64,000 bases of DNA from Diplonema papillatum (Eukaryota; Euglenozoa; Diplonemea; Diplonemida; Diplonemidae): contig JAPJBO010000469.1 in assembly GCA_030068145.1 (NCBI GenBank), positions 110,886 to 174,885 of the forward strand. The letters are read 5' to 3'. The translations under genes and the position numbers were made by a program. Shown here piece after piece: positions 1-64,000 of this stretch. The notes below the pieces were generated by a model. It ran no database searches. It was given only the letters and a program-made list of their open reading frames with translations, and had not been told where the DNA came from. How positions within the stretch are numbered: position 1 is the first letter of the stretch; each line of letters opens with the position of its first letter.

Positions 1-945
1 GGCCAGTGACGCGTCTTGTTGTTAACTATTCCTCGGAGCCGATGCTGGGTCAAACAACGGCAAAGGAACGGCCATTGGCTCTGTGTACGTGGCGATCGTC
101 GTCATCGGGAGCGGAAACGAAGCGGAAGGCCTGGGGGATCTTCTACTGTCGGGCGGTGGAAGGCTTGGGTACTGGTTTATTGGTCATGTGGCTAATCCGA
201 GATTCCTGTATCTAAGCAGTGATGACGACAGTTCGACTAGTGGCAGCGGCGCAGGCCATCCACGGCGTTTCCGTACGCCCTGTACCTAGCAACCAACGTC
301 CAGGGCAAAGCGATCAGCAAAACACAAATCCGGTTTCAACCGTGGGGCCAGTGACGCGTCTTGTTGTTAACTATTCCTCGGAGCCGATGCTGGGTCAAAC
401 AACGGCAAAGGAACGGCCATTGGCTCTGTGTACGTGGCGATCGTCGTCATCGGGAGCGGAAACGAAGCGGAAGGCCTGGGGGATCTTCTACTGTCGGGCG
501 GTGGAAGGCTTGGGTACTGGTTTATTGGTCATGTGGCTAATCCGAGATTCCTGTATCTAAGCAGTGATGACGACAGTTCGACTAGTGGCAGCGGCGCAGG
601 CCATCCACGGCGTTTCCGTACGCCCTGTACCTAGAAACCAACGTCCAGGGCAAAGCGATCAGCAAAACACAAATCCGGTTTCAACCGTGGGGCCAGTGAC
701 GCGTCTTGTTGTTAACTATTCCTCGGAGCCGATGCTGGGTCAAACAACGGCAAAGGAACGGCCATTGGCTCTGTGTACGTGGCGATCGTCGTCATCGGGA
801 GCGGAAACGAAGCGGAAGGCCTGGGGGATCTTTTACTGTCGGGCGGTGGAAGGCTTGGGTACTGGTTTATTGGTCATGTGGCTAATCCGAGATTCCTGTA
901 TCTAAGCAGTGATGACGACAGTTCGGTTAGTGGCAGCGGCGCAGG
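1..945. repeat. 345-bp tandem repeat, 2.7 copies
   Basis: Units begin at 1, 346 and 691 with the same GGCCAGTGACGCGTC start and are nearly identical (single-base differences, for example near 635 and 832). The third copy diverges after about 945. The array is cut by the left window edge, so total copy number is unknown. Open frames of 68-113 codons recur in each unit, but they only reflect the period being a multiple of three; I see no protein family in them. No RNA-gene or promoter motif is evident. Confidence 0.95.
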
Positions 946-1160
946 CGGCGAAGGTGAAACTGGGACGAAGACGGGGGGCGGCAGTTAGATCCGCCTACTC
1001 TATCCAACGCGCGAAAATGATCATCCTTCGTGTAGCTAGGACCGAAGGAGGGACGCCCGGTGACCGACGATGAAAAACGGAGAATGAACGACAGGCGCTT
1101 CGTCTTGTTTGTGCGTGCCGGTTGACTACGCTTGACAGAGGGCGAGCCGACCTTGTTTTG
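946..1160. other. unique spacer, no gene seen
   Basis: This stretch lies between the 345-bp array and the duplicated EAPP 3' flank. Short frames exist on both strands but none has recognisable content or a partner elsewhere in the window. Confidence 0.5.
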
Positions 1161-1620
1161 GAAGCATGCGCATGTGGGCATGTTTGTTGCGAATTAGGAA
1201 GTTGTCGTTCACCCTAAACGTATGGCCAGCATCCCTTCCATTGGTAGTCCTACTTAGTGTCATGCATTTGAGGGTATCACTACGTCGTAAAACGAAGCAT
1301 GACGTCCGGATGAGTACCACCCCACCGTCGACCGGCACGTGCCGCAAAGCAGCGCGTGCGCGTCACAAGACGGGGACTCCACTTGGGGCTTGTCAGACTG
1401 CAAGCCTTCCTGAGCGGCAGCTTCCTTCTTCACCGGCGGCTGCGGCTGTTCGGACGGGAGGGCCGGCTCTTCCTCCAGCCACCAGCGGAGACCGGCGTTC
1501 TCCTTTTCCAGCTCCGCTTCACGCAACGCGGCGCGGCTGGACCCAACGACGGCATTCTCAGCCGGCGGCGCGTATCCACCGTGTTCCGGGCGCGTCGGTG
1601 CGTCGAAGTCGACGACTCAG
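1161..1620 (-). pseudogene. truncated copy of the EAPP-like gene, 3' half plus flank
   Basis: Bases 1260-1526 (minus) repeat about the last 88 codons of the intact gene at 1856-2728, including the Glu-rich stretch, the C-x-x-C motif (LLCGTC) and the C-terminal DVVIPSNA. The duplicated block also includes downstream flank: the segment starting AAGCATGCGCATGTGGGCAT at 1161 matches 1706. The copy has no 5' half or start codon, so it is a tail-only relic downstream of the intact gene. Confidence 0.85.
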
Positions 1621-1855
1621 TCAGTACACAGGCGCCGAGGGGGCCACCACACAGCGAGAGACAAGAGGGAGAGCCGACCGGGAAAATATCTACTTACTTT
1701 TATGGAAGCATGCACATCTGGGCATGCTTGTTGCGAATTAGGAAGTTGCCCGTTCGCCTTCAACGTAGTAGTGGCCGTGCCATGAGTCACTCATGCCACA
1801 TCAAAGGAGACTGTAACCCATGCAGTGGTAGTCCTATGCCGTGCACCGCATAGTG

Positions 1856-2728
1856 TCATGCATTGGAGGGTATCACCACGTCGTAAAACGAAGCATGGTG
1901 CCCAGATGAGTACCACCCCACCGTCGACCGGCACGTGCCGCAAAGCAGCGCGTGCGCGTCACAAGACGGGGACTCCACTTGGGGCTTGTCAGACTGCAAG
2001 CCTTCCTGAGCGGCAGCTTCCTTCTCCACCGGCGGCTGCGGCTGTTCGGACGGGAGGGCCGGCTCTTCCTCCAGCCACCAGCGGAGACCGGCGTTCTCCT
2101 TTTCCAGCTCCGCTTCACGCAACGCGGCGCGGCTGGACCCAACGACGGCATTCTCAGCGGGCGGCGCGTATCCACCGTGTTCCGGGCGCGTCGGTGCGTC
2201 GAAGTCGACGACGCAGTACACGGGCGCCGAGGGGGCCGCCCACAGCGAGAGGCCGCCCGCCGGGGGTTTTCCCCCGTCCTTCTTATTTTTCTTCTTGTTT
2301 TTCGCCTTCGTCTTCTCTCCCTTCGAGCCAACGGGGTACTGCCACGCTGCGAGAGCGACGAGAGAGAAGCAGCACGGGCAGGCTAGTTGGGCGTCGGGGG
2401 TGGGGTTCGAGGCACCCAGGCTTGCGAAGAGGTCGGAGACGGCTCCTTTTCCTTCGTTCCTCCGGGCTTCGGCCGCGGCGCGCTGCGCGGCTGCGGCTCT
2501 GCCCACCCAGCGCTCGTCCGCGTCGTCCTGGTCGGGGTCGAAGTGCGGGTCCGGCTCCGCGTACTTGAACCGCTTCCGCAGCTTCTCCGCCGCGATCCGC
2601 CGGTCTTCGGCGGCCGCGCCGCGCGGCAGGCGCGCCTGCAGCCCGGTTGAGAGGTCGAACTCGGCGCTGTCCGTGTCACTTTCTTCAGAAGTGTCGTCAT
2701 CAACATCCCTGCCGACTCCAGAAGCCAT
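1856..2728 (-). CDS. EAPP-like protein (E2F-associated phosphoprotein family)
   Basis: A 290-residue open frame starting at the ATG at 2728 (AAGATGGCTTCTGG). The acidic N-terminus (DDDTSEESDTDSAEFDL) is followed by a YAEPDPHFDPDQDDADERWV motif, a CPCCF cysteine pair, a Lys-rich segment and a C-terminal LLCGTC pair followed by SFYDVVIPS. This order matches my knowledge of animal EAPP: an acidic N-terminus, a DPDxDDxDxxWV motif, a CPxC pair and a C-terminal CxxC. The length is also close to the roughly 285 residues of the human protein. In animals EAPP is a nuclear E2F-interacting regulator; its role in protists is unknown. The four cysteines probably bind a metal. Apparently a single exon. Both flanks carry broken duplicates of this gene. 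Family assignment is from motif memory, not a search. Confidence 0.78.
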   Translation of the reverse strand: MASGVGRDVDDDTSEESDTDSAEFDLSTGLQARLPRGAAAEDRRIAAEKLRKRFKYAEPDPHFDPDQDDADERWVGRAAAAQRAAAEARRNEGKGAVSDLFASLGASNPTPDAQLACPCCFSLVALAAWQYPVGSKGEKTKAKNKKKNKKDGGKPPAGGLSLWAAPSAPVYCVVDFDAPTRPEHGGYAPPAENAVVGSSRAALREAELEKENAGLRWWLEEEPALPSEQPQPPVEKEAAAQEGLQSDKPQVESPSCDAHALLCGTCRSTVGWYSSGHHASFYDVVIPSNA

Positions 2729-3018
2729 CTTTCTTAGTGACGAACCCTTCCTCACTCTGGAAGAGAAGCCTGCTCGTGTGGTGAATAGGCATGTTTGATA
2801 TTCTTAGAGTGTAGCTTCACTTGGAGATCCGGAGTTTGAGTGTCCTTGTGCGCGTGTGTGTCTTTGTTGCCTATTGCCGACTATTCGACTGAAGGACTCT
2901 TTTTGACTGGGATATCTTTAGCCACGAAAGCAGCCTTACCTCTGGTGGTTCGGTCGTGTGCAAGTACTGCCGCGGCCGAAGCCCGGCGGATTGCAGCGGA
3001 AGAGCTGATGAAGCCTTT

Positions 3019-3324
3019 TCAAGTACTACAAACCAAACGGACACGCTGGCGCTGCGCAGCTGCCGCTCTGCCCACCCAGCCCTCGTCCGCGTCGTCCTGG
3101 TCGGGGTCGAAGTGCAGGTCCGGCTCCGCGTACTTGAACCGCTTCCGCAGCTTCTCCGCCGCGATCCGCCGGTCTTCGGCGGCCGCGCCGCGCGGCAGGC
3201 GCGCCTGCAGCCCGGTTGAGAGGTCGAACTCGGCGCTGTCCGTGTCACTTTCTTCAGAAGTGTCGTCATCAACATCCCTGCCGACTCCAGAAGCCACCTT
3301 TCTTAGTGACGAACCCTTCCGCAC
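3019..3324 (-). pseudogene. truncated copy of the EAPP-like gene, 5' half
   Basis: Repeats the first part of the intact gene (acidic region through DPDQDDADEGWV) and then runs into unrelated sequence near 3050. The start codon is destroyed: the intact gene has ATG where this copy has GTG (CCACC on the plus strand near 3296). The flank upstream of the gene (GTAGCTTCACTTGGAGATCC at 2812) is repeated at 3381, so the duplication unit covers 5' flank plus 5' half. The copy lies upstream of the intact gene. Confidence 0.85.
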
Positions 3325-3589
3325 TCTGGAAGAGAAGCCTGCTCGTGTGGTGAATAGGCATGTTTGATATTCTTAGAGTGTAGCTTCACTTGGAGATCCG
3401 GAGTTTGAGTGTGCTTGTGCGTGTGTGTGTCTTTGTTGCCTATTGCCGACTATTCGACTGAAGGACTCTTTTTGACTGGGATATCTTTTGCCACGAAAGC
3501 AGCTTTACCTCTGGTGGTTCGGTCGTGTTATAAATATGCAAGTATCCAGCGTGTCCGTTTGGTTTGTATTACTTGAAAAGGCTTCAGCA

Positions 3590-3750
3590 GCTCAATCCGC
3601 CGCGGCGCGCTGCGCAGCTGCCGCTCTGCCCACCCAGCGCTCGTCCGCGTCGTCCTGGTCGGGGTCGAAGTGCAGTTCCGGGTCCACTTCCGCAGCTTCT
3701 CCGCCGCGATCCGCCGGTCTTCGGCGGCCGCGCCGCGCCCTAGCACTTCG
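3590..3750 (-). pseudogene. second, shorter 5'-region fragment of the EAPP-like gene
   Basis: A further degraded piece containing the RGAAAEDRRIAAEKLRK segment and the DPDQDDADERWV motif, with an internal deletion of about ten residues between them. It is another upstream relic of the same gene. Confidence 0.7.
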
Positions 3751-3779
3751 TATGCATTCTCATGTTCACTTGTTCGTTG

Positions 3780-5985
3780 TTGACGACACACAAGTGAAAG
3801 GGAAGAAGTGTGAAAACGGGTTGTGAAACAAGTGTAGTTGGCGAGTCACCTCGATTGTATTTGTTTTCCCTTCTCTGGGATGGCTGGAGAGAGACAGAGA
3901 GTAAGAGAGAGAACACATCATCAAAACAAGTCCAAGGGCGAGGGCACCTGTATGTGTTCTGCTACCGCGCTGACCTTTCCCGAGAGAGATAGAGAGAGAG
4001 GCTCGTGGCGATGGCCACGAGGAGGGGAGAGAAACGTTGTGAAGCATGTTAACTAAATAGTGAAACTCTCATTCGTCTGATGTTTGTGGCCTCCGCTCTT
4101 GTCTGGTTGCCGCGCGCTGAACGATTGGAGAAAAAGGCGAAGCCAGGAAGCTGCTGATCTTGCTGCCGACCACATGAAGTGGCGCGCCAACCGTCCAAGA
4201 GAGTTCTCTGGACGGTTGGTGCAGCAAACCTGTCGTTCAGGTTGCGATCGTAGTTGCAAAATACTCGGAAGTGCCACCTGCACTCATTTCGACAACGGCT
4301 GGGGGGACAACACTGTACCAGTCTGTCAAGACGTCAGGAACACCGCACCCTACCTTGCTGACATAGCTACAGCGACCTTAATGAACTGAGAGGTGCTTTT
4401 GAGGAAGATCAAGTCACGCAGCAAGTGCACCTTATGCCGAGGCAATCCAGCTGTTTACTGATCTCACCTGCTTTTGAGCGCGCATGAGGCATGGGCAACA
4501 GAGGTTAGCAAGTGTAGGAGAGGATGGTGTCCATGCGGACACATCTTCAAGCCCCTCGAGTATTTTTACCAAACATGAAATGGTTGGCAAAAATTAGAAG
4601 CTCGTCGCCGCAAACCGTGGCGTTTTCACTTGCGACCTGAATCCAGCTTTACGTACAATCCGTCAGGCACTGCGTTCAACGAATAACACATTTGAAGTAA
4701 GCTAGGCCCAAGTAAACGCTTAGGGCTGAGGTTGACCATGAGAAAGGTAGGGGACGGGGGGTGGTCGCAGTCAACTGCCTGTGACGGCGTTCTTTTGATT
4801 GGGTGTTCAGAGGCTAGATTTGCTGCTAATCTGCTGATTGGCTCTGCATGCTGCTTTTTTTCTCAGAATTCTTCTTCAGGCTTACCAAACCAGCAAAAAG
4901 AACTTTCGATTGGCTGACGGTTGATGTGTTGTGCGTTTGGTCAGTTGCAGACGATAGGTCAACGGCGAAGGGCGAGAGCGGCCGCAGCAGGTCGTCACTA
5001 ACACACGCAGCAACAGGGATATCCTCTTTATATACAGCATGTTCTACAAGGTGGTGGCGATAAGAGTATCGATGCTTTCAGAAACCCGCTTAAAACTTCT
5101 CAGTTGTATGTCAGCACTGTTTGGGGACTACCACACACGGGTTCCTCTGATCAGAATTGCGTATTCGCACAAAAGACATCGTTTCGTCCGCTGCAGGGTC
5201 GAAAGAGACCTCGACTGCGGTAGTTCCCGTCGGGTACTAGCAGTAGCGTGTACCGGTACAATGTAGTGGTGCACGGTATAGTTTTTACACTGCTGTAGTG
5301 TAACATGGTAGTGCTAGCCCCCTCCTCAGCGGTTCATTTACTTGTGTTGTGCTGATGGCAATGAACGCTTGTCTGTAGTTCTTTATTTTTCGATTGCGCA
5401 AGTTCACTTAAGGATCCGGTGTTTTATAGTTTTTATTGCGAGGGAAGAAGAGAAAAATATTCTCGGATTTTTCCCAAGCGCCATGCATACGAAGCCGCGA
5501 AGTGCCTTTTTTCAGAGGAGGCGACTGGTGCGAAGGCTAGTTACTGGAACGCCATCATGACGAGAATTAACCGATATCACGGACATTGGCCTCCTATATC
5601 GTCAGGTCCGGAAAATCGACGACCGATCCAATCACCACGCGGTCCCTCCAATCAAGGCAAGGATGCAGCACACTCGTCGCCACAGAGGTGGGTAAAAGTT
5701 AAGATCTGTCCACTTTGATGGATCGGAAGACACCTTCCAGTGCTAAAAAGGTTTCCGAAAAAGAGAACCCAGAAGAGATTCCCCACACAGGAACCGGCAT
5801 GCACATTACACTGCACTGCCGCAGTAGACGACCAGAGCGATGACATCCGTCCTCAGTGAGGGCGGGATGCTACTTTCCTCTTCTTTTCGGAAATCGGTTC
5901 TGGCTTAATCCTTCATGCAGCCAGCTCTCATGCAAGATCCACTGCATCGTGCTCAGCCCTGCTTCGAACCTCGTAGCCAGTTTCG
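3780..5985. other. intergenic region between EAPP-like gene and the giant gene's 3' end
   Basis: No supported gene. 3885-4005 is GA-rich and resembles the GA-containing sequence just upstream of the retroelement at 58 kb (GCTACCGCGCTGACCTTTCC at 3960 versus GCTATCGCGCTGACTTTCC near 58015). The rest has scattered frames of 60-100 codons without recognisable content. Polyadenylation signals of the convergent transcription units should lie here, but I cannot assign them. Confidence 0.4.
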
Positions 5986-5989
5986 TGTT

Positions 5990-6226
5990 TCACGAAGTCG
6001 AATCCGATGCTGAAGAAGTGCATGATGTTGAAATTGCGCAAGACGCAGCGTTGGCGTCCTGCTCGCCCCACGCAGAGGCAACACGCACCGCAGCGATAAA
6101 ACGGAAGACCTCGGGTGCGATCATCTCGTCGGCAGCGCACTTCAGAACGCTTCTCACAGCAGCGTCATCGCTCAGCAGGCAGAACCTTGCCAAGCACACA
6201 GAAACAAAGCGTTCCTCAAGACCTTC
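5990..6226 (-). CDS. giant helical-repeat gene, exon 9 of 9 (C-terminus)
   Basis: Acceptor CGCACACAG precedes GAAGGTCTTGAGGAACGC at 6226, phase 0, matching the phase-0 end of exon 8. The exon encodes 78 residues and ends in TGA at 5990. The sequence starts as amphipathic helix (EERFVSVCLARFCLLSDD) and finishes with a Ser/Thr-rich tail (TSCTSSASDSTS), as expected of a disordered C-terminus. The last exon is chosen because the frame closes here and no further exon-like segment is seen at lower coordinates before the EAPP locus. A later unrecognised exon in another frame cannot be excluded. Confidence 0.62.
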   Translation of the reverse strand, partial: EGLEERFVSVCLARFCLLSDDAAVRSVLKCAADEMIAPEVFRFIAAVRVASAWGEQDANAASCAISTSCTSSASDSTS

Positions 6227-6617
6227 CTGTGTGCGGTGTCGTACTTTAAGCAAGGGGAAAACATGTTAGTTCCAAAGTTTAGACGCAGAACACGAAGAAA
6301 ATGACAATCTGATTTGTTCTTCGCATACACCACCGTGTGTTGTTTTTTTTTACTCAACACTTTTGACCTTTTGTGTGGTTGTGTGTCTTCTTGTAGGGGT
6401 AGACCTCACGTCTGTTCAACACGGTTTGGTGCAGCACTTGGGATCTTCTTTGTCTGGCAGATTCGTCGAGCATTTCCTTCCAAGCTGGTGCTCATGTAAA
6501 ACACAGGGAAAGGGGGGGGGGTCAAATGTTAGTAGGGGGTCAAATCTTAGTTGTAGATGCTGTATTAGTTAGGGGGGGAGAAATCTTATAGTTTAAGGTT
6601 TCGGGCAGTACTGCGGG

Positions 6618-6835
6618 GGGATTGCAAGAACGTGCTTGGAATGGGTATGTGCTCAACACTGCACTGGTCCCGTCTGCGCCGTGTTTCGGTCCTTTAAGTC
6701 ACGGACACATAAGGCGGACCATCATCAGCGCGGAACCTGAGTGTCTGCAGACAGGACTGCGGTGTGAGTCTGGTTTGTCAGGCGGCTGTTCGTAGCTCGT
6801 CACAGCCAGGACCACCCGTGCTACTAGAGCTCAGG
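6618..6835 (+). repeat. dispersed repeat R2, copy 1
   Basis: About 190-bp sequence with landmarks GTGCTTGGAATGGGTATG, TGTTTCGGTCCTTTAAG and GAGTGTCTGCAGACAGGAC. The same sequence recurs at 12316-12520 (+), 10610-10800 (-), 19490-19625 (-, partial) and 56650-56850 (-). No coding potential. On the opposite strand it contains TGGCTTAGAGG, which resembles a tRNA-type A box, but I could not find a good B box. Confidence 0.8.
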
Positions 6836-7020
6836 CGAATCCGTCACGGGGAGAAGGCCCCTACAACCGTGTCTGAGCAATCAGATAAAAAACTCAGGGC
6901 ACTCGCCCTGATTGTGACTGCGACTCGCTACGCAGCGCTGACTTGTCTTCTTTTTACGGTGGCAATCTGCAGAAGCAAACTCCGCAGAGCACAGTGTTCG
7001 GGCAGTACTGCGGGATTTTG

Positions 7021-7195
7021 TCATACCGATCCTACGTGCTTCGCAGCGAACGCGGCAATTGCGGTTGTGTCCGCGGGTTTCTTCTGTTTGCAGCTGTCGA
7101 TTGCGGCAGACAGAGAGCCCGACGCCCACAAATCCGCCACTCGCAATGCTCCCACCGTTCGTTGGAACGCACCGTAGTAGGAAGGTAAATTTCCC
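7021..7195 (-). pseudogene. truncated copy of exon 8, 3' half with donor site
   Basis: Encodes a match to the second half of exon 8 (VGALRVADLWASGSLSAAID through AKHVGS) and retains the donor (ATCG|GTATGAC). The 5' half and acceptor are missing. It lies downstream of exon 8 within intron 8. Confidence 0.85.
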
Positions 7196-7534
7196 TTGTA
7201 TCCCACCCTAAACAAATTTGTGTCCTTATCCCCCACTCAAAACAAAACTTGTGCCCATAAATCCCACTTCCAACAAGATTTGAGCCCATATATGGTGTGG
7301 TCGGTATAGCCAGGGGGAACTACGGGGGAACTACGGGGAACTGACCTGGGGGTGTCTTTTTTTTTGTGGTGGATTTCTTCAAACGCCACGCACCGGCGCC
7401 AAACCGGGAGCTTTGGAGTGAGCAAAACGGTTCCTCTTGCTTGGGCTTTCCACAGAAGAGCCAAGCCTTTTGAAAAATGGAGCCTTCGGGGTGTCGGGGG
7501 TGGTGCTTTCGTGACGCCGTGGCATGAAGGATTC

Positions 7535-8065
7535 GTTGGAAAGTAGACTCGAACGCTATCGTAGGACTCGCAGAAGTGAAGGCTCACGCTTGCAGGAACC
7601 TAAGTAAAGCCTCTACTACTCTCTCTCGCTACCGGGCCCCCTTCAACGTTCTCCAGAGGACTGAAGGAAAAGCACAGATGTTACCATTGCGTGCTTGTAC
7701 TGTACTTGAAAATAATCGCGTTATCGTGACGGGTGGCAGAGGCCTGATCGAGATCTGCAGGATATCTTGGACAGCCCAGATAAAATTGGCAGCACGGAAT
7801 CAAGAGTCCGGTGATAGACGAAAGGATGTGCTTGCAGAGTCCAACTTGTGTCTGCATGGAAGGGAAGCTGATAAGAAGTTACTTCTTGATTAACTGCATG
7901 CTCTCACCCGAAGCATGCCATTCAAGGCTAATGTTGTTGTGGGCAGACTGCTCTACGATCTCTGGAACAGAAGGATGCAGAGCCCGAAGAACCCAAGGCT
8001 TTGCCGCTCGCCAGCGAAAGAAGCAAGCAAGCCATAGCCTCTCCTTGCGCGCCATTCCGACACTC
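7535..8065 (+). pseudogene. transposase relic of copy A
   Basis: Two blocks match the 786-residue ORF of the intact element: 7545-7760 (GAACGCTATCGTAGGACT onward) and 7830-8060 (TTGTGTCTGCATG onward, matching 45130-45345). The roughly 1.6 kb between these blocks in the intact gene is missing, and several stops and frameshifts are present. Confidence 0.85.
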
Positions 8066-8755
8066 CAATCCCTCTTGGGTTTGGGCAAGAAGGTGATCCG
8101 CAATAGAAGCCCAGGGCGTTTGCATCAGCTCTACTCTGGGAGAATTTGCGGTGTCGCGGTTATCTCTTCGTACGTGATGTGTCATGCTTTCGCCTCTATA
8201 ACTCGGCTTGATCGTCGCGCTCAGGCGCGCGTTTGGTGCCTCGCTTCTTCTTCGATTGCTCGTCCAGGTTCATCGATTGCTGCACCGGCGCGTTCATACG
8301 CCGCACTTCACTTTCAGGTGCTCGTGGCACACCCACTCACTCCACTTTTCGTGTTCCGTAGCGTTGAACACCGCCCATCTCGCCGCACGCTCCGCCCTTC
8401 CACCTCTTCCATCGTCTCCGTACCACCACGGAAGATTGCCCGGCGCGGAGAAGAATGGAGATGGAGGTGTTGTGCTCAGGAGCAAGGGTATGAGGTGGGC
8501 GCGTTGTTGCCAGGTGACTCTCGTGCGCTGCTCTCTCTCCTCTCTCTCTCCTCTCTCCCTGCAGGCAACTGTAGGGGGGAGGGGAGGGGGGGGGGGGCGT
8601 ATGATTCCCTGAGATGTTCGCTTCGGCTTGAGCACTCGGGATGATGACACAGGAGAGGGATAGGGGGTCCGGGGAGGTAGGGTCCCGCCCGAGAATCAGG
8701 GGAGACAAGCTTTGAGATTTCGTCGCGAGGTGACCCCTCGCCCGCTAAAATGCCC

Positions 8756-9803
8756 TCTTTCAGGCCCTCACCCCCTCTCAGGCCCTCACCCCCTCTCAGG
8801 CCCTCACCCCCTCTCAGGCCCTCACCCCCTCTCAGGCCCTCACCCCCTCTCAGGCCCTCACCCCCTCTCAGGCCCTCACCCCCTCTCAGGCCCTCACCCC
8901 CTCTCAGGCCCTCACCCCCTCTCAGGCCCTCACCCCCTCTCAGGCCCTCACCCCCTCTCAGGCCCTCACCCCCTCTCAGGCCCTCACCCCCTCTCAGGCC
9001 CTCACCCCCTCTCAGGCCCTCACCCCCTCTCAGGCCCTCACCCCCTCTCAGGCCCTCACCCCCTCTCAGGCCCTCACCCCCTCTCAGGCCCTCACCCCCT
9101 CTCAGGCCCTCACCCCCTCTCAGGCCCTCACCCCCTCTCAGGCCCTCACCCCCTCTCAGGCCCTCACCCCCTCTCAGGCCCTCACCCCCTCTCAGGCCCT
9201 CACCCCCTCTCAGGCCCTCACCCCCTCTCAGGCCCTCACCCCCTCTCAGGCCCTCACCCCCTCTCAGGCCCTCACCCCCTCTCAGGCCCTCACCCCCTCT
9301 CAGGCCCTCACCCCCTCTCAGGCCCTCACCCCCTCTCAGGCCCTCACCCCCTCTCAGGCCCTCACCCCCTCTCAGGCCCTCACCCCCTCTCAGGCCCTCA
9401 CCCCCTCTCAGGTTCACCCCCTCTCAGGCCCTCACCCCCTCTCAGGCCCTCACCCCCTCTCAGGCCCTCACCCCCTCTCAGGCCCTCACCCCCTCTCAGG
9501 CCCTCACCCCCTCTCAGGCCCTCACCCCCTCTCAGGCCCTCACCCCCTCTCAGGCCCTCACCCCCTCTCAGGCCCTCACCCCCTCTCAGGCCCTCACCCC
9601 CTCTCAGGCCCTCACCCCCTCTCAGGCCCTCACCCCCTCTCAGGCCCTCACCCCCTCTCAGGCCCTCACCCCCTCTCAGGCCCTCACCCCCTCTCAGGCC
9701 CTCACCCCCTCTCAGGCCCTCACCCCCTCTCAGGCCCTCACCCCCTCTCAGGCCCTCACCCCCTCTCAGGCCCTCACCCCCTCTCAGGCCCTCACCCCCT
9801 CGC
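8756..9803. repeat. 18-bp minisatellite, about 58 copies
   Basis: Almost perfect head-to-tail CAGGCCCTCACCCCCTCT. One variant unit near 9408-9423 (CAGGTTCACCCCCTCT, 16 bp) shifts the phase of the array. Because 18 is divisible by three, all frames stay open and give artificial repeats (LSGPHP, RPSPPL, LRGGEG). The strand is strongly C-rich. It sits inside transposon copy A and shares no sequence with other arrays here. Confidence 0.97.
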
Positions 9804-10106
9804 CATTTTTTTTTGCGTCAAAGTTCCTGTTCTGGCCCTCGGCTCCCTTTGAAAAAAGGTTGGCCTCACGACACTGCCCGGAAGATCCACTTTGGTGCAC
9901 ACTTCAAAGTCAATGGCGAGCTCCGCCATCGAGACGTCACCCGCCACCGACCAGCACATCCCATCCAGCCAATACTGCAGCGCCCCCCGGAACCATTTCT
10001 CTCCTCCGACCGCCGCGAAGGTCTCCGGTCCCGCGGTCGCTTCGAAACCCGGCCGGCGCGGGGCCTCTGATAGAACATTTCCTGCTCTCCGCAGCTGATC
10101 TGCCAC
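9792..10106 (-). pseudogene. LINE-like ORF fragment (C-terminal region)
   Basis: A minus-strand frame with WFRGALQYWLDGM and SMAELAIDFEVCTKVDLPG. The same S-x-x-ELA-x-DFE-x-x-T motif recurs in the 118-bp repeats at 13892 and 18442. In my judgement it derives from the C-terminal part of a LINE-type polyprotein; the family is inferred, not shown. It has no RT domain. Confidence 0.45.
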
Positions 10107-10609
10107 TACCTGTCAAACCGTGACTCCCAGTCTGTCCTTTCTTCTCATCCTATTCCTTCCTCTTCGGGGCACGCATAGCACATGGCCGCTCTGCGCAAGT
10201 TGGGGCCGTAATACTGCACCTTTGTAGCTCTTCCGAGGGCCGACTGCAGAAAGTGGTCGCCACAAAGGAATTACCCCCCGTCACCGATTTTGGCCTGGAC
10301 CAGGTCTCCTGGGGTCTTTGATCTTGATATGCTCGAATTACCCGAAATTGTCCGTATTTTGTGACGAAAAAGTGCAAAGTAGCTTAGAAACGCTCTCCAG
10401 GACCCAAGGCTGCATCCCTGAAGCACTCGGCAAAAAAGAAAAGAACCAAAAAAAGAAAGACACCCCCCCCATGTTGAACTACGGGGGAACTACGGGGAAC
10501 TGGCCCACCGACCACACGATCTTCCTAGTCATAAATCTTACTAGTCATGTGACTACGGTTAGTACTGCAGTAGTCATTCTTATGTGAATGAGTCCACTTT
10601 TTTTACAGC

Positions 10610-10800
10610 TGCCTGACTGTGACAGGCTGACAAACCAGACTCACACTGCTGTCCTGTCTGCAGACACTCAGGTTCCGCGCTGATGATGGTCCGCCTTGTG
10701 TGGACCGAAACACGCGCGCAGACGGGACCAGTGCGGTGTTGAGCACATACCCATTCCAAGCACGTTCTTGCAATCCCCCCCCTCCCCCTACGCGCTCCCT
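10610..10800 (-). repeat. dispersed repeat R2, copy 2
   Basis: Reverse-oriented copy of the element at 6618 (AACCAGACTCACAC through CCATTCCAAGCACGTTCTTG), located next to transposon copy A. Confidence 0.8.
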
Positions 10801-11077
10801 CTTCCCCTCCCGACGCGGTTCTCATGTAGGCGCCTTGCCTCCCTTCTGAGGTCCCGTTCTCCTGCCATTATATCTCAATCTGGGATAAAAGGGCACAAGA
10901 TTTGTTTGAAGTGGGATAAAAAGTCTTTTGAGGGAATTGAACCGACCACCCGCGGGTCGAAGGCGCTCATGTGAAACACAGAGAACAGAGAAATAGCGAG
11001 TGCATTTGCCGACGAATGGGGGGCCAAATCTTAGTTGTTGATGCTGTATTAGATAGCGGGGGAGAACTTTGTCATAC

Positions 11078-11332
11078 CGATTCTACGTGCTTCGCAGCGA
11101 ACGCGGCAATTGCGGTTGTGTCCGCGGGTTTGTTCTGTTTGCAGCTGTCGATTGCGGCAGACAGAGAGCCCGACGCCCACGGACCCGCCACGCGCAACGC
11201 TCCCACCATTCGTTGGAACGCACCGTCGGAGGCGTCGGCCAAGAACGACGAAGCTGCGACCAGAAGCGCGTTGTTCGCCGTCGCCGGCGATTGCAGCAGC
11301 AGGTTTACCACGCGATCGATCACCGAGGGCGC
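11078..11332 (-). CDS. giant helical-repeat gene, exon 8 of 9
   Basis: Acceptor CTCTAAAACAG joins GCGCCCTCGGTG at 11332 (phase 0); donor TCG|GTATGAC at 11078 (phase 0). The exon encodes 85 residues of Ala/Leu-rich helix (VIDRVVNLLLQSPATANNAL, AAIAAFAAKHV). The 3' end of intron 7 directly abutting it is a copy of dispersed repeat R3, which supplies the acceptor. A 3'-half copy of the exon lies at 7021-7195. Confidence 0.72.
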
Positions 11333-11337
11333 CTGTT

Positions 11338-11405
11338 TTAGAGTGAAACGTTCGCTTGAAACTCCGGGGTTTTAAAGTCTCTCCGGGTGACCTTCGTCGT
11401 TATGG
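11338..11405 (-). repeat. dispersed repeat R3 forming the 3' end of intron 7
   Basis: On the plus strand TTTTAGAGTGAAACGTTCGC followed by TCCGGGTGACCTTCG. The same consensus lies at or near the 3' ends of introns 3, 4 and 5 and upstream of copies of exon 1. Read on the minus strand its end CTCTAAAACAG is the acceptor of exon 8. Confidence 0.75.
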
Positions 11406-12035
11406 GAAGATATCCTTTGTGCTCTGAGTGTCGTAAGAGTGGTGGTTACACGAGGTAAGAGGATAGGGGTACCTTGGTTGTTGGTCATTGGTGGTTTCGG
11501 CCATTGTCCACATACCTACTTACTTACGGTAGGCCCTAGGAGCCCACGGCGGTGAAGTAACGAACCTCTTCCGAGTCGGATGAAACCCCTTGCTACAACG
11601 ACTGTAACACATGCACGATGCCGGATGCGAGCGTCCGTCAAGAGCATGCGTGACACAGCCGTGTCAAAATACCGACTTTCAAATCCATGAATAGCGTTGG
11701 AAAGAGCAGCGCGCAACCAGAGACTGCGGCGAACCGGGAGGTAAACGACGCTGGGGAAGAAGCAGCTCATTGGCGTTTGTTCGTGGTTTGCGCGACAACA
11801 TGGTATAAAGGGGATGGGATCGTGGTCCACTATATCGGCCACGCGCTGAACATTGGACGAAAGGGGTACTTCCCTGCAGAATGTCCCATTCGCTATGAAG
11901 AACAGTGCCCGCATGCAACGCTGGATTCACCATTCCTGCCGAACTTTGCTTAAATTTGCTTCAATTTTGCCAACTGAAGCAAATCGACTTTGCTATTTTT
12001 GGGGGACACCAACTTTGCTTAAATTTGTTTTGCTT
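11406..12035. other. intron 7 sequence without recognised features
   Basis: No coding similarity or repeat partner found apart from a local direct repeat (AACTTTGCTTAAATTTG at about 11940 and 12011). Short open frames on both strands have no supporting content. Confidence 0.4.
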
Positions 12036-12250
12036 GCCAACTATGAATTTAGAGGTTCGGTGTTTTAGTCGGTTGATCATTGAGGCTGTGGGGCGCAGCC
12101 AAGTTTGTAAGTGTCGCGACCGACACCAAGAATAAATCCGCTTTGAATTTGGTCTTGGGTCTTGGGCTAAAAGTTAAAGTTCGCTCGAGTTTTCGGGATT
12201 TTAAGGTCTCCGGGGTGACCTTCGTTAAATGGGTCCTCTTAGAGCATGCG
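12036..12250 (+). repeat. R3 family repeats, two adjacent copies
   Basis: 12047-12095 matches the variant at 52020 (TTTAGAGGTTCGGTGTTT, CATTGAGGCTGTG). 12165-12245 matches the main R3 consensus (AGTTAAAGTTCGCTCGAG, GGGGTGACCTTCGTTAAATG). Between them is GACCGACACCAAG, which also ends the full-length copies at 23255 and 55070. Confidence 0.75.
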
Positions 12251-12315
12251 GACTGTCGTGTGTCTTCGCGAGACTGGGGCGGATTCAGTACCCGAGGCAC
12301 CAGTGTGTGAGGCTG

Positions 12316-12525
12316 GGGGACTGCAAGAAAGTGCTTGGAATGGGTATGGGCTCAACACTGCACTGGTCCCGTCTGCGCCGTGTTTCGGTCCTTTAAGCCA
12401 CGGACACACAAGGCGGACCATCATCAGCGCAGAATCTGAGTGTCTGCAGACAGGACAGCGGTGTGAGTCTGTTTTGTCAGGCGGCTGTTCGTAGCTCGTC
12501 ACAGCCAGGACCACCCGTGCTAGAG
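12316..12525 (+). repeat. dispersed repeat R2, copy 3
   Basis: Closely similar to 6618-6835 over about 200 bp, from the GTGCTTGGAATGGGTATG landmark to CCAGGACCACCCGTGCTAGA. Confidence 0.85.
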
Positions 12526-12904
12526 GCGGGGGGGGGTTTTCCTTTGTGCTGTTGGTCTGAGCAGTGTGTTTTCATTCCTTTTCATACGTCGAGGCGCTTT
12601 GACTTTACTGCTTACTAACATTGTGTCATCCACAGTAGAAAATTTAACATCCCATGAACTTACTCAGAATACTGTCCAAGTCCACCCCGTGTACACCCCA
12701 AATACGGTAAAATGGCGATTTCTGGCGCGGGGGGAACACGGCGATGGCGGCGCTTTCGGCGGCGCCATCGTCGATGCTCGACCGCCTCGGAGATGCAGCA
12801 GAGCCGGGCAGCAGCGGGGGCTCGCAGTCAGAAGGAGCGAGGGGGCGCTGACCCTCCTCGAAGCGATCAGCCTCCTGGAGGATTAAAAATTGCCGCTGGG
12901 CGTA

Positions 12905-13790
12905 GGGTCCGAGTTTGAGGTCACCAACGGGCGCCGACACCGCCCGGAGCACAATCGATAGCAAGGCGTTGATGAGGATCACCGAGAGTGAGCACCCCTG
13001 CAAGATACACAGGAGGTTTCGTCGGAGTCGTTGGCGGATGATGCAACGCTCTTCGCGCCCGTGGAGTCCGAGCTGCAGCAGGCGGTCGACATCATCGCTC
13101 AGTTCTGTGCCGTGACCGGGATGCGGCTGAACATGACGAAGACGCTGGCGATGGGAATCCCCGCAGGCACGACGCAGTAGCGTCGGCGTCGGCCTTACGC
13201 TAGCGTGCTGAAGGTCAACAATGAGGCGATACCGACAGCGACGGCTGCGAACATCCTCGGTGCGTCGCAAGCGTCCAGGCGGAACGTGCGAACGATGCGC
13301 GTTTGAAGGCCCATGACGCTTTGCTGGACAGGCGGAGCACCTCGCACCTCCCGTTCGAGGTCCGCTGCGAGGTGGCGAGCTCCAACGTCCTCGGGAGCGT
13401 GCGGTGTTCGTACGAGGGGTACACACAGACGTGCGGTCGCGGGTGGTGAAGGGTGCCTTCGGGACGAAGCACCCGTCGAGGAACGTGACGGCAGTGTTGA
13501 CCATCCTGGCGAAAGCCCACCGCATGGACCCGCTGCTAGCACGACCTAACAAGATCCTGTGTTCGCTTTTCGGTGGTGACCTGGGGTGGTGTACCTGGCA
13601 GCACTGATTTACTACGAGGCTGTAGTTTCTACGCATGCCAGTGCACACCGCGCACTTCTGTTTCGCGCAGGCATCGCAGACCGACTGCGAGCGGAGCAGA
13701 GGGTCCGCCTGCCCAGCCGGCACAAGCACGGGAAGGCGTGGGCGTTGCGGCAGAATGGTGAGCACGGCCCAGCGCCGCGAACGCTGTGCC
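12905..13790 (+). pseudogene. LINE-type reverse transcriptase relic with inverted 5' part
   Basis: Plus strand 13022-13180 reads SLADDATLFAPVESELQQAV and then TGMRLNMTKTLAM before a stop, i.e. the A-D-D catalytic motif and following helix of a non-LTR RT. Further decayed sequence to about 13610 includes ILAKAHRMDPLL. Immediately to the left, 12915-13010 on the MINUS strand reads ILQGCSLSVILINALLSIVL, the RT motif that normally precedes ADD. The two parts are head-to-head with the junction near 13012-13021. Multiple stops and frameshifts make it nonfunctional. Confidence 0.7.
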
Positions 13791-13818
13791 CGCCGCGTCG
13801 CGTCGTATTGCGGGAGCA

Positions 13819-14011
13819 CGTCCCCGCCCCAGTTCTTCCCGTCCCCGCCCCAGTTCTTCCCGTCCCCGCCCCAGTTCTTCCCGTCCCCGCCGGGACGGGT
13901 CTTCCCCCTCTGGTTGGCGGCCAGACTTCGTATCCCCGGGAGCCAGGGACGTCGAATCGGGTGTGAACCTAGAAGTCCACCGCCAGCTCGATGCAGGACA
14001 CGTTGCCCGCG
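13819..14011. repeat. left flanking repeat of the YR retroelement
   Basis: A 20-bp unit (CCGTCCCCGCCCCAGTTCTT) is repeated about 3.5 times at 13819-13890, followed by one roughly 118-bp unit (13892-14010). The same composite occurs on the right of the element (18358-18794). On the minus strand the 118-bp unit reads SCIELAVDF, a TAG stop, then VHTRFDVPGS, so it is derived from the LINE-like motif seen at 9792-10106. Confidence 0.85.
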
Positions 14012-14129
14012 ACTTACTTACTTACCAACGATTTAAAAGCTACAGTTTCTGTACTTTATTGGAAGGTGTTGGGCACCGGATTCAAAGGAATCGGACAACA
14101 AAAAGTTTGTTACGTAAGTTAAAGAAAAC

Positions 14130-15233
14130 ATGGCAGCAAGCCCCTTCCGAAAGGCGACGACCACCGGATACACCACGTCCGCGGTGCCGGCGGATATCCG
14201 CAGTGCGTTCGAAGATGCGGTAGGACCCGTCCTTCCGCGCCGCACCGTGAACCTGCCGGAGTTAGAGAGGTGGGCCGTGTTCTTCTTTGGGGGTGCCGGA
14301 GACGCCGTTGCGTTGGCGCGCAAGGTTGCGTGCGAAGTTTTCGAGTTTGCGGCGGCCTCGGAGGGCTTAGGCTTCGTAGAGTCCTGGGAGCCTTGGAAGC
14401 TCATTGCTGTGCAGGTCAGTTTTACGAACGGCCCATTGTTTCGACGCGTGATGAAGGCGAGTGGATGCTGGAAGGAAGGCGTGCCCGCGTGCCGCATGTG
14501 GGCCGAGGCGGAGCGGAGGGACGCCGAGGCCGATCCCATTGAGCCGGTGGCGCCACCGGTTCTCCCTCCGCCCCCTGTTGCTGGGGCGTCCGTGGACGCG
14601 AGCGGGGGCCTAGCCGCGTTGGTCAAGGACCTGTACGCAGTGGTGGAGCAGCAGAAGGCGGAGATCGCCTCGCTACACGGACGGCTTTCGGGGCTACCGG
14701 CGGCCAGCCTGTCGGCTGCTGCCTTTGAGGGGCCGGCAGGACACTACGCGCTGCCCGTGCGGTACAGTCTGAAGGATGTCCGCGAATGGGCGGATGTTGC
14801 GGCGTCCGACCCGCACGGGCTTGTTCGCGACCTCCATTCGGAGTACGTGGCTGGGTACGTCGGAGCCCCGGGGGGCGCGTTCTTGAAGGCGAGCTTCGAG
14901 AAGCTGAAGACGTGGATCCTTGGGGTCGCAGCCGGGTCGGCGGGGTGGTCGGCCAACGAAGAGCTGGTCCGGCTGGGCAACGAGCTGTTGCTGGATGTCC
15001 GCCTCAACTACGGTTGGTGCGTGGAGAAGGTCCCGCGGTCCCGGATGCTACGGGAAATGGAAGCCGAGTCCGGCGACTTGGTCGAGCGGTTGATGGCGAA
15101 GGTCAAAGGGGACCTGGAGAAGGAGAAGAACAGGACGCCGAAGTGGAACGCGACGCCTGCTTGGAAGAAAGGCAAAGGCGGAAAAGGGGGCAAGTCTTGG
15201 TATGGTCAGGGAAACGGTTACGGGGGGAAGTGA
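14130..15233 (+). CDS. gag-like protein of YR retroelement 1
   Basis: 367 residues from ATG (AACATGGCAGC). Residues about 1-130 are mixed helical; residues 150-200 contain a predicted coiled segment (VKDLYAVVEQQKAEIASLHG). The C-terminus is Gly/Lys/Trp-rich (KKGKGGKGGKSWYGQGNGYG) and probably binds nucleic acid. No CCHC knuckle. Assigned as gag by position before YR and RT. It ends in TGA at 15231, and the same frame then stays open without another stop through the recombinase to 16535, so a readthrough gag-YR fusion is possible (stop context TGA CTG). Confidence 0.72.
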   Translation: MAASPFRKATTTGYTTSAVPADIRSAFEDAVGPVLPRRTVNLPELERWAVFFFGGAGDAVALARKVACEVFEFAAASEGLGFVESWEPWKLIAVQVSFTNGPLFRRVMKASGCWKEGVPACRMWAEAERRDAEADPIEPVAPPVLPPPPVAGASVDASGGLAALVKDLYAVVEQQKAEIASLHGRLSGLPAASLSAAAFEGPAGHYALPVRYSLKDVREWADVAASDPHGLVRDLHSEYVAGYVGAPGGAFLKASFEKLKTWILGVAAGSAGWSANEELVRLGNELLLDVRLNYGWCVEKVPRSRMLREMEAESGDLVERLMAKVKGDLEKEKNRTPKWNATPAWKKGKGGKGGKSWYGQGNGYGGK

Positions 15234-15389
15234 CTGGCGTTCCCCCGGCAAGTAAGCGGGGCTACCCCTGCACGGCCAGTTATTCTTCCTCCCCCTCTTT
15301 TAAGCAATCCTCCCACCCCCGCGGCAGTCACGGTGCCGCCGGCCCCTCCCCTCACCAACCACAGACTTCCTCTCGAAGTGGAGACCGAG

Positions 15390-16535
15390 ATGGTTTTGGC
15401 GGCCGTTCGGCGCGCCCTAGACGCGGACCATCTTCTCCCGAGCGACCGGTCCGATCAGAACCCGACCACCGGCCTTTCACGCGAGAGCGGGAGAACCAAC
15501 TCTTCGCAGTTTCCCGCATCCTCGCTCGGGGTAGCAGACGTGCTGAAACCGTCGGCGCGCGCAGCCTCAGTCATCGGGCAGGCGATCCACGAGTTGGTTG
15601 CGTCGAAGGCGGGCGTGGGGATTTCCCGGGCTCTTGCGGCGAGACACAAGGAGAATGGGGTGTCGGTGGCGGAGGCGCACCGCCGTTTGCAGCAGGCAGT
15701 TGGTCGGGCATGGGCGAGTTCTACGGTGGACGACCGGCGCAATATGTGGCGCCGGTTCCAGGCGTGGGCCAGTGGGCGTGGACTGGGCCTCAACCCGGAT
15801 GTGGCTGTGCTTTTTGTTGTGGCAACGTCAGTGGAACCCCAGGGGATGTTGGGGTATTCCCGCCTCCTTTCGGCAGTTTTTGGCCATATGGGGGTGGACA
15901 GCAAGCCGTTGAAGGTGCTGGCGTCGGTGCTTCGTGGGGATGGGGCGTCTATCCCCCTGTCCCAGGCGGAGGGTATCCCGAGGGAGACGCTGATTTCGTG
16001 GGCGAGGCGGCAGGTGCCGCACCTGCGTTTGGCAGCGTTCGTGGCGTGGAAGACGGCGTCGCGCTGGGCGGAGGTGAGACTGTTGACGCGCCCGTGTTTT
16101 GTGCTGGTGAGCACCACGGAGGTGATCATCGACTGGGGAACGCTTCCGAAGGGGCGTTCCAGAAACCCGTATTGTCTGAGCAAAACAGCAGTGATTCGCG
16201 GGGCGTTGACGGAGGAGATCGCGGCGTTGGTACGTGGCGCGGGGAATTTCAGCCCGCTGACGCCGGTGACAACGTCGCAGCTCGACGGGATGTGGGCGCG
16301 CGAACCGCGGATGTGCCGGTACTCGGCACACAGTATCAAACGAGGGGCGGTCGACCACCTCGTGTGCGCGAAAGCGGCGGGAGCTCCGTTTCCCGAGCAC
16401 CTGATTTCGCGCTTGGCGAAACACACCACCGACAACGTCGACCCGACGTTGGCGCAAATGACGGTGCGGTACACATCGGATGTGGTGGCACTGGCGCGCG
16501 TGTTGAGGACGGCGGAGGTGACCGAACACCTGTGA
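15390..16535 (+). CDS. tyrosine recombinase of YR retroelement 1
   Basis: 381 residues from the first in-frame ATG (the frame is open back to the gag stop at 15231). The N-terminal half is a SAM-like core-binding region (WASSTVDDRRNMWRRFQAWA). The catalytic half shows R in TASRWAEVRLL, the H-x-x-R box in YSAHSIKRGAVDHL, and a candidate nucleophile Y in QMTVRYTSD. These are the hallmark R..HxxR..Y residues of the family, which in YR retroelements integrates a circular DNA intermediate. Ends with TGA at 16533, with RT following in the -1 frame. Confidence 0.85.
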   Translation: MVLAAVRRALDADHLLPSDRSDQNPTTGLSRESGRTNSSQFPASSLGVADVLKPSARAASVIGQAIHELVASKAGVGISRALAARHKENGVSVAEAHRRLQQAVGRAWASSTVDDRRNMWRRFQAWASGRGLGLNPDVAVLFVVATSVEPQGMLGYSRLLSAVFGHMGVDSKPLKVLASVLRGDGASIPLSQAEGIPRETLISWARRQVPHLRLAAFVAWKTASRWAEVRLLTRPCFVLVSTTEVIIDWGTLPKGRSRNPYCLSKTAVIRGALTEEIAALVRGAGNFSPLTPVTTSQLDGMWAREPRMCRYSAHSIKRGAVDHLVCAKAAGAPFPEHLISRLAKHTTDNVDPTLAQMTVRYTSDVVALARVLRTAEVTEHL

Positions 16536-16573
16536 AGGGCCGGAAGCGGGGCCACGATGATCCGAGACGGTTC

Positions 16574-18214
16574 ATGCGGCAGCACCACTCGGTGTTCAAG
16601 CGCGGCAAACAGACGCGCCTACCGAAGACGGAGGACGAGAAGGCTTCGCCGTTGCACGTCGACAACGTGCGACCCATGAACGTGGGGCTGTTGCGTGGGC
16701 GTATGAACGAGACGACGCGGGCCAGGTTCGATGAGACGTGGCGGCGGACGTTCGATGTGGCGAAGTTGCGGCCGTCTTCTTCTCGACGGGTTTCGCGGCT
16801 GCAAGCGAAGCATGCGGAGGAGCTGGAGATGAACGGCATTGCGCAACGGGCTAGCGGCCCGGGTAGGTCGGACAACGTCCCGTTCACTGTGGTGGAGGAA
16901 AAGGAGGGCGCACTGCGCCAGCGTTTTATTTTGTGGACGCACGAGGCAAACGACGCGATCGAGGCGGATGGCTACGAGGCCCAGGTACCGCTGAAGCACG
17001 TCAGCACGTACCTCGACGCGGTGCACGCGGAGCGTGGCTCGACACGCGACCTCCGCTGCGGATTTTACGGCGTAGAAGTTCCGCGGGGGGCACGGGATGC
17101 CTTTCGCTTCCAGGACGACGCAGGCGATTGGTGGGACCTCACCCGCCTGCCGATGGGCCACACGTGTGCACCGGAATTGATGCACACGTTGACTTCGACG
17201 ATCGCCGGGCACCCCGATTTCGTTAAGACGGTGCATGCGGTGCCAGCGGCTGTGACGGTGCACACGTGGGTCGACAACGTGCGCTACGCAGGGTCCCGGA
17301 AAGACGTGCTCGAGGCGTCCCGCAAGGTTGACGAATTGGCAGCTCGTTCGAAGGTAACGTGGAAAGACGCAGACACGAGAACCGCCAGCACCCGGTACGA
17401 GTTTATCGGGGTGGACTGGGACCACCAGGGCAGGAAGGTCGGCATTTCGGCAAGGTTGTCGAAGAAATTGGCACGGGATCTGGAAGAGGTGCGCAAGGGT
17501 GCGATGTCCGCGTCCGGTCTGGAGACGCTGGGTGGTCGGTTGCTGCACGCGTCGGCCATCGTGGGTGTTTTCGTCGGCGAGTTCTACTTCGCCTTGAAGT
17601 TTCTTCGCCGGTTGACGAATGCGCTGAACCGGGGCGAGAAGGCCGTCGACCAGACGGTTCGCCTCTCGGGTAGTGTGCAGCGGCTACTCGACGGCTGGGT
17701 TCGCGCGGTGTTGGAGAAGCGAAGAATGCCAGTGGCGGCCCGGGTGCCGTCGCTCACCGTGTTTGTGGACGCAAGTCTCGAGGGATGGGGCGGCGTGCTG
17801 GTTGACGTCGCCACCAACGCGATCGAAGTTCTGGGCTCGCGGTGGTCCAGGAAAGAGAAGGGCCTTCACATCAACGAGCTGGAGGCCCTTGCATTTGAAC
17901 TTTGTGTGTCGGCAGTGCCTGACAAGTACGCGGGCGGCACGGTCACCGTCGTGGTTGACAACACGACGGTGCAGGGTGTTGCTCGGAAAGGGGCATGTCT
18001 GCGATCGCAGACTTTGAACGATGCCGTGGTGAACGGGCTCACACGCCTGCGCCACATGAACATTTCCTTATCTGTGCGCTGGGTAAAAAGCGCCGGGAAT
18101 CCTGCTGACCTTCCGTCACGGATTCCGTTATCGGCAATTTCCGATAAGAATATGGCCGACATGGCACTTGCAGTTAGGCAGTTCCTGACTGGCGATATGG
18201 GTTTGGTGGTGTGA
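16574..18214 (+). CDS. reverse transcriptase / RNase H of YR retroelement 1
   Basis: 546 residues from the ATG at 16574; the frame is open far upstream, overlapping the YR, so expression by -1 frameshifting is possible. RT landmarks: RFILWTHEAND, LRCGFYGVEVP, LPMGHTCAPELMH, and the catalytic region THTWVDNVRYAG, where the usual second Asp is Asn. RNase H follows with VFVDASLEGWGGVL, HINELEALAFEL, VVVDNTTVQG and WVKSAGNPADLPSR, supplying the D-E-D residues. The VDN variant resembles substitutions known in some DIRS-like RTs. Confidence 0.87.
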   Translation: MRQHHSVFKRGKQTRLPKTEDEKASPLHVDNVRPMNVGLLRGRMNETTRARFDETWRRTFDVAKLRPSSSRRVSRLQAKHAEELEMNGIAQRASGPGRSDNVPFTVVEEKEGALRQRFILWTHEANDAIEADGYEAQVPLKHVSTYLDAVHAERGSTRDLRCGFYGVEVPRGARDAFRFQDDAGDWWDLTRLPMGHTCAPELMHTLTSTIAGHPDFVKTVHAVPAAVTVHTWVDNVRYAGSRKDVLEASRKVDELAARSKVTWKDADTRTASTRYEFIGVDWDHQGRKVGISARLSKKLARDLEEVRKGAMSASGLETLGGRLLHASAIVGVFVGEFYFALKFLRRLTNALNRGEKAVDQTVRLSGSVQRLLDGWVRAVLEKRRMPVAARVPSLTVFVDASLEGWGGVLVDVATNAIEVLGSRWSRKEKGLHINELEALAFELCVSAVPDKYAGGTVTVVVDNTTVQGVARKGACLRSQTLNDAVVNGLTRLRHMNISLSVRWVKSAGNPADLPSRIPLSAISDKNMADMALAVRQFLTGDMGLVV

Positions 18215-18357
18215 CCTCCTGGGCTAGCCTGTTTCTCTCACCATTCAGCGGCTATCTCGGGGGGTTACCCCATCGTAAGTGCAATTCGTTTAGTTTTCTT
18301 ACTTTCACGTTCAATTCATCGTCAGTCAAGATCGTCACCGAGTGAAGCGCAAAAAGC
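18215..18357. other. 3' noncoding region of YR retroelement 1
   Basis: Noncoding stretch between the RT stop and the right flanking repeat. It includes TATCTCGGGGGGTTACCCCATCG, with a small inverted repeat (GGGGTTACCCC). No match to the left end was found. Confidence 0.4.
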
Positions 18358-18795
18358 ATTCTTCCCGTCCCCGCCCCAGTTCTTCCCGTCCCCGCTCCAG
18401 TTCTTCCCGTCCCCGCCCCAGTTCTTCCCGTCCCCGCCCGCGGGACGGGTCTTCCCCCTCTGGTTGGCGGCCAGACTTCGTCCCGGGAGCCAGGGACGTC
18501 GAATCGGGTGTGAACCTAGAAGTCCACCGCCAGCTCGATGCAGGACACGTTGCCCGCGGAACGGGTCTACCCCCTCTGGTTGGCGGCCAGACTTCGTATC
18601 CCGGGAGCCAGGGACGTCGAATCGGGTGTGAACCTAGAAGTCCACCGCCAGCTCGATGCAGGACACGTTGCCCGCGGAACGGGTCTACCCCCTCTGGTTG
18701 GCGGCCAGACTTCGTATCCCGGGAGCCAGGGACGTCGAATCGGGTGTGAACCTAGAAGTCCACCGCCAGCTCGATGCAGGACATGTCGCCCGCGT
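18358..18795. repeat. right flanking repeat of YR retroelement 1
   Basis: Four 20-bp units (18358-18437) followed by three 118-bp units starting at 18442, 18559 and 18677. The left flank has only one 118-bp unit. All 118-bp units keep the TAG that interrupts the LINE-like ELAVDF motif on the minus strand, so the stop pre-dates the amplification. Confidence 0.9.
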
Positions 18796-19048
18796 TCGTC
18801 CACCGCAACGCAGACACCGGCTCTTCCCGGCTACTCGCGTCCTCCACATCTCGGCGTGCCTCGGCGCAAACGGGAAAGCGGAGATTCCGATTCCTTTTCG
18901 GATTATGAACTGTTGGTACTTCCCGTAAGTACTTCCCCTTGTCCACCCGAGTGAGGCCACCGGATCAACACATGTGGTTTTCTGTCACCTGCGGCTTCAT
19001 CCGTTGAACATGAAGCGAGACCAAAGGATCGTTAGGTGAAAAGCATAC

Positions 19049-19234
19049 CGTCTGGCGGGACGCCAAGCTCTCGCACGAGCACACCGCGTCGAGGAGCTCT
19101 GCGCTCGCGGCCACAGCCGCCAACCCGCCGTTTCGGGCTTCGGCCAACAGCGAGTCTTGCCTGCTCTGCAGGATACACAGCACAGCCTCTTCGCAGCCCG
19201 ACTGCAGGAGAAACACCGCGAGCCAAGCTGCCAG
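19049..19234 (-). CDS. giant helical-repeat gene, exon 7 of 9
   Basis: 62 codons, phase 0 at both ends. Donor GACG|GTATGC after 19049. The acceptor is placed at CGGCAG|CTGGCA (19234); CCATAAG|GCT (19243) and TGGCAG|CTT (19227) would keep the same frame. Content is helical (LAAWLAVFLLQSGCEEAVLC, LAAVAASAELLDAVC). Joins exon 6 (EQAVPE) and exon 8 (APSVIDR) without phase conflict. Short, so confidence is lower than for the long exons. Confidence 0.6.
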
Positions 19235-19489
19235 CTGCCGAGCCTTATGGAGTTGGTGTGCGTGGTAGTTTAGTGTCACGTTTTCGGGGGCGCACGCTCT
19301 GTAAACAGGGAGATTCTTTTTCGGAGGAAGCTCTTAAGCCAACCAATGGCCGGGGCGACCACCCCTTGAAGTTCGTATTCTTTGAGTATTTGCTCAAACA
19401 CGGTCACAGGAGCGTTTCTCCCCGGGACTATTTTTCCTGCACTCTCGTTGAACGGGTGGCGGCCCTAGCTGCTGCCTTACAGCAGCCGC

Positions 19490-19625
19490 CTGGCGAACCA
19501 GACTCACATCGCTGCCCCGTCGATGATCCGCCTTGTACGTCCGTGGCTTAAAGGACCGAGCGTCCAGACGACCAGTGCGGTGTTGAACACATAACCATTC
19601 CAAGCCCGTCCTTGCAACAGTTCAG
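19490..19625 (-). repeat. dispersed repeat R2, partial copy 4
   Basis: Reverse-oriented and shortened: contains GAACCAGACTCACA, GGTCCGCC-like sequence, GGCTTAAAGGACCGA and GTGTTGAACACATAACCATT. Confidence 0.65.
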
Positions 19626-19659
19626 TTTCCTCACACATTGCACGTGGCTGAAAAACAAG

Positions 19660-19942
19660 ACACCTCGGGAACGGCTTGTTCAATCGCGACGCGAATGCTG
19701 TCGCCGTCTGATTCGCACAGCGAGGACGCTGGGTCGACGGCCACGTGAGGCGCTCACTTGGCCGTGAGGACCTTCGACTCGAACGGTAGCCGCTCGTTTC
19801 TCGGCATCGTGAGCTTTTTCAGGGGACGAAGCCGGGGGGCGCGGCGTTCGCTCTCGCCCAGGGCTTTGTACAGCTCGAGCCGAATGGCCGCCGACTCGAT
19901 GGGTTCCACAGCAACCCGCACCGCATCGAAGAAGTATACCCA
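19660..19942 (-). pseudogene. truncated copy of exon 6, 3' half with donor
   Basis: Matches 20375-20700 of exon 6 (Val/Glu-rich stretch to AVRDSVEPIESAA equivalents) with frame-disrupting changes. It retains the donor context CCCGAG|GTGTCTTG at about 19660. The 5' half is missing. It lies downstream of exon 6 in intron 6. Confidence 0.85.
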
Positions 19943-19974
19943 AGGGGTTTTTTTGGGGGGCGACATGGGTAGGT

Positions 19975-20190
19975 ATGTAAAATACTCGAGGGGATGCATT
20001 GTGCTTCTTCGAAGTAGGCCAGAGGGGGAGAAACAATACAACTACAAAATGGGTCTTTTTTGTTTGAACGCTTGCGCCCGCCACTGAACCCCGAATGTCT
20101 TTACCTGTGTTTCGTGTGGGCTACAGCACATTTACCTCCTTAACGCTTTCGCAAGAGTCTCCTCAAGTATTTCCTACACAGCAGACAAAA
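19975..20190 (-). repeat. MITE-like repeat R1 (copy in intron 6)
   Basis: Starts AATACTCGAGGGGATGC, contains GAACGCTTGCGCCCGCCACT and CTGTGTTTCGTGTGGGCTAC, and ends CTCCTCAAGTATTTCC. Start and reversed end are similar (GGAAATACTyGAGG), i.e. short imperfect terminal inverted repeats. Confidence 0.75.
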
Positions 20191-20379
20191 ACCGTACACC
20201 GCGAGAGTAGGAGAAAGTAAAAAGGGAAACTAGAGTTTTCGTTGACCGCACTACCCTGAGCCCAAATCCTGGACGTGGTTTCAGGTGGCAAAATTGGCAA
20301 ACTATCATGATCAGAAGGTCCTACTTGGGCGGTTCAGTTTCCTCACACGTTGCATGTGGCTAACAATAAAACAAGACAC

Positions 20380-20989
20380 CTCGGGAACGGCTTGTTCAAT
20401 CGCGACGCGAATGCTGTCGACGTCTGATTCGCGCAGCGAGGACGCTGGGTCGACGGCCACGTGAGGCGCCCACTTGTCCGTGAGGATATTCGACACGAAC
20501 GACAGCCGCTCGTTGCTGGGCACGGCGAGCTCCTTCATTAGCATGGGGACGAAGCCGGGGGGCGCGGCGTTCGGCCAGCACGGCACGTTAAGCGACGCCG
20601 TTTCGCTTTCGCCAGCCAGGGCTTTGTACAGCTCGAGCCGAATCGCCGCCGACTCGATGGGTTCCACGGAATCCCGCACCGCATCAAAAAAGTCGGCAGC
20701 GCTCGCAAGCAGCCTCGAGCCGAGTAGAGCGGCGCCGATCGACGCCTTCACGCTGACGGGGGTCTGCCTCACAGCCTCGCTGTCGTCTTCCGTGCGCCGA
20801 CCGTCGCCCGGAGTCACACCTTCGCCCCGTTCCCCGTCGTCAACCAGCATCCAGCTCCCGTCAGAAGACGACGGCACCAGCGAGTGCACATCGCTTCCCC
20901 CACCGACAGCCCATTCCCTCTTCAGCAGAGCGTGCGCAAACTCCGGGTACCCGCCCAGCAGTTGAATCGCGGTCCTGATAAGCTGCGTC
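20380..20989 (-). CDS. giant helical-repeat gene, exon 6 of 9
   Basis: Acceptor ACACCGCAG joins G|ACG CAG CTT at 20989 (one base completes the CG-G Arg codon left by exon 5). Donor CCCGAG|GTGTCT after 20380, phase 0. About 203 residues: helical start (IRTAIQLLGGYPEFAHALL), an acidic Ser/Asp-rich linker (SSSDGSWMLVDDGERGEG), then helices (GAALLGSRLLASAADFFDAV, IRVAIEQAVPE). Flanked on the upstream side by a 5'-half copy (21157-21390) and downstream by a 3'-half copy (19660-19942). R3-like sequence ends intron 5 just upstream (about 21005-21055). Confidence 0.78.
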
Positions 20990-21156
20990 CTGCGGTGTTT
21001 TTCTGGAGTGAAACTCTTTTTAGAGTGAAGGTTCGCTTGAAACTCCTTTTTCGGCGTTTATTAAAGGCTAAAAACGTGGGTCCGGTATTTAAGAACCCTT
21101 GTCGTTGTGGAATGCTCTTCACACTAGTTGCTCACCAATTATGTGCATTGTTTGTG

Positions 21157-21392
21157 CGAAGCGGCGCCGGTGGACGCCTTCGCGCTGACGGGGGCCTGCC
21201 TCACAGCCTCGCTGTCGTCTTCGGTGACCAGACCGTCGCCCGGAGTCACACCTTCGCCCCGTTCCCCGTCGTCAACCAGCATCCAGCTCCCGTCAGAAGA
21301 CGACGGCACCAGCGAGTGCAGATCGGTTGCCCCACCATTCGGCCCATTCCCTCTTCAGCAGAGCGTGCGCAAACTCCGAGTACCGTCCAGCC
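21157..21392 (-). pseudogene. truncated copy of exon 6, 5' half
   Basis: Matches 20735-20965 (SSSDGSWMLVDDGERGEG region and preceding helix), lies upstream of exon 6 and lacks the 3' half and donor. Confidence 0.85.
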
Positions 21393-22183
21393 TCTAATAT
21401 ATAGGCCAATAGTATGCGTGGTTTACAATTTATCGGCCGCTAATTTATAAATCCTTAATTATTATTTTCGGCACCACTCTTTGTGGATCAATGAATTAAT
21501 TTCTTTTTAGCGGCGCCGCAGGCCCCGGTACGGAGCAGTGTGTGTGGCGCGCCTCTGTTTTACAGGCCTTTGTTTTATGTAATTTTTAATTTATAACTCG
21601 TTAATTATTTCCTTTCAAATTTCCCGATCTTTATAAATTAAAAACTACATAAATTAGGAGCCAGACGGTATTCGCCCAACACGTCGATTTCCTCCGCATT
21701 CGCTGTGAGGGACGTCAGAGATGTGTCTTCAACAGTCTTGTCGTCTCATGAACACCGGTGCACCAGTATAAAGGTGCCGTGGGATGTTGGAATACACGAC
21801 TCCTCCACCATTGGTTCCATGCCGCTACAACCCCGTCCGCTCTGCCCTGTGGCTGACCGTCTTGACGAGCTTGTGTTCAGCGCGAGCGCCAAGCCACAAG
21901 GTGCGCCAAGCCTTGATGCTTCAGTTTTGGAATTCGGTAGCCACTTGACCCGTAGGCCCGTGGCTCTGCAGTACCGCCGAACACGTGAAGCTTGGCTCCC
22001 GTGTAGCAGGCTTTCCCTGGCACCTAAAAACACCGCCTCCGCGGTCCCCTCGACGTCGCGTGCGACCTTGAGCACCGCCGCGAGTCAGCGGTTGTTTGCG
22101 GTGAATGAAAGAAGGGCCGGGACATCAGTCCCGACCACCCTCTTCACCCAACTCACCGCGCCCGACCTGTCGAGTTGCTTCGG
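21393..22183. other. intron 5 remainder; AT-rich 21400-21660, then unassigned
   Basis: 21400-21660 is markedly AT-rich with inverted pieces (AATTTATAAATCCTTAATTATT and CGTTAATTATTTCC). The plus-strand frame at 21705-22331 (208 codons) shows no recognised domain, runs into repeat R1, and lies opposite the expected transcript, so I do not call it a gene. Confidence 0.45.
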
Positions 22184-22325
22184 CATTTTTGTTGAACGCT
22201 TACGCCCGCCACTAAACCCAGATTTACCTGTGTTTCGTGTGGGCTACAGCACATTTACCTCCTTTGATCTTTTGCAACTGGCAGCCTCCTCAAGTATTTC
22301 CTACAAAGCAGGTGCTTATACAAAA
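22184..22325 (-). repeat. MITE-like repeat R1 abutting the 5' end of intron 5
   Basis: Partial copy (GAACGCTTACGCCCGCCACT to CCTACAAAGCAGGTGCTT). Its end is only about 15 bases from the donor of exon 5, so intron 5 on the minus strand begins with a short T-rich leader followed by R1. Confidence 0.8.
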
Positions 22326-22339
22326 CAATAAAGGCATAC

Positions 22340-22775
22340 CGCGCAGCGGCTTTGGTGTACGGTCGCCCGAGGATGGCGTCAAGCACAGCGCACGCGTCGG
22401 GCGTGTTGAGGCACCGCAGCATCAGCGCCGCCGCCGGGATGGCCGACTTGCACGCGACGCCGCGGTTGATGTGGGCGGCTGCCACGCGCACGGCCCTCGC
22501 CGGGCAGTCGTGGGTGCAGAGCGCCAGCAGCAGCCGCAGGCAGGCCGCCGCCGCGCGCGCCCCGGCGGCCTCGTCCGCCGCCAGCCGCGGCTGCTGCGCC
22601 GCCGGCAGGCTCTGCCGGCGGCGGGCCCGGGCCCGCACCGACTCCCGCTGCTCGGCCGTCCGGCGCAGGGCGTCCGAAAACGGGTGGCGCGGGTCGTCGA
22701 CCGCGGGCAGCTGCCTCGGGCAGGGCAACGCGGCAGCCACCGCTGGGTTCAGCGGCAGAACCACGCGTTTTCCGG
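22340..22775 (-). CDS. giant helical-repeat gene, exon 5 of 9
   Basis: Acceptor CTAACAAACAG joins CC|GGA AAA CGC at 22775 (two bases complete the codon left by exon 4). Donor GCGCG|GTATGCC after 22340 leaves two bases for exon 6. About 145 residues: Arg-rich segment (RESVRARARRRQ) then Ala/Leu helices (AAACLRLLLALCTHDCPARA, AALMLRCLNTPDACAVLDAI), consistent with an alpha-solenoid. No truncated copies of this exon were seen in the window. Confidence 0.76.
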
Positions 22776-22794
22776 CTGTTTGTTAGCGTTATTT

Positions 22795-23275
22795 GTGGAT
22801 CAGAAGGTCGGTATTTTAAAGTCTCCGGTTGACCGTAGAGGCTTGAGTATGGCGGGGGGTTGAGAAAAGTGAGTTGGTGCAGCTCGTTTCGGGTGTTGTG
22901 TCACTCCGTTGTGAAACCTTGTGAAGTCCCCTAACGCGTTTAGAGGGTGCTTGGGATTGGGTAGGGTGTGGCCGTTCTGCTACGGCGTGAAAAGCCAGGA
23001 AGTCTCGACGCTAATCTTCGACTCTTGTTGTTGTTGTTGACGTTTGCTTTTAGAGTTATAGTTCGCTTGAGAATCCGGGATTTTAGAGTCTCCGGGTGAC
23101 CTTCGTCGAATGGGTCCTTTTAAAGCTAATACGTACTGGGTGGGTTTGGGGGGCATGCATGGCTTCTTTCGGGTACACTTTACTTGCTCGCTTAGGCGAG
23201 TCAGGTTCGAAGCAATTTGTGACCGACACCAAGTTCTCGCCGCAGGATAGAGTGTGTAAACCCTGGTAAGTCATT
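22795..23275 (+). repeat. R3 repeats in intron 4
   Basis: 22800-22850 (AAGGTCGGTATTTTAAAGTC, GGTTGACCGTAGAGGC) lies just upstream of the exon 5 acceptor. 23045-23260 is a near full-length R3 (TTTTAGAGTTATAGTTCGC to TTTGTGACCGACACCAAG), comparable with 54893-55075. Confidence 0.75.
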
Positions 23276-24025
23276 TAGCACAGCACGCTGCCATCCGACA
23301 CTTTTTGATACATACAAGGAAGCTTGTTACCATACAAAAGAAAGCGCCATACAATTTTTGGGGGGTTTTCAGATTTTGAAGTTCACTCGGGTTTCAGAGT
23401 CTCTGTTCGACGGGGCACCCCTGAAGGATACCGTTGGTCACCTCAAACTCCCTCCCCACCCCTAGCGGCAACTTAAAACCGCCGCTCATGTCAGACACAG
23501 CGATCTTCTACTACCCGTCTTGAAACACGGACCAAGGAGTCTAACACGTGTGCGAGGCTTAGGGTGTCAAACCCACAAGCCGCACTGAAAGGGAGATGTG
23601 CCAATCCTTGAGGACGCAGCACAGCCCGATCCTGATTTACTGGAAAGGGATTTGAGGTTAAGTACACTTGTTGGGACCCGAAAGATGGTGAACTATGCCT
23701 GGATAGGACGAAGCCGGGGGAAAGTTCTTTTGAGTACATGAACCACATGGATTAGTATGCACTTTTGACAGCGGTTGCCGAATCATGCCGTAGCACCGTC
23801 CTTTCGCGTTTTTTTTGGCTTTTTCTGATACAAAGAAGGAGGACAAGTACAAACGAATCAAGGACAAGTACAAACGAATCAACTGATGACCTTCGTGTGT
23901 TCGCCACATTTCCAGCGCGAGGAGGATACCAGTCGGTTTAAAATAATATCGATATCGTCAATCTTCTAAGACTTCAGCGTCATAATACAAGACAACAAGA
24001 AACTAGCTCGGACGGAAACAATAAC
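23276..24025. other. intron 4 sequence with R4 copy
   Basis: Contains a copy of dispersed repeat R4 (GAGTACATGAACCACATGG, 23730-23762) and an inner duplication (GACAAGTACAAACGAATCAA twice near 23850-23882). No coding exon recognised. Confidence 0.5.
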
Positions 24026-24027
24026 TA

Positions 24028-24140
24028 ATACATTCCGCGCCGAACACCCCCAGCGGCGTCGAAGAAGTGGTCGAAGATCATCCTCTGGATGTCCGGGCTC
24101 ACGAACGCGAGGTTCGGGTTGGTGGTCTCCGGCGACTCCT
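24028..24140 (-). pseudogene. truncated copy of exon 4, 3' end
   Basis: Matches the last 30 or so codons of exon 4 (TTNPNLAFVSPDIQRMIFDH) and its donor region in decayed form (GGAAT|GTATT). It lies downstream of exon 4 within intron 4. Confidence 0.85.
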
Positions 24141-24576
24141 TCACAGGATGAAGCAGGTGCTCGCACAAGTAATATTCCCCTTCCTCGATGTGCCTCGTGC
24201 TGCGATAGCGAAACAGGACAAGTAGAAATGTGAAAACGGGTTTTTGCCCAGAGGCTAAACGAACCAACTGTTGATCTTCGTGTGTTCGCCACATCTCCAA
24301 CGCGAGGATATCAGTCGGTTTATAATGCTATATCGATAGTATAGTTGTCAAACTTCTCAGACTCGCATCATAATATTATACAAGACAAGAAACGACCTCC
24401 AGAAAAATGCTAGCTGACGGAAACCGTGGAGGCAGATAGGGAAACTAGAGTTTTTGTTGACCGCACTACCCTGAGCCCAAATCCTGGACGTGGTTTCAGG
24501 TGGCAAATTTGCAAATGATCATGATCAGAAGGTCCTACTTAGGCGGTTCAGTTTTCTCACACATTGCATGTGGCTG

Positions 24577-24790
24577 AAAATACTCGAGGGACTGCCTTGT
24601 GCTCATTTCGAAGGAGGCTAGAGGGGGAGAAAACAATACAATTACAAAGTGGATCCTTTCTGTTGGACGCTTACGCCCGCCACTAACCCCAGATTTACCT
24701 GTGTTTCGTGTGGGCTACGGCACATTTACCTCTTTTGATCTATCGCAACTGGCAGTCTCCTCAAGCATTTCCTACAAAGCGGGTGCTTAA
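24577..24790 (-). repeat. MITE-like repeat R1 abutting the 5' end of intron 4
   Basis: About 213 bp from AAAATACTCGAGGGACTGCC to CTCCTCAAGCATTTCC plus ACAAAGCGGGTGCTTA. It ends about 20 bases from the exon 4 donor, the same placement as in intron 5. Confidence 0.85.
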
Positions 24791-24810
24791 CAAAAACAAA
24801 AAACGAATAC

Positions 24811-25430
24811 CTTCCACGCCGAACACCCCAGCCGCGTCGAAGAAGTGGTCGAAGATCATCCTCTGGATGTCCGGGCGCACGAACGCGAGGTTCGGGTTGG
24901 TGGTCTCGTAGGCTGGGTAGCGTGTCCGGCTCGTGTCGACGCACGGCGCCCGCGTGAAGCAGGAGAGCGGCAGCGGGCTGCTGTCAGGAGCCTCCTTCGA
25001 AGCTCGGACGGCGGCTAAGAACAGGGCCGGCAACCTGTCTTGCCGGTACCGGAGCACCTGGTTCTCGAACGCCGCCGACTCGAGGAAGGCGGCCGGCGCC
25101 GCCGCCGTGTCGAGCAACTGCTCGACACGGCCGCGCACGCTGCCTTGCGCCTGGAGGTATCCTTCCGCCTCGAACTTCGCGGCGGGGCTGCGAAACCGCT
25201 TGAGGAATACGGGTTCCACCTCCTCGGCCCACCGCGCGCAGCCCAGCACGACGGCGTCCGTGTGCGGGTTGTAGTTCGCCGCGGCGCCCCACACCTTCGC
25301 CCACCGCCGGCACAGGAACGACGCCAGCTCCCGCACTTCCCACGGCACCGCGCGACGCGACAAGCTATCCTGCATCCCCTCCAGAACCACCGCGCAGTCG
25401 TTCGCCGTCAGAGACGCTTTTTCGAGGCAC
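24811..25430 (-). CDS. giant helical-repeat gene, exon 4 of 9
   Basis: Acceptor CACACGGCAG joins G|TGC CTC GAA at 25430; the single base completes the AG-G Arg codon left by exon 3. Donor GGAAG|GTATTCG after 24811. About 206 residues: SLSRRAVPWEVRELASFLCR, LDTAAAPAAFLESAAFENQV, LPALFLAAVRAS and a C-terminal PDIQRMIFDHFFDAAG helix. The 5' 190 bases are duplicated many times upstream (25.7-29.4 kb), and the 3' end is duplicated downstream (24.03 kb). The intact exon differs from the copies (AAANYN versus DAANYN) and is the only one that continues past ARWAEEVEPVFL. Confidence 0.82.
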
Positions 25431-28400
25431 CTGCCGTGTGGGTGGGAGAAGTTGTGCTGTTTTAACTCTTAAACAGTTTTGTCAAATTTGTGTGGTTTTA
25501 TATTCTATAAGAGTAAAAGTTCGCTTGAGAATCCGGGATTTTAGAGTCTCCGGGTGACCTTGACGGAAGCACCTGCTTTGTAGGAAATACTTGAGGAGTC
25601 TGGCAGTTACGAAATCTCAAAGTAGGTGAATGTGGCGGAGCCCACACGAAACACAGGTAAATATGGGCTTAGTGGCGGGCGTAAGCGTTCGACAAAAAGC
25701 ATTTTTCTCCCGCCGCGCGCAGCCCAGCACGACGGCGTCCGTGTGCGGGTTGTAGTTCGCCGCGTCGCCCCACACCTTCGCCCACCGCCGGCACAGGAAC
25801 GACGCCAGCTCCCGCACTTCCCACGGCACCGCGCGACGCGACAAGCTATCCTGCATCCCCGTCAGAACCACCGCGCAGTCGTTCGCCGTCAGAGACGCTT
25901 TTTCGAGGCACCTGCCGTGTGGGTGGGAGAAGTTGTGCTGTTTTAACTCTTAAACAGTTTTGTGTGGTTTTATATTTTATAAGAGTAAAAGTTCGCTTGA
26001 GAATCCGGGATTTTAGAGTCTCCGGAAGACCTTCGTCGAACGATGGGTTCTTTGAAAGCTAATAGAAGTACTGGGGTTTTTTGGATAAGCACCTGCTTTG
26101 TAGGAAATAGTTGAGGAGACTGGCAGTTGCGAAATCTCAAAGGAGGTGAATGTGCCGGAGCCTACACGAAACACAGGTAAATATGGGCTTAGTGGCGGGC
26201 GTAAGCGTTCGACAAAAAGCATTTTCTCCCGCCGCGCGCAGCCCAGCACGACGGCGTCCGTGTGCGGGTTGTAGTTCGCCGCGTCGCCCCACACCTTCGC
26301 CCACCGCCGGCACAGGAACGACGCCAGCTCCCGCTCTTCCCACGGCACCGCGCGACGCGACAAGCTATCCTGCATCCCCGTCAGAACCACCGCGCAGTCG
26401 TTCGCCGTCAGAGACGCTTTTTCGAGGCACCTGCCGTGTGGGTGGGAGAAGTTGTGCTGTTTTAACTCTTAAACAGTTTTGTCAAATTTGTGTGGTTTTA
26501 TATTCTATAAGAGTAAAAGTTCGCTTGAGAATCCGGGATTTTAGAGTCTCCGGGTGACCTTGACGGAAGCACCTGCTTTGTAGGAAATACTTGAGGAGAC
26601 TGAAATCTCAAAGGAGGTGAGCCCACACGAAACACAGGTAAATATGGGCTTAGTGGCGGGCGTAAGCGTTCGACAACAAACATTTTCTCCCGCCGCGCGC
26701 AGCCCAGCACGACGGCGTCCGTGTGCGGGTTGTAGTTCGCCGCGTCGCCCCACACCTTCGCCCACCGCCGGCACAGGAACGACGCCAGCTCCCGCACTTC
26801 CCACGGCACCGCGCGACGCGACAAGCTATCCTGCATCCCCGTCAGAACCACCGCGCAGTCGTTCGCCGTCAGAGACGCTTTTTCGAGGCACCTGCCGTGT
26901 GGGTGGGAGAAGTTGTGCTGTTTTAACTCTTAAACAGTTTTGTGTGGTTTTATATTTTATAAGAGTAAAAGTTCGCTTGAGAATCCGGGATTTTAGAGTC
27001 TCCGGAAGACCTTCGTCGAACGATGGGTTCTTTGAAAGCTAGTAGAAGTACTGGGGTTTTTTGGATAAGCACCTGCTTTGTAGGAAATAGTTGAGGAGAC
27101 TGGCTGTTGCGAAATCTCAAAGGAGGTGAATGTGCCGGAGCCTACACGAAACACAGGTAAATATGGGCTTAGTGGCGGGCGTAAGCGTTCGACAAAAAGC
27201 ATTTTCTCCCGCCGCGCGCAGCCCAGCACGACGGCGTCCGTGTGCGGGTTGTAGTTCGCCGCGTCGCCCCACACCTTCGCCCACCGCCGGCACAGGAACG
27301 ACGCCAGCTCCCGCACTTCCCACGGCACCGAGCGACGCGACAAGCTATCCTGCATCCCCGTCAGAACCACCGACCTTGACGGAAGCACCTGCTTTGTAGG
27401 AAATACTTGAGGAGACTGGCAGTTGCGACATCTCAAAGGAGGTGAATGTGCCGGAGCCCGCACGAAACAAGGTAAATGTGCTGTAGCCCGCACGAAACAA
27501 GGTAAATGTGCTGTAGCCCGCACGAAACACAAGTAAATCTGGGGTTAGTGGCGGGCGTAAGCGTTCGACAAAAAGCATTCTCCCACCGCGCGCAGCCCAG
27601 CACGACGGCGTCCGCGTGCGGGTTGTAGGTGGCCGCGTCGCCCCACTGCTTCGCCCACCGCCGGCACAGGAACGACGCCAGCTCCCGCACTCCCCGCGGC
27701 ACCGCGCGACGCGACAAGCTGTCCTGCATCCCCATCAGAACCACCGAGCAGTCGAGACGCTTTTTCAAGGCACCTGCCGTGTGGATGGGAGAAATTGTGC
27801 TGTTTCAACAGTTTGCATTTTTGGGTACCTGCTTTGTAGGTAATACTTGAGAGGACCGCCAGTTGCGAAATCTCGATGGAGGAAAGGTAAATGTGCTGTA
27901 GCCCGCTCGAAACACAAGTAAATCTGGGGTTAGTGGCGGGCGTAAGCGTTCGACAAAAAGCATTCTCCCACCGCGCAGCCCAGCACGACGGCGTCCGCGT
28001 GCGGGTTGTAGGTGGCCGCGTCGCCCCACACCTTCGCCCACCGAACGACGCCAGCTCCCGCACTCCCCGCGGCACCGCGCGACGCGACAAGCTGTCCTGC
28101 ATCCCCATCAGAACCACCGAGCAGTCGAGACGCTTTTTCGAGGCACCTGCCGTGTGGATGGGAGAAATTGTGCTGTTGCAACAGTTTGCATTTTTGGGTA
28201 CCTGCTTTGTAGGTAATACTTGAGAGGACCGCCAGTTGCGAAATCTCGAAGGAGGAAAGGTAAATGTGCTGTAGCCCGCTCGAAACACAAGTAAATCTGG
28301 GGTTAGTGGCGGGCGTAAGCGTTCGACAAAAAGCATTCTCCCACCGCGCAGCCCAGCACGACGGCGTCCGCGTGCGGGTTGTAGGTGGCCGCGTCGCCCC

Positions 28401-29490
28401 ACACCTTCGCCCACCGAACGATGCCAGCTCCCGCACTCCCCGCGGCACCGCGCGACGCGACAAGCTGTCCTGCATCCCATCAGAACCACCGAGCAGTCGA
28501 GACGCTTTTTCGAGGCACCTGCCGTGTGGATGGGAGAAATTGTGCTGTTGCAACCGTTTGCATGTTTGGGTACCTGCTTTGTAGGTGGAGAAATTGTGCT
28601 GTTTCAACAGTTTGCATTTTTGGGTACCTGCTTTGTAGGTAATACTTGAGAGGACCGCCAGTTGCCAAATCTCGAAGGAGGAAAGGTAAATGTGCTGTAG
28701 CCCGCACGAAACACAACTAAATCTGGGGTTAGTGGCGGGGCGTAAGCGTTCGACAAAAAGCATTCTCCCACCGCGCGCAGCCCAGCACGACGGCGTCCGC
28801 GTGCGGGTTGTAGGTGGCCGCGTCGCCCCACTGCTTCGCCCACCGCCGGCACAGGAACGACGCCAGCTCCCGCACTCCCCGCGGCCACACACGACGCGAC
28901 AAGCTGTCCTGCATCCCATCAGAACCACCGAGCAGTCGAGACGCTTTTTCGAGGCACCTGCCGTGTGGATGGGAGAAATTGTGCTGTTGCAACCGTTTGC
29001 ATGTTTGGGTACCTGCTTTGTAGGTGGAGAAATTGTGCTGTTTCAACAGTTTGCATTTTTGGGTACCTGCTTTGTAGGTAATACTTGAGAGGACCGCCAG
29101 TTGCCAAATCTCGAAGGAGGAAAGGTAAATGTGCTGTAGCCCGCACGAAACACAACTAAATCTGGGGTTAGTGGCGGGGCGTAAGCGTTCGACAAAAAGC
29201 ATTCTCCCACCGCGCGCAGCCCAGCACGACGGCGTCCGCGTGCGGGTTGTAGGTGGCCGCGTCGCCCCACTGCTTCGCCCACCGCCGGCACAGGAACGAC
29301 GCCAGCTCCCGCACTCCCCGCGGCCACACACGACGCGACGAGCTGTCCTGCATCCCCATCAGAACCACCGAGCAGTCGCCGTCAGAGACGCTTTTTCCAG
29401 GCGGCCGGCGTGTGGATGGGAGAAATCTTGCTGTTTGAACAGTTTTGCGTTTTTGGGCAAGCACCTGCTTCGTAGGTAATACTTGAGAAG
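25431..29490 (-). repeat. array of truncated exon 4 copies in intron 3
   Basis: About nine units, each reading on the minus strand: R3-like intron end (in the first three to four units), acceptor, the first roughly 190 bases of exon 4 (CLEKASL to VLGCAR), then a reversed R1 fragment starting GGGAGAAAATGC. Exon-derived parts lie near 25710-25911, 26230-26430, 26690-26890, 27210-27373, 27580-27773, 27965-28147, 28340-28517, 28765-28957 and 29205-29400. The units nearest exon 4 are most similar to it; the far ones show small deletions. None contains the exon 4 donor or 3' two thirds, so none can act as a complete internal exon. Confidence 0.9.
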
Positions 29491-30870
29491 ACCGCCAGTT
29501 GCGAAATCTCGAAACGAGTGAGCTGGACCACTCTGTCCGGTCCAACATATTTCTGCACGGTAGTATTTCGATACTGTAGTAACTTCGTGACAGACAAGAA
29601 GAAGTGCGGAGTTTTGTTTTATTATTTTACTTGTTAGTTGTCAACTTGTTTTGTGTTGAGGTGTCATTCAGATGTAAATCTAAAGCCGCCCACGTCAAAT
29701 TTTGTTAAGCATTGAGTTCTTTTAAGTACATGAACCACATGGATTAGCATGCACTGCCTTGAAAGTCAGGTTATCGGATGACGTCGTCACCTGCCATTGC
29801 GTCGTCAAGGTCGAGCATTTGTGGAGCTAGCGGGGTTTGGCTTTCTTGTGATTCCAGAGACTGAGTCGGCGAATACGAGGGCGGGTACGTGTGCCCGTTT
29901 TTGACTTTCGAGGGCATTGGCGTGCCCGTGGTCCCCGGTCGTTTCTGAGAGCTGCTTGCCCTCGGAACCTTCTTCTTCCTTCGATGCACCCCTGAGTCGG
30001 GGGTGGTCGCCTTCGTCTTCTTCCGCTTGCGGAATACTTGAGAAGACCGCCAGTTGCGAAATCTCGAAACGAGTGAGCTGGACCACTCTGTCCGGTCCAA
30101 CATATTTCTGCACGGTAGTATTTCGATACTGTAGTAACTTCGTGACAGACAAGAAGAAGTGCGGAGTTTTGTTTTATTATTTTACTTGTTAGTTGTCAAC
30201 TTGTTTTGTGTTGAGGTGTCATTCAGATGTAAATCTAAAGCCGCCCACGTCAAATTTTGTTAAGCATTGAGTTCTTTTAAGTACATGAACCACATGGATT
30301 AGCATGCACTGCCTTGAAAGTCAGGTTATCGGATGACGTCGTCACCTGCCATTGCGTCGTCAAGGTTGAGCATTTGTGGAGCTAGCGGGGTTTGGCTTTC
30401 TTGTGATTCCAGAGACTGAGTCGGCGAATACGAGGGCGGGTACGTGTGCCCGTTTTTGACTTTCGAGGGCATTGGCGTGCCCGTGGTCCCCGGTCGTTTC
30501 TGAGAGCTGCTTGCCCTCGGAACCTTCTTCTTCCTTCGATGCACCCCTGAGTCGGGGGTGGTCGCCTTCGTCTTCTTCCGCTTGCGGAATACTTGAGAAG
30601 ACCGCCAGTTGCGAAATCTCGAAACGAGTGAGCTGGACCACTCTGTCCGGTCCAACATATTTCTGCACGGTAGTATTTCGATACTGTAGTAACTTCGTGA
30701 CAGACAAGAAGAAGTGCGGAGTTTTGTTTTATTATTTTACTTGTTAGTTGTCAACTTGTTTTGTGTTGAGGTGTCATTCAGATGTAAATCTAAAGCCGCC
30801 CACGTCAAATTTTGTTAAGCTTTGAGTTCTTTTAAGTACATGAACCACATGGATTAGCATGCACTTTGTT
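29490..30870. repeat. 555-bp tandem duplication, 2.5 copies
   Basis: The block starting GAGTGAGCTGGACCACTCTG occurs at 29516, 30071 and 30626. Each full unit carries an R4 copy (AAGTACATGAACCACATGG) and a minus-strand frame with HRRKKKVPRASSSQKRPGTT and SLESQESQTPLAPQ ending in a stop. That frame also occurs, more decayed, at 37.8 and 38.1 kb. I cannot tell whether it is an exon of another gene or simply repeat sequence. Confidence 0.85.
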
Positions 30871-30909
30871 AAGCAGCGGCTGCCAAAACTTGCCGTGACA
30901 CCTGTGATC

Positions 30910-31425
30910 AAAGTAAAAGAAATGCACCTGTGGTACAGGGCGACCCGGGACAAAGCCTGCCGCGTTCTCCGGCGGGCTTTGTCGCGTAGGCATCTGCGAG
31001 CGCGCGGTACTGGGCGGTGCGTCGCTTGCGCACGGGAGCCTGCGCCTGCACGGCGGGTCTGCCGCCACGCGGCTTCGGCGGCGCGGGGCGCCGCCGAAGC
31101 ACCCAACGGCCGGCGGGATCGGCTGCATGTGCGCGGCCAGCGCGACGAGGCCGGGCGCCGCGGACGCAAGGTTCCACGCCCACCGCTGCGACAGCGTCGC
31201 CACGGCGGCCCGGTACAGCGCGTCACTCCCGGCGCAGTGCCTCGGGAGGGGACGCCAGCTGCGACACAGCCAGGGCGGTCAACCCGCTGACCTTGGTGAA
31301 CCACCCGTACCCTCGCACTCTAATGGACCCTGCGACAGTGGCGGCGATTGTCCGCCTACACGCCGCCGAGATGCCACCACTTCCACCCGCATCTACAGAC
31401 CCCGCAAACCCCGCGCTCTTCCTAA
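30910..31425 (-). pseudogene. truncated copy of exon 3, 3' part (distal copy)
   Basis: Matches the last 170 or so codons of exon 3 in two blocks and keeps the donor (CACAG|GTGCATTTC at about 30925). It contains small deletions, for example the segment SRGAAAERVRKRR is missing. The 5' bulk of exon 3 is absent. Confidence 0.88.
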
Positions 31426-31902
31426 CTATGGAGGTGAACCGAGCGCTGTTCAGCATCACCACGTGTAAAGCCTGCCGCAAAACTTCACCAAGTACACAGA
31501 ACCCCCTCCCTCCGAAAGAAAGTCGATCCGCGGGAGCCGGAAAATACGTGAGCTGGACCATTTTGTCCGCCGGTCCAGCATATTTCGGTACGGTAGTAAC
31601 ATCTTCGACCACACGCCACCTAGGTGCGTGCTGCCACTTCCACCCGGGAAACCTGGGTTGCCCTTGCGCTCACGCGCTTCTATGGAGGTGAACCGAGCGC
31701 TGTGTTAGCGTCACTTACCACGTGTAAGGCCTGCCGCAAAACTTCATAAAGTACAGCCCCCGAAAGAAAGTCGATCCGCGGAAGCCTGAAAAATGAGTGT
31801 GCTGGACCATTTGTCCGCCGGTCCAGCACATTTCTGTCCGGTAGCATTTTTTTTTTGTACGGTAGTAACTTCTTACGTGGCAGTGTTCAAGAAAAAGAAA
31901 CG
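31426..31902. repeat. spacer of the 1004-bp duplication
   Basis: Identical or nearly identical to 32430-32909: contains GTGAGCTGGACCATTTTG, the palindromic GGACCA...GGTCC core (also in the 29.5-kb repeat) and ATGGAGGTGAACCGAGCGC twice. No gene. Confidence 0.85.
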
Positions 31903-32430
31903 CACCTGTGGTACAGGGCGACGCCGGCGAACCCGCCGCGTTCTCCGGCGGGCTTTGTCGCGTAGGCATCTGCGAGCGCGCGGTACTGGACGGTGCGGCG
32001 CTTGCGCACGCGTTCGGCGGCGGCGCCGCGGGAGAACCGGAGCCTGCGCCTGCACGGCGGGTCTGCCGCCACGCGGCTTCGGCGGCGCGGGGCGCCGCCG
32101 AAGCACCCAGCGGCCGGCGGGATCGGCTGCATGTGCGCGGCCAGCGCGATGAGGCCGGGCGCCTCGGACGCAAGGTTCCACGCCCACCGCTGCGACAGCG
32201 TCGCCACGGCGGCCCGGTACAGCGCGTCACTCCCGGCGCAGTGCCTCGGGAGGGGACGCCAGCTGCGACACAGCCAGGGCGGTCAACCCGCTGACCTTGG
32301 TGAACCACCCGTACCCTCGCACTCTAATGGACCCTGCGACAGTGGCGGCGATTGTCCGCCTACACGCCGCCGAGATGCCACCACTTCCACCCGCATCTAC
32401 AGACCCCGCAAACCCCGCGCTCTTCCTAAC
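31903..32430 (-). pseudogene. truncated copy of exon 3, 3' part (proximal copy)
   Basis: Lies 1004 bases from the matching part of intact exon 3 and keeps the donor at about 31905. The copy ends within exon 3 sequence near the segment encoding RWKWWHLGG. Very similar to the intact exon, so the duplication is recent. Confidence 0.9.
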
Positions 32431-32909
32431 TATGGAGGTGAACCGAGCGCTGTTCAGCATCACCACGTGTAAAGCCTGCCGCAAAACTTCACCAAGTACA
32501 CAGAACCCCCTCCCTCCGAAAGAAAGTCGATCCGCGGGAGCCGGAAAATACGTGAGCTGGACCATTTTGTCCGCCGGTCCAGCATATTTCGGTACGGTAG
32601 TAACATCTTCGACCACACGCCACCTAGGTGCGTGCTGCCACTTCCACCCGGGAAACCTGGGTTGCCCTTGCGCTCACGCGCTTCTATGGAGGTGAACCGA
32701 GCGCTGTGTTAGCGTCACTTACCACGTGTAAGGCCTGCCGCAAAACTTCATAAAGTACAGCCCCCGAAAGAAAGTCGATCCGCGGAAGCCTGAAAAATGA
32801 GTGTGCTGGACCATTTGTCCGCCGGTCCAGCACATTTCTGTCCGGTAGCATTTTTTTTTTGTACGGTAGTAACTTCTTACGTGGCAGTGTTCAAGAAAAA
32901 GAAACGCAC

Positions 32910-35287
32910 CTGTGGTACAGGGCGACGCCGGCGAACCCGCCGCGTTCTCCGGCGGGCTTTGTCGCGTAGGCATCTGCGAGCGCGCGGTACTGGACGGTGC
33001 GGCGCTTGCGCACGCGTTCGGCGGCGGCGCCGCGGGAGAACCGGAGCCTGCGCCTGCACGGCGGGTCTGCCGCCACGCGGCTTCGGCGGCGCGGGGCGCC
33101 GCCGAAGCACCCAGCGGCCGGCGGGATCGGCTGCATGTGCGCGGCCAGCGCGATGAGGCCGGGCGCCTCGGACGCAAGGTTCCACGCCCACCGCTGCGAC
33201 AGCGTCGCCACGGCGGCCCGGTACAGCGCGTCACTCCCGGCGCAGTACCTCGGGAGGGACGCCAGCTGCGACACAGCCAGGGCGGTCAACCCGCTGACCT
33301 TGGTGAACCACCCGTACCCTCGCACTCCAATGGACCCCGCAACGGTAACAGCGATGTCCGACCACACGCCGCCGAGGTGCCACCACTTCCACCGCATCTG
33401 CGTCCCCCGCAGGTCCCGCTCCGCCGCCGCCTTCAGCACACCGTTGCACTCCCTCAACACGTCGTCCTCGGGTATATACCACCCGCACACTTCGTACGCC
33501 AGCGCCGTGCCCACCCTGCACCGCCGCATGGCCGACGACAGCGCCACGAGCGTCCCGTTCTGATTGTGACACCAACCCCTCAAGTACTGAAACGCGAGGT
33601 CTTGCCCTTCGCCGGTGACGACGTCGCACCCGGCGAGCCGGCGGAAGGCGCAGCAGACCAGGCTGCGGACGGGGGCGTAGGTCAGGTAGCTGCGGGGGAA
33701 GGGGTTGGTGAGCGCCTGCGGGAAGCAAGGGCGCGCCTTTTTTTGGGCAACCACGCAGTCGATCGTCACAAGCGGGTCTGACGGGCAGGGGACTAAGTAC
33801 ACGGCCGGCAGACACAGCCGGAGGACCAGCCGCGCGGCGGTCGCCGACATGGGCACGGGGACGGCGTTCAGCAGCCGCCGCAGCCGCAGTTGGGGACCCG
33901 CGGAGGCGGTGAAGACGTCCCAGCGGCAGCCGTGGCAGATCGCGGCGGCGCTCGAAAGGCTCGCCGCCGCCGCCCAGTCGGACGAAGGCACCTTGGCGTA
34001 GTGCTTGAAGGCTGCGTCGGACGCCAGCTCCGCTTGGATCGCCCGCGCGCCGTCCCTGCTGACGGGCCCGGGGATCGGCGCCCGCATCTCGACCACCCTC
34101 TCCTGCACGGAACCGTACGCGTTCAGCAGCCGGCTCCGGAGGCCGGCGTCGACACCCGGGCTGAAGACGGGGGTGCACATGCGGAACTCCTGCTTGAGCG
34201 CGTTGCCGTCCGGGTGGCCCTCCCACACCGACTCGACGAGCTGCCACAAGGGCTGCGCCGCGAGGGCAGCTGGGATGCCGTCGGACGGGTTCGGGTGGTG
34301 AGATGAGGGAGCACCGGCGGGGATGCCGTCGGGCTTGTTCGGGTGCGACGAGAACGCGGCGGCAGGGATGCCTTCCGACACGTTCAGGTGAGGTGAGAGT
34401 GCAAGAGCAGGGTGGATGCTTCCAGCAACAGGAATGCCTTCGGACTCGTTCAGGTGAGATGAGGGTGCAAGAGCAGGGTAGATGCTCTCAGCGACAGGGA
34501 TGCCTCCAGCGGGTTCCGGTCGCAGCGAGGTTGCACCCGCAGGAGGTATACCGCCGGCGAGGAGAAACGCAGCGACCCCCGCCGCGAACTGCGTCCACGC
34601 AGTCCACCAAGGGCCGGGGCCCCAGCGTACAGTGAATTCGACCAGCCTGCGCAACGCGCCGAGGGCGGTGTCCCCGCTGCCGCGCCGCGCGACTATGGAC
34701 ACCCACTGCGCCGGCGCCAGCTGGCTTGCGGAGAGGACCGCGTGGAGCAGGGCGCAGCGGACGTCTTCCTGCTCGTTCGCGACGCGTTCGGAGACAAACG
34801 CGAGGGTGCGCGCGATGCCGTCGCCGCCGCCGCTGCCGGCCGCCGCCGTCCACAAGGCAACCAGCGACGAAAGACGGGCCTCGGGGCTTTTCGTGGACGC
34901 CGCGACCTGCCGGAGGACTGCCTCGCTTTCGCCGAAGGGGAGGAGGGTGAGCCACTCGACGCGGTTCCAGGGGACGGTCTGGTCCCGCGGGATGGCGGCG
35001 CACACGGCGCTTCGGATCGCGGCGTCCGCCTTGAAGTCGGCGACCGCCACGTTCGGTTCACTGAGCATCGCGGAGACGGTCTCCAGCCGCGAGCGGAAGG
35101 CTTCCAAAAGCGAGGCGCGCCGGCGGCTGCTCCCTTTGGTCGACGCGAACACCGCTTTCAGCACGGCGGCAGCCGACACCGTCTGCCGGCGCCCCGCCCA
35201 ACGGTCGAAGTCGCGGGCGTAGAACTTCGCCAATTCGGACGCCGACAGCCTCGTCTCGTACAAGCGGAACGCAGCAGGGTGCAGGTC
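32910..35287 (-). CDS. giant helical-repeat gene, exon 3 of 9
   Basis: The largest exon (2,378 bases, about 792 codons). Acceptor CACACGTAG joins GAC CTG CAC at 35287 (phase 0). Donor ACCACAG|GTGCG after 32910 leaves two bases. Order: helices (SASELAKFYARDFDRWAGRR, VVLKAVF-like), HEAT-like segments (LLPFGESEAVLRQVAASTK, ARLSSLVALWTAAAG, DVRCALLHAVLSASQLAP), then at about residues 600-710 of the full protein a degenerate tandem repeat with the core EGIPVAxSIxPALAxSSHLN (five to six copies). More helices follow (LRLRRLLNAVPVPMSATAAR, LVCCAFRRLAG), ending in an Arg-rich tail. Family not recognised. Its 3' part is duplicated downstream. Confidence 0.85.
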
Positions 35288-35381
35288 CTACGTGTGTGTT
35301 GTGTGTGGGCGGGCAACGTCTTAGCTTAATGTGTAGGCAGTGCGCTGCCTCTCATGCACGTTTGCGCGTGTCCTTGTGTGA

Positions 35382-35678
35382 CAGGGCTTACGCTCCACGT
35401 GTGGAACGTGTGGATTTCCACACGTTAATTCTTTTTTGGATTTTGTTCCCCCACGTGTGGATCCACAGGTGCCACATGTGGATTTTGATCTATTGGTCCA
35501 CATGCAGGGGAGTCTAGGCCCACTAGTGGTCAAGGCCGCACAGCCAGGTGTCGCCAAGTCCAGTAGCGACGCTATTTTTTTTTTTTGCCGTCGCACATGA
35601 GGGGAAGGTTTTTTTCCCCTCGAACCTTAAGCGCCCACACATATTTTCTCTGAGACCGAAAACGGAGCGTAAGCCCTG
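35382..35678. mobile_element. hAT-type MITE, copy 1
   Basis: 297 bp with 15-bp inverted termini CAGGGCTTACGCTCC, flanked by 8-bp near-identical target duplications (TTGTGTGA left, TGGTGTGA right). Subterminal CACGTGTGG repeats are present. 8-bp TSDs and CAGGG termini are typical of hAT elements. No coding capacity. Lies in intron 2. The second copy is at 52192-52542. Confidence 0.88.
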
Positions 35679-37071
35679 TGGTGTGAAGACATGGTTGTTG
35701 TCTGAACTAACATGTAACCCCCGAGGGGAACTATTCCGACGGGGGGGCTCACCGGGGGGAAAACGGGGTATTTTCACCCCCGTGACCCCCCGTGAAACTC
35801 CCGTGCGCCTAATAGGACAGTTGTCTGAACCAGCCGACGACGCCAGCACTCTTCCACCTTTTTCTCTTCCACAACCGTCTGACAACGTTGCCGCGCAAAA
35901 AAAATGAACACATCCACCCGTCGTTTTTACAACCCCATCGGGGGGTTACATGCCGGCTAAGGTTTTGAAACTGTTGTCATTCTCCCGGCATTCTACCGTT
36001 CAAATATGGAAGAACCCGCACTGCGTCTACGGGCCGTGGCGAGCACCACCAACGCACACAGTTCTGCGTCAGAGCTGAAGCGGATCCTGCCTGGTTGTAG
36101 CGCAATCGTACTTCTGCTCCACGAGAGGCAAGAGCGACCGCTACACAGGAGTCATGCACTACCGACTCTAGCCGTACTAGCGATCGCCAGGTGCTTTGAC
36201 CCAACTCCCCCGAAACTACTCGCAGCCTACAACAAGCTGTTCCCGAAGCACCGCGGCAGTAAAGGCATCGCGAATTTCCCAGCGTGCACTTTTGGTTAGG
36301 GGATGCCACCATATGGAGGTCAACCGCGGGTCATTTTCTTTGGTCCGAGGGCGTTTTTAACTGTTTCGAATCCGATCTTTTAATTCTGGTACCTCGTTAT
36401 CTTGCGAGCTTGAGCCCAAGATCGGGGTTTGCGATATACAAATGTTTCGCCTTCGAGGGGGTCGTCAGTTTTTTTGGTAGCACCCGGGAACAAAGAGATC
36501 AGGGATGCTGGGAACGTGTCAGTTAACTGACACGTTCCCGTTCTCCGGATTAAAATCATCTTGTTGTCCGGGGTGGGTGTATGGACTGCGATAGCATTTC
36601 CTCTGTGTCACCGTAACATTGCCACTAGAGGCACCACGAGAGCCTAGATCCTGTGGCCCTTTTTCCAGGGAACCTATTGCTAACAGGGTGATGGCTACTT
36701 GAAGTGGGGGCAAAAGGAGGGGTCACGGGGGTCAACCTCCTTGTTTGGGGTCCGATGCTGTATTTTGACGATTTCATGACCGGTCTTACCATTCCGTATC
36801 TTCTCGGGAGCAACATGCAACACATCACATGCGCTCCCGATATAATCTAAATACAATTGTATCGGGCTGAATCGTCCAAGGGGGGTCATCCTCTTTTGCT
36901 AATACCCCGAGAACAAAGAGACCGGGGACACCTGCGGTCATAGCATCAAAGATTGGTCGATTTAGTGGCACCGTGGGTGACTGTACGCGCTGCAATAGGA
37001 TGGGACATTTTGGAACGGTCGCCAGGAGAGAGTGACTGATATAGAGCTTTTTTTGAAAGTCAGGCACAAAC
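35679..37071. other. intron 2 remainder
   Basis: No exon. A plus-strand frame at 36006-36299 (97 codons) lacks recognisable domains. CGGGAACGTGTCAGTTAACT-ACACGTTCCCG at about 36511-36540 is a short perfect palindrome. GTTAACTGACACG-like sequence recurs near 38850 and 48055. Confidence 0.45.
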
Positions 37072-37603
37072 CTCGATGTAGGTCACGAGGCAGTCCGCGT
37101 CCGTGCAGGCTCTGCCCAGGGCGAGGACGAGATCCAAGGGCGGAACGAAGCGCTCGACGACGCGGGCCGGCGCCGCCAGTCTCCGGCTGTCGTCGCACGA
37201 CCGCACGCAGCGGCAGTGGTCGTTCCGGATCTTCGGCACCGGGGCCGGCCTCACCGACACGTACCCCCCGCCGTTGAACATCAACCCCAGCACCTGCGCG
37301 AAGTCCTCGCCGGCCACCCGCTTCCGGGCCAGCTTCCCGAGAACCTCGAGGCAGGGCTCTCGCACCGCCGCGGCGCCCGGCATCCTCAGCAGCTTCTTCG
37401 CGACGTGCAGCGCGAGCTGCGTGACGGTGTCGGCTCCGGAGACGATCTCCAGCGCTTTGAGGGGGCGCCGCTTCACGAGAGGGCGGACCAGGTACCACTG
37501 TGCGCTGGTCGAAGCCAAGGCGTCGCCGGGGGCTGCGTGGAGGAGCAACTCGGCGACGTCGTCCGGGTGGGTGGCCGCGATTTGGCAGCTGCTCCTGTAG
37601 TAC
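37072..37603 (-). CDS. giant helical-repeat gene, exon 2 of 9
   Basis: Acceptor GAAACTTCAG joins G|TAC TAC AGG at 37603; the single base completes the AG-G codon from exon 1. Donor ATCGAG|GTTTGT after 37072, phase 0. About 177 residues: THPDDVAELLLHAAP, KALEIVSGADTVTQLALHVA, LEVLGKLARKRVAGEDFAQV, VPPLDLVLALGRACTDADCL. The repeated alternating helices look like HEAT/ARM units. No truncated copies seen. Confidence 0.78.
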
Positions 37604-37689
37604 CTGAAGTTTCAGCTTTAGCATGAGTTTGATCAAAGGAAGTTGAAGTATGGCTAAAGATATAGTGGTGTCACCTGAGGGGGGTAATC

Positions 37690-38400
37690 TCAGGGCCGCC
37701 CACGTGATAAGCCGTTTAGCATTGAGTTCTTTTAAGTACATGAACCACATGGATTAGCATGCACTGCCTCGATAGCCAGGTTATCGGATGACGTCATCAC
37801 CTGCCCTTGCGTCGAGCATTTGTGACGCTAGCGGGATTTGGCTTTCTTGCGATTCCAAAGACTGAGTCGGCGAGTACGAGGGCGGGCAGGAGTGCCCGTT
37901 TTCCACTTTCGAGGGCATTGGGGTGCCCGCGGTCCCCGGTCGTTCCTGAGCGCTGCTTGCCCTCGGTACCTTCTTCTTCCTTCGTTAGCCGTTGAGCGTT
38001 GAGTTCTTTTAAGTACATGAACCACACGGATTAGCATGCACTGTGTCGCCGCTTAAGGTTACTTTATGACGTCGTCACCTGTCATTGCGTCGTCAAGGTC
38101 GAGTACTTGTGGCGCCAGGGGCGCTGGGCTTTCTTGCGGTTCTGGAGATTGCGTGGAGGGCACAGGTGCGGAACAGGCTTGCCCGTTTTTCACTCTCGAG
38201 GACACAGGAGTGCTTGGGGACGTCGGACGTGTCGGCCGTTAAGCATTGAGTTCTTTTAAGCACATGAACCACATGGATTAGCATGCACTGTATGCTTAGC
38301 AGCGGCTGCCAAACATCCCGTGACACCGCGCCCACGTGATAAGCCGTTAAGCATTGAGTTCTTTTAAGTACATGAACCACACGGATTAACATGCACTACC
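37690..38400. repeat. cluster of dispersed repeat R4
   Basis: GTTCTTTTAAGTACATGAAC-CACATGGATTAGCATGCACT occurs at about 37722, 38000, 38247 (variant CACATGAACC) and 38356, each preceded by CCGTTAAGCATTGA-like sequence. It alternates with decayed copies of the RRKKKVPRASS/SLESQESQ frame. The same repeat is at 23.7, 29.7, 30.3 and 30.8 kb. Confidence 0.88.
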
Positions 38401-38472
38401 GTTAAGCAGTGTGAACTTGAAATGCAGGTACCACAGGGGTAAGCTTGCATTTGCCATAGGCTAGGGTTATTT

Positions 38473-38477
<5 letters not shown>

Positions 38478-38516
<39 letters not shown>

Positions 38517-38545
38517 AGAGTGCAGGGACCATCTCTCCGAGGAGT
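38478..38545. repeat. GA microsatellite with conserved right flank
   Basis: (GA)n 38478-38515 followed by GTTAGAGTGCAGGGACCATC. The same junction occurs at 55745-55790. The shared flank suggests a dispersed repeat bearing the GA tract rather than independent microsatellites. Confidence 0.8.
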
Positions 38546-38914
38546 ATCCGGTCGCCCCACTACTCTACTTTGAATACGTCGTCCGAGGACGATCTCAAAG
38601 CGGACGAGGACGGTGATAATAGGCTGGTGATATCCAGCTCCATTCTTCGTTTGTTGCGCTTTCCTGCCGAAGCAGTCGCTCGAGGGGGCGATCCTGACAT
38701 GGATGAGGATGAAGTCGAGGTGGCAGGGCGCTAAGCAGCGGCTGCCGGCTAATCCCGTGACACCTTTTATATGTACGTTATAGGAAAAGTAGCGAACATC
38801 AAGCAGCCCTTGCGAAGCTTTTGATATTAATCATCATGGAAACGTGTCAGTTAGACTTTGGCGAACACTTGCCGGCATAGCGGCGAACCCCCCCCCCACC
38901 TTTATATGTTTTGA

Positions 38915-39380
38915 CGGCCTGTGGTGGTGACCGCTCCAAGGTGGTTTCCTCAGCAGCGACCAAGAAAAAAAAAATTTTTTTTTGGCCCAAATCCTCCCAA
39001 AAAAGCACTCGAAAAAAAAAGTTTTTGACCCACTTTTTCCACCATTTCACCAGAGAATTTAGCTAAGGTGGGTCCCACAGTAGGTCCACAGTGGGTTGCA
39101 CCAGGAGGGGGGGGGGATTGCAAGAGGAGGGGGGGGGGGGCAGTGCTGACACTACCCTGAGAGCCCCCAACGACTTTGCAAGGGACCCCCCCCCCCCCCC
39201 CCCTTCTACAGTGCAGTTGCCTTGGAGGCTGGGTGGTCGAATTCTCTGAGGTGAAATGGTCAAAATTCCCTGGCAAAAGTGGGCCCACAAAAAATTTTCA
39301 AAGTGTGGTTTTTGGGGTATGTGGGCCAAAAAAAAAAATTTTTTTTTTCTGACCACCCACCGTGGTGACCACCTTAGAGA
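38915..39380. mobile_element. foldback element with about 130-bp inverted repeats
   Basis: The left arm (GGTGGTGACCGCTCCAAGG through AAAAAAAATTTTTTTTTGGCCC and CACCATTTCACCAGAGAAT) and the reversed right arm (TAAGGTGGTCACCACGG, same A/T-run and GGCCC, CCATTTCACCTCAGAGAAT) pair over roughly 130 bases. The centre is G- and C-homopolymer rich (39104-39205). No coding capacity. Confidence 0.8.
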
Positions 39381-39732
39381 GTGACAGGTAGCGTCCCCCC
39401 TCCACAGTGAAAATAGCCTTTTAATTCTCCTTCGGTGCGGTTGCCTTCGTAGGCGCCGCTCCGGTGTGCGAATTAAACTCATATTTAATGCGCTGTTCTA
39501 CAAAACAGACCTCGGTTCCGTTCCTTGGCGGACTGCTGACAGTACGGGATCCTCGGTTGAGCTCCTTAGCTGGATTGCTAGCTCGATGGGAAGAGCTGGC
39601 CGGCGTGTGGGCACGGGCGAATGTGGCCGCCATGGCGGCTGCGGTTGCGGGCCCGGCCGGCGCGACCGCGAGCAGACAGGCTGCATGCCCGACCACCGTT
39701 AGCTACGACCGGCGTGTGGGCGCCGGGCAGCT
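39381..39732. other. intron 1 spacer 3' of the solo recombinase
   Basis: No gene supported. The plus-strand frames here are antisense shadows of the recombinase region. Confidence 0.4.
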
Positions 39733-40638
39733 CTAGCAATCCAGGGAACACAGACCTGCAGACCTCGGCATCTGAACGTGCAGCCGTGAAAAGCTGGGAC
39801 AGGCAGCCAGCACACGGAGATCGCCGCGCCCCTTGACGTGTACACGTGTGCCAGCGTATCCGGGCATGACCGGCTGGACACAGTGCGGGTCGCGGAGAAC
39901 TCTCTCGCCGTACCTTCGAACCATCCCCACATCCGCCCAGTCGCCCATGGTGACGACCTGGTCCGGATCCATACCTGCCCCCCCCCCTATTCTCGCACTG
40001 TGGGTGCCATACACGTTGCCGTTTCGCCCGGCCGGACCTTGCTGGTTGAGGTCCTGCAGCACCCCTCGCCTGGCTCCGGTCCCGCAGAGGGCGCCGTAGT
40101 ACGAAGAGTACGTGGTAAAAGGGCATAGCAGCTCGGACCCCCTCGCCAACGCCATCCTCTTCAGCAGGGAAAAAACCTCAACTGGGCAATACCTGACCCG
40201 GCCCGGGGCGCCATCCGGAGCACTCGGCAGCAAGAGGGGGGAAACCAGATTAATCTCATCAAAGCAGAGCGCTCTGGTACAGTTCCCTTTCCCTTTTGAA
40301 ATGCGCCAGACCACCCGGACCTTCCCTTCGCCGAAAACCACGTCTTCGGTTCTGATCGCCTGCATACTGCGGGCCCTGAGCAGCGTAAAGTGCTCCCCAA
40401 GCAGCTGCAACGCCGCGGAGTATCCGTCCACGCTCCGCACCTCGCTGAAGATCTGTCGAAACTGCTCGAGGCCCAGAGGCTCCTTCTGCTCCGCGTCCGG
40501 CGCCTCCCGCTCAAGCGCCCTCAGCATCCTCGGAACGTCGCCCGCCGGGTCGCTGAGGACGAAACCCTTGGCGAGATTCTCTGCCACGATCGCCTTCACC
40601 AGAGCGTGTGGCGTCTTGTACGAAGACGAGCCCATCAT
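39733..40638 (-). pseudogene. solo tyrosine recombinase, catalytic part (frameshifted)
   Basis: 301 codons with catalytic residues: R in LLRARSMQAIRTEDV, H-x-x-R in GTHSARIGGGAGM, and Y in GMVRRYGERVLRD. No RT or RNase H is nearby, so it resembles a Crypton-like or orphan YR. The reading frame upstream of the ATG (VRRLEAFGGCLTMMG) continues sensibly but is offset by one base from the N-terminal ORF at 40641-41123. This indicates a single-base frameshift around 40650-40700. Confidence 0.75.
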
Positions 40639-40640
40639 GG

Positions 40641-41123
40641 TCAGGCAACCGCCGAAGGCTTCCAGGCGACGAACTGAGGCCGGATACGGGGCGACCCCTC
40701 TTCATTGCACCACGACACATACTCCGCCGTATTGGATTTGTAGGCGGCTTTCGTCCCCTCCGTCGTGTACTTCGACCTCATGTGGTCCCGCGCATGCTCC
40801 GAGGTCTGGGTTCTGAGCACGTCCCGCAGCGCCAGACGCTGTGTTGTCGCCCTCCTCTTCGCCGGCTCCTGGGCCACCCCTCCGACCTCGCGCGTTTCCC
40901 GGAAAGCCTCCTCTGGACCTCTCTCGTAGGTCACCACGCGGAGGATCCTGTTCCACCGCGGAGCCATCGGATCTTCCCCCCACTTCGCCGTGCCCGCCGC
41001 CATGATCTCCCCCCACAATCTTTCGAACACCACCGGGTCCCACTCCTCGAGCTGTTCCAGCCTGGGCATCGCCTCGGACTGCAGCGCAGCCGCCCTGCCT
41101 TCCCAGAACCGTGCTACCGACAT
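40641..41123 (-). pseudogene. solo tyrosine recombinase, N-terminal part
   Basis: About 160 codons from ATG at 41123 (MSVARFWEGRAAALQSEAMP). They include TTEGTKAAYKSNTAEYVSWC, typical of the core-binding domain of YRs. It ends in TGA at 40641, overlapping the next ORF in another frame. Transposon B ends 20 bases upstream of the start codon, so any promoter has been separated from the gene. Confidence 0.7.
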
Positions 41124-41345
41124 CCTCCCTGCCTCTTCTTGTGGTGTGATCGGTATAACCATGGGGTACTACGGGGGAACTACGGGGAACTGGCCTTGGG
41201 GTGTCCTTTTTTTTTTTGGTGGTTCTTGAGGGGCATAGGTCTCATGTTTCCCTCAGACTGCGGGGGCTTTGGAGTTAGTTAAAGGGTTTGGGGCTTTTTG
41301 GGGGTGTTGGTGGACAGGGGCGCCAGGGGTCTTCAAACCGGCGCG

Positions 41346-41703
41346 TTTAAATTTAGGGAAAACGACAAAGTGGATTCTATATAACTGGATTACGACAAAG
41401 TGGATTATAATCCACTTTGTCGCCAATCCACTTTGTCGCCTAATCCACTTTGTCGCCCCGTATGACGGACCTAAGCTCACTTTTGATGGTTTCAATGAAC
41501 TCAAACAGCTCAAAATAGTCACTTTCCCTGTGGGAACTTTTTGTGAAAGGGTCCCCCTATATAATTCATGCCGGTTGTCAGAAGCGACAAAGTGGATTAT
41601 CAAAAGCGACAAAGTGGATTATTACTGGATTATAATCCACTAATAATCCACTTTGTCGTAATCCAGTTATATAGAATCCGTTTTGTCGTTGACCCTAAAT
41701 TTA
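41346..41703. mobile_element. MITE with about 60-bp inverted termini nested in copy B
   Basis: Termini TTAAATTTAGGG followed by CGACAAAGTGGATTCTATAT and AACTGGATTACGACAAAGTG on both arms (41346-41412; reverse 41637-41703). The 14-mer CGACAAAGTGGATT recurs about eight times in both orientations within the arms. Central 110 bp unique. No ORF. A second short hairpin (AGAAGCATT...AAAGCT with complementary arm) follows at 41709-41754. Confidence 0.88.
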
Positions 41704-41891
41704 ACAGAGAAGCATTGCATAATAAAGCTAGACAGCTTTATGAAATGCTTCTCTGTGTTCTAACATCTGCTGCTGTAGCCTAAACGAAATGTGACCCCAA
41801 TACGATGCAATCGCCTTACAGGTGACTTTTGCATCCGGAATCTCAAGCGAGCTCGAACTCTAAATAAAGCGCAAATCATCTCTCTCGTAAA

Positions 41892-42845
41892 ATGATCGTT
41901 TCCATTGAACTGGCTACAAAAGAAAGTACCCAAATAAAGGCACGAAACAAAATTCAAAAGCGTAAAATGCAATTCTGTATCGGCGTTACGTTTCACTGCT
42001 TTACGAAATATCTCCAAGTCCGCACGACGGAAGAGCGTGAGGAGAACGACAACAGCGAGACCGAAGAAAGCGACACCATCGACCTGAAGGAAGAAGACAT
42101 GAAGTACAACGCCGACTTTATGACTAACGGCTCGCTGCAAACGTTCCACGAGTCCACAATACGGCCGCACCTGCTGGAATGCGGAAACCAGCTTGCAGAA
42201 AAGAAAGACGCTCCTTTCCTTAGGGGGGCTACCGGTGTCGCACGTCGCTGGTTTTATAAGGAGCGCGACGACGAGACGGAAGTGCTCAACGACGCGGGAC
42301 TACAAAAGGTCGTCGAAAAGAAGTTGAACCTCCATATAGTGGTCCGTTTGGAGCTGAAAAAGCACTCGGCAAAGCACGTCCGAAAGCACCTGCTAACACA
42401 CGACGCGGAAGTGCACGACAACTCATACACATCGCGGGCGGACAGTAGCTCGATGATTACGAACAAGTTGGAGGAGGCGCTGTGTGACAGGTTCGGCAAG
42501 GTGGGGCTGAAGTTCGGACCCTCTTGGGTGCTTTGTATTTGTGGCACAAAGGTCAGCAACCCGCCGGACAGGCTTTCTGACGGGACGTCGTTTGTACGAC
42601 ACGGTTGTCGATGCCCGAAGTTCGCCAAGAAGCTGTCAAAGAACGCGAAAGCAGACCTAAAAGCTTTCAGAGAAAAAGAAGCTGCTAAAAATAAGAAGAA
42701 GGTGGCGGCCAGGAAGGATCTCACAAGGGGCATGTCCGAACAAGAAAAGGCCAACGCCAAAAAGATGTTTGAAATGGTTGGCTTCAAACGAAAGGCAGAC
42801 GAGGAAGCAGAGGTCGAGAACCCACGCAAAGAGGCAAAAATCTAG
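41892..42845 (+). CDS. transposon B ORF1, unrecognised protein
   Basis: 317 residues from ATG at 41892. Acidic region (TEEREENDNSETEESDTIDL) at about 45-70, a central HLLTHDAEVHDNSYTSRADS region, a cysteine-containing segment (WVLCICGTKVSN, HGCRCPKF) at about 210-250 that could bind zinc, and a Lys-rich C-terminus (KNKKKVAARKDL) with a probable nuclear localisation signal. I do not recognise the family. Position inside the TIRs implies an accessory DNA-binding protein, or the first exon of the transposase if spliced to ORF2. Confidence 0.7.
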   Translation: MIVSIELATKESTQIKARNKIQKRKMQFCIGVTFHCFTKYLQVRTTEEREENDNSETEESDTIDLKEEDMKYNADFMTNGSLQTFHESTIRPHLLECGNQLAEKKDAPFLRGATGVARRWFYKERDDETEVLNDAGLQKVVEKKLNLHIVVRLELKKHSAKHVRKHLLTHDAEVHDNSYTSRADSSSMITNKLEEALCDRFGKVGLKFGPSWVLCICGTKVSNPPDRLSDGTSFVRHGCRCPKFAKKLSKNAKADLKAFREKEAAKNKKKVAARKDLTRGMSEQEKANAKKMFEMVGFKRKADEEAEVENPRKEAKI

Positions 42846-43111
42846 CTTTCTGGTGATAGCCTCCATCGTAAAGGCATTTCTTTTTTTGTGTGTTCCCGAC
42901 GATCAATTATAGTTTTTTGTTGTCTCAATTCTCTTTTGTTCTGGATGTCCATTGGAAGCGACGGCCTGTCTATCCGGCGGCAACTCGGGTATTCGACTAG
43001 CTGACGAAGAGAAATTAACGTTTGTAATGTCGGTGTGTTCAAAACCAATGCAGGGGTTTGTTGCAGGAAAAGGAACGAGAGCGAGTCAGGAAAGCCTGGA
43101 ACAACGGGGAG

Positions 43112-45418
43112 ATGAAGATTGACGTTACTTTCGTGAAGCCGTGTGGAATGCGCCATGAAGGTTTTCTCGTCGAGAATGCTGACTGGAACGCTATCGTAGG
43201 ACTTGCGAAGTCGGTTGGCTACGCGCTTGCTGGGACATATGTGCGCCTCGCTACCGGCCCCCCTTCAACAGTTTGTCTGGCCGACTGTCCTGTTGTTCTC
43301 AGAGAGGACTTGTGGAAGCTCAGTTGCGGCCATTGCGTGCTTGTACCAGTCCTCGACAAGAATCGCGCTGTGGTGACGGACGGCGGAGGCCTGGCCGACG
43401 GAGAACTGCGAGGTATCGTAGACAGCCTGATGGCGGAAGATGTCAAGATCCGACGCATACCCCGGGTACTCCTCATTATCCAGCGAGTAAAAGTGAGTCG
43501 TTTCAGGGTTGAGCGAGCATGGCAGAGCAACCTGGTTGCGCGTGATATCTCGTTTTTGTGTGCCATCGAAGACAAGGATGTCGCCTTGCAGCACGATAGC
43601 ACACCTGTTAACGAGAATTGGCATGCAATCCACTTGACAGCAACTTGGATGCAAGGAACATCACAAAGGCACCATTTCCTGAAGGCGTGCCTTTCAACCG
43701 TGCACGATGGCAGCATGGTGGAAGACGCAGTGACAGAAATCTGTTGCTACTTCTCGTCTCTCACGCAAGAACTTCGAGGGCTTGGCGTTCTCGGCCCTGA
43801 TGCCTTTTTCGAGCAAGACCGCTTCTGCTGTATGTTTACGGACCGCGGAGCAGGTGTGGGGGGCCTCAAACAACCCCGGGTATACGAACCAGTGCACAGG
43901 TTGCATCGGACGATGAGCAGGGTTGTGACCGAGCTCAAGATTGGGAAGGAGATGACGTTCCTGTGTGCAGCAGCGAACGACGTGGCATCTTCACCTGCAT
44001 TTGCTGTATGGCTGCGGGAACAGGGCGGCCCGGAGTTGAAAGGTGTGTTGTGGCAGAGGGCGACGACAGGGAGATTCGGAACGTCCTGGGCAGCCGCGTG
44101 GTCTCTATCATGCACCGTTGGTCAGAAGACCCTATTGGGATGGTACTTGGACTTCCTCGGCAGCTTTGATGAAACGACAGAGTATTCGAAAAAAAAGAAG
44201 AATATCGTCATGTACCTGACTCCTCGTGGTACCCAGGAGCGCTTCCGTCGAATAGGTTTAGCATTTGAGATCATTGCATATCCGGCGTTGAGGCGAATCT
44301 GGCAGTACGCTGGGGAAGAAGTACTCGACGACGACTTTACTGCCGGCTTTGCCAGCGATTTGATGGCTACCCTGGGTCTCTATTTCACAAAAATTCGAAC
44401 TGGAAAGGACATTTTCGGGAATCCGCTGTGGATGGAAAAAGCGAGACGAGGTGTGACATTTCCTACGAAGGCCCCGGAAGTAAAGTTTGTGTGCCAGCGG
44501 AACTCCGTTCAGCAGTTCATTCGGCGTATGAAAGCCCACTTAGACGCGGCTGGCTCTATTGCGAGCTATTACGGAGGTCCCGGCGTGCAGATGCCAACCA
44601 TTAAACCCATAGACGAGGCAACAGATTCAGCTTTCCTGTCTTCTGTTGCCCACAGGTTTGCCTGCGGCATTGTTGCAGAGCTGACCATGTACAGCAAGGC
44701 AACAGCGGATACCCCAAGACCCGTAAAGCTAGGACCGAGTCTCATAGAGGGCACCGTTGGATCCATGAAACGTCACCTGCAACAGCAGACAAACACGCGC
44801 ATCCGCGATGAATGCATCAGGGCAAAGCTATCGAGCACCAACGCTCACCTGAGCATTCACCAGCCCTACCCAAAGACAATTCAGCAATATGCTGCGCAAA
44901 GGATAGAAACTATCCAGGCGAGGAAAGACCGATGCGGTTTGCTGAAGTTGACCCACTACAAGGCGAAGCAAGTTTCTCATGACGACAGGAAAAAGTGGCA
45001 GGCAGAACGCAATGACTTCATCAAAAGGATTCCTTGGCGATTCGATGCAGACAGTCATTGGCGAAAGGATGCGCTTGTGCAGCAAGCTGAACGGCGAGGT
45101 ATCAAGTCCTGCCAAAACTGGAGCAAAGACAAGCTTGTGTCTGCATGTCAGGAAGCTGATGAGAAGTTGCTTCTTGACGAGCTAAAACAGCACGCCCTTG
45201 CCCGAAGCATGCGATTCCGGGCTAATGTTGTTGCTGGCAAGTTGCTCCATGACCTGGAACAGAAGGATGCAAAAACCGAAGAACCCGAGGCTTTGCCGCG
45301 TCCGAGGTCTCCCTCCCGGCAGCGAAAGAAGCAACCCCAAGAAGACGAGCCCCCCCTGAAAAAGGTGCGCTTCGAGACAGCTAATAGCGAGGATAGTGAA
45401 AGCAGCGAGGAGATGTAG
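43112..45418 (+). CDS. transposon B ORF2, candidate transposase
   Basis: 768 residues from the ATG at 43112; the frame is open back to 43058 and TTGTTGCAG at 43057-43065 could be a splice acceptor joining ORF1. Candidate acidic catalytic positions in a DDE-like order: D in VALQHDSTPVNENW, D in CCMFTDRGAGVGG, E in GPSLIEGTVGSMKR. C-terminal ALVQQAERRGIKSCQNWSKD-KLVSAC resembles a SAP DNA-binding helix pair, followed by a basic SPSRQRKKQ tail and acidic end. No known transposase family is recognised. The same protein is encoded in pieces in copy A, supporting a mobile origin. Confidence 0.65.
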   Translation: MKIDVTFVKPCGMRHEGFLVENADWNAIVGLAKSVGYALAGTYVRLATGPPSTVCLADCPVVLREDLWKLSCGHCVLVPVLDKNRAVVTDGGGLADGELRGIVDSLMAEDVKIRRIPRVLLIIQRVKVSRFRVERAWQSNLVARDISFLCAIEDKDVALQHDSTPVNENWHAIHLTATWMQGTSQRHHFLKACLSTVHDGSMVEDAVTEICCYFSSLTQELRGLGVLGPDAFFEQDRFCCMFTDRGAGVGGLKQPRVYEPVHRLHRTMSRVVTELKIGKEMTFLCAAANDVASSPAFAVWLREQGGPELKGVLWQRATTGRFGTSWAAAWSLSCTVGQKTLLGWYLDFLGSFDETTEYSKKKKNIVMYLTPRGTQERFRRIGLAFEIIAYPALRRIWQYAGEEVLDDDFTAGFASDLMATLGLYFTKIRTGKDIFGNPLWMEKARRGVTFPTKAPEVKFVCQRNSVQQFIRRMKAHLDAAGSIASYYGGPGVQMPTIKPIDEATDSAFLSSVAHRFACGIVAELTMYSKATADTPRPVKLGPSLIEGTVGSMKRHLQQQTNTRIRDECIRAKLSSTNAHLSIHQPYPKTIQQYAAQRIETIQARKDRCGLLKLTHYKAKQVSHDDRKKWQAERNDFIKRIPWRFDADSHWRKDALVQQAERRGIKSCQNWSKDKLVSACQEADEKLLLDELKQHALARSMRFRANVVAGKLLHDLEQKDAKTEEPEALPRPRSPSRQRKKQPQEDEPPLKKVRFETANSEDSESSEEM

Positions 45419-45797
45419 CGCAGAAACGTCACAGGTTTGCAGACTGGGTTATTTCATCAAGATGTTGGAACCGTTTGACCGTCGAGATCCCACAAATTTC
45501 GCTTTCCAATTTCCGGAGGACGTGTGCCGTCTTGTTTTTTGGTCGTTTTATTTTGTTTTTACGCAGTGTCTTCTTCTTCATCCTCTTGGCTTTCCGACCT
45601 TCGTGGGCCAAATATCATCAGAATTGTCCACATTGTGTGACAGAAAGGTGCAAAGTCGCTAGGAAGTGCTCGCCAAGATCAAGAATCACAGCCCTGAAGT
45701 ACTCAGCAAAAACTGAAAAAGCAAAAAAAAAAAACGACACCCCCCCCCCTGGTTGAACTACGGGGGAACTACGGGGAACTGGCCCACCGACCACACC

Positions 45798-46738
45798 ATC
45801 TTGTGTCTTTTTTTTTTTTTTTTTTTTTTTTAATTTCCACCCCCGGTTTCGCCTGCCCCGTGGTTTTCCTACTGCCAGCCCCTTTCCGCCAGCGAGGATC
45901 CCAGCAGAAGGCAACACGGTGACCGCCGTGTCCTCTTGACCCGAAACGCCGGCCTCCAAAGGTGGGCCTGTACCACCAGACCGCATGCCCGGCACGGCCA
46001 CTCGCGCACCAAAAAACCCCAGCGCTGCGGGCCGTCACACTAAAGCGGTGCTGTGCGGCGGTATCCTACACATGCGGACGCATACCAGGCGCGCACCGGT
46101 GCAGGCCGTCTACCACCCTCCCGGGCCCGCGATCGACGCACCTCATCGACGGCCTCACCCAGACTTGAGGCAGCCGGGAGCGCGCAAGAGGAGCAAAGAA
46201 ACGGCAGCAGACCCTTGTCGGCGGTTCGCTGGAGGATAGTCACTCGAAGCTAATGCAGATTATCACCACAGACTCTTCGCACTCTAACCCAAGACACTCG
46301 AGGCAGATCACAGTAAACGGTTGCCCAGGGAGTGCCAAGCAGTGTCTCTTTCTCCAAAGCAGCCGGAGCCGACGCGGATCACAGCCAAAGAGTATCAGTC
46401 TCTTCCATCCCTGCACATGCGGACACATACCAGGTGCGCACGCCGGCGAAGGGCCTCCACCACCCTGAGCCACCGGGCTGGCGATCGCCGCATCTCGGTC
46501 TCTTCCGGCGATGCAGATCATCGCCACAGATTATCTGCGTTCTAACCCAGACGGCCTAGCCGCACACGGGCGCGAAAGAAAACAAAACAAATAATGCTGC
46601 GGCGGACCTCTGGTCGGCGGTTCGCTTGATGGTAGTCACCCGAGGCAGATCACAGCAAATGGTGTCAAGCAGTATCCCTCTTCCAGCCGAAGCGGACCGC
46701 AGTCAAAGAGCTGTAGAGAGTGTCTAGAGAGTGCCGAG
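45798..46738. other. intron 1 sequence with poly-T and degenerate repeats
   Basis: Poly-T 45808-45831. 46030-46700 contains loosely repeated ACACATGCGGACRCATACCAGG / CGCACCGG segments (46070, 46415) and GGCGATCGCC-type variants. No gene. Confidence 0.5.
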
Positions 46739-47580
46739 CAGTGTCCCTCTCCCAAAGCAGTCACGCCGAAGCGCGCTCACAGTCAATGGGTTTCCCAAAG
46801 CAGTCACGCCGAAGCGCGCTCACGGTCAATGGGTATCCCAAAGCAGTCACGCCGAAGCGCGCTCACAGTCAATGGGTATGTAGAGAGTGCTAAGCAGTGT
46901 CCCTCTTCCAAAGCAGTCACGCCGAAGCGCGCTCACGGTCAATGGGAATCCCAAAGCAGTCACGCCGAAGCGCGCTCACGGTCAATGGGTATCCCAAAGC
47001 AGTCACGCCGAAGCGCGCTCACAGTCAATGGGTATGTAGAGAGTGCTAAGCAGTGTCCCTCTTCCAAAGCAGTCACGCCGAAGCGCGCTCACGGTCAATG
47101 GGAATCCCAAAGCAGTCACGCCGAAGCGCGCTCACGGTCAATGGGTATCCCAAAGCAGTCACGCCGAAGCGCGCTCACAGTCAATGGGTATGTAGAGAGT
47201 GCTAAGCAGTGTCCCTCTTCCAAAGCAGTCACGCCGAAGCGCGCTCACGGTCAATGGGAATCCCAAAGCAGTCACGCCGAAGCGCGCTCACAGTCAATGG
47301 GTATCCCAAAGCAGTCACGCCGAAGCGCGCTCACAGTCAATGGGTATCCCAAAGCAGTCACGCCGAAGCGCGCTCACAGTCAATGGGTATGTAGAGAGTG
47401 CTAAGCAGTGTCCCTCTTCCAAAGCAGTCACGCCGAAGCGCGCTCACGGTCAATGGGAATCCCAAAGCAGTCACGCCGAAGCGCGCTCACAGCCAATGGG
47501 TATGTAGAGAGTGCCAAGCAGTGTCCCTCTTCTAAAGCAGTCACGCCGAAGCGCGCCCACGGTCAATGGGTATTCAGTCA
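46739..47580. repeat. 43-bp tandem repeat with 156-bp higher-order unit
   Basis: Basic unit CCAAAGCAGTCACGCCGAAG-CGCGCTCACRGTCAATGGG (43 bp). Units are interrupted by TGTAGAGAGTGCTAAGCAGT at 46879, 47035, 47191, 47390 and 47503. Spacings are 156, 156, 199 and 113, i.e. 156 plus or minus one 43-bp unit. Open frames through it are a by-product. Confidence 0.95.
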
Positions 47581-48231
47581 GAGTCACAGAAACCGCGTCG
47601 GGCTTCAAGAGATGCAGCCGAGAACACCCGCTGCACCCGGTACTCTGCTCCCGGTCGAAGTCAGTTCCGGGAAGCGACAGTCGCGAGACACCAAAACAAA
47701 ATCGAAGGATACTGTTTGGTAGATTTCGCTCCTGCCGACGCTTGCACGAAATTAGCTGACAATAAACCTCCAGTATATAGGGGGGGAAAACTTAGTTTAA
47801 TGTTTAGGCAGAGTACTGCCTCGCGGGGGGGGGGGGTCAGGTCAGATTCTGCCAACGACTCCGCAATCTGGCCGCTTAGGGCCACCCCTGGGGGGGTACC
47901 CACCCCCACCCAGGGTTAGCAACTTCGTTTTGGGTCTCAGGCTTAGTATCAGCACTGCCCCCCCCCCCCCCCTTTTTATCCCGGTGGCGGACATATGGCG
48001 GCACGGCAAACCATAAAAAAAAAGGTCCGAGACCGACATTGTCCGCCAAAGTCTAACTGACACGTTCCCCATGTTTCAAACCCCCCCGATTGCGCGTAAC
48101 CTGGAAGCACCCAGGGGGTGTGTCGGTGGTACAAAAAGGTGCAGTTGCCCGCATCCATCCGGCAACCAGCTCGCATCGGGGAGGTGACGCTACCCCCCTG
48201 GACAAGGTGTCCTGTGCCCCGTGGGTAGTAC
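47581..48231. other. 5' part of intron 1
   Basis: Begins on the minus strand at the exon 1 donor (48231). Contains G- and C-runs (47825, 47958) and TAACTGACACGTTCCC at 48055. No gene. Confidence 0.5.
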
Positions 48232-48956
48232 CTGAAGTCGAACTTCGCCTCCCGTTCGAGGATCCGCAGGAAGAGGCGTGGGTGCTTGATGGAAACGCTC
48301 TGCCAGACCGCCTCCAAGTCGGCGCGGGAGGAGTATGCGTGCAGTCTCGCGGCCTTCGGCTTCGGAACCGAGCTCGCGAGCTTCGAGACGATCGGGAGCC
48401 AATGCTCAAGGACCCGCTCGGTTTGCTCACCCCTCGGCAACCTTTGCAGGAGGAGCACGGCCTGCCAGTACCCTCCCCACGTCGGCTCGGCTAGGACTAC
48501 GGTGATGAAGGCGTCGCAGCGGCCGTCCTCAGGGGGTCCAGCTAAACAGAGCAGCTTCATGCCGATTCCCTTCAGCTGCGCTGGTGTCGCTTCGTCGCTG
48601 ATGACCCGGTAGAGCGCTACTTGGTCGACTTTCGCCAGGGCTTGCACAGCGCGTGCCCGCACGATCGTCGATTCGCTGCGGCGGATGAGCGCCACGAGCA
48701 CGTCCGCGCTGCCTTGGGCCATGGCGGCGACGACGGTGTAGATGCCCAGCCACGCATCCACGGCCCTCGGGTCGTTTTTCGCGCGCGCCAGCTGCGCCGC
48801 GGCCAGCGGCGAACGCTCCTTCGCGAGCGCGGCCGCCGCCCGCATGCGCGCGTTGTGCCCGGGAATCCGCCACATCACGCCTTCGAAGGTCCCGTCGTCG
48901 ACATCCTCGTCGGGCACGATCCATCTCGACAAGGCGCTGGCATCATCGCGGGCCAT
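48232..48956 (-). CDS. giant helical-repeat gene, exon 1 of 9 (N-terminus)
   Basis: ATG at 48956 (GTAAGAATGGCC) opens 241 codons plus two bases. Donor CTTCAG|GTACTAC after 48232. The protein begins MARDDASALSRWIVPDEDVD and then forms short helical repeats: RMRAAAALAKERSPLAAAQL, WLGIYTVVAAMAQGSADVLV, ALIRRSESTIVRARAVQALA, YWQAVLLLQRL, ADLEAVWQSVSIKHPRLFLR. The style is HEAT-like. The start is supported because all upstream fragments (49-53.6 kb) that include this point preserve ATG GC[G/C] CG. No signal peptide or membrane segment. Confidence 0.82.
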
Positions 48957-49149
48957 TCTTACTTCTTTTTTATGTGTTTCCGACGATCCCGTATGGCGTA
49001 CAGAATGGCGTTTTTCAACCTTTTGTGTTTGCGGGGTTCAGCTTTGTGTGTTGTGTGTGGCAGTGGGGTCGGAGGTAAAATCTCGTTTTAGTGTTCGATC
49101 CTGAAGAAGCCACCTGAGCTCGACTAATCGCGATTACGCAGAGGAAAGG

Positions 49150-49500
49150 GGCGGCGGCCGTTCTCGGGGGCCCCCGCAGCTTCATGCCGATTCTCTTCTA
49201 CAGCGCTGGTGTCGCTTCGTTGCTGAAGACTCGATAAAGCGCTATTGGTCGACCTTTTGCCAGGGCTCGCACAGCGCGTGCCCCCGCACGATCGTCGATT
49301 CGCTGCGGCGGATGAGCGCCGCGAGCACGTCCGCGCTGCCTTGGGCCATGGCGCCGACGACGGTGTAGATGCCCAGCCACGCATCCACGGCCCTCGGGTC
49401 GTCCTTCGCGCGCGCCAGCTGCGCCGCGGCCAGCGGCGAATGCTCCTTCGCGAGCGCGGCCGCCGCCCGCATGCACGCGTTGTGCCCGGGAATCGGGCCA
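49150..49500 (-). pseudogene. truncated exon 1 copy (codons about 33-140)
   Basis: Matches the GHNARMRAAAALAKE to YRVISDEATPAQ segment with frameshifts. It starts and ends abruptly, and the donor part of exon 1 is missing. Confidence 0.85.
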
Positions 49501-49842
49501 GCGCATTCCGACAGCAATACGGGGTAGTACGAGAGGAACTCCCGTTTCTAGTCCCTGGTATCTACGGTTGTTCGATCGGACAGTGCCGTGATGCTACCAC
49601 TGGATGGATTATGGCTGAACGCCTCTAAGCCAGAACCCAGTCTAGAGGAATGCGTGAGTTACTCAGGGCACATCGGATTTATCGGGCCACGACTAGCTTC
49701 GGCGAACGGCAACTTCCAAATTCACATCCAGATCCCGTGTCTCCAACCGGGTCTATACGAGTCCGAATGGACCGGCGGGCGTAACGCACTGAGGAGCCTT
49801 GTTGTTCCGAGGGTTTGAGCCTTATGGCCGGTTCCTACGGTT
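49501..49842. other. unassigned segment between exon 1 fragments
   Basis: No repeat partner or protein similarity recognised. A 76-codon plus-strand frame at 49588 has no identifiable content. Confidence 0.4.
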
Positions 49843-50100
49843 GTCGCCACATCACGCCTTCGAAGGTCCCGTCGTCGACATCCTCGTCGGGCACGATCCA
49901 TCTCGACAAGGCGCTGGCATCATCGCGGGCCATTCTTACTTCTTTTTTGTGTGCTTCCGACGATCCCGTATGGGCGTACAGAATGGCGTTTTTCAACCTT
50001 TTGTGTTTGCGGGGTTCAGCTTTGTGTGTTGTGTGTGGCAGTGGGGTCGGAGGTAAAATCTCGTTTTAGTGTTCGAGGTCGATTACCTCCTGAAGAAGCC
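49843..50100 (-). pseudogene. exon 1 start copy plus upstream flank
   Basis: 49843-49933 matches the first roughly 27 codons of exon 1 including the ATG. The flank to 50100 repeats 48957-49115 (TTCTTTTTTGTGTGCTTCCG, CGATCCCGTATGGGCGTAC, TTGTGTTTGCGGGGTTCAGC), so the presumed promoter region is duplicated too. Confidence 0.85.
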
Positions 50101-50139
50101 ACCTGAATTCGACTAATCGCGATTACGCGCCGCGGCCGT

Positions 50140-51270
50140 TCTCGGGGGCCCCCGCAGCTTCATGCCGATTCTCTTCTGCAGTGCTGGTGTCGCTTAGTTG
50201 CTGAAGACTCGATAAAGCGCTACTTGGTCGACCTTTTGCCAGGGCTTGCACAGCGTGCCCCCCGCACGACCGTCGATTCGCTGCGGCGGACGAGCGCCAC
50301 GAGCCACGTCACGCCTTCGAAGGTCTCGTCATCGACATCCTCGTCGGGCACGATCCATCTCGACAAGGCGCTGGCATCGCCGGCCATTCCTACTTCTTTT
50401 TATTGAAAACCCGGGGGTTTAAAGTCTCCTGGTGACCTTCGTCGAATGGGTTCTTTTTGTCTGTACGATCCCGTATGGGCGTACAGAATATTGTGTTTCA
50501 ACCTTTTGTGTTTGCGAGGTCCAGCTTCGTGTGGCGTGGGACGGGGGTAAAATCTCAAATTTAGTGATTTAGTGGTCACCTGAGACCGACCAATCGCGAT
50601 GCTGATGACTCGATAGAGTGCTACTTAGTCGACCTTTTGCCAGGGATCGCACAGCGCGCGTCCGCACGATCGTCGATTCGCTGCGGCGGATGAGCGCCAC
50701 GAGCACGTCCGCGCTGCCTTGGGCCATGGCGCCGACGACGGTGTAGATGCCCAGCCATGCATCCACGGCCCTCGGGTCGTCCTTCGCGAGTGAGGCCGCC
50801 GCCCGCATGCACGTTGTGACCGGTGCACGATCCACCTCGACAAGGCGCTGGCATCGCGGGCCATTCCTACTTTTTATTGAAACCCCGGGGTTTTAAAGTC
50901 TCCTGGTGACCTTCGTCGAATGGGTTCTTTTTGTCTGTACGATCCCGTATGGGCGTGCAGAATATTGTGTTTCAACCTTTTGTGTTTGCGAGGTCCAGCT
51001 TTGTGTGGAGTGGGACGGGGGTAATATCTCAGATTTTAGTGATTTAGTGGTTGGGGCCCAAACAAGCCACCTGAGACCGACCAATCGCGATGCTGATGAC
51101 TCGATAGAGTGCTACTTAGTCGACCTTTTGCCAGGGCTCGCACAGCGCGCGCCCGCACGATCGTCGATTCGCTGCGGCGGATGAGCGCCACGAGCACGTC
51201 CGCGCTGCCTTGGGCCATGGCGCCGACGACGGTGTAGATGCCCAGCCACGCATCCACGTTGTCGTCTGTG
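50140..51270 (-). pseudogene. three shortened exon 1 / 5'-flank copies
   Basis: Pieces near 50155-50400, 50595-50870 and 51085-51265 carry varying parts of codons 1-140 with internal deletions. Between them the upstream flank (GTCTGTACGATCCCGTATGG) and an R3 core (TTTAAAGTCTCCTGGTGACC at 50415 and 50893) are repeated. Confidence 0.82.
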
Positions 51271-51786
51271 CCGAGGAGGTCGCAGCTTTTTTCGACACCC
51301 TTCTCAGGCGCTCCAAACCACATACACCCAGACTCCGCATCGCACGCATCTTTGCCGGCTGCGGTCACGCACGCGGTCTAACCGCACACACCGCCGGTGA
51401 TGTACGAACGTTCCATTGGCAGTCGTCGAAGTGGTCGCAGCACTTTTCATTGGCGTATCCTGCGGTGCCCGCACGATCGTCGATTCGCTGCGGCGGATGA
51501 GCGCCACGAGCACGTCCGCGCTGCCTTGGGCCATGGCGCCGACGACGGTGTAGATGCCCAGCCACGCATCCAGGTTGTCGTCCGTGCCGAGGAGGTCGCA
51601 GCTTTTTTCGACACCCTTTTCAGGCGCTCCAAACCACATACACCCAGACTCCGCATCGCACGCATCTTTGCCGGCTGCGGTCACGCACGCGGTCTAACCG
51701 CACACACCGCCGGTGATGTACGAACGTCCCATTGGCAGTCGTCGAAGTGGTCGCAGCACTTTTCATTGGCGTATCCTGCGGTGCCC
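51271..51786 (-). repeat. 316-bp tandem duplication with a cysteine-rich coding fragment
   Basis: 51271-51470 repeats at 51587-51786, each followed by an exon 1 fragment. On the minus strand the block reads DACDAESGCMWFGAPEKG and EKCCDHFDDCQW in two frames, a cysteine-rich pattern unlike the giant gene. It looks like a captured fragment of another gene's exon. Confidence 0.75.
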
Positions 51787-52020
51787 GCACGATCGTCGAT
51801 TCGCTGCGGCGGATGAGCGCCACGAGCACGTCCGCGCTGCCTTGGGCCATGGCGGCGACGACGGTGTAGATGCCCAGCCACGCATCCACGGCCCTCGGGT
51901 CGTCCTTCGCGAGTGAGGCCGCCGCCCGCATGCACGCGCTGTGCCCAATCGGGCACGATCCACCTCGACAAGGCGCTGGCATCGCGCCCCATTCCTACTC
52001 CTTTTTTTTTAGCGTTTATT
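51787..52020 (-). pseudogene. exon 1 start copy with internal deletion
   Basis: Contains codons 1-15 (MGRDASALSRWIVPD; the second codon is changed), a gap, then AGGGLTREG-type frameshifted sequence and codons 55-90. Confidence 0.8.
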
Positions 52021-52150
52021 GTGGTTTAGAGGTTCGGTGTTTTTGGGTCTCCGGTTGACCATTGAGGCTGTGAGGCGGGTAGTATGAGGGTAGTAGGTAT
52101 GCATATACACTTTAACTACGGCTAGCCAAGTTTGTAAGTGTTGCGACCGT
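52021..52150 (+). repeat. R3 variant copy
   Basis: TTTAGAGGTTCGGTGTTTTT, GGTTGACCATTGAGGCTGTG and GCCAAGTTTGTAAGTGTTGC, matching 12047-12120. Confidence 0.75.
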
Positions 52151-52191
52151 TTTTTGTTCGTGTGTTTCCGACGATCCCGTGGGGGACGTAC

Positions 52192-52542
52192 CAGGGCTTA
52201 CGCTCCACGTGTGGAACATGTGGATTTCCCCACGCTAATTTTTTTTCGGATTTTATTTCCCCACGTGTGCTTCCACGTGTGGATCCACAGGTACCACACG
52301 TGGATTTTGGTTTCAATTTTTCCCCCACAGTGTGCTTGCCTCAGGTTGGTCCACATGCAGGGGAGTCTAGGCCCACCAATCGCCAAGGCCGCCCAGCCAG
52401 TTGTCGCCAAGTCAGGTAGTGAGGCTATTTTCTTTTGCCCGCCGCACATGGGGGGGACTGGTTTTTTTCCCTCGAACCGTAAGCGCCCCACACGTGGACC
52501 ACACGTATTTTCTCTGAGGCCGAAAACGGAGCGTAAGCCCTG
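52192..52542. mobile_element. hAT-type MITE, copy 2
   Basis: 351 bp, termini CAGGGCTTACGCTCC inverted, flanked by perfect 8-bp duplications GGACGTAC (52184-52191 and 52543-52550). It is inserted in a copy of the exon 1 5' flank (the CGATCCCGT...GACGTAC context that occurs uninterrupted at about 52927, 53279 and 53672). Confidence 0.93.
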
Positions 52543-53870
52543 GGACGTACGGCACGGTGTATATCGACCTTTTTGTGCTAATGAGGTCAAGCTTCGTGCG
52601 TGGTGTGTGTGTGGCAGTCGGGCGGGATCAGGGGGAAAATCTCAAATCAGGGGTTCGGGTAAACTACTCCTGGAAATGCCACCTGCGTTCGGCTAATCGC
52701 GATTACGCAGAGGAAAGGGGCAGTCCTCCTTCGCGATTGTGCCCGGGAATCCGCCACAGCACGCCTTTCGAAGGTCCCGTCTTCGACTTCCTCGTCGGGC
52801 ACGATCCACTTCGACAAGGCGCTGGCATCGCGCGCCATTCCTACTTCTTTTTAGACGGTTGAGAATCCGGGATTTGAAAGTCCCGGGGTGACCTTTGCCG
52901 AATGGGTTCTTTTCGTGTGTTTCCGACGATCCCGTGGGGACGTACGGGTGCATTCGACCTTTGCGTTTGCGGGGTCCAGCTTCGTGTGTGGTGTGTGTGT
53001 GGCAGTCGGGCGGGATCAGGGGGAAATCTCAATTCAGGGGTTCGGGTAAACTACTCCTGGAAAAGCCACCTGCGTTCGGCTAATCGCGATTACGCAGAGG
53101 AAAGGGGCAGTCCTCCTTCGCGATTGTGCCCGGGAATCCGCCACATCACGCCTTTCGAAGGTCCCGTCGTCGACTTCCTCGTCGGGCACGATCCACTTCT
53201 TTTTAGACGGTTGAGAATCCGGGATTTTAAAGTCCCGGGGTGACCTTTGCCGAATGGGTTCTTTTCGTGTGTTTCCGACGATCCCGTGGGGACGTACGGA
53301 TTGGTGTATTCGACCTTTGCGTTTGCGGGGTCCAGCTTCGTGTGTGGTGTGTATGTGGCAGTCGGGCGGGATCAGGGGGAAAATCTCAATTCAGGGGTTC
53401 GGGTAAACTACTCCTGGAAAAGCCACCTGCGTTCGGCTAATCGCGATTACGCAGAGGAAAGGGGCAGTCCTCCTTCGCGATTGTGCCCGGGAATCCGCCA
53501 CATCACGCCTTTCGAAGGTCCCGTCGTCGACTTCCTCGTCGGGCACGATCCACTTCGACAAGGCGCTGGCATCGCGCGCCATTCCTACTTCTTTTTAGAC
53601 GGTTGAGAATCCGGGATTTTAAAGTCCCCGGGTGACCTTTGCCGAATGGGTCCTTTTCGTGTGTTTCCGACGATCCGGTGGGGACGTACGGAATGGTGCA
53701 TTCGACCTTTGCGTTAGCGGGGTCCAGCTTCGTGTGGAGTGGGACGGGATCCGGGGTAAAATCTCAATTTAGTGATTAGTGTTTGGGGTCAACTACCTCA
53801 CCTGAGACCGACCAATCGCGACTACGCAGAGGAAAGCGGCATCCGCCGTCCTCAAGGGCCCCTGCAGCTT
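52543..53870 (-). pseudogene. exon 1 start copies with 5' flank and R3, about 370-bp period
   Basis: Three successive units (about 52560-52915, 52916-53270, 53271-53670 and a partial one to 53870). Each consists of the exon 1 5' flank, codons about 1-27 (a version reading DEEVDDGTFE), and an R3 copy (GAGAATCCGGGATTTTAAAG). All exon pieces lack the donor side of exon 1. Confidence 0.85.
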
Positions 53871-54240
53871 CATGCCGATTCCCTCCAACATGACTGCACG
53901 CAACAACACAGCGGCCTCAAAAGAGAAGAAAACGTCTGGATATATTTTCGTTCTTTTCACGTCTTTTACGAATCTGAAATTGTTGCGGGTAACTGGTTGA
54001 TTTTCTTTCTTGTTTTAGAGAAGTGTTGAAAAAGCTCACGCTCTTTGTGTGTGTGTGTGTGCTACTGTCAATCCGGAGGGACGAACGGTTGTCTTTTTGA
54101 GAATTTCTCTTCTTCTTCTGTTCGGAAAACCTTTTTTCGCTTTTATATTCATCCGTTGGCGGTCCTGATTGTACCCGGATGGAGAAAACGTGCGACGCTG
54201 CGCATCAAAATGATCTAGCCAGAGACTCCCGCTGCTCTCC
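53871..54240. other. unassigned spacer
   Basis: Contains a short GT microsatellite (54041-54060) and T-rich stretches. No gene. Confidence 0.4.
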
Positions 54241-54241
54241 C

Positions 54242-54264
54242 TCCATCAGTAGGGTAAAACCAAT

Positions 54265-54297
<33 letters not shown>

Positions 54298-54339
54298 GGG
54301 TGAACAATCCAACCCTTAGACAATTCTGCTTGTCTAGGT

Positions 54340-54371
<32 letters not shown>

Positions 54372-54440
54372 AACGTCGCTATGAACGCTTGGCTGCCACA
54401 AGCCAGTTTTCCCTGTGGTATTTTTTCTGTCCTAGCAGCG
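54242..54440 (-). rRNA. 28S (LSU) rRNA fragment, probably a pseudogene
   Basis: The plus strand is the reverse complement of the conserved LSU region near the peptidyl-transferase centre: TAGGGTAAAACCAATCTGTC, CACGACGGTCTAAACCCAGC, GAAGAGCCGACATCGAAGGA, GTCGCTATGAACGCTTGGCT. It is of eukaryotic cytosolic type. About ten bases present in other eukaryotes (ACTAATAGGG on the sense strand) are missing before AACGTGAGC. The near-universal GGGATAACTGG reads GGGAAAACTGG. Yet one hairpin (TAGACAA-loop-TTGTCTA) is perfectly paired with unusual bases. Both ends break off abruptly. Confidence 0.85.
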
Positions 54441-54892
54441 CTCACGCGGGAAGGCCGCTTGATTTGCACTGCGACCGCTATAAGAATGGGACTCCGAATC
54501 TTCGCAACCAGCAAGGGGGCGGCGCCAATCATGCGTCTTCGCGCGCTGCATTGAAACGGCAGGCCAGCCCGAGACGCTCGAAGAGCTGTCGGTACGCATT
54601 CAGAAAGGGTTCGGTGTAGAACTGTCCTAAAGCTGAACCCAAATTTTGACCCAAAAGTTTCAACCCAAATTTTTTTTTCGACTCAAGAATTTCCTTCCAA
54701 AAATCTCAGGTTTTTGCACCCACCCCAAAATCTCAGGCTCTTCACGCACGCGAAAATCTCGGATTTTTAGCATTTTTCCAAATCCAAGATTTGCGCGGTG
54801 TCTGCACTTTGCCGACGCGGGAGCTCCTGCTAATCCGGGCCAACATGCCACCGACCCCCTCAGGACCGCCAAGTTCTCATCTTCTATATTCT

Positions 54893-55090
54893 TTTTTAGA
54901 GTTAAAGTTCGCTTGAAATACCGGGGTTTTAGGGTCTCCGTGTGACCGTTCATGAATGGGTTCTCTTAGAGCAAGAAAGGGCTTTATGGTTACGGATTGT
55001 ATATTTAGTGCATGCTTTCGTTATGGGTTATGGCTAGCCATATCCGGGACTGTTTGTGACCGACACCAAGTACATTCCTTCGTGGAGTGT
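54893..55090 (+). repeat. near full-length R3 repeat
   Basis: TTTTTTAGAGTTAAAGTTCG to TTTGTGACCGACACCAAGTA, about 190 bp, comparable to 23045-23260. Confidence 0.8.
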
Positions 55091-55490
55091 AATCTTGGGC
55101 CCCCCACGTTCTACAAGTTGAGCAGGGGTTGCCTTGTAGCCCGTACCGGTCTGTTGTCCGCGTTTTTATGTATTTCTCGTAGAGTAGTGCTTGGGTTTCG
55201 CGACACTTGCGGTGCTTCACGTGGTGCGGGTTGCTTCCGCCCTAATATAAGGTTTTTTTTGAGAAAGAGCTGCACAGAACAGAATCAGACGAGCGGGGGG
55301 TCGAAAGAAGAAGAAAAGGTGTGTGAGCGGTAGATAAAACATTCGTGTGGGCAAAGACTGAGATTGCCGCCGTGATGTTGTCACGGCCTCAAGTTTCGTC
55401 TGGTAGTTTCTTTTTGTTGTCCAGCAAGATCCCGGGTTCATTTCTTTTTTTTTTTGGACCCCTGATTAGCGACGGTCCTGCAAAAAGCAG
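55091..55490. other. unassigned spacer
   Basis: No recognised gene or repeat partner. Confidence 0.4.
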
Positions 55491-55496
55491 GTGCTT

Positions 55497-55735
55497 AAAG
55501 AAAAATACTCGAGGGGGTTGCCTTGTGCTTATGTCGAAAGAGGCTAGAGGGGAAGAAATGCGTAGTTTTGTTGAAACAATAACAACTACTTTTCGTTGAA
55601 CGCGTACGCGCCGCCACTAAACAATGAGACTTACCTGTGTTTCGTGTGGGCTGCTGCAGATTAACCTCCTTGAGATTTCGCAACTGGCTGGCAGCCTCCT
55701 CAGGTATTTCCGACAAAGCGGGGGTGCTTATACAA
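55497..55735 (-). repeat. MITE-like repeat R1 copy
   Basis: AAATACTCGAGGGGGTTGCC to CCTCAGGTATTTCCGACAAA. GCAGGTGCTTAAAG precedes the left end and GGGGTGCTTATAC follows the right end. A GA-rich junction with GTTAGAGTGCAGGGACCATC (shared with 38.5 kb) follows. Confidence 0.8.
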
Positions 55736-56236
55736 AAGAACAGAGAGCGAGAGAGAGAGACGAGTTAGAGTGCAGGGACCATCTCTCCGGGGAGTTTCCG
55801 GTCTCCTCACTTCTCTTCGCACTGCTACGGCGGGCGTAAGTCGCTCCGGAGGCGCGCTGCAGGTTGCAGCTCTGCGACAGTGAGCGGCGACACCGGAGTT
55901 GGTGCTGCAGCGGGCGCTCTGGCCGGCGGGTGAGCTCGTCTCGCGGGGGGTCGCCGCCTTGTAACGCTGCGGGCCCAAGAACATTTCAGGAGTTCGAGTC
56001 TTGTTGGCGATCAGCCTACTGATGTTGGTAAGGTACACGATTCTTGTTGTTCGCGTGTGCACGAGTCCATACCTCTCTGGGAGGGTTCCCTGCGTTGGCA
56101 CTTCTTGGTTGATTTCCGTCACTCCGTTTCCATGTGCCACCACCGTTGCTCCGGAAATGTTCTTTCAGCACAACCACGGTTTGAGGCAGGCCGGCTTCCC
56201 GGCTCCCAAATCCGGGCTTGGGATATAACCGGATAT

Positions 56237-56455
56237 GGAAATACTCGAGGGACTGCCTTGTGCTCATTTCGAAGGAGGCAAGAGGGGGAGAAAACAATGC
56301 AACTACAAAGTGGGTCTTTTTTGTTGAACGCTTACGCCCGCCACTAAACCCAGATTTACCTGTGTTTCGTGTGGGCTACAGCACATTTACCTCCTTTGAT
56401 CTTATCACAACTGGCAGTCTCCTCAAGCATTTCCTGCAAAGCAGGTGCTTATACA
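56237..56455 (-). repeat. MITE-like repeat R1, most complete copy
   Basis: Begins GGAAATACTCGAGGGACTGC and ends so that its reverse complement reads GGAAATGCTTGAGGAGACTG, i.e. imperfect inverted termini of about 20 bp. About 195 bp between termini, plus the GCAGGTGCTTAT tail. Confidence 0.85.
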
Positions 56456-56649
56456 AAAAACTCGACGTTGCTGCTTCGACTCCGAATGGAAGGGAAGTAA
56501 TTTAGAGGTACCTACCCCCCCCCCCCCGTGTTTAAGATCGCGTTTTCCCGTGTTTAAGATCGCCCCCCAAAAAACCCGATCTTATACACGGGGGGGGACG
56601 ATCTTAAACACGGGGGGGGACAAAAACACCCCAATTTTTTTTTCCGCTG

Positions 56650-56850
56650 CGCGGGGCCTTGAACCCCCCCACCCCTCCATACAAACCAGACTACACCGCT
56701 GTCCTGTCTTCAGACACTCAGGTTCCGTGGTGATGATGGTCCGCCTTATGTGTCCGTGGCTTAGAGGACCGAAACACGGCGCAGACGGGACCAGTGCGGT
56801 GTTGAGCACATACCCATTCCAAGCACGTTCTTGCAATCCCCCCACCCCCC
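56650..56850 (-). repeat. dispersed repeat R2, copy 5
   Basis: Reverse-oriented copy (AACCAGACTACACCGCTGTC to CATTCCAAGCACGTTCTTGC), preceded by GTGTTTAAGATCGCC repeats and C/G-runs (56513-56625). Confidence 0.8.
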
Positions 56851-57880
<1,030 letters not shown>

Positions 57881-58227
57881 ACAAAACAAAAAGAGATTCC
57901 GTGCCGGGGGCTGGCTAGTCTCGGACCGGGTTCCCTGGGGGGGACAGGGGCGGGTTTGTCACGCCTTAGCCCGGTCCCACCCTCCTGTCATTTTTTCCGT
58001 GTTCTCGTTGTCATCGCTATCGCGCTGACTTTCCGAGAGAGAGAGAGAGAGAGTGTTTGAATAGAGTATCTATTTGGTATCGGAAAGTAGGTGCGAGATC
58101 AGGCAAACCTTGTGCGCTAGCTTCGTTTAACCGTGAATCTAATAATCAGGGCTTACCCCACATTCTCGCTTTCATTTTATTTCCATTCTCTTTTTATTCC
58201 ATACACAACTCACACCCCCTCTTCCCA

Positions 58228-59001
58228 ATGCCTGATTGCGAACACTGTGGAGGAACCTTCGATGCGAAAGGTCTTACCGGGCATCAAAAAGCATGCAAGA
58301 AAAGGCAACGAGATGAGGAAGAGGAGGAAAGAGAGGAGAAAGAAGAAGAAGAAGAACACACCGAGGGGGTAGAGCCCGGCCTGGCGGCCGTGTTAAAGGA
58401 GCTCCGGCGGCTCAACTCGAGAGTCGCCGGGCTCGAGGCAGGCCAGGCGAGGAGGCCGGCGAGGGCGACCGTCGTGTCGCCCCCATCGGAGGGGAGCGAC
58501 GACGACGGGGCCGAAGGCCTCGACGAGCTCGACGAGCTCGTGCTCCAGCCAAAGAAGTGGCTGGACTTCGGTCAGACGGGCCCGGTGGCCCGTGAACTTC
58601 TCGTGGCTCGACTGAAGGTCGAGCACGAAGAGCTGCTGAGAGGCAGCATGGGACACGAGGCGAAGAGCCTCCTTGCCCTGTTGGGCAAGTTGCTGAAGGG
58701 CGACCTCGAGGCCGCCGTATTCGAAGTGGGCACCCGCCTCCGTGAGCTGGACGGGAGAGCGCGGCGAGGACCCCGATGGGGGAGCGAGTTCGCCCGCACC
58801 ATGCGGGGCCGCAAGCAGGACCCCGACTGGGAGAAAGCGGAGAAGGCGGCCAACAGCCACGCCCGAGGGTGGGGCGGAGGCTGGAACGCCCACGAACCGC
58901 GCGGCCAACGGAGCGCCCCCAGTCGGGGCTCTTCCGGGGCTTCGGCCCGCTCCCGCTCCCCGTCGGGAAAGGGGGGCAAGGGCGGCCGGGGCCGCAAATG
59001 A
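58228..59001 (+). CDS. gag-like zinc-finger protein of YR retroelement 2
   Basis: 257 residues from ATG at 58228. The N-terminus CEHCGGTFDAKGLTGHQKAC is a single C-x2-C-x12-H-x4-C finger, followed by a Glu/Lys-rich region (EEEEEREEKEEEEE), helices, and a basic Ser/Gly/Arg tail (RSRSPSGKGGKGGRGRK). Stop TGA at 58999; the frame stays open across the stop into the YR. It differs from element 1 gag in having the finger but shares the Gly/Lys-rich tail. Confidence 0.75.
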   Translation: MPDCEHCGGTFDAKGLTGHQKACKKRQRDEEEEEREEKEEEEEHTEGVEPGLAAVLKELRRLNSRVAGLEAGQARRPARATVVSPPSEGSDDDGAEGLDELDELVLQPKKWLDFGQTGPVARELLVARLKVEHEELLRGSMGHEAKSLLALLGKLLKGDLEAAVFEVGTRLRELDGRARRGPRWGSEFARTMRGRKQDPDWEKAEKAANSHARGWGGGWNAHEPRGQRSAPSRGSSGASARSRSPSGKGGKGGRGRK

Positions 59002-59055
59002 AGTTGGGCGTGGAACAGTCGGCTGGGATTTGGTCCCCCCAGGCCGAAGACCTTG

Positions 59056-60054
59056 ATGGACCCGGCGAGAGCGAGGCGGCTCCTCGACACTCGTCTGTGG
59101 GAGAGCGGCACCGCGAGCGATCAGGCGAAGGCCTTGGTCAAGACCGCACGACAGACGGGGGTGAACTCCGACGACCCCCTCCAGATGGCGCAGTACATCG
59201 CGCAGCTCGGGCGCGGTCGCCATCACTCCACCGCCACCCGGACGGTGCTAACGAGCTTCCAGCTGTTTCTGGACTCGGTGCCGTCACCGCCGAAGAGCCT
59301 GGCAGACCAGATCGCTGCCTGGGGGGCTTGGCTCATCACCGTGCGTCAGGTTTCCGGCTCGACGGTCGGCAGGTACGTCGGTCTGCTGCAAGCCCACCTC
59401 GAGTCGAAAGGGGTGCCCGTGCAGCAACGTCGCCTTCCGTGGTTGCAACGGCTGTTGACGGGCGCCCGAAGAATGGCCGTGGCGCTGCCGGTGAAGCGAG
59501 GGGTGGCGGCGTCGAAGGAGGCCGTCATGCGTGCGGTGGCCGCAGAGGCGGAGAAGGACCTCCCGACGGCCGCCGCCCAGGCTTTGATGTGGACGCTGGC
59601 GTCTCGCTCGGAAACCGTTCTGAGCCTGCGGAAGAGGGACCTCACGGTGTCCCGCCGCGGCCCGTCCCCCACCATCCTCGTCGACATTTGGAGGGAGAAG
59701 TCGCGCCAGGCAGACAAGGGGCGGTACGGACTCGTCGCCGCTCCTCTGTCCCTCATCGTCCTGCGGCACCTCGACGGGATCACGGGCCCGAACTCCCTGC
59801 TGTTCCCGGACCTCGAGTACCACCAAGTGCTCTCGGCGGCGAAGCGGACGTTGGGGAGGCCCTACTCGACGAAGAGTTTCCGGAGGGGCGCGGCCACCGC
59901 GTTGCGGGAGACGATGAGCGAGGACGACGCGATGGCAGTCACGGGCCACCGGAAGAAGAGTGTCTTCCGGTACTACGTCGAGGGCCCGGCCGTCGACACC
60001 CTGAAGACCCTGGAGTCGGCACAGCGGGTGCTCCAGGGCGCCTCCCGGGACTAG
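59056..60054 (+). CDS. tyrosine recombinase of YR retroelement 2
   Basis: 332 residues from ATG at 59056 (the frame is open from the gag stop). N-terminal core-binding helices (ATRTVLTSFQLFLDSV). Catalytic region: R in TLASRSETVLSLRKRD; the HxxR box has become SFRRGAATAL (H replaced); GHRKKSVFRYYVEG supplies a second box His and the Tyr nucleophile. Active-site variation is common among YR retroelements, but the lost His is worth noting. Same strand and frame as gag; RT is in the -1 frame. Confidence 0.85.
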   Translation: MDPARARRLLDTRLWESGTASDQAKALVKTARQTGVNSDDPLQMAQYIAQLGRGRHHSTATRTVLTSFQLFLDSVPSPPKSLADQIAAWGAWLITVRQVSGSTVGRYVGLLQAHLESKGVPVQQRRLPWLQRLLTGARRMAVALPVKRGVAASKEAVMRAVAAEAEKDLPTAAAQALMWTLASRSETVLSLRKRDLTVSRRGPSPTILVDIWREKSRQADKGRYGLVAAPLSLIVLRHLDGITGPNSLLFPDLEYHQVLSAAKRTLGRPYSTKSFRRGAATALRETMSEDDAMAVTGHRKKSVFRYYVEGPAVDTLKTLESAQRVLQGASRD

Positions 60055-60104
60055 CCAACCCGCCTCTCTTTGACAGCCGTTTCCCGACGCGACAGAAACA
60101 CCCC

Positions 60105-61238
60105 ATGCCCGACGCCGGCTCTTTGCCTCGGCAGGTCGTGGGCCTGAAATCGCGGAGATCCAGGTTGCTCAGGGGAAGGAGGCTTTTTCTACGGCTTCAC
60201 CCACACTTTTACGACCCTCCCACCACAGTCCCCCTCGGATACCTTCCGCCGGAAACCAGAGGTCTCGTCCCGGCGGTCGGTGCTCCGAGGTCGGCGAAGC
60301 CGCTTGACGTCACGGCGGTACCTCCGATCGACCTCCGTGCGCTCCGGGATCTCGCCAGGCCCGGAGCCCGGTTGCACAGCCTGCTCGACCTCCTCACGGA
60401 CGGACACGCTTTCCGACGGAGGCTACTGGGCACGCCGCTCGTGCCGGGTCGGAAGAGCGACGCGTTTGCGCACCATGCGGTGACGCTGGAGGGCGTCGGC
60501 TTTGTGGAACGCGTTCCCCGCTCGGAGCCGCTGAAGTGCGTACTGCCGGCGTTCGCTGTCGAGAAGGGGGAGCACCACTCCCGTGCCATCGTCGATGGCC
60601 GCCCGCTGAACGAGCTGATGGAGCCTCCGCCGAAGTTCAGCCTCTTGCGTGTCGACGAGGTCATCGCCAAGATGATGTCGAAGTCGCACGCAGTCGTCGT
60701 CGACCTGAAGTCCTACTTCTTCCAGTTCCCAGTGGGACGGTCGACGTCGGCTTTCTTCGGGCTCCGGACCAGGAGGCCCGACGGGGGCGTGGCTCTGTAT
60801 CGGTGGCGCCGGCTTACGATGGGCTGGTCGTTCTCGCCCGTGATCGCACAGGACTCTGCGCTGGTCATCACGGAACCCGCCGGGGACGATAGGATAGTCT
60901 GGTACGACGACTGGGCCCTCGTCGGTGACTGTCCGGACGCGCTTCGCGCTGTGCGCGACCGAGTCCTGCGACGCGCCCGCAAGGTGTGCATGACGGTCAA
61001 CGACGAGAAGTCCGTCCTCGAGCCCAGCTCGACGCCGGTTGTCTTGGGAGGGATCAAGAACTTCGTGAACGAAGTGAGTGAAGTTCTGGACGAACTTATA
61101 CCGAAGGGCGGACTTGGCGTGTGCGGGGGGGTGAACCTGTTGGTCAAGTACGAAAAAACACAAAGACCGCAGGAGCACACAGCAACTCCCCTCCCGAGCA
61201 ACTCCCCTCCCGAAAAACTGTACTGTTCGGGCGGTTAA
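60105..61238 (+). pseudogene. reverse transcriptase of YR retroelement 2, C-terminally truncated
   Basis: RT motifs are intact to 61047: HSRAIVDGRPLNELMEPPPK, HAVVVDLKSYFFQFPVGRS, RRLTMGWSFSPVIAQDSAL, WYDDWALVGD (catalytic Asp pair) and NDEKSVLEPSSTPVV. After that the sequence (GGIKNFVNEVSEVLDEL onward) has no match in element 3 and RNase H is absent. The frame is open upstream through the YR gene. Confidence 0.85.
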
Positions 61239-61418
61239 TATTGCAGACTCATGTTCTTTATGCGGCATGGTATCGGGATTTGAATATTTCGTGGCACAAG
61301 TAGTGCAGTTAAGTGTCTAGCTTGGTTTGCCGTTTATCTTTCTTGTTAGCAAGCACACGAGTGCGAGGTTTGAGGGCAGCAACGCGGCCGGTCCGAAATA
61401 AGCCCGAGGTAAGAAGTT
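61239..61418. other. junction between elements 2 and 3
   Basis: Unique sequence between the broken 3' end of element 2 and the GA tract of element 3, including a direct repeat GCAACTCCCCTCCCGA (about 61180-61212). No gene. Confidence 0.5.
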
Positions 61419-61541
<123 letters not shown>

Positions 61542-61684
61542 TTTGAATAGAGTATCTATTTGGTATCGGAAAGTAGGTGCGAGATCAGGCAAACCTTGTG
61601 CGCTAGCTTCGTTTAACCGTGAATCTAATAATCAGGGCTTACCCCACATTCTCGCTTTCATTTTATTTCCATTCTCCCCAAGTA

Positions 61685-61885
61685 TTAATGCCGATCCGCA
61701 AGGATAGCCGCACGCGCCGGGCCGCGCTGAACCGTCGACGGGTGATGGATCCTGACTGGGCGGCTGCTGAGGAAGCGGCGGACGGGGCCACGCGGGAGTG
61801 GCGCATGTGGAACCCGTGCGAGCCCGGGGAGACGATGCACGCCCCTCCTCTTGCGGGAAAGGAAGGAAGGACCGGTCGCTGCTGA
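61685..61885 (+). pseudogene. gag remnant of YR retroelement 3
   Basis: Short frame aligning with residues about 195-230 of element 2 gag (RKQDPDWEKAEKAA versus RVMDPDWAAAEEAA). The zinc finger and acidic region are missing. Confidence 0.7.
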
Positions 61886-63780
61886 GGACCGGCTTGGAAC
61901 GGTCGCCTGGGGGCTGGTCCCCCCCAGCCGACTCCGAACTTGAAGGACCTGGCGGGAGCATGACGACTGCTCTGCTCTCGTCGCCTGCTGACGATGGCGG
62001 AAAGCAGGAAGACCCGGGAAGCGCACCGACCAATTCTCCCGGGCACCACCCAGCTCGCCCCTCCTTCTGCGACAGTCGTTTCCCAACGCGACAGAAACCC
62101 TTGCCCGACGCCGGCTTTTTGCCTCGGCAGGTCAGGGGGTTGAAGTCGCGAAGGTCGAGACTGCTCAGGGGAAGGCAGCTTTTCCTGCGGCTCCACCCCC
62201 ACTTCTACGACCCCCCGACCGCAGTTCCCCTCGGCTACCTGCCACCGGAGACGAGGGGCCTCACTCCGGGAATCGGTGCCCCGAGATCGACGAGGCCGCT
62301 CGACGTCACGGCTGTGCCGCCGATCGATCTCCGCGGCCTCCGGAGCCTAGCTGGCCCCGGGGCCCGCTTGCACGGCCTGCTCGACCTCCTGACGGACGGA
62401 CACTCCTTCCGTCGGAAGTTGTTGGAAGTGCCTGTCCTGCCGGGTCGGAAGAGCGACGCATTTGCCCGGCATGCGGTGACGCTGGAAGGTGTCGGGTTTG
62501 TGGAGCGGGTTCCTCGGTCGCAGCCGCTGAAGTGCGTCCTGCCGGCATTCGCCGTCGAGAAGGGCGAGCAGCACTCGCGCGCCATCGTCGACGGCCGCCC
62601 GCTGAACGAGCTGATGGAGCCCCCGCCGAAGTTCAGCCTCTTGCGTGTCGACGAGGTCATCAAGAAGATGATGTCGAAGTCACACGCAGTCGTAGTTGAC
62701 CTGAAGTCCTACTTTTTCCAATTCCCAGTAGGACGGTCGACGTCGGCATTCTTCGGGCTTCGAACGAAGAGGCCGGACGGGGGCGTGGCCCTGTATCGGT
62801 GGCGCCGTCTGACGATGGGCTGGTCGTACTCGCCGGTGATTGCGCAGGACTCCGCACTCGTCGTCACGGAGCCTGCGAAGGACGACAGGGTCGTCTGGTA
62901 CGACGACTGGGCCCTCGTCGGTGACTGTCCGGACGCGCTTCGCGCAGTGCGCGACCGAGTCCTGCGACGCGCCCGCCAGGTGCGCATGACGGTCAACGAC
63001 GAGAAGTCCGTCCTCGAGCCCAGCTGGACGCCGGTTGTCTCGGGGGTCGAGTTTGACCTCGCGGCGAAGAGGTACCGACTGAAGCAGGAGTGGGCGAGGA
63101 AGGCGCACCTCCTCTTTTGCTCGGTCGGTTCGATGCAGATGACTTTGCGTGGCGTTTGGAAGGTCGTCGGAACCGCCATTTGGGCATGGACGGTGTGGGG
63201 CACGCCACTCTGCAGAGTGAGCCCGGTGCTTGCGTGGACCCACATCGCCATGGAACCCACTAGCCAGGCCCATCCCTGCATGCTGGCGTCGGACCACGCC
63301 TCCACGAGGGTGTCCCGCTGCTTCGAGTCGAAAACGACCCATCGATTGCCCGACAGGCGCCGCCTCACCCCAGCCAGGAACGGAAGAACGTCGTCGCTCA
63401 CGCGGACCAGCGACTCCCAGCCCAGGGAACCGGTCAGGACTTGGTGCGCCAGGGTCCCCAGCCCATGGAGGGATGCACCGCAGCACATCTTCTTCGCCGA
63501 GCTTACGGCGGCCAAGTTTGCGGTTGCGTATGCGGCTTCGCGGTCTCCGCTGTCGACAATCAGAATATTTGTCGACAACTTGCCCGCCGTCAACTGCCTG
63601 AAGAACTGGAAGTCGAAGACCGAGCTCGGGAACCTCATCCTGTGCCAGGTGCTGGAGGAACACCAGTGTATCCTCGAGACTGTATGGGTCCCGACTGCTG
63701 AACAACTGGCAGACGTCTGGACACGGGATCCATACAGGCGGGGTATCCGGCCGCCCCGGACCCCGTTCTGTGTTGCATGA
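61798..63780 (+). pseudogene. RT / RNase H of YR retroelement 3 with internal inversion
   Basis: Open for 660 codons. RT from about 62060 (DSRFPTRQKPLPDAG) through VVVDLKSYFFQFPVGRS, RRLTMGWSYSPVIAQDSAL and WYDDWALVGD, then GVWKVVGTAIWAWTVWGTPL. At about 63215-63485 the plus-strand frame is nonsense, while the minus strand reads VVFDSKQRDTL and EAWSDASMQGWAWLVG, the first catalytic Asp block of RNase H. After 63485 the plus strand resumes with FFAELTAAKFAVAYA, IFVDNLPAVNCLKNW and WVPTAEQLADVWTRDP. The inverted block leaves the frame open but removes RNase H activity. Confidence 0.85.
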
Positions 63781-64000
63781 GGTTCCTTACCTCGAAAGTT
63801 TTGTATTTGCGCTCCTGATAGCGCTGTTTTCTTTTTGCGAGACCCGGAGGCAGCGGGATCTCAGCTCATTGAGTTTCACGTCCAGGGATTTTTATTCCAC
63901 ATTCTCGCTTTCATTTCACCAACCCTGCGACCTTTATTATTTCACCGTTTCTGCCAGCGCGACCTTTTCCGAGTTTGAATAGAGTATCTATTTGGTATCG
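63781..64000. other. 3' region of element 3 and start of the next repeat copy
   Basis: 63895-63925 has CCACATTCTCGCTTTCATTT, as in the 5' regions at 58159 and 61646. CGCGACCTTTTCCGAG then leads directly into GTTTGAATAGAGTATC at 63973, without the GA tract. The next element is cut off by the window edge. Confidence 0.8.

Follow-up and report, generated by a model that had tools for sequence, protein, structure and literature searches.

Exon-edge tandem copies and repeat-filled introns at DIPPA_23226, a nine-exon gene of Diplonema papillatum with a proposed helical-solenoid product

Among the closest described counterparts of the locus reported here are the repeat-bounded genes of the marine flagellate Diplonema papillatum. 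Section 7 of PMC10161547 describes mobile elements lying in long introns, as well as repeats adjacent to dozens of genes, one of these cases being supported by PacBio and RNA-seq data, and points out that gene predictors can be misled by copies of this sort. In these genes partial gene copies lie in tandem beside the expressed gene, and the parts affected, as given in that section, are the 5' regions and 3' ends of first exons. DIPPA_23226 likewise has partial tandem copies adjoining its exons; unlike the genes of that section, however, its internal exons 3, 4, 6 and 8 are also affected and several splice sites are kept. In the literature searched by locus tag, neither DIPPA_23226 nor its sister DIPPA_16119 is named, and the portions covered of the literature on diplonemid HEAT repeats and on tandem or repeat-bounded exons in D. 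papillatum hold no account of DIPPA_23226. Since the gene is already on record, our finding mainly confirms its annotation, and adds the sister gene, a difference at the exon-7 acceptor and the locations of exon-edge copies in which splice sites are intact. In all likelihood, DIPPA_23226 is a nine-exon nuclear gene whose product would be a helical-solenoid scaffold or adaptor, and whose introns would have grown through repeats and through tandem duplications at exon edges.

The window, the whole 64,000-nt stretch of DNA analysed, corresponds to positions 110886-174885 of contig C469 in a genome of 271 Mb. Its translation bore out nine minus-strand segments totalling 5,979 nt, or 1,993 codons including the TGA stop, with no internal stops and with GT-AG borders in all eight introns, which join one frame. 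A boundary check gave phases of 2, 0, 2, 1, 2, 0, 0 and 0 for introns 1 to 8, as the original prediction had stated. The segments are listed below with the deposited form of exon 7, and with the number of aligned residues identical to the sister gene.

48232..48956, minus strand: exon 1 (ATG), 725 nt; 106 of 237 residues identical to the sister exon at C66:253577-254337
37072..37603, minus strand: exon 2, 532 nt; 63 of 170 residues identical
32910..35287, minus strand: exon 3, 2,378 nt; 190 of 606 residues identical
34363-34505: 66-bp tandem repeat in the open frame of exon 3
24811..25430, minus strand: exon 4, 620 nt; 44 of 188 residues identical
22340..22775, minus strand: exon 5, 436 nt; 63 of 138 residues identical
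20380..20989, minus strand: exon 6, 610 nt; 69 of 190 residues identical
19049..19243, minus strand: exon 7 of the deposited model, 195 nt; 17 of 62 residues identical
19049-19234, minus strand: exon 7 as originally predicted
11078..11332, minus strand: exon 8, 255 nt; 11 of 85 residues identical, the weakest exon
5990..6226, minus strand: exon 9 with the TGA stop, 237 nt; 15 of 49 residues identical

A search with the joined protein, in which 7,984 candidates were scored, returned a single match, the hypothetical protein DIPPA_23226 [Diplonema papillatum] of 1,995 aa. The nine segments are thus a real, already deposited gene of this species, and not, as first supposed, one hidden among repeats. 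The proposal of one nine-exon gene encoding about 1,992 residues held for the gene and for its approximate length, its exon-7 acceptor being off by 9 nt: it recovers 1,992 of the 1,995 residues, the sole difference being ARQ at the exon 6/7 join, and shifting the acceptor upstream from 19234 to 19243 yields the deposited translation exactly. Both positions are preceded by AG and both preserve the frame; either acceptor, or both, may serve, a choice that DNA alone cannot decide. In the deposited model, exons account for 5,988 nt and introns for 36,979 nt of a 42,967-nt span, so that 86% of this 43-kb gene is intronic. Four introns measure 4.9-10.6 kb, and repeats occur throughout the locus; intron 8 holds 58 copies of an 18-bp unit (8760-9801, 99% matching). 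A diplonemid spliced-leader stretch matched 650 places at up to two mismatches, against none for the reversed control.

The case for a single gene had originally leaned on the eight phase matches, with chance agreement put at about 1 in 6,500. Within 100 nt of the boundaries of introns 1-7, counted without weighting for splice-site strength, each intron has 28-210 GT/AG pairs that leave the frames on either side open, 12-80 of which keep the frame. Because so many nearby pairs do so, phase agreement alone is weak evidence and the estimate overstates its force. What convinces is the deposited protein together with the sister gene, rather than the phases.

Five of the nine exons have partial copies close by, seen as 31 same-strand matches, some of them overlapping, besides one 36-nt inverted match inside exon 4 (E up to 1e-5; self-matches and matches sharing fewer than 25 nt with an exon were dropped). 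The 5'-side pieces sit upstream of their exon (16 for exon 1, nine for exon 4, one for exon 6) and 3'-end pieces downstream (two for exon 3, one each for exons 4, 6 and 8).

49176..53887, minus strand: 16 matches to exon 1, some overlapping, upstream of it, 71-99% identical
30911..32418, minus strand: two copies of the exon 3 3' end in intron 3, each retaining the donor CACAG|GTGC
25709..29440, minus strand: nine copies of the exon 4 5' part in intron 3, each breaking off at exon nt 203
24016..24129, minus strand: copy of the exon 4 3' end in intron 4
21160..21391, minus strand: copy of exon 6 nt 31-262 in intron 5
19620..19935, minus strand: copy of the exon 6 3' end with its donor in intron 6
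7017..7181, minus strand: copy of the exon 8 3' end with its donor in intron 8

The exon 1 pieces all derive from the first 462 nt of that exon plus its 5' flank; one of these copies is split at exon nt 89/90 by 350 nt, 344 of which are filled by the rRNA fragment at 49500-49843. Seven of the nine exon-4 copies retain the acceptor CACGGCAG|GTGCC, which is lost in one, the region being missing from another. We suggest that the introns were enlarged in two ways, through repeat insertion and through tandem duplications that run across an exon edge. A duplication of the latter sort would leave one exon intact and place a surplus copy in the intron or in the flank; as splicing or transcript processing would remove this copy from the transcript, it could survive selection. 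The layout of the copies is the one to be expected under selection if tandem duplications hit any part of the gene, those inside an exon persisting only when they preserve the frame; the 66-bp repeat of exon 3 would be such a case.

The copies might instead be alternative exons, the locus giving rise to several proteins, and intron 3 does contain two extra exon-3 donors and seven extra exon-4 acceptors that appear intact. This is very unlikely, however: all nine exon-4 copies break off at the same nucleotide, reading on from the acceptor meets a stop after 71-97 codons in four of them and after 14 in one (the other four show no stop within the reading to 120 nt past the copy), and the deposited protein uses none of the copies. 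A second possibility, that the copies are assembly errors, draws on contig C2406, which repeats exon 1 at 100% identity together with upstream pieces. This repeat is probably redundancy, so the assembly does contain some; yet the copies at our locus differ from their exons by 1-29%, one is split by the rRNA fragment, and according to section 7 of PMC10161547 an arrangement of this kind at another gene was confirmed by long reads. An artefactual origin is very improbable, and we retain tandem duplication across exon edges as the probable source of the copies.

Searching the species' own genome with exon 1 recovered a diverged match on contig C66. It belongs to another gene, on record as DIPPA_16119 (hypothetical protein, 1,833 aa), and joining the eight exons of that gene reproduces the deposited translation without a mismatch. 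Global alignment of the two products paired 1,729 residues, 582 of them identical (about 34%; 583 under other end-gap scoring), with a score of 1,408 vs a best of -223 among 20 shuffles. Exon order is common to both genes from end to end. Of the seven introns of DIPPA_16119, six have counterparts in DIPPA_23226: four interrupt the alignment at exactly the residues where introns 1, 2, 5 and 8 do, two are offset from introns 6 and 7 by no more than 2 residues, and in all six the phase agrees when worked out by hand from the exon places. The sister differs in lacking introns 3 and 4, as well as the greater part of the exon-3 repeat stretch rich in Gly, Ile and Pro, and in having one private intron between the positions of those two introns. 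It shows the same habit of copying, with seven matches, one inverted, to its first and fourth exons. That several separate genes, or a decaying pseudogene, were fused by a gene predictor is barely credible, for although the four long introns, the pervasive repeats and the partial copies around the exons would suit such an origin, a sister on another contig keeps the whole exon order and six matching introns, and no stop interrupts the 1,995 codons.

Some observations are less clear-cut. Third codon positions of exons 3 and 4 are no less conserved than first positions, about 30 of the 79 codons of exon 9 have no alignment to the sister, and GC3 bias is absent from exon 9 taken whole. Own-genome searches with exons 1 and 3 gave matches only on C469, C2406 and C66, and hence no third gene. 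Searches of limited reach found no relatives beyond the pair: the joined-protein search listed only DIPPA_23226, and one using an alignment containing DIPPA_23226 listed only DIPPA_16119. As each missed the other gene, such searches overlook relatives at 34% identity, which makes the apparent lack of relatives weak.

The product had been described as HEAT/ARM-like, a character that is weakly plausible for exon 1 only. When the nine exons were scanned singly against Pfam, exon 1 matched HEAT_2 at 21.5 bits, below the cut-off of 27.7, while the sister model reached 14.4 bits; the full-length protein has no HEAT match at E up to 1. Matches of exon 2 to Keratin (E 0.0071) and of exon 3 to Inhibitor_I68 (E 0.15) lay under the Pfam cut-off and were taken for chance, and the remaining six exons (4-9) had no Pfam match. 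NCBIfam yielded no match, nor did a PDB sequence search with exon 3 or with a profile of the two genes, nor, with E values of up to 1 allowed, a search of proteins using exon 3 under length limits that would omit a 1,995-aa protein. The predicted structure of exon 1 is all helix (mean pLDDT 67, pTM 0.53), and a Foldseek search with this model returned no match at E 0.001 or better; confidence for exon 3 was too low for use. Against the HEAT/ARM solenoids importin beta, symplekin, Integrator and SF3b chains, identity is 9-13% in the matches listed, resemblance falls below the Pfam cut-off, and no family stands out. We infer that the product may be a large solenoid of alpha helices with a HEAT-like N terminus, which would act as a scaffold or adaptor binding other proteins rather than as an enzyme.

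A broader proposal is that exon-edge tandem duplication is a continuing process of this genome, filling introns with spare splice sites and perhaps also creating introns. We consider this possible but doubtful. If it were true, splicing of intron 3 would face three donors and eight acceptors, near-identical within each set, and would have to pair the outermost two, which would imply a rule beyond local sequence. Concerning intron creation, direct repeats that include AG|GT lie on either side of intron 1 of DIPPA_23226 (14 bp; boundaries 48232/37603) and of the private intron of DIPPA_16119 (11 bp; C66:267824-271127); at intron 1 of the sister the repeat measures 7 bp. Intron 3 was tried as a duplicated exon segment and rejected, its ends matching across by only 3 and 4 nt. 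Intron gain from a mobile element whose ends became the intron ends is not supported: among the matches listed, repeat families start about 440-460 nt inside intron 1 (40 candidates scored of 3,558) and end about 30-40 nt before its acceptor (40 scored of 4,943). In the private intron of DIPPA_16119 they mostly start about 250 nt inside the 5' side (40 candidates scored of 4,380), two short C1101 matches among those listed starting 32 and 51 nt inside. The literature search returned no paper on intron gain by duplication.

The locus offers a test case in which near-identical splice sites compete within one intron, and for how distant sites pair, in a species that a passage of PMC12621601 reports to be genetically manipulatable. 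It also warns that exon copies can mislead gene predictors.

Several other features lie in the window. Rfam matches are confined to three large-subunit rRNA fragments, at 49500-49843 (plus strand), 54258-54450 (minus) and 23541-23674 (plus). An open frame at 1859-2755, on the minus strand like DIPPA_23226, matches Pfam Eapp_C above the cut-off, and part of it recurs within 3049-3738. Two plus-strand open frames, at 58776-61238 and 61798-63780, match reverse transcriptases, and their DNA is 85% identical over about 1 kb.
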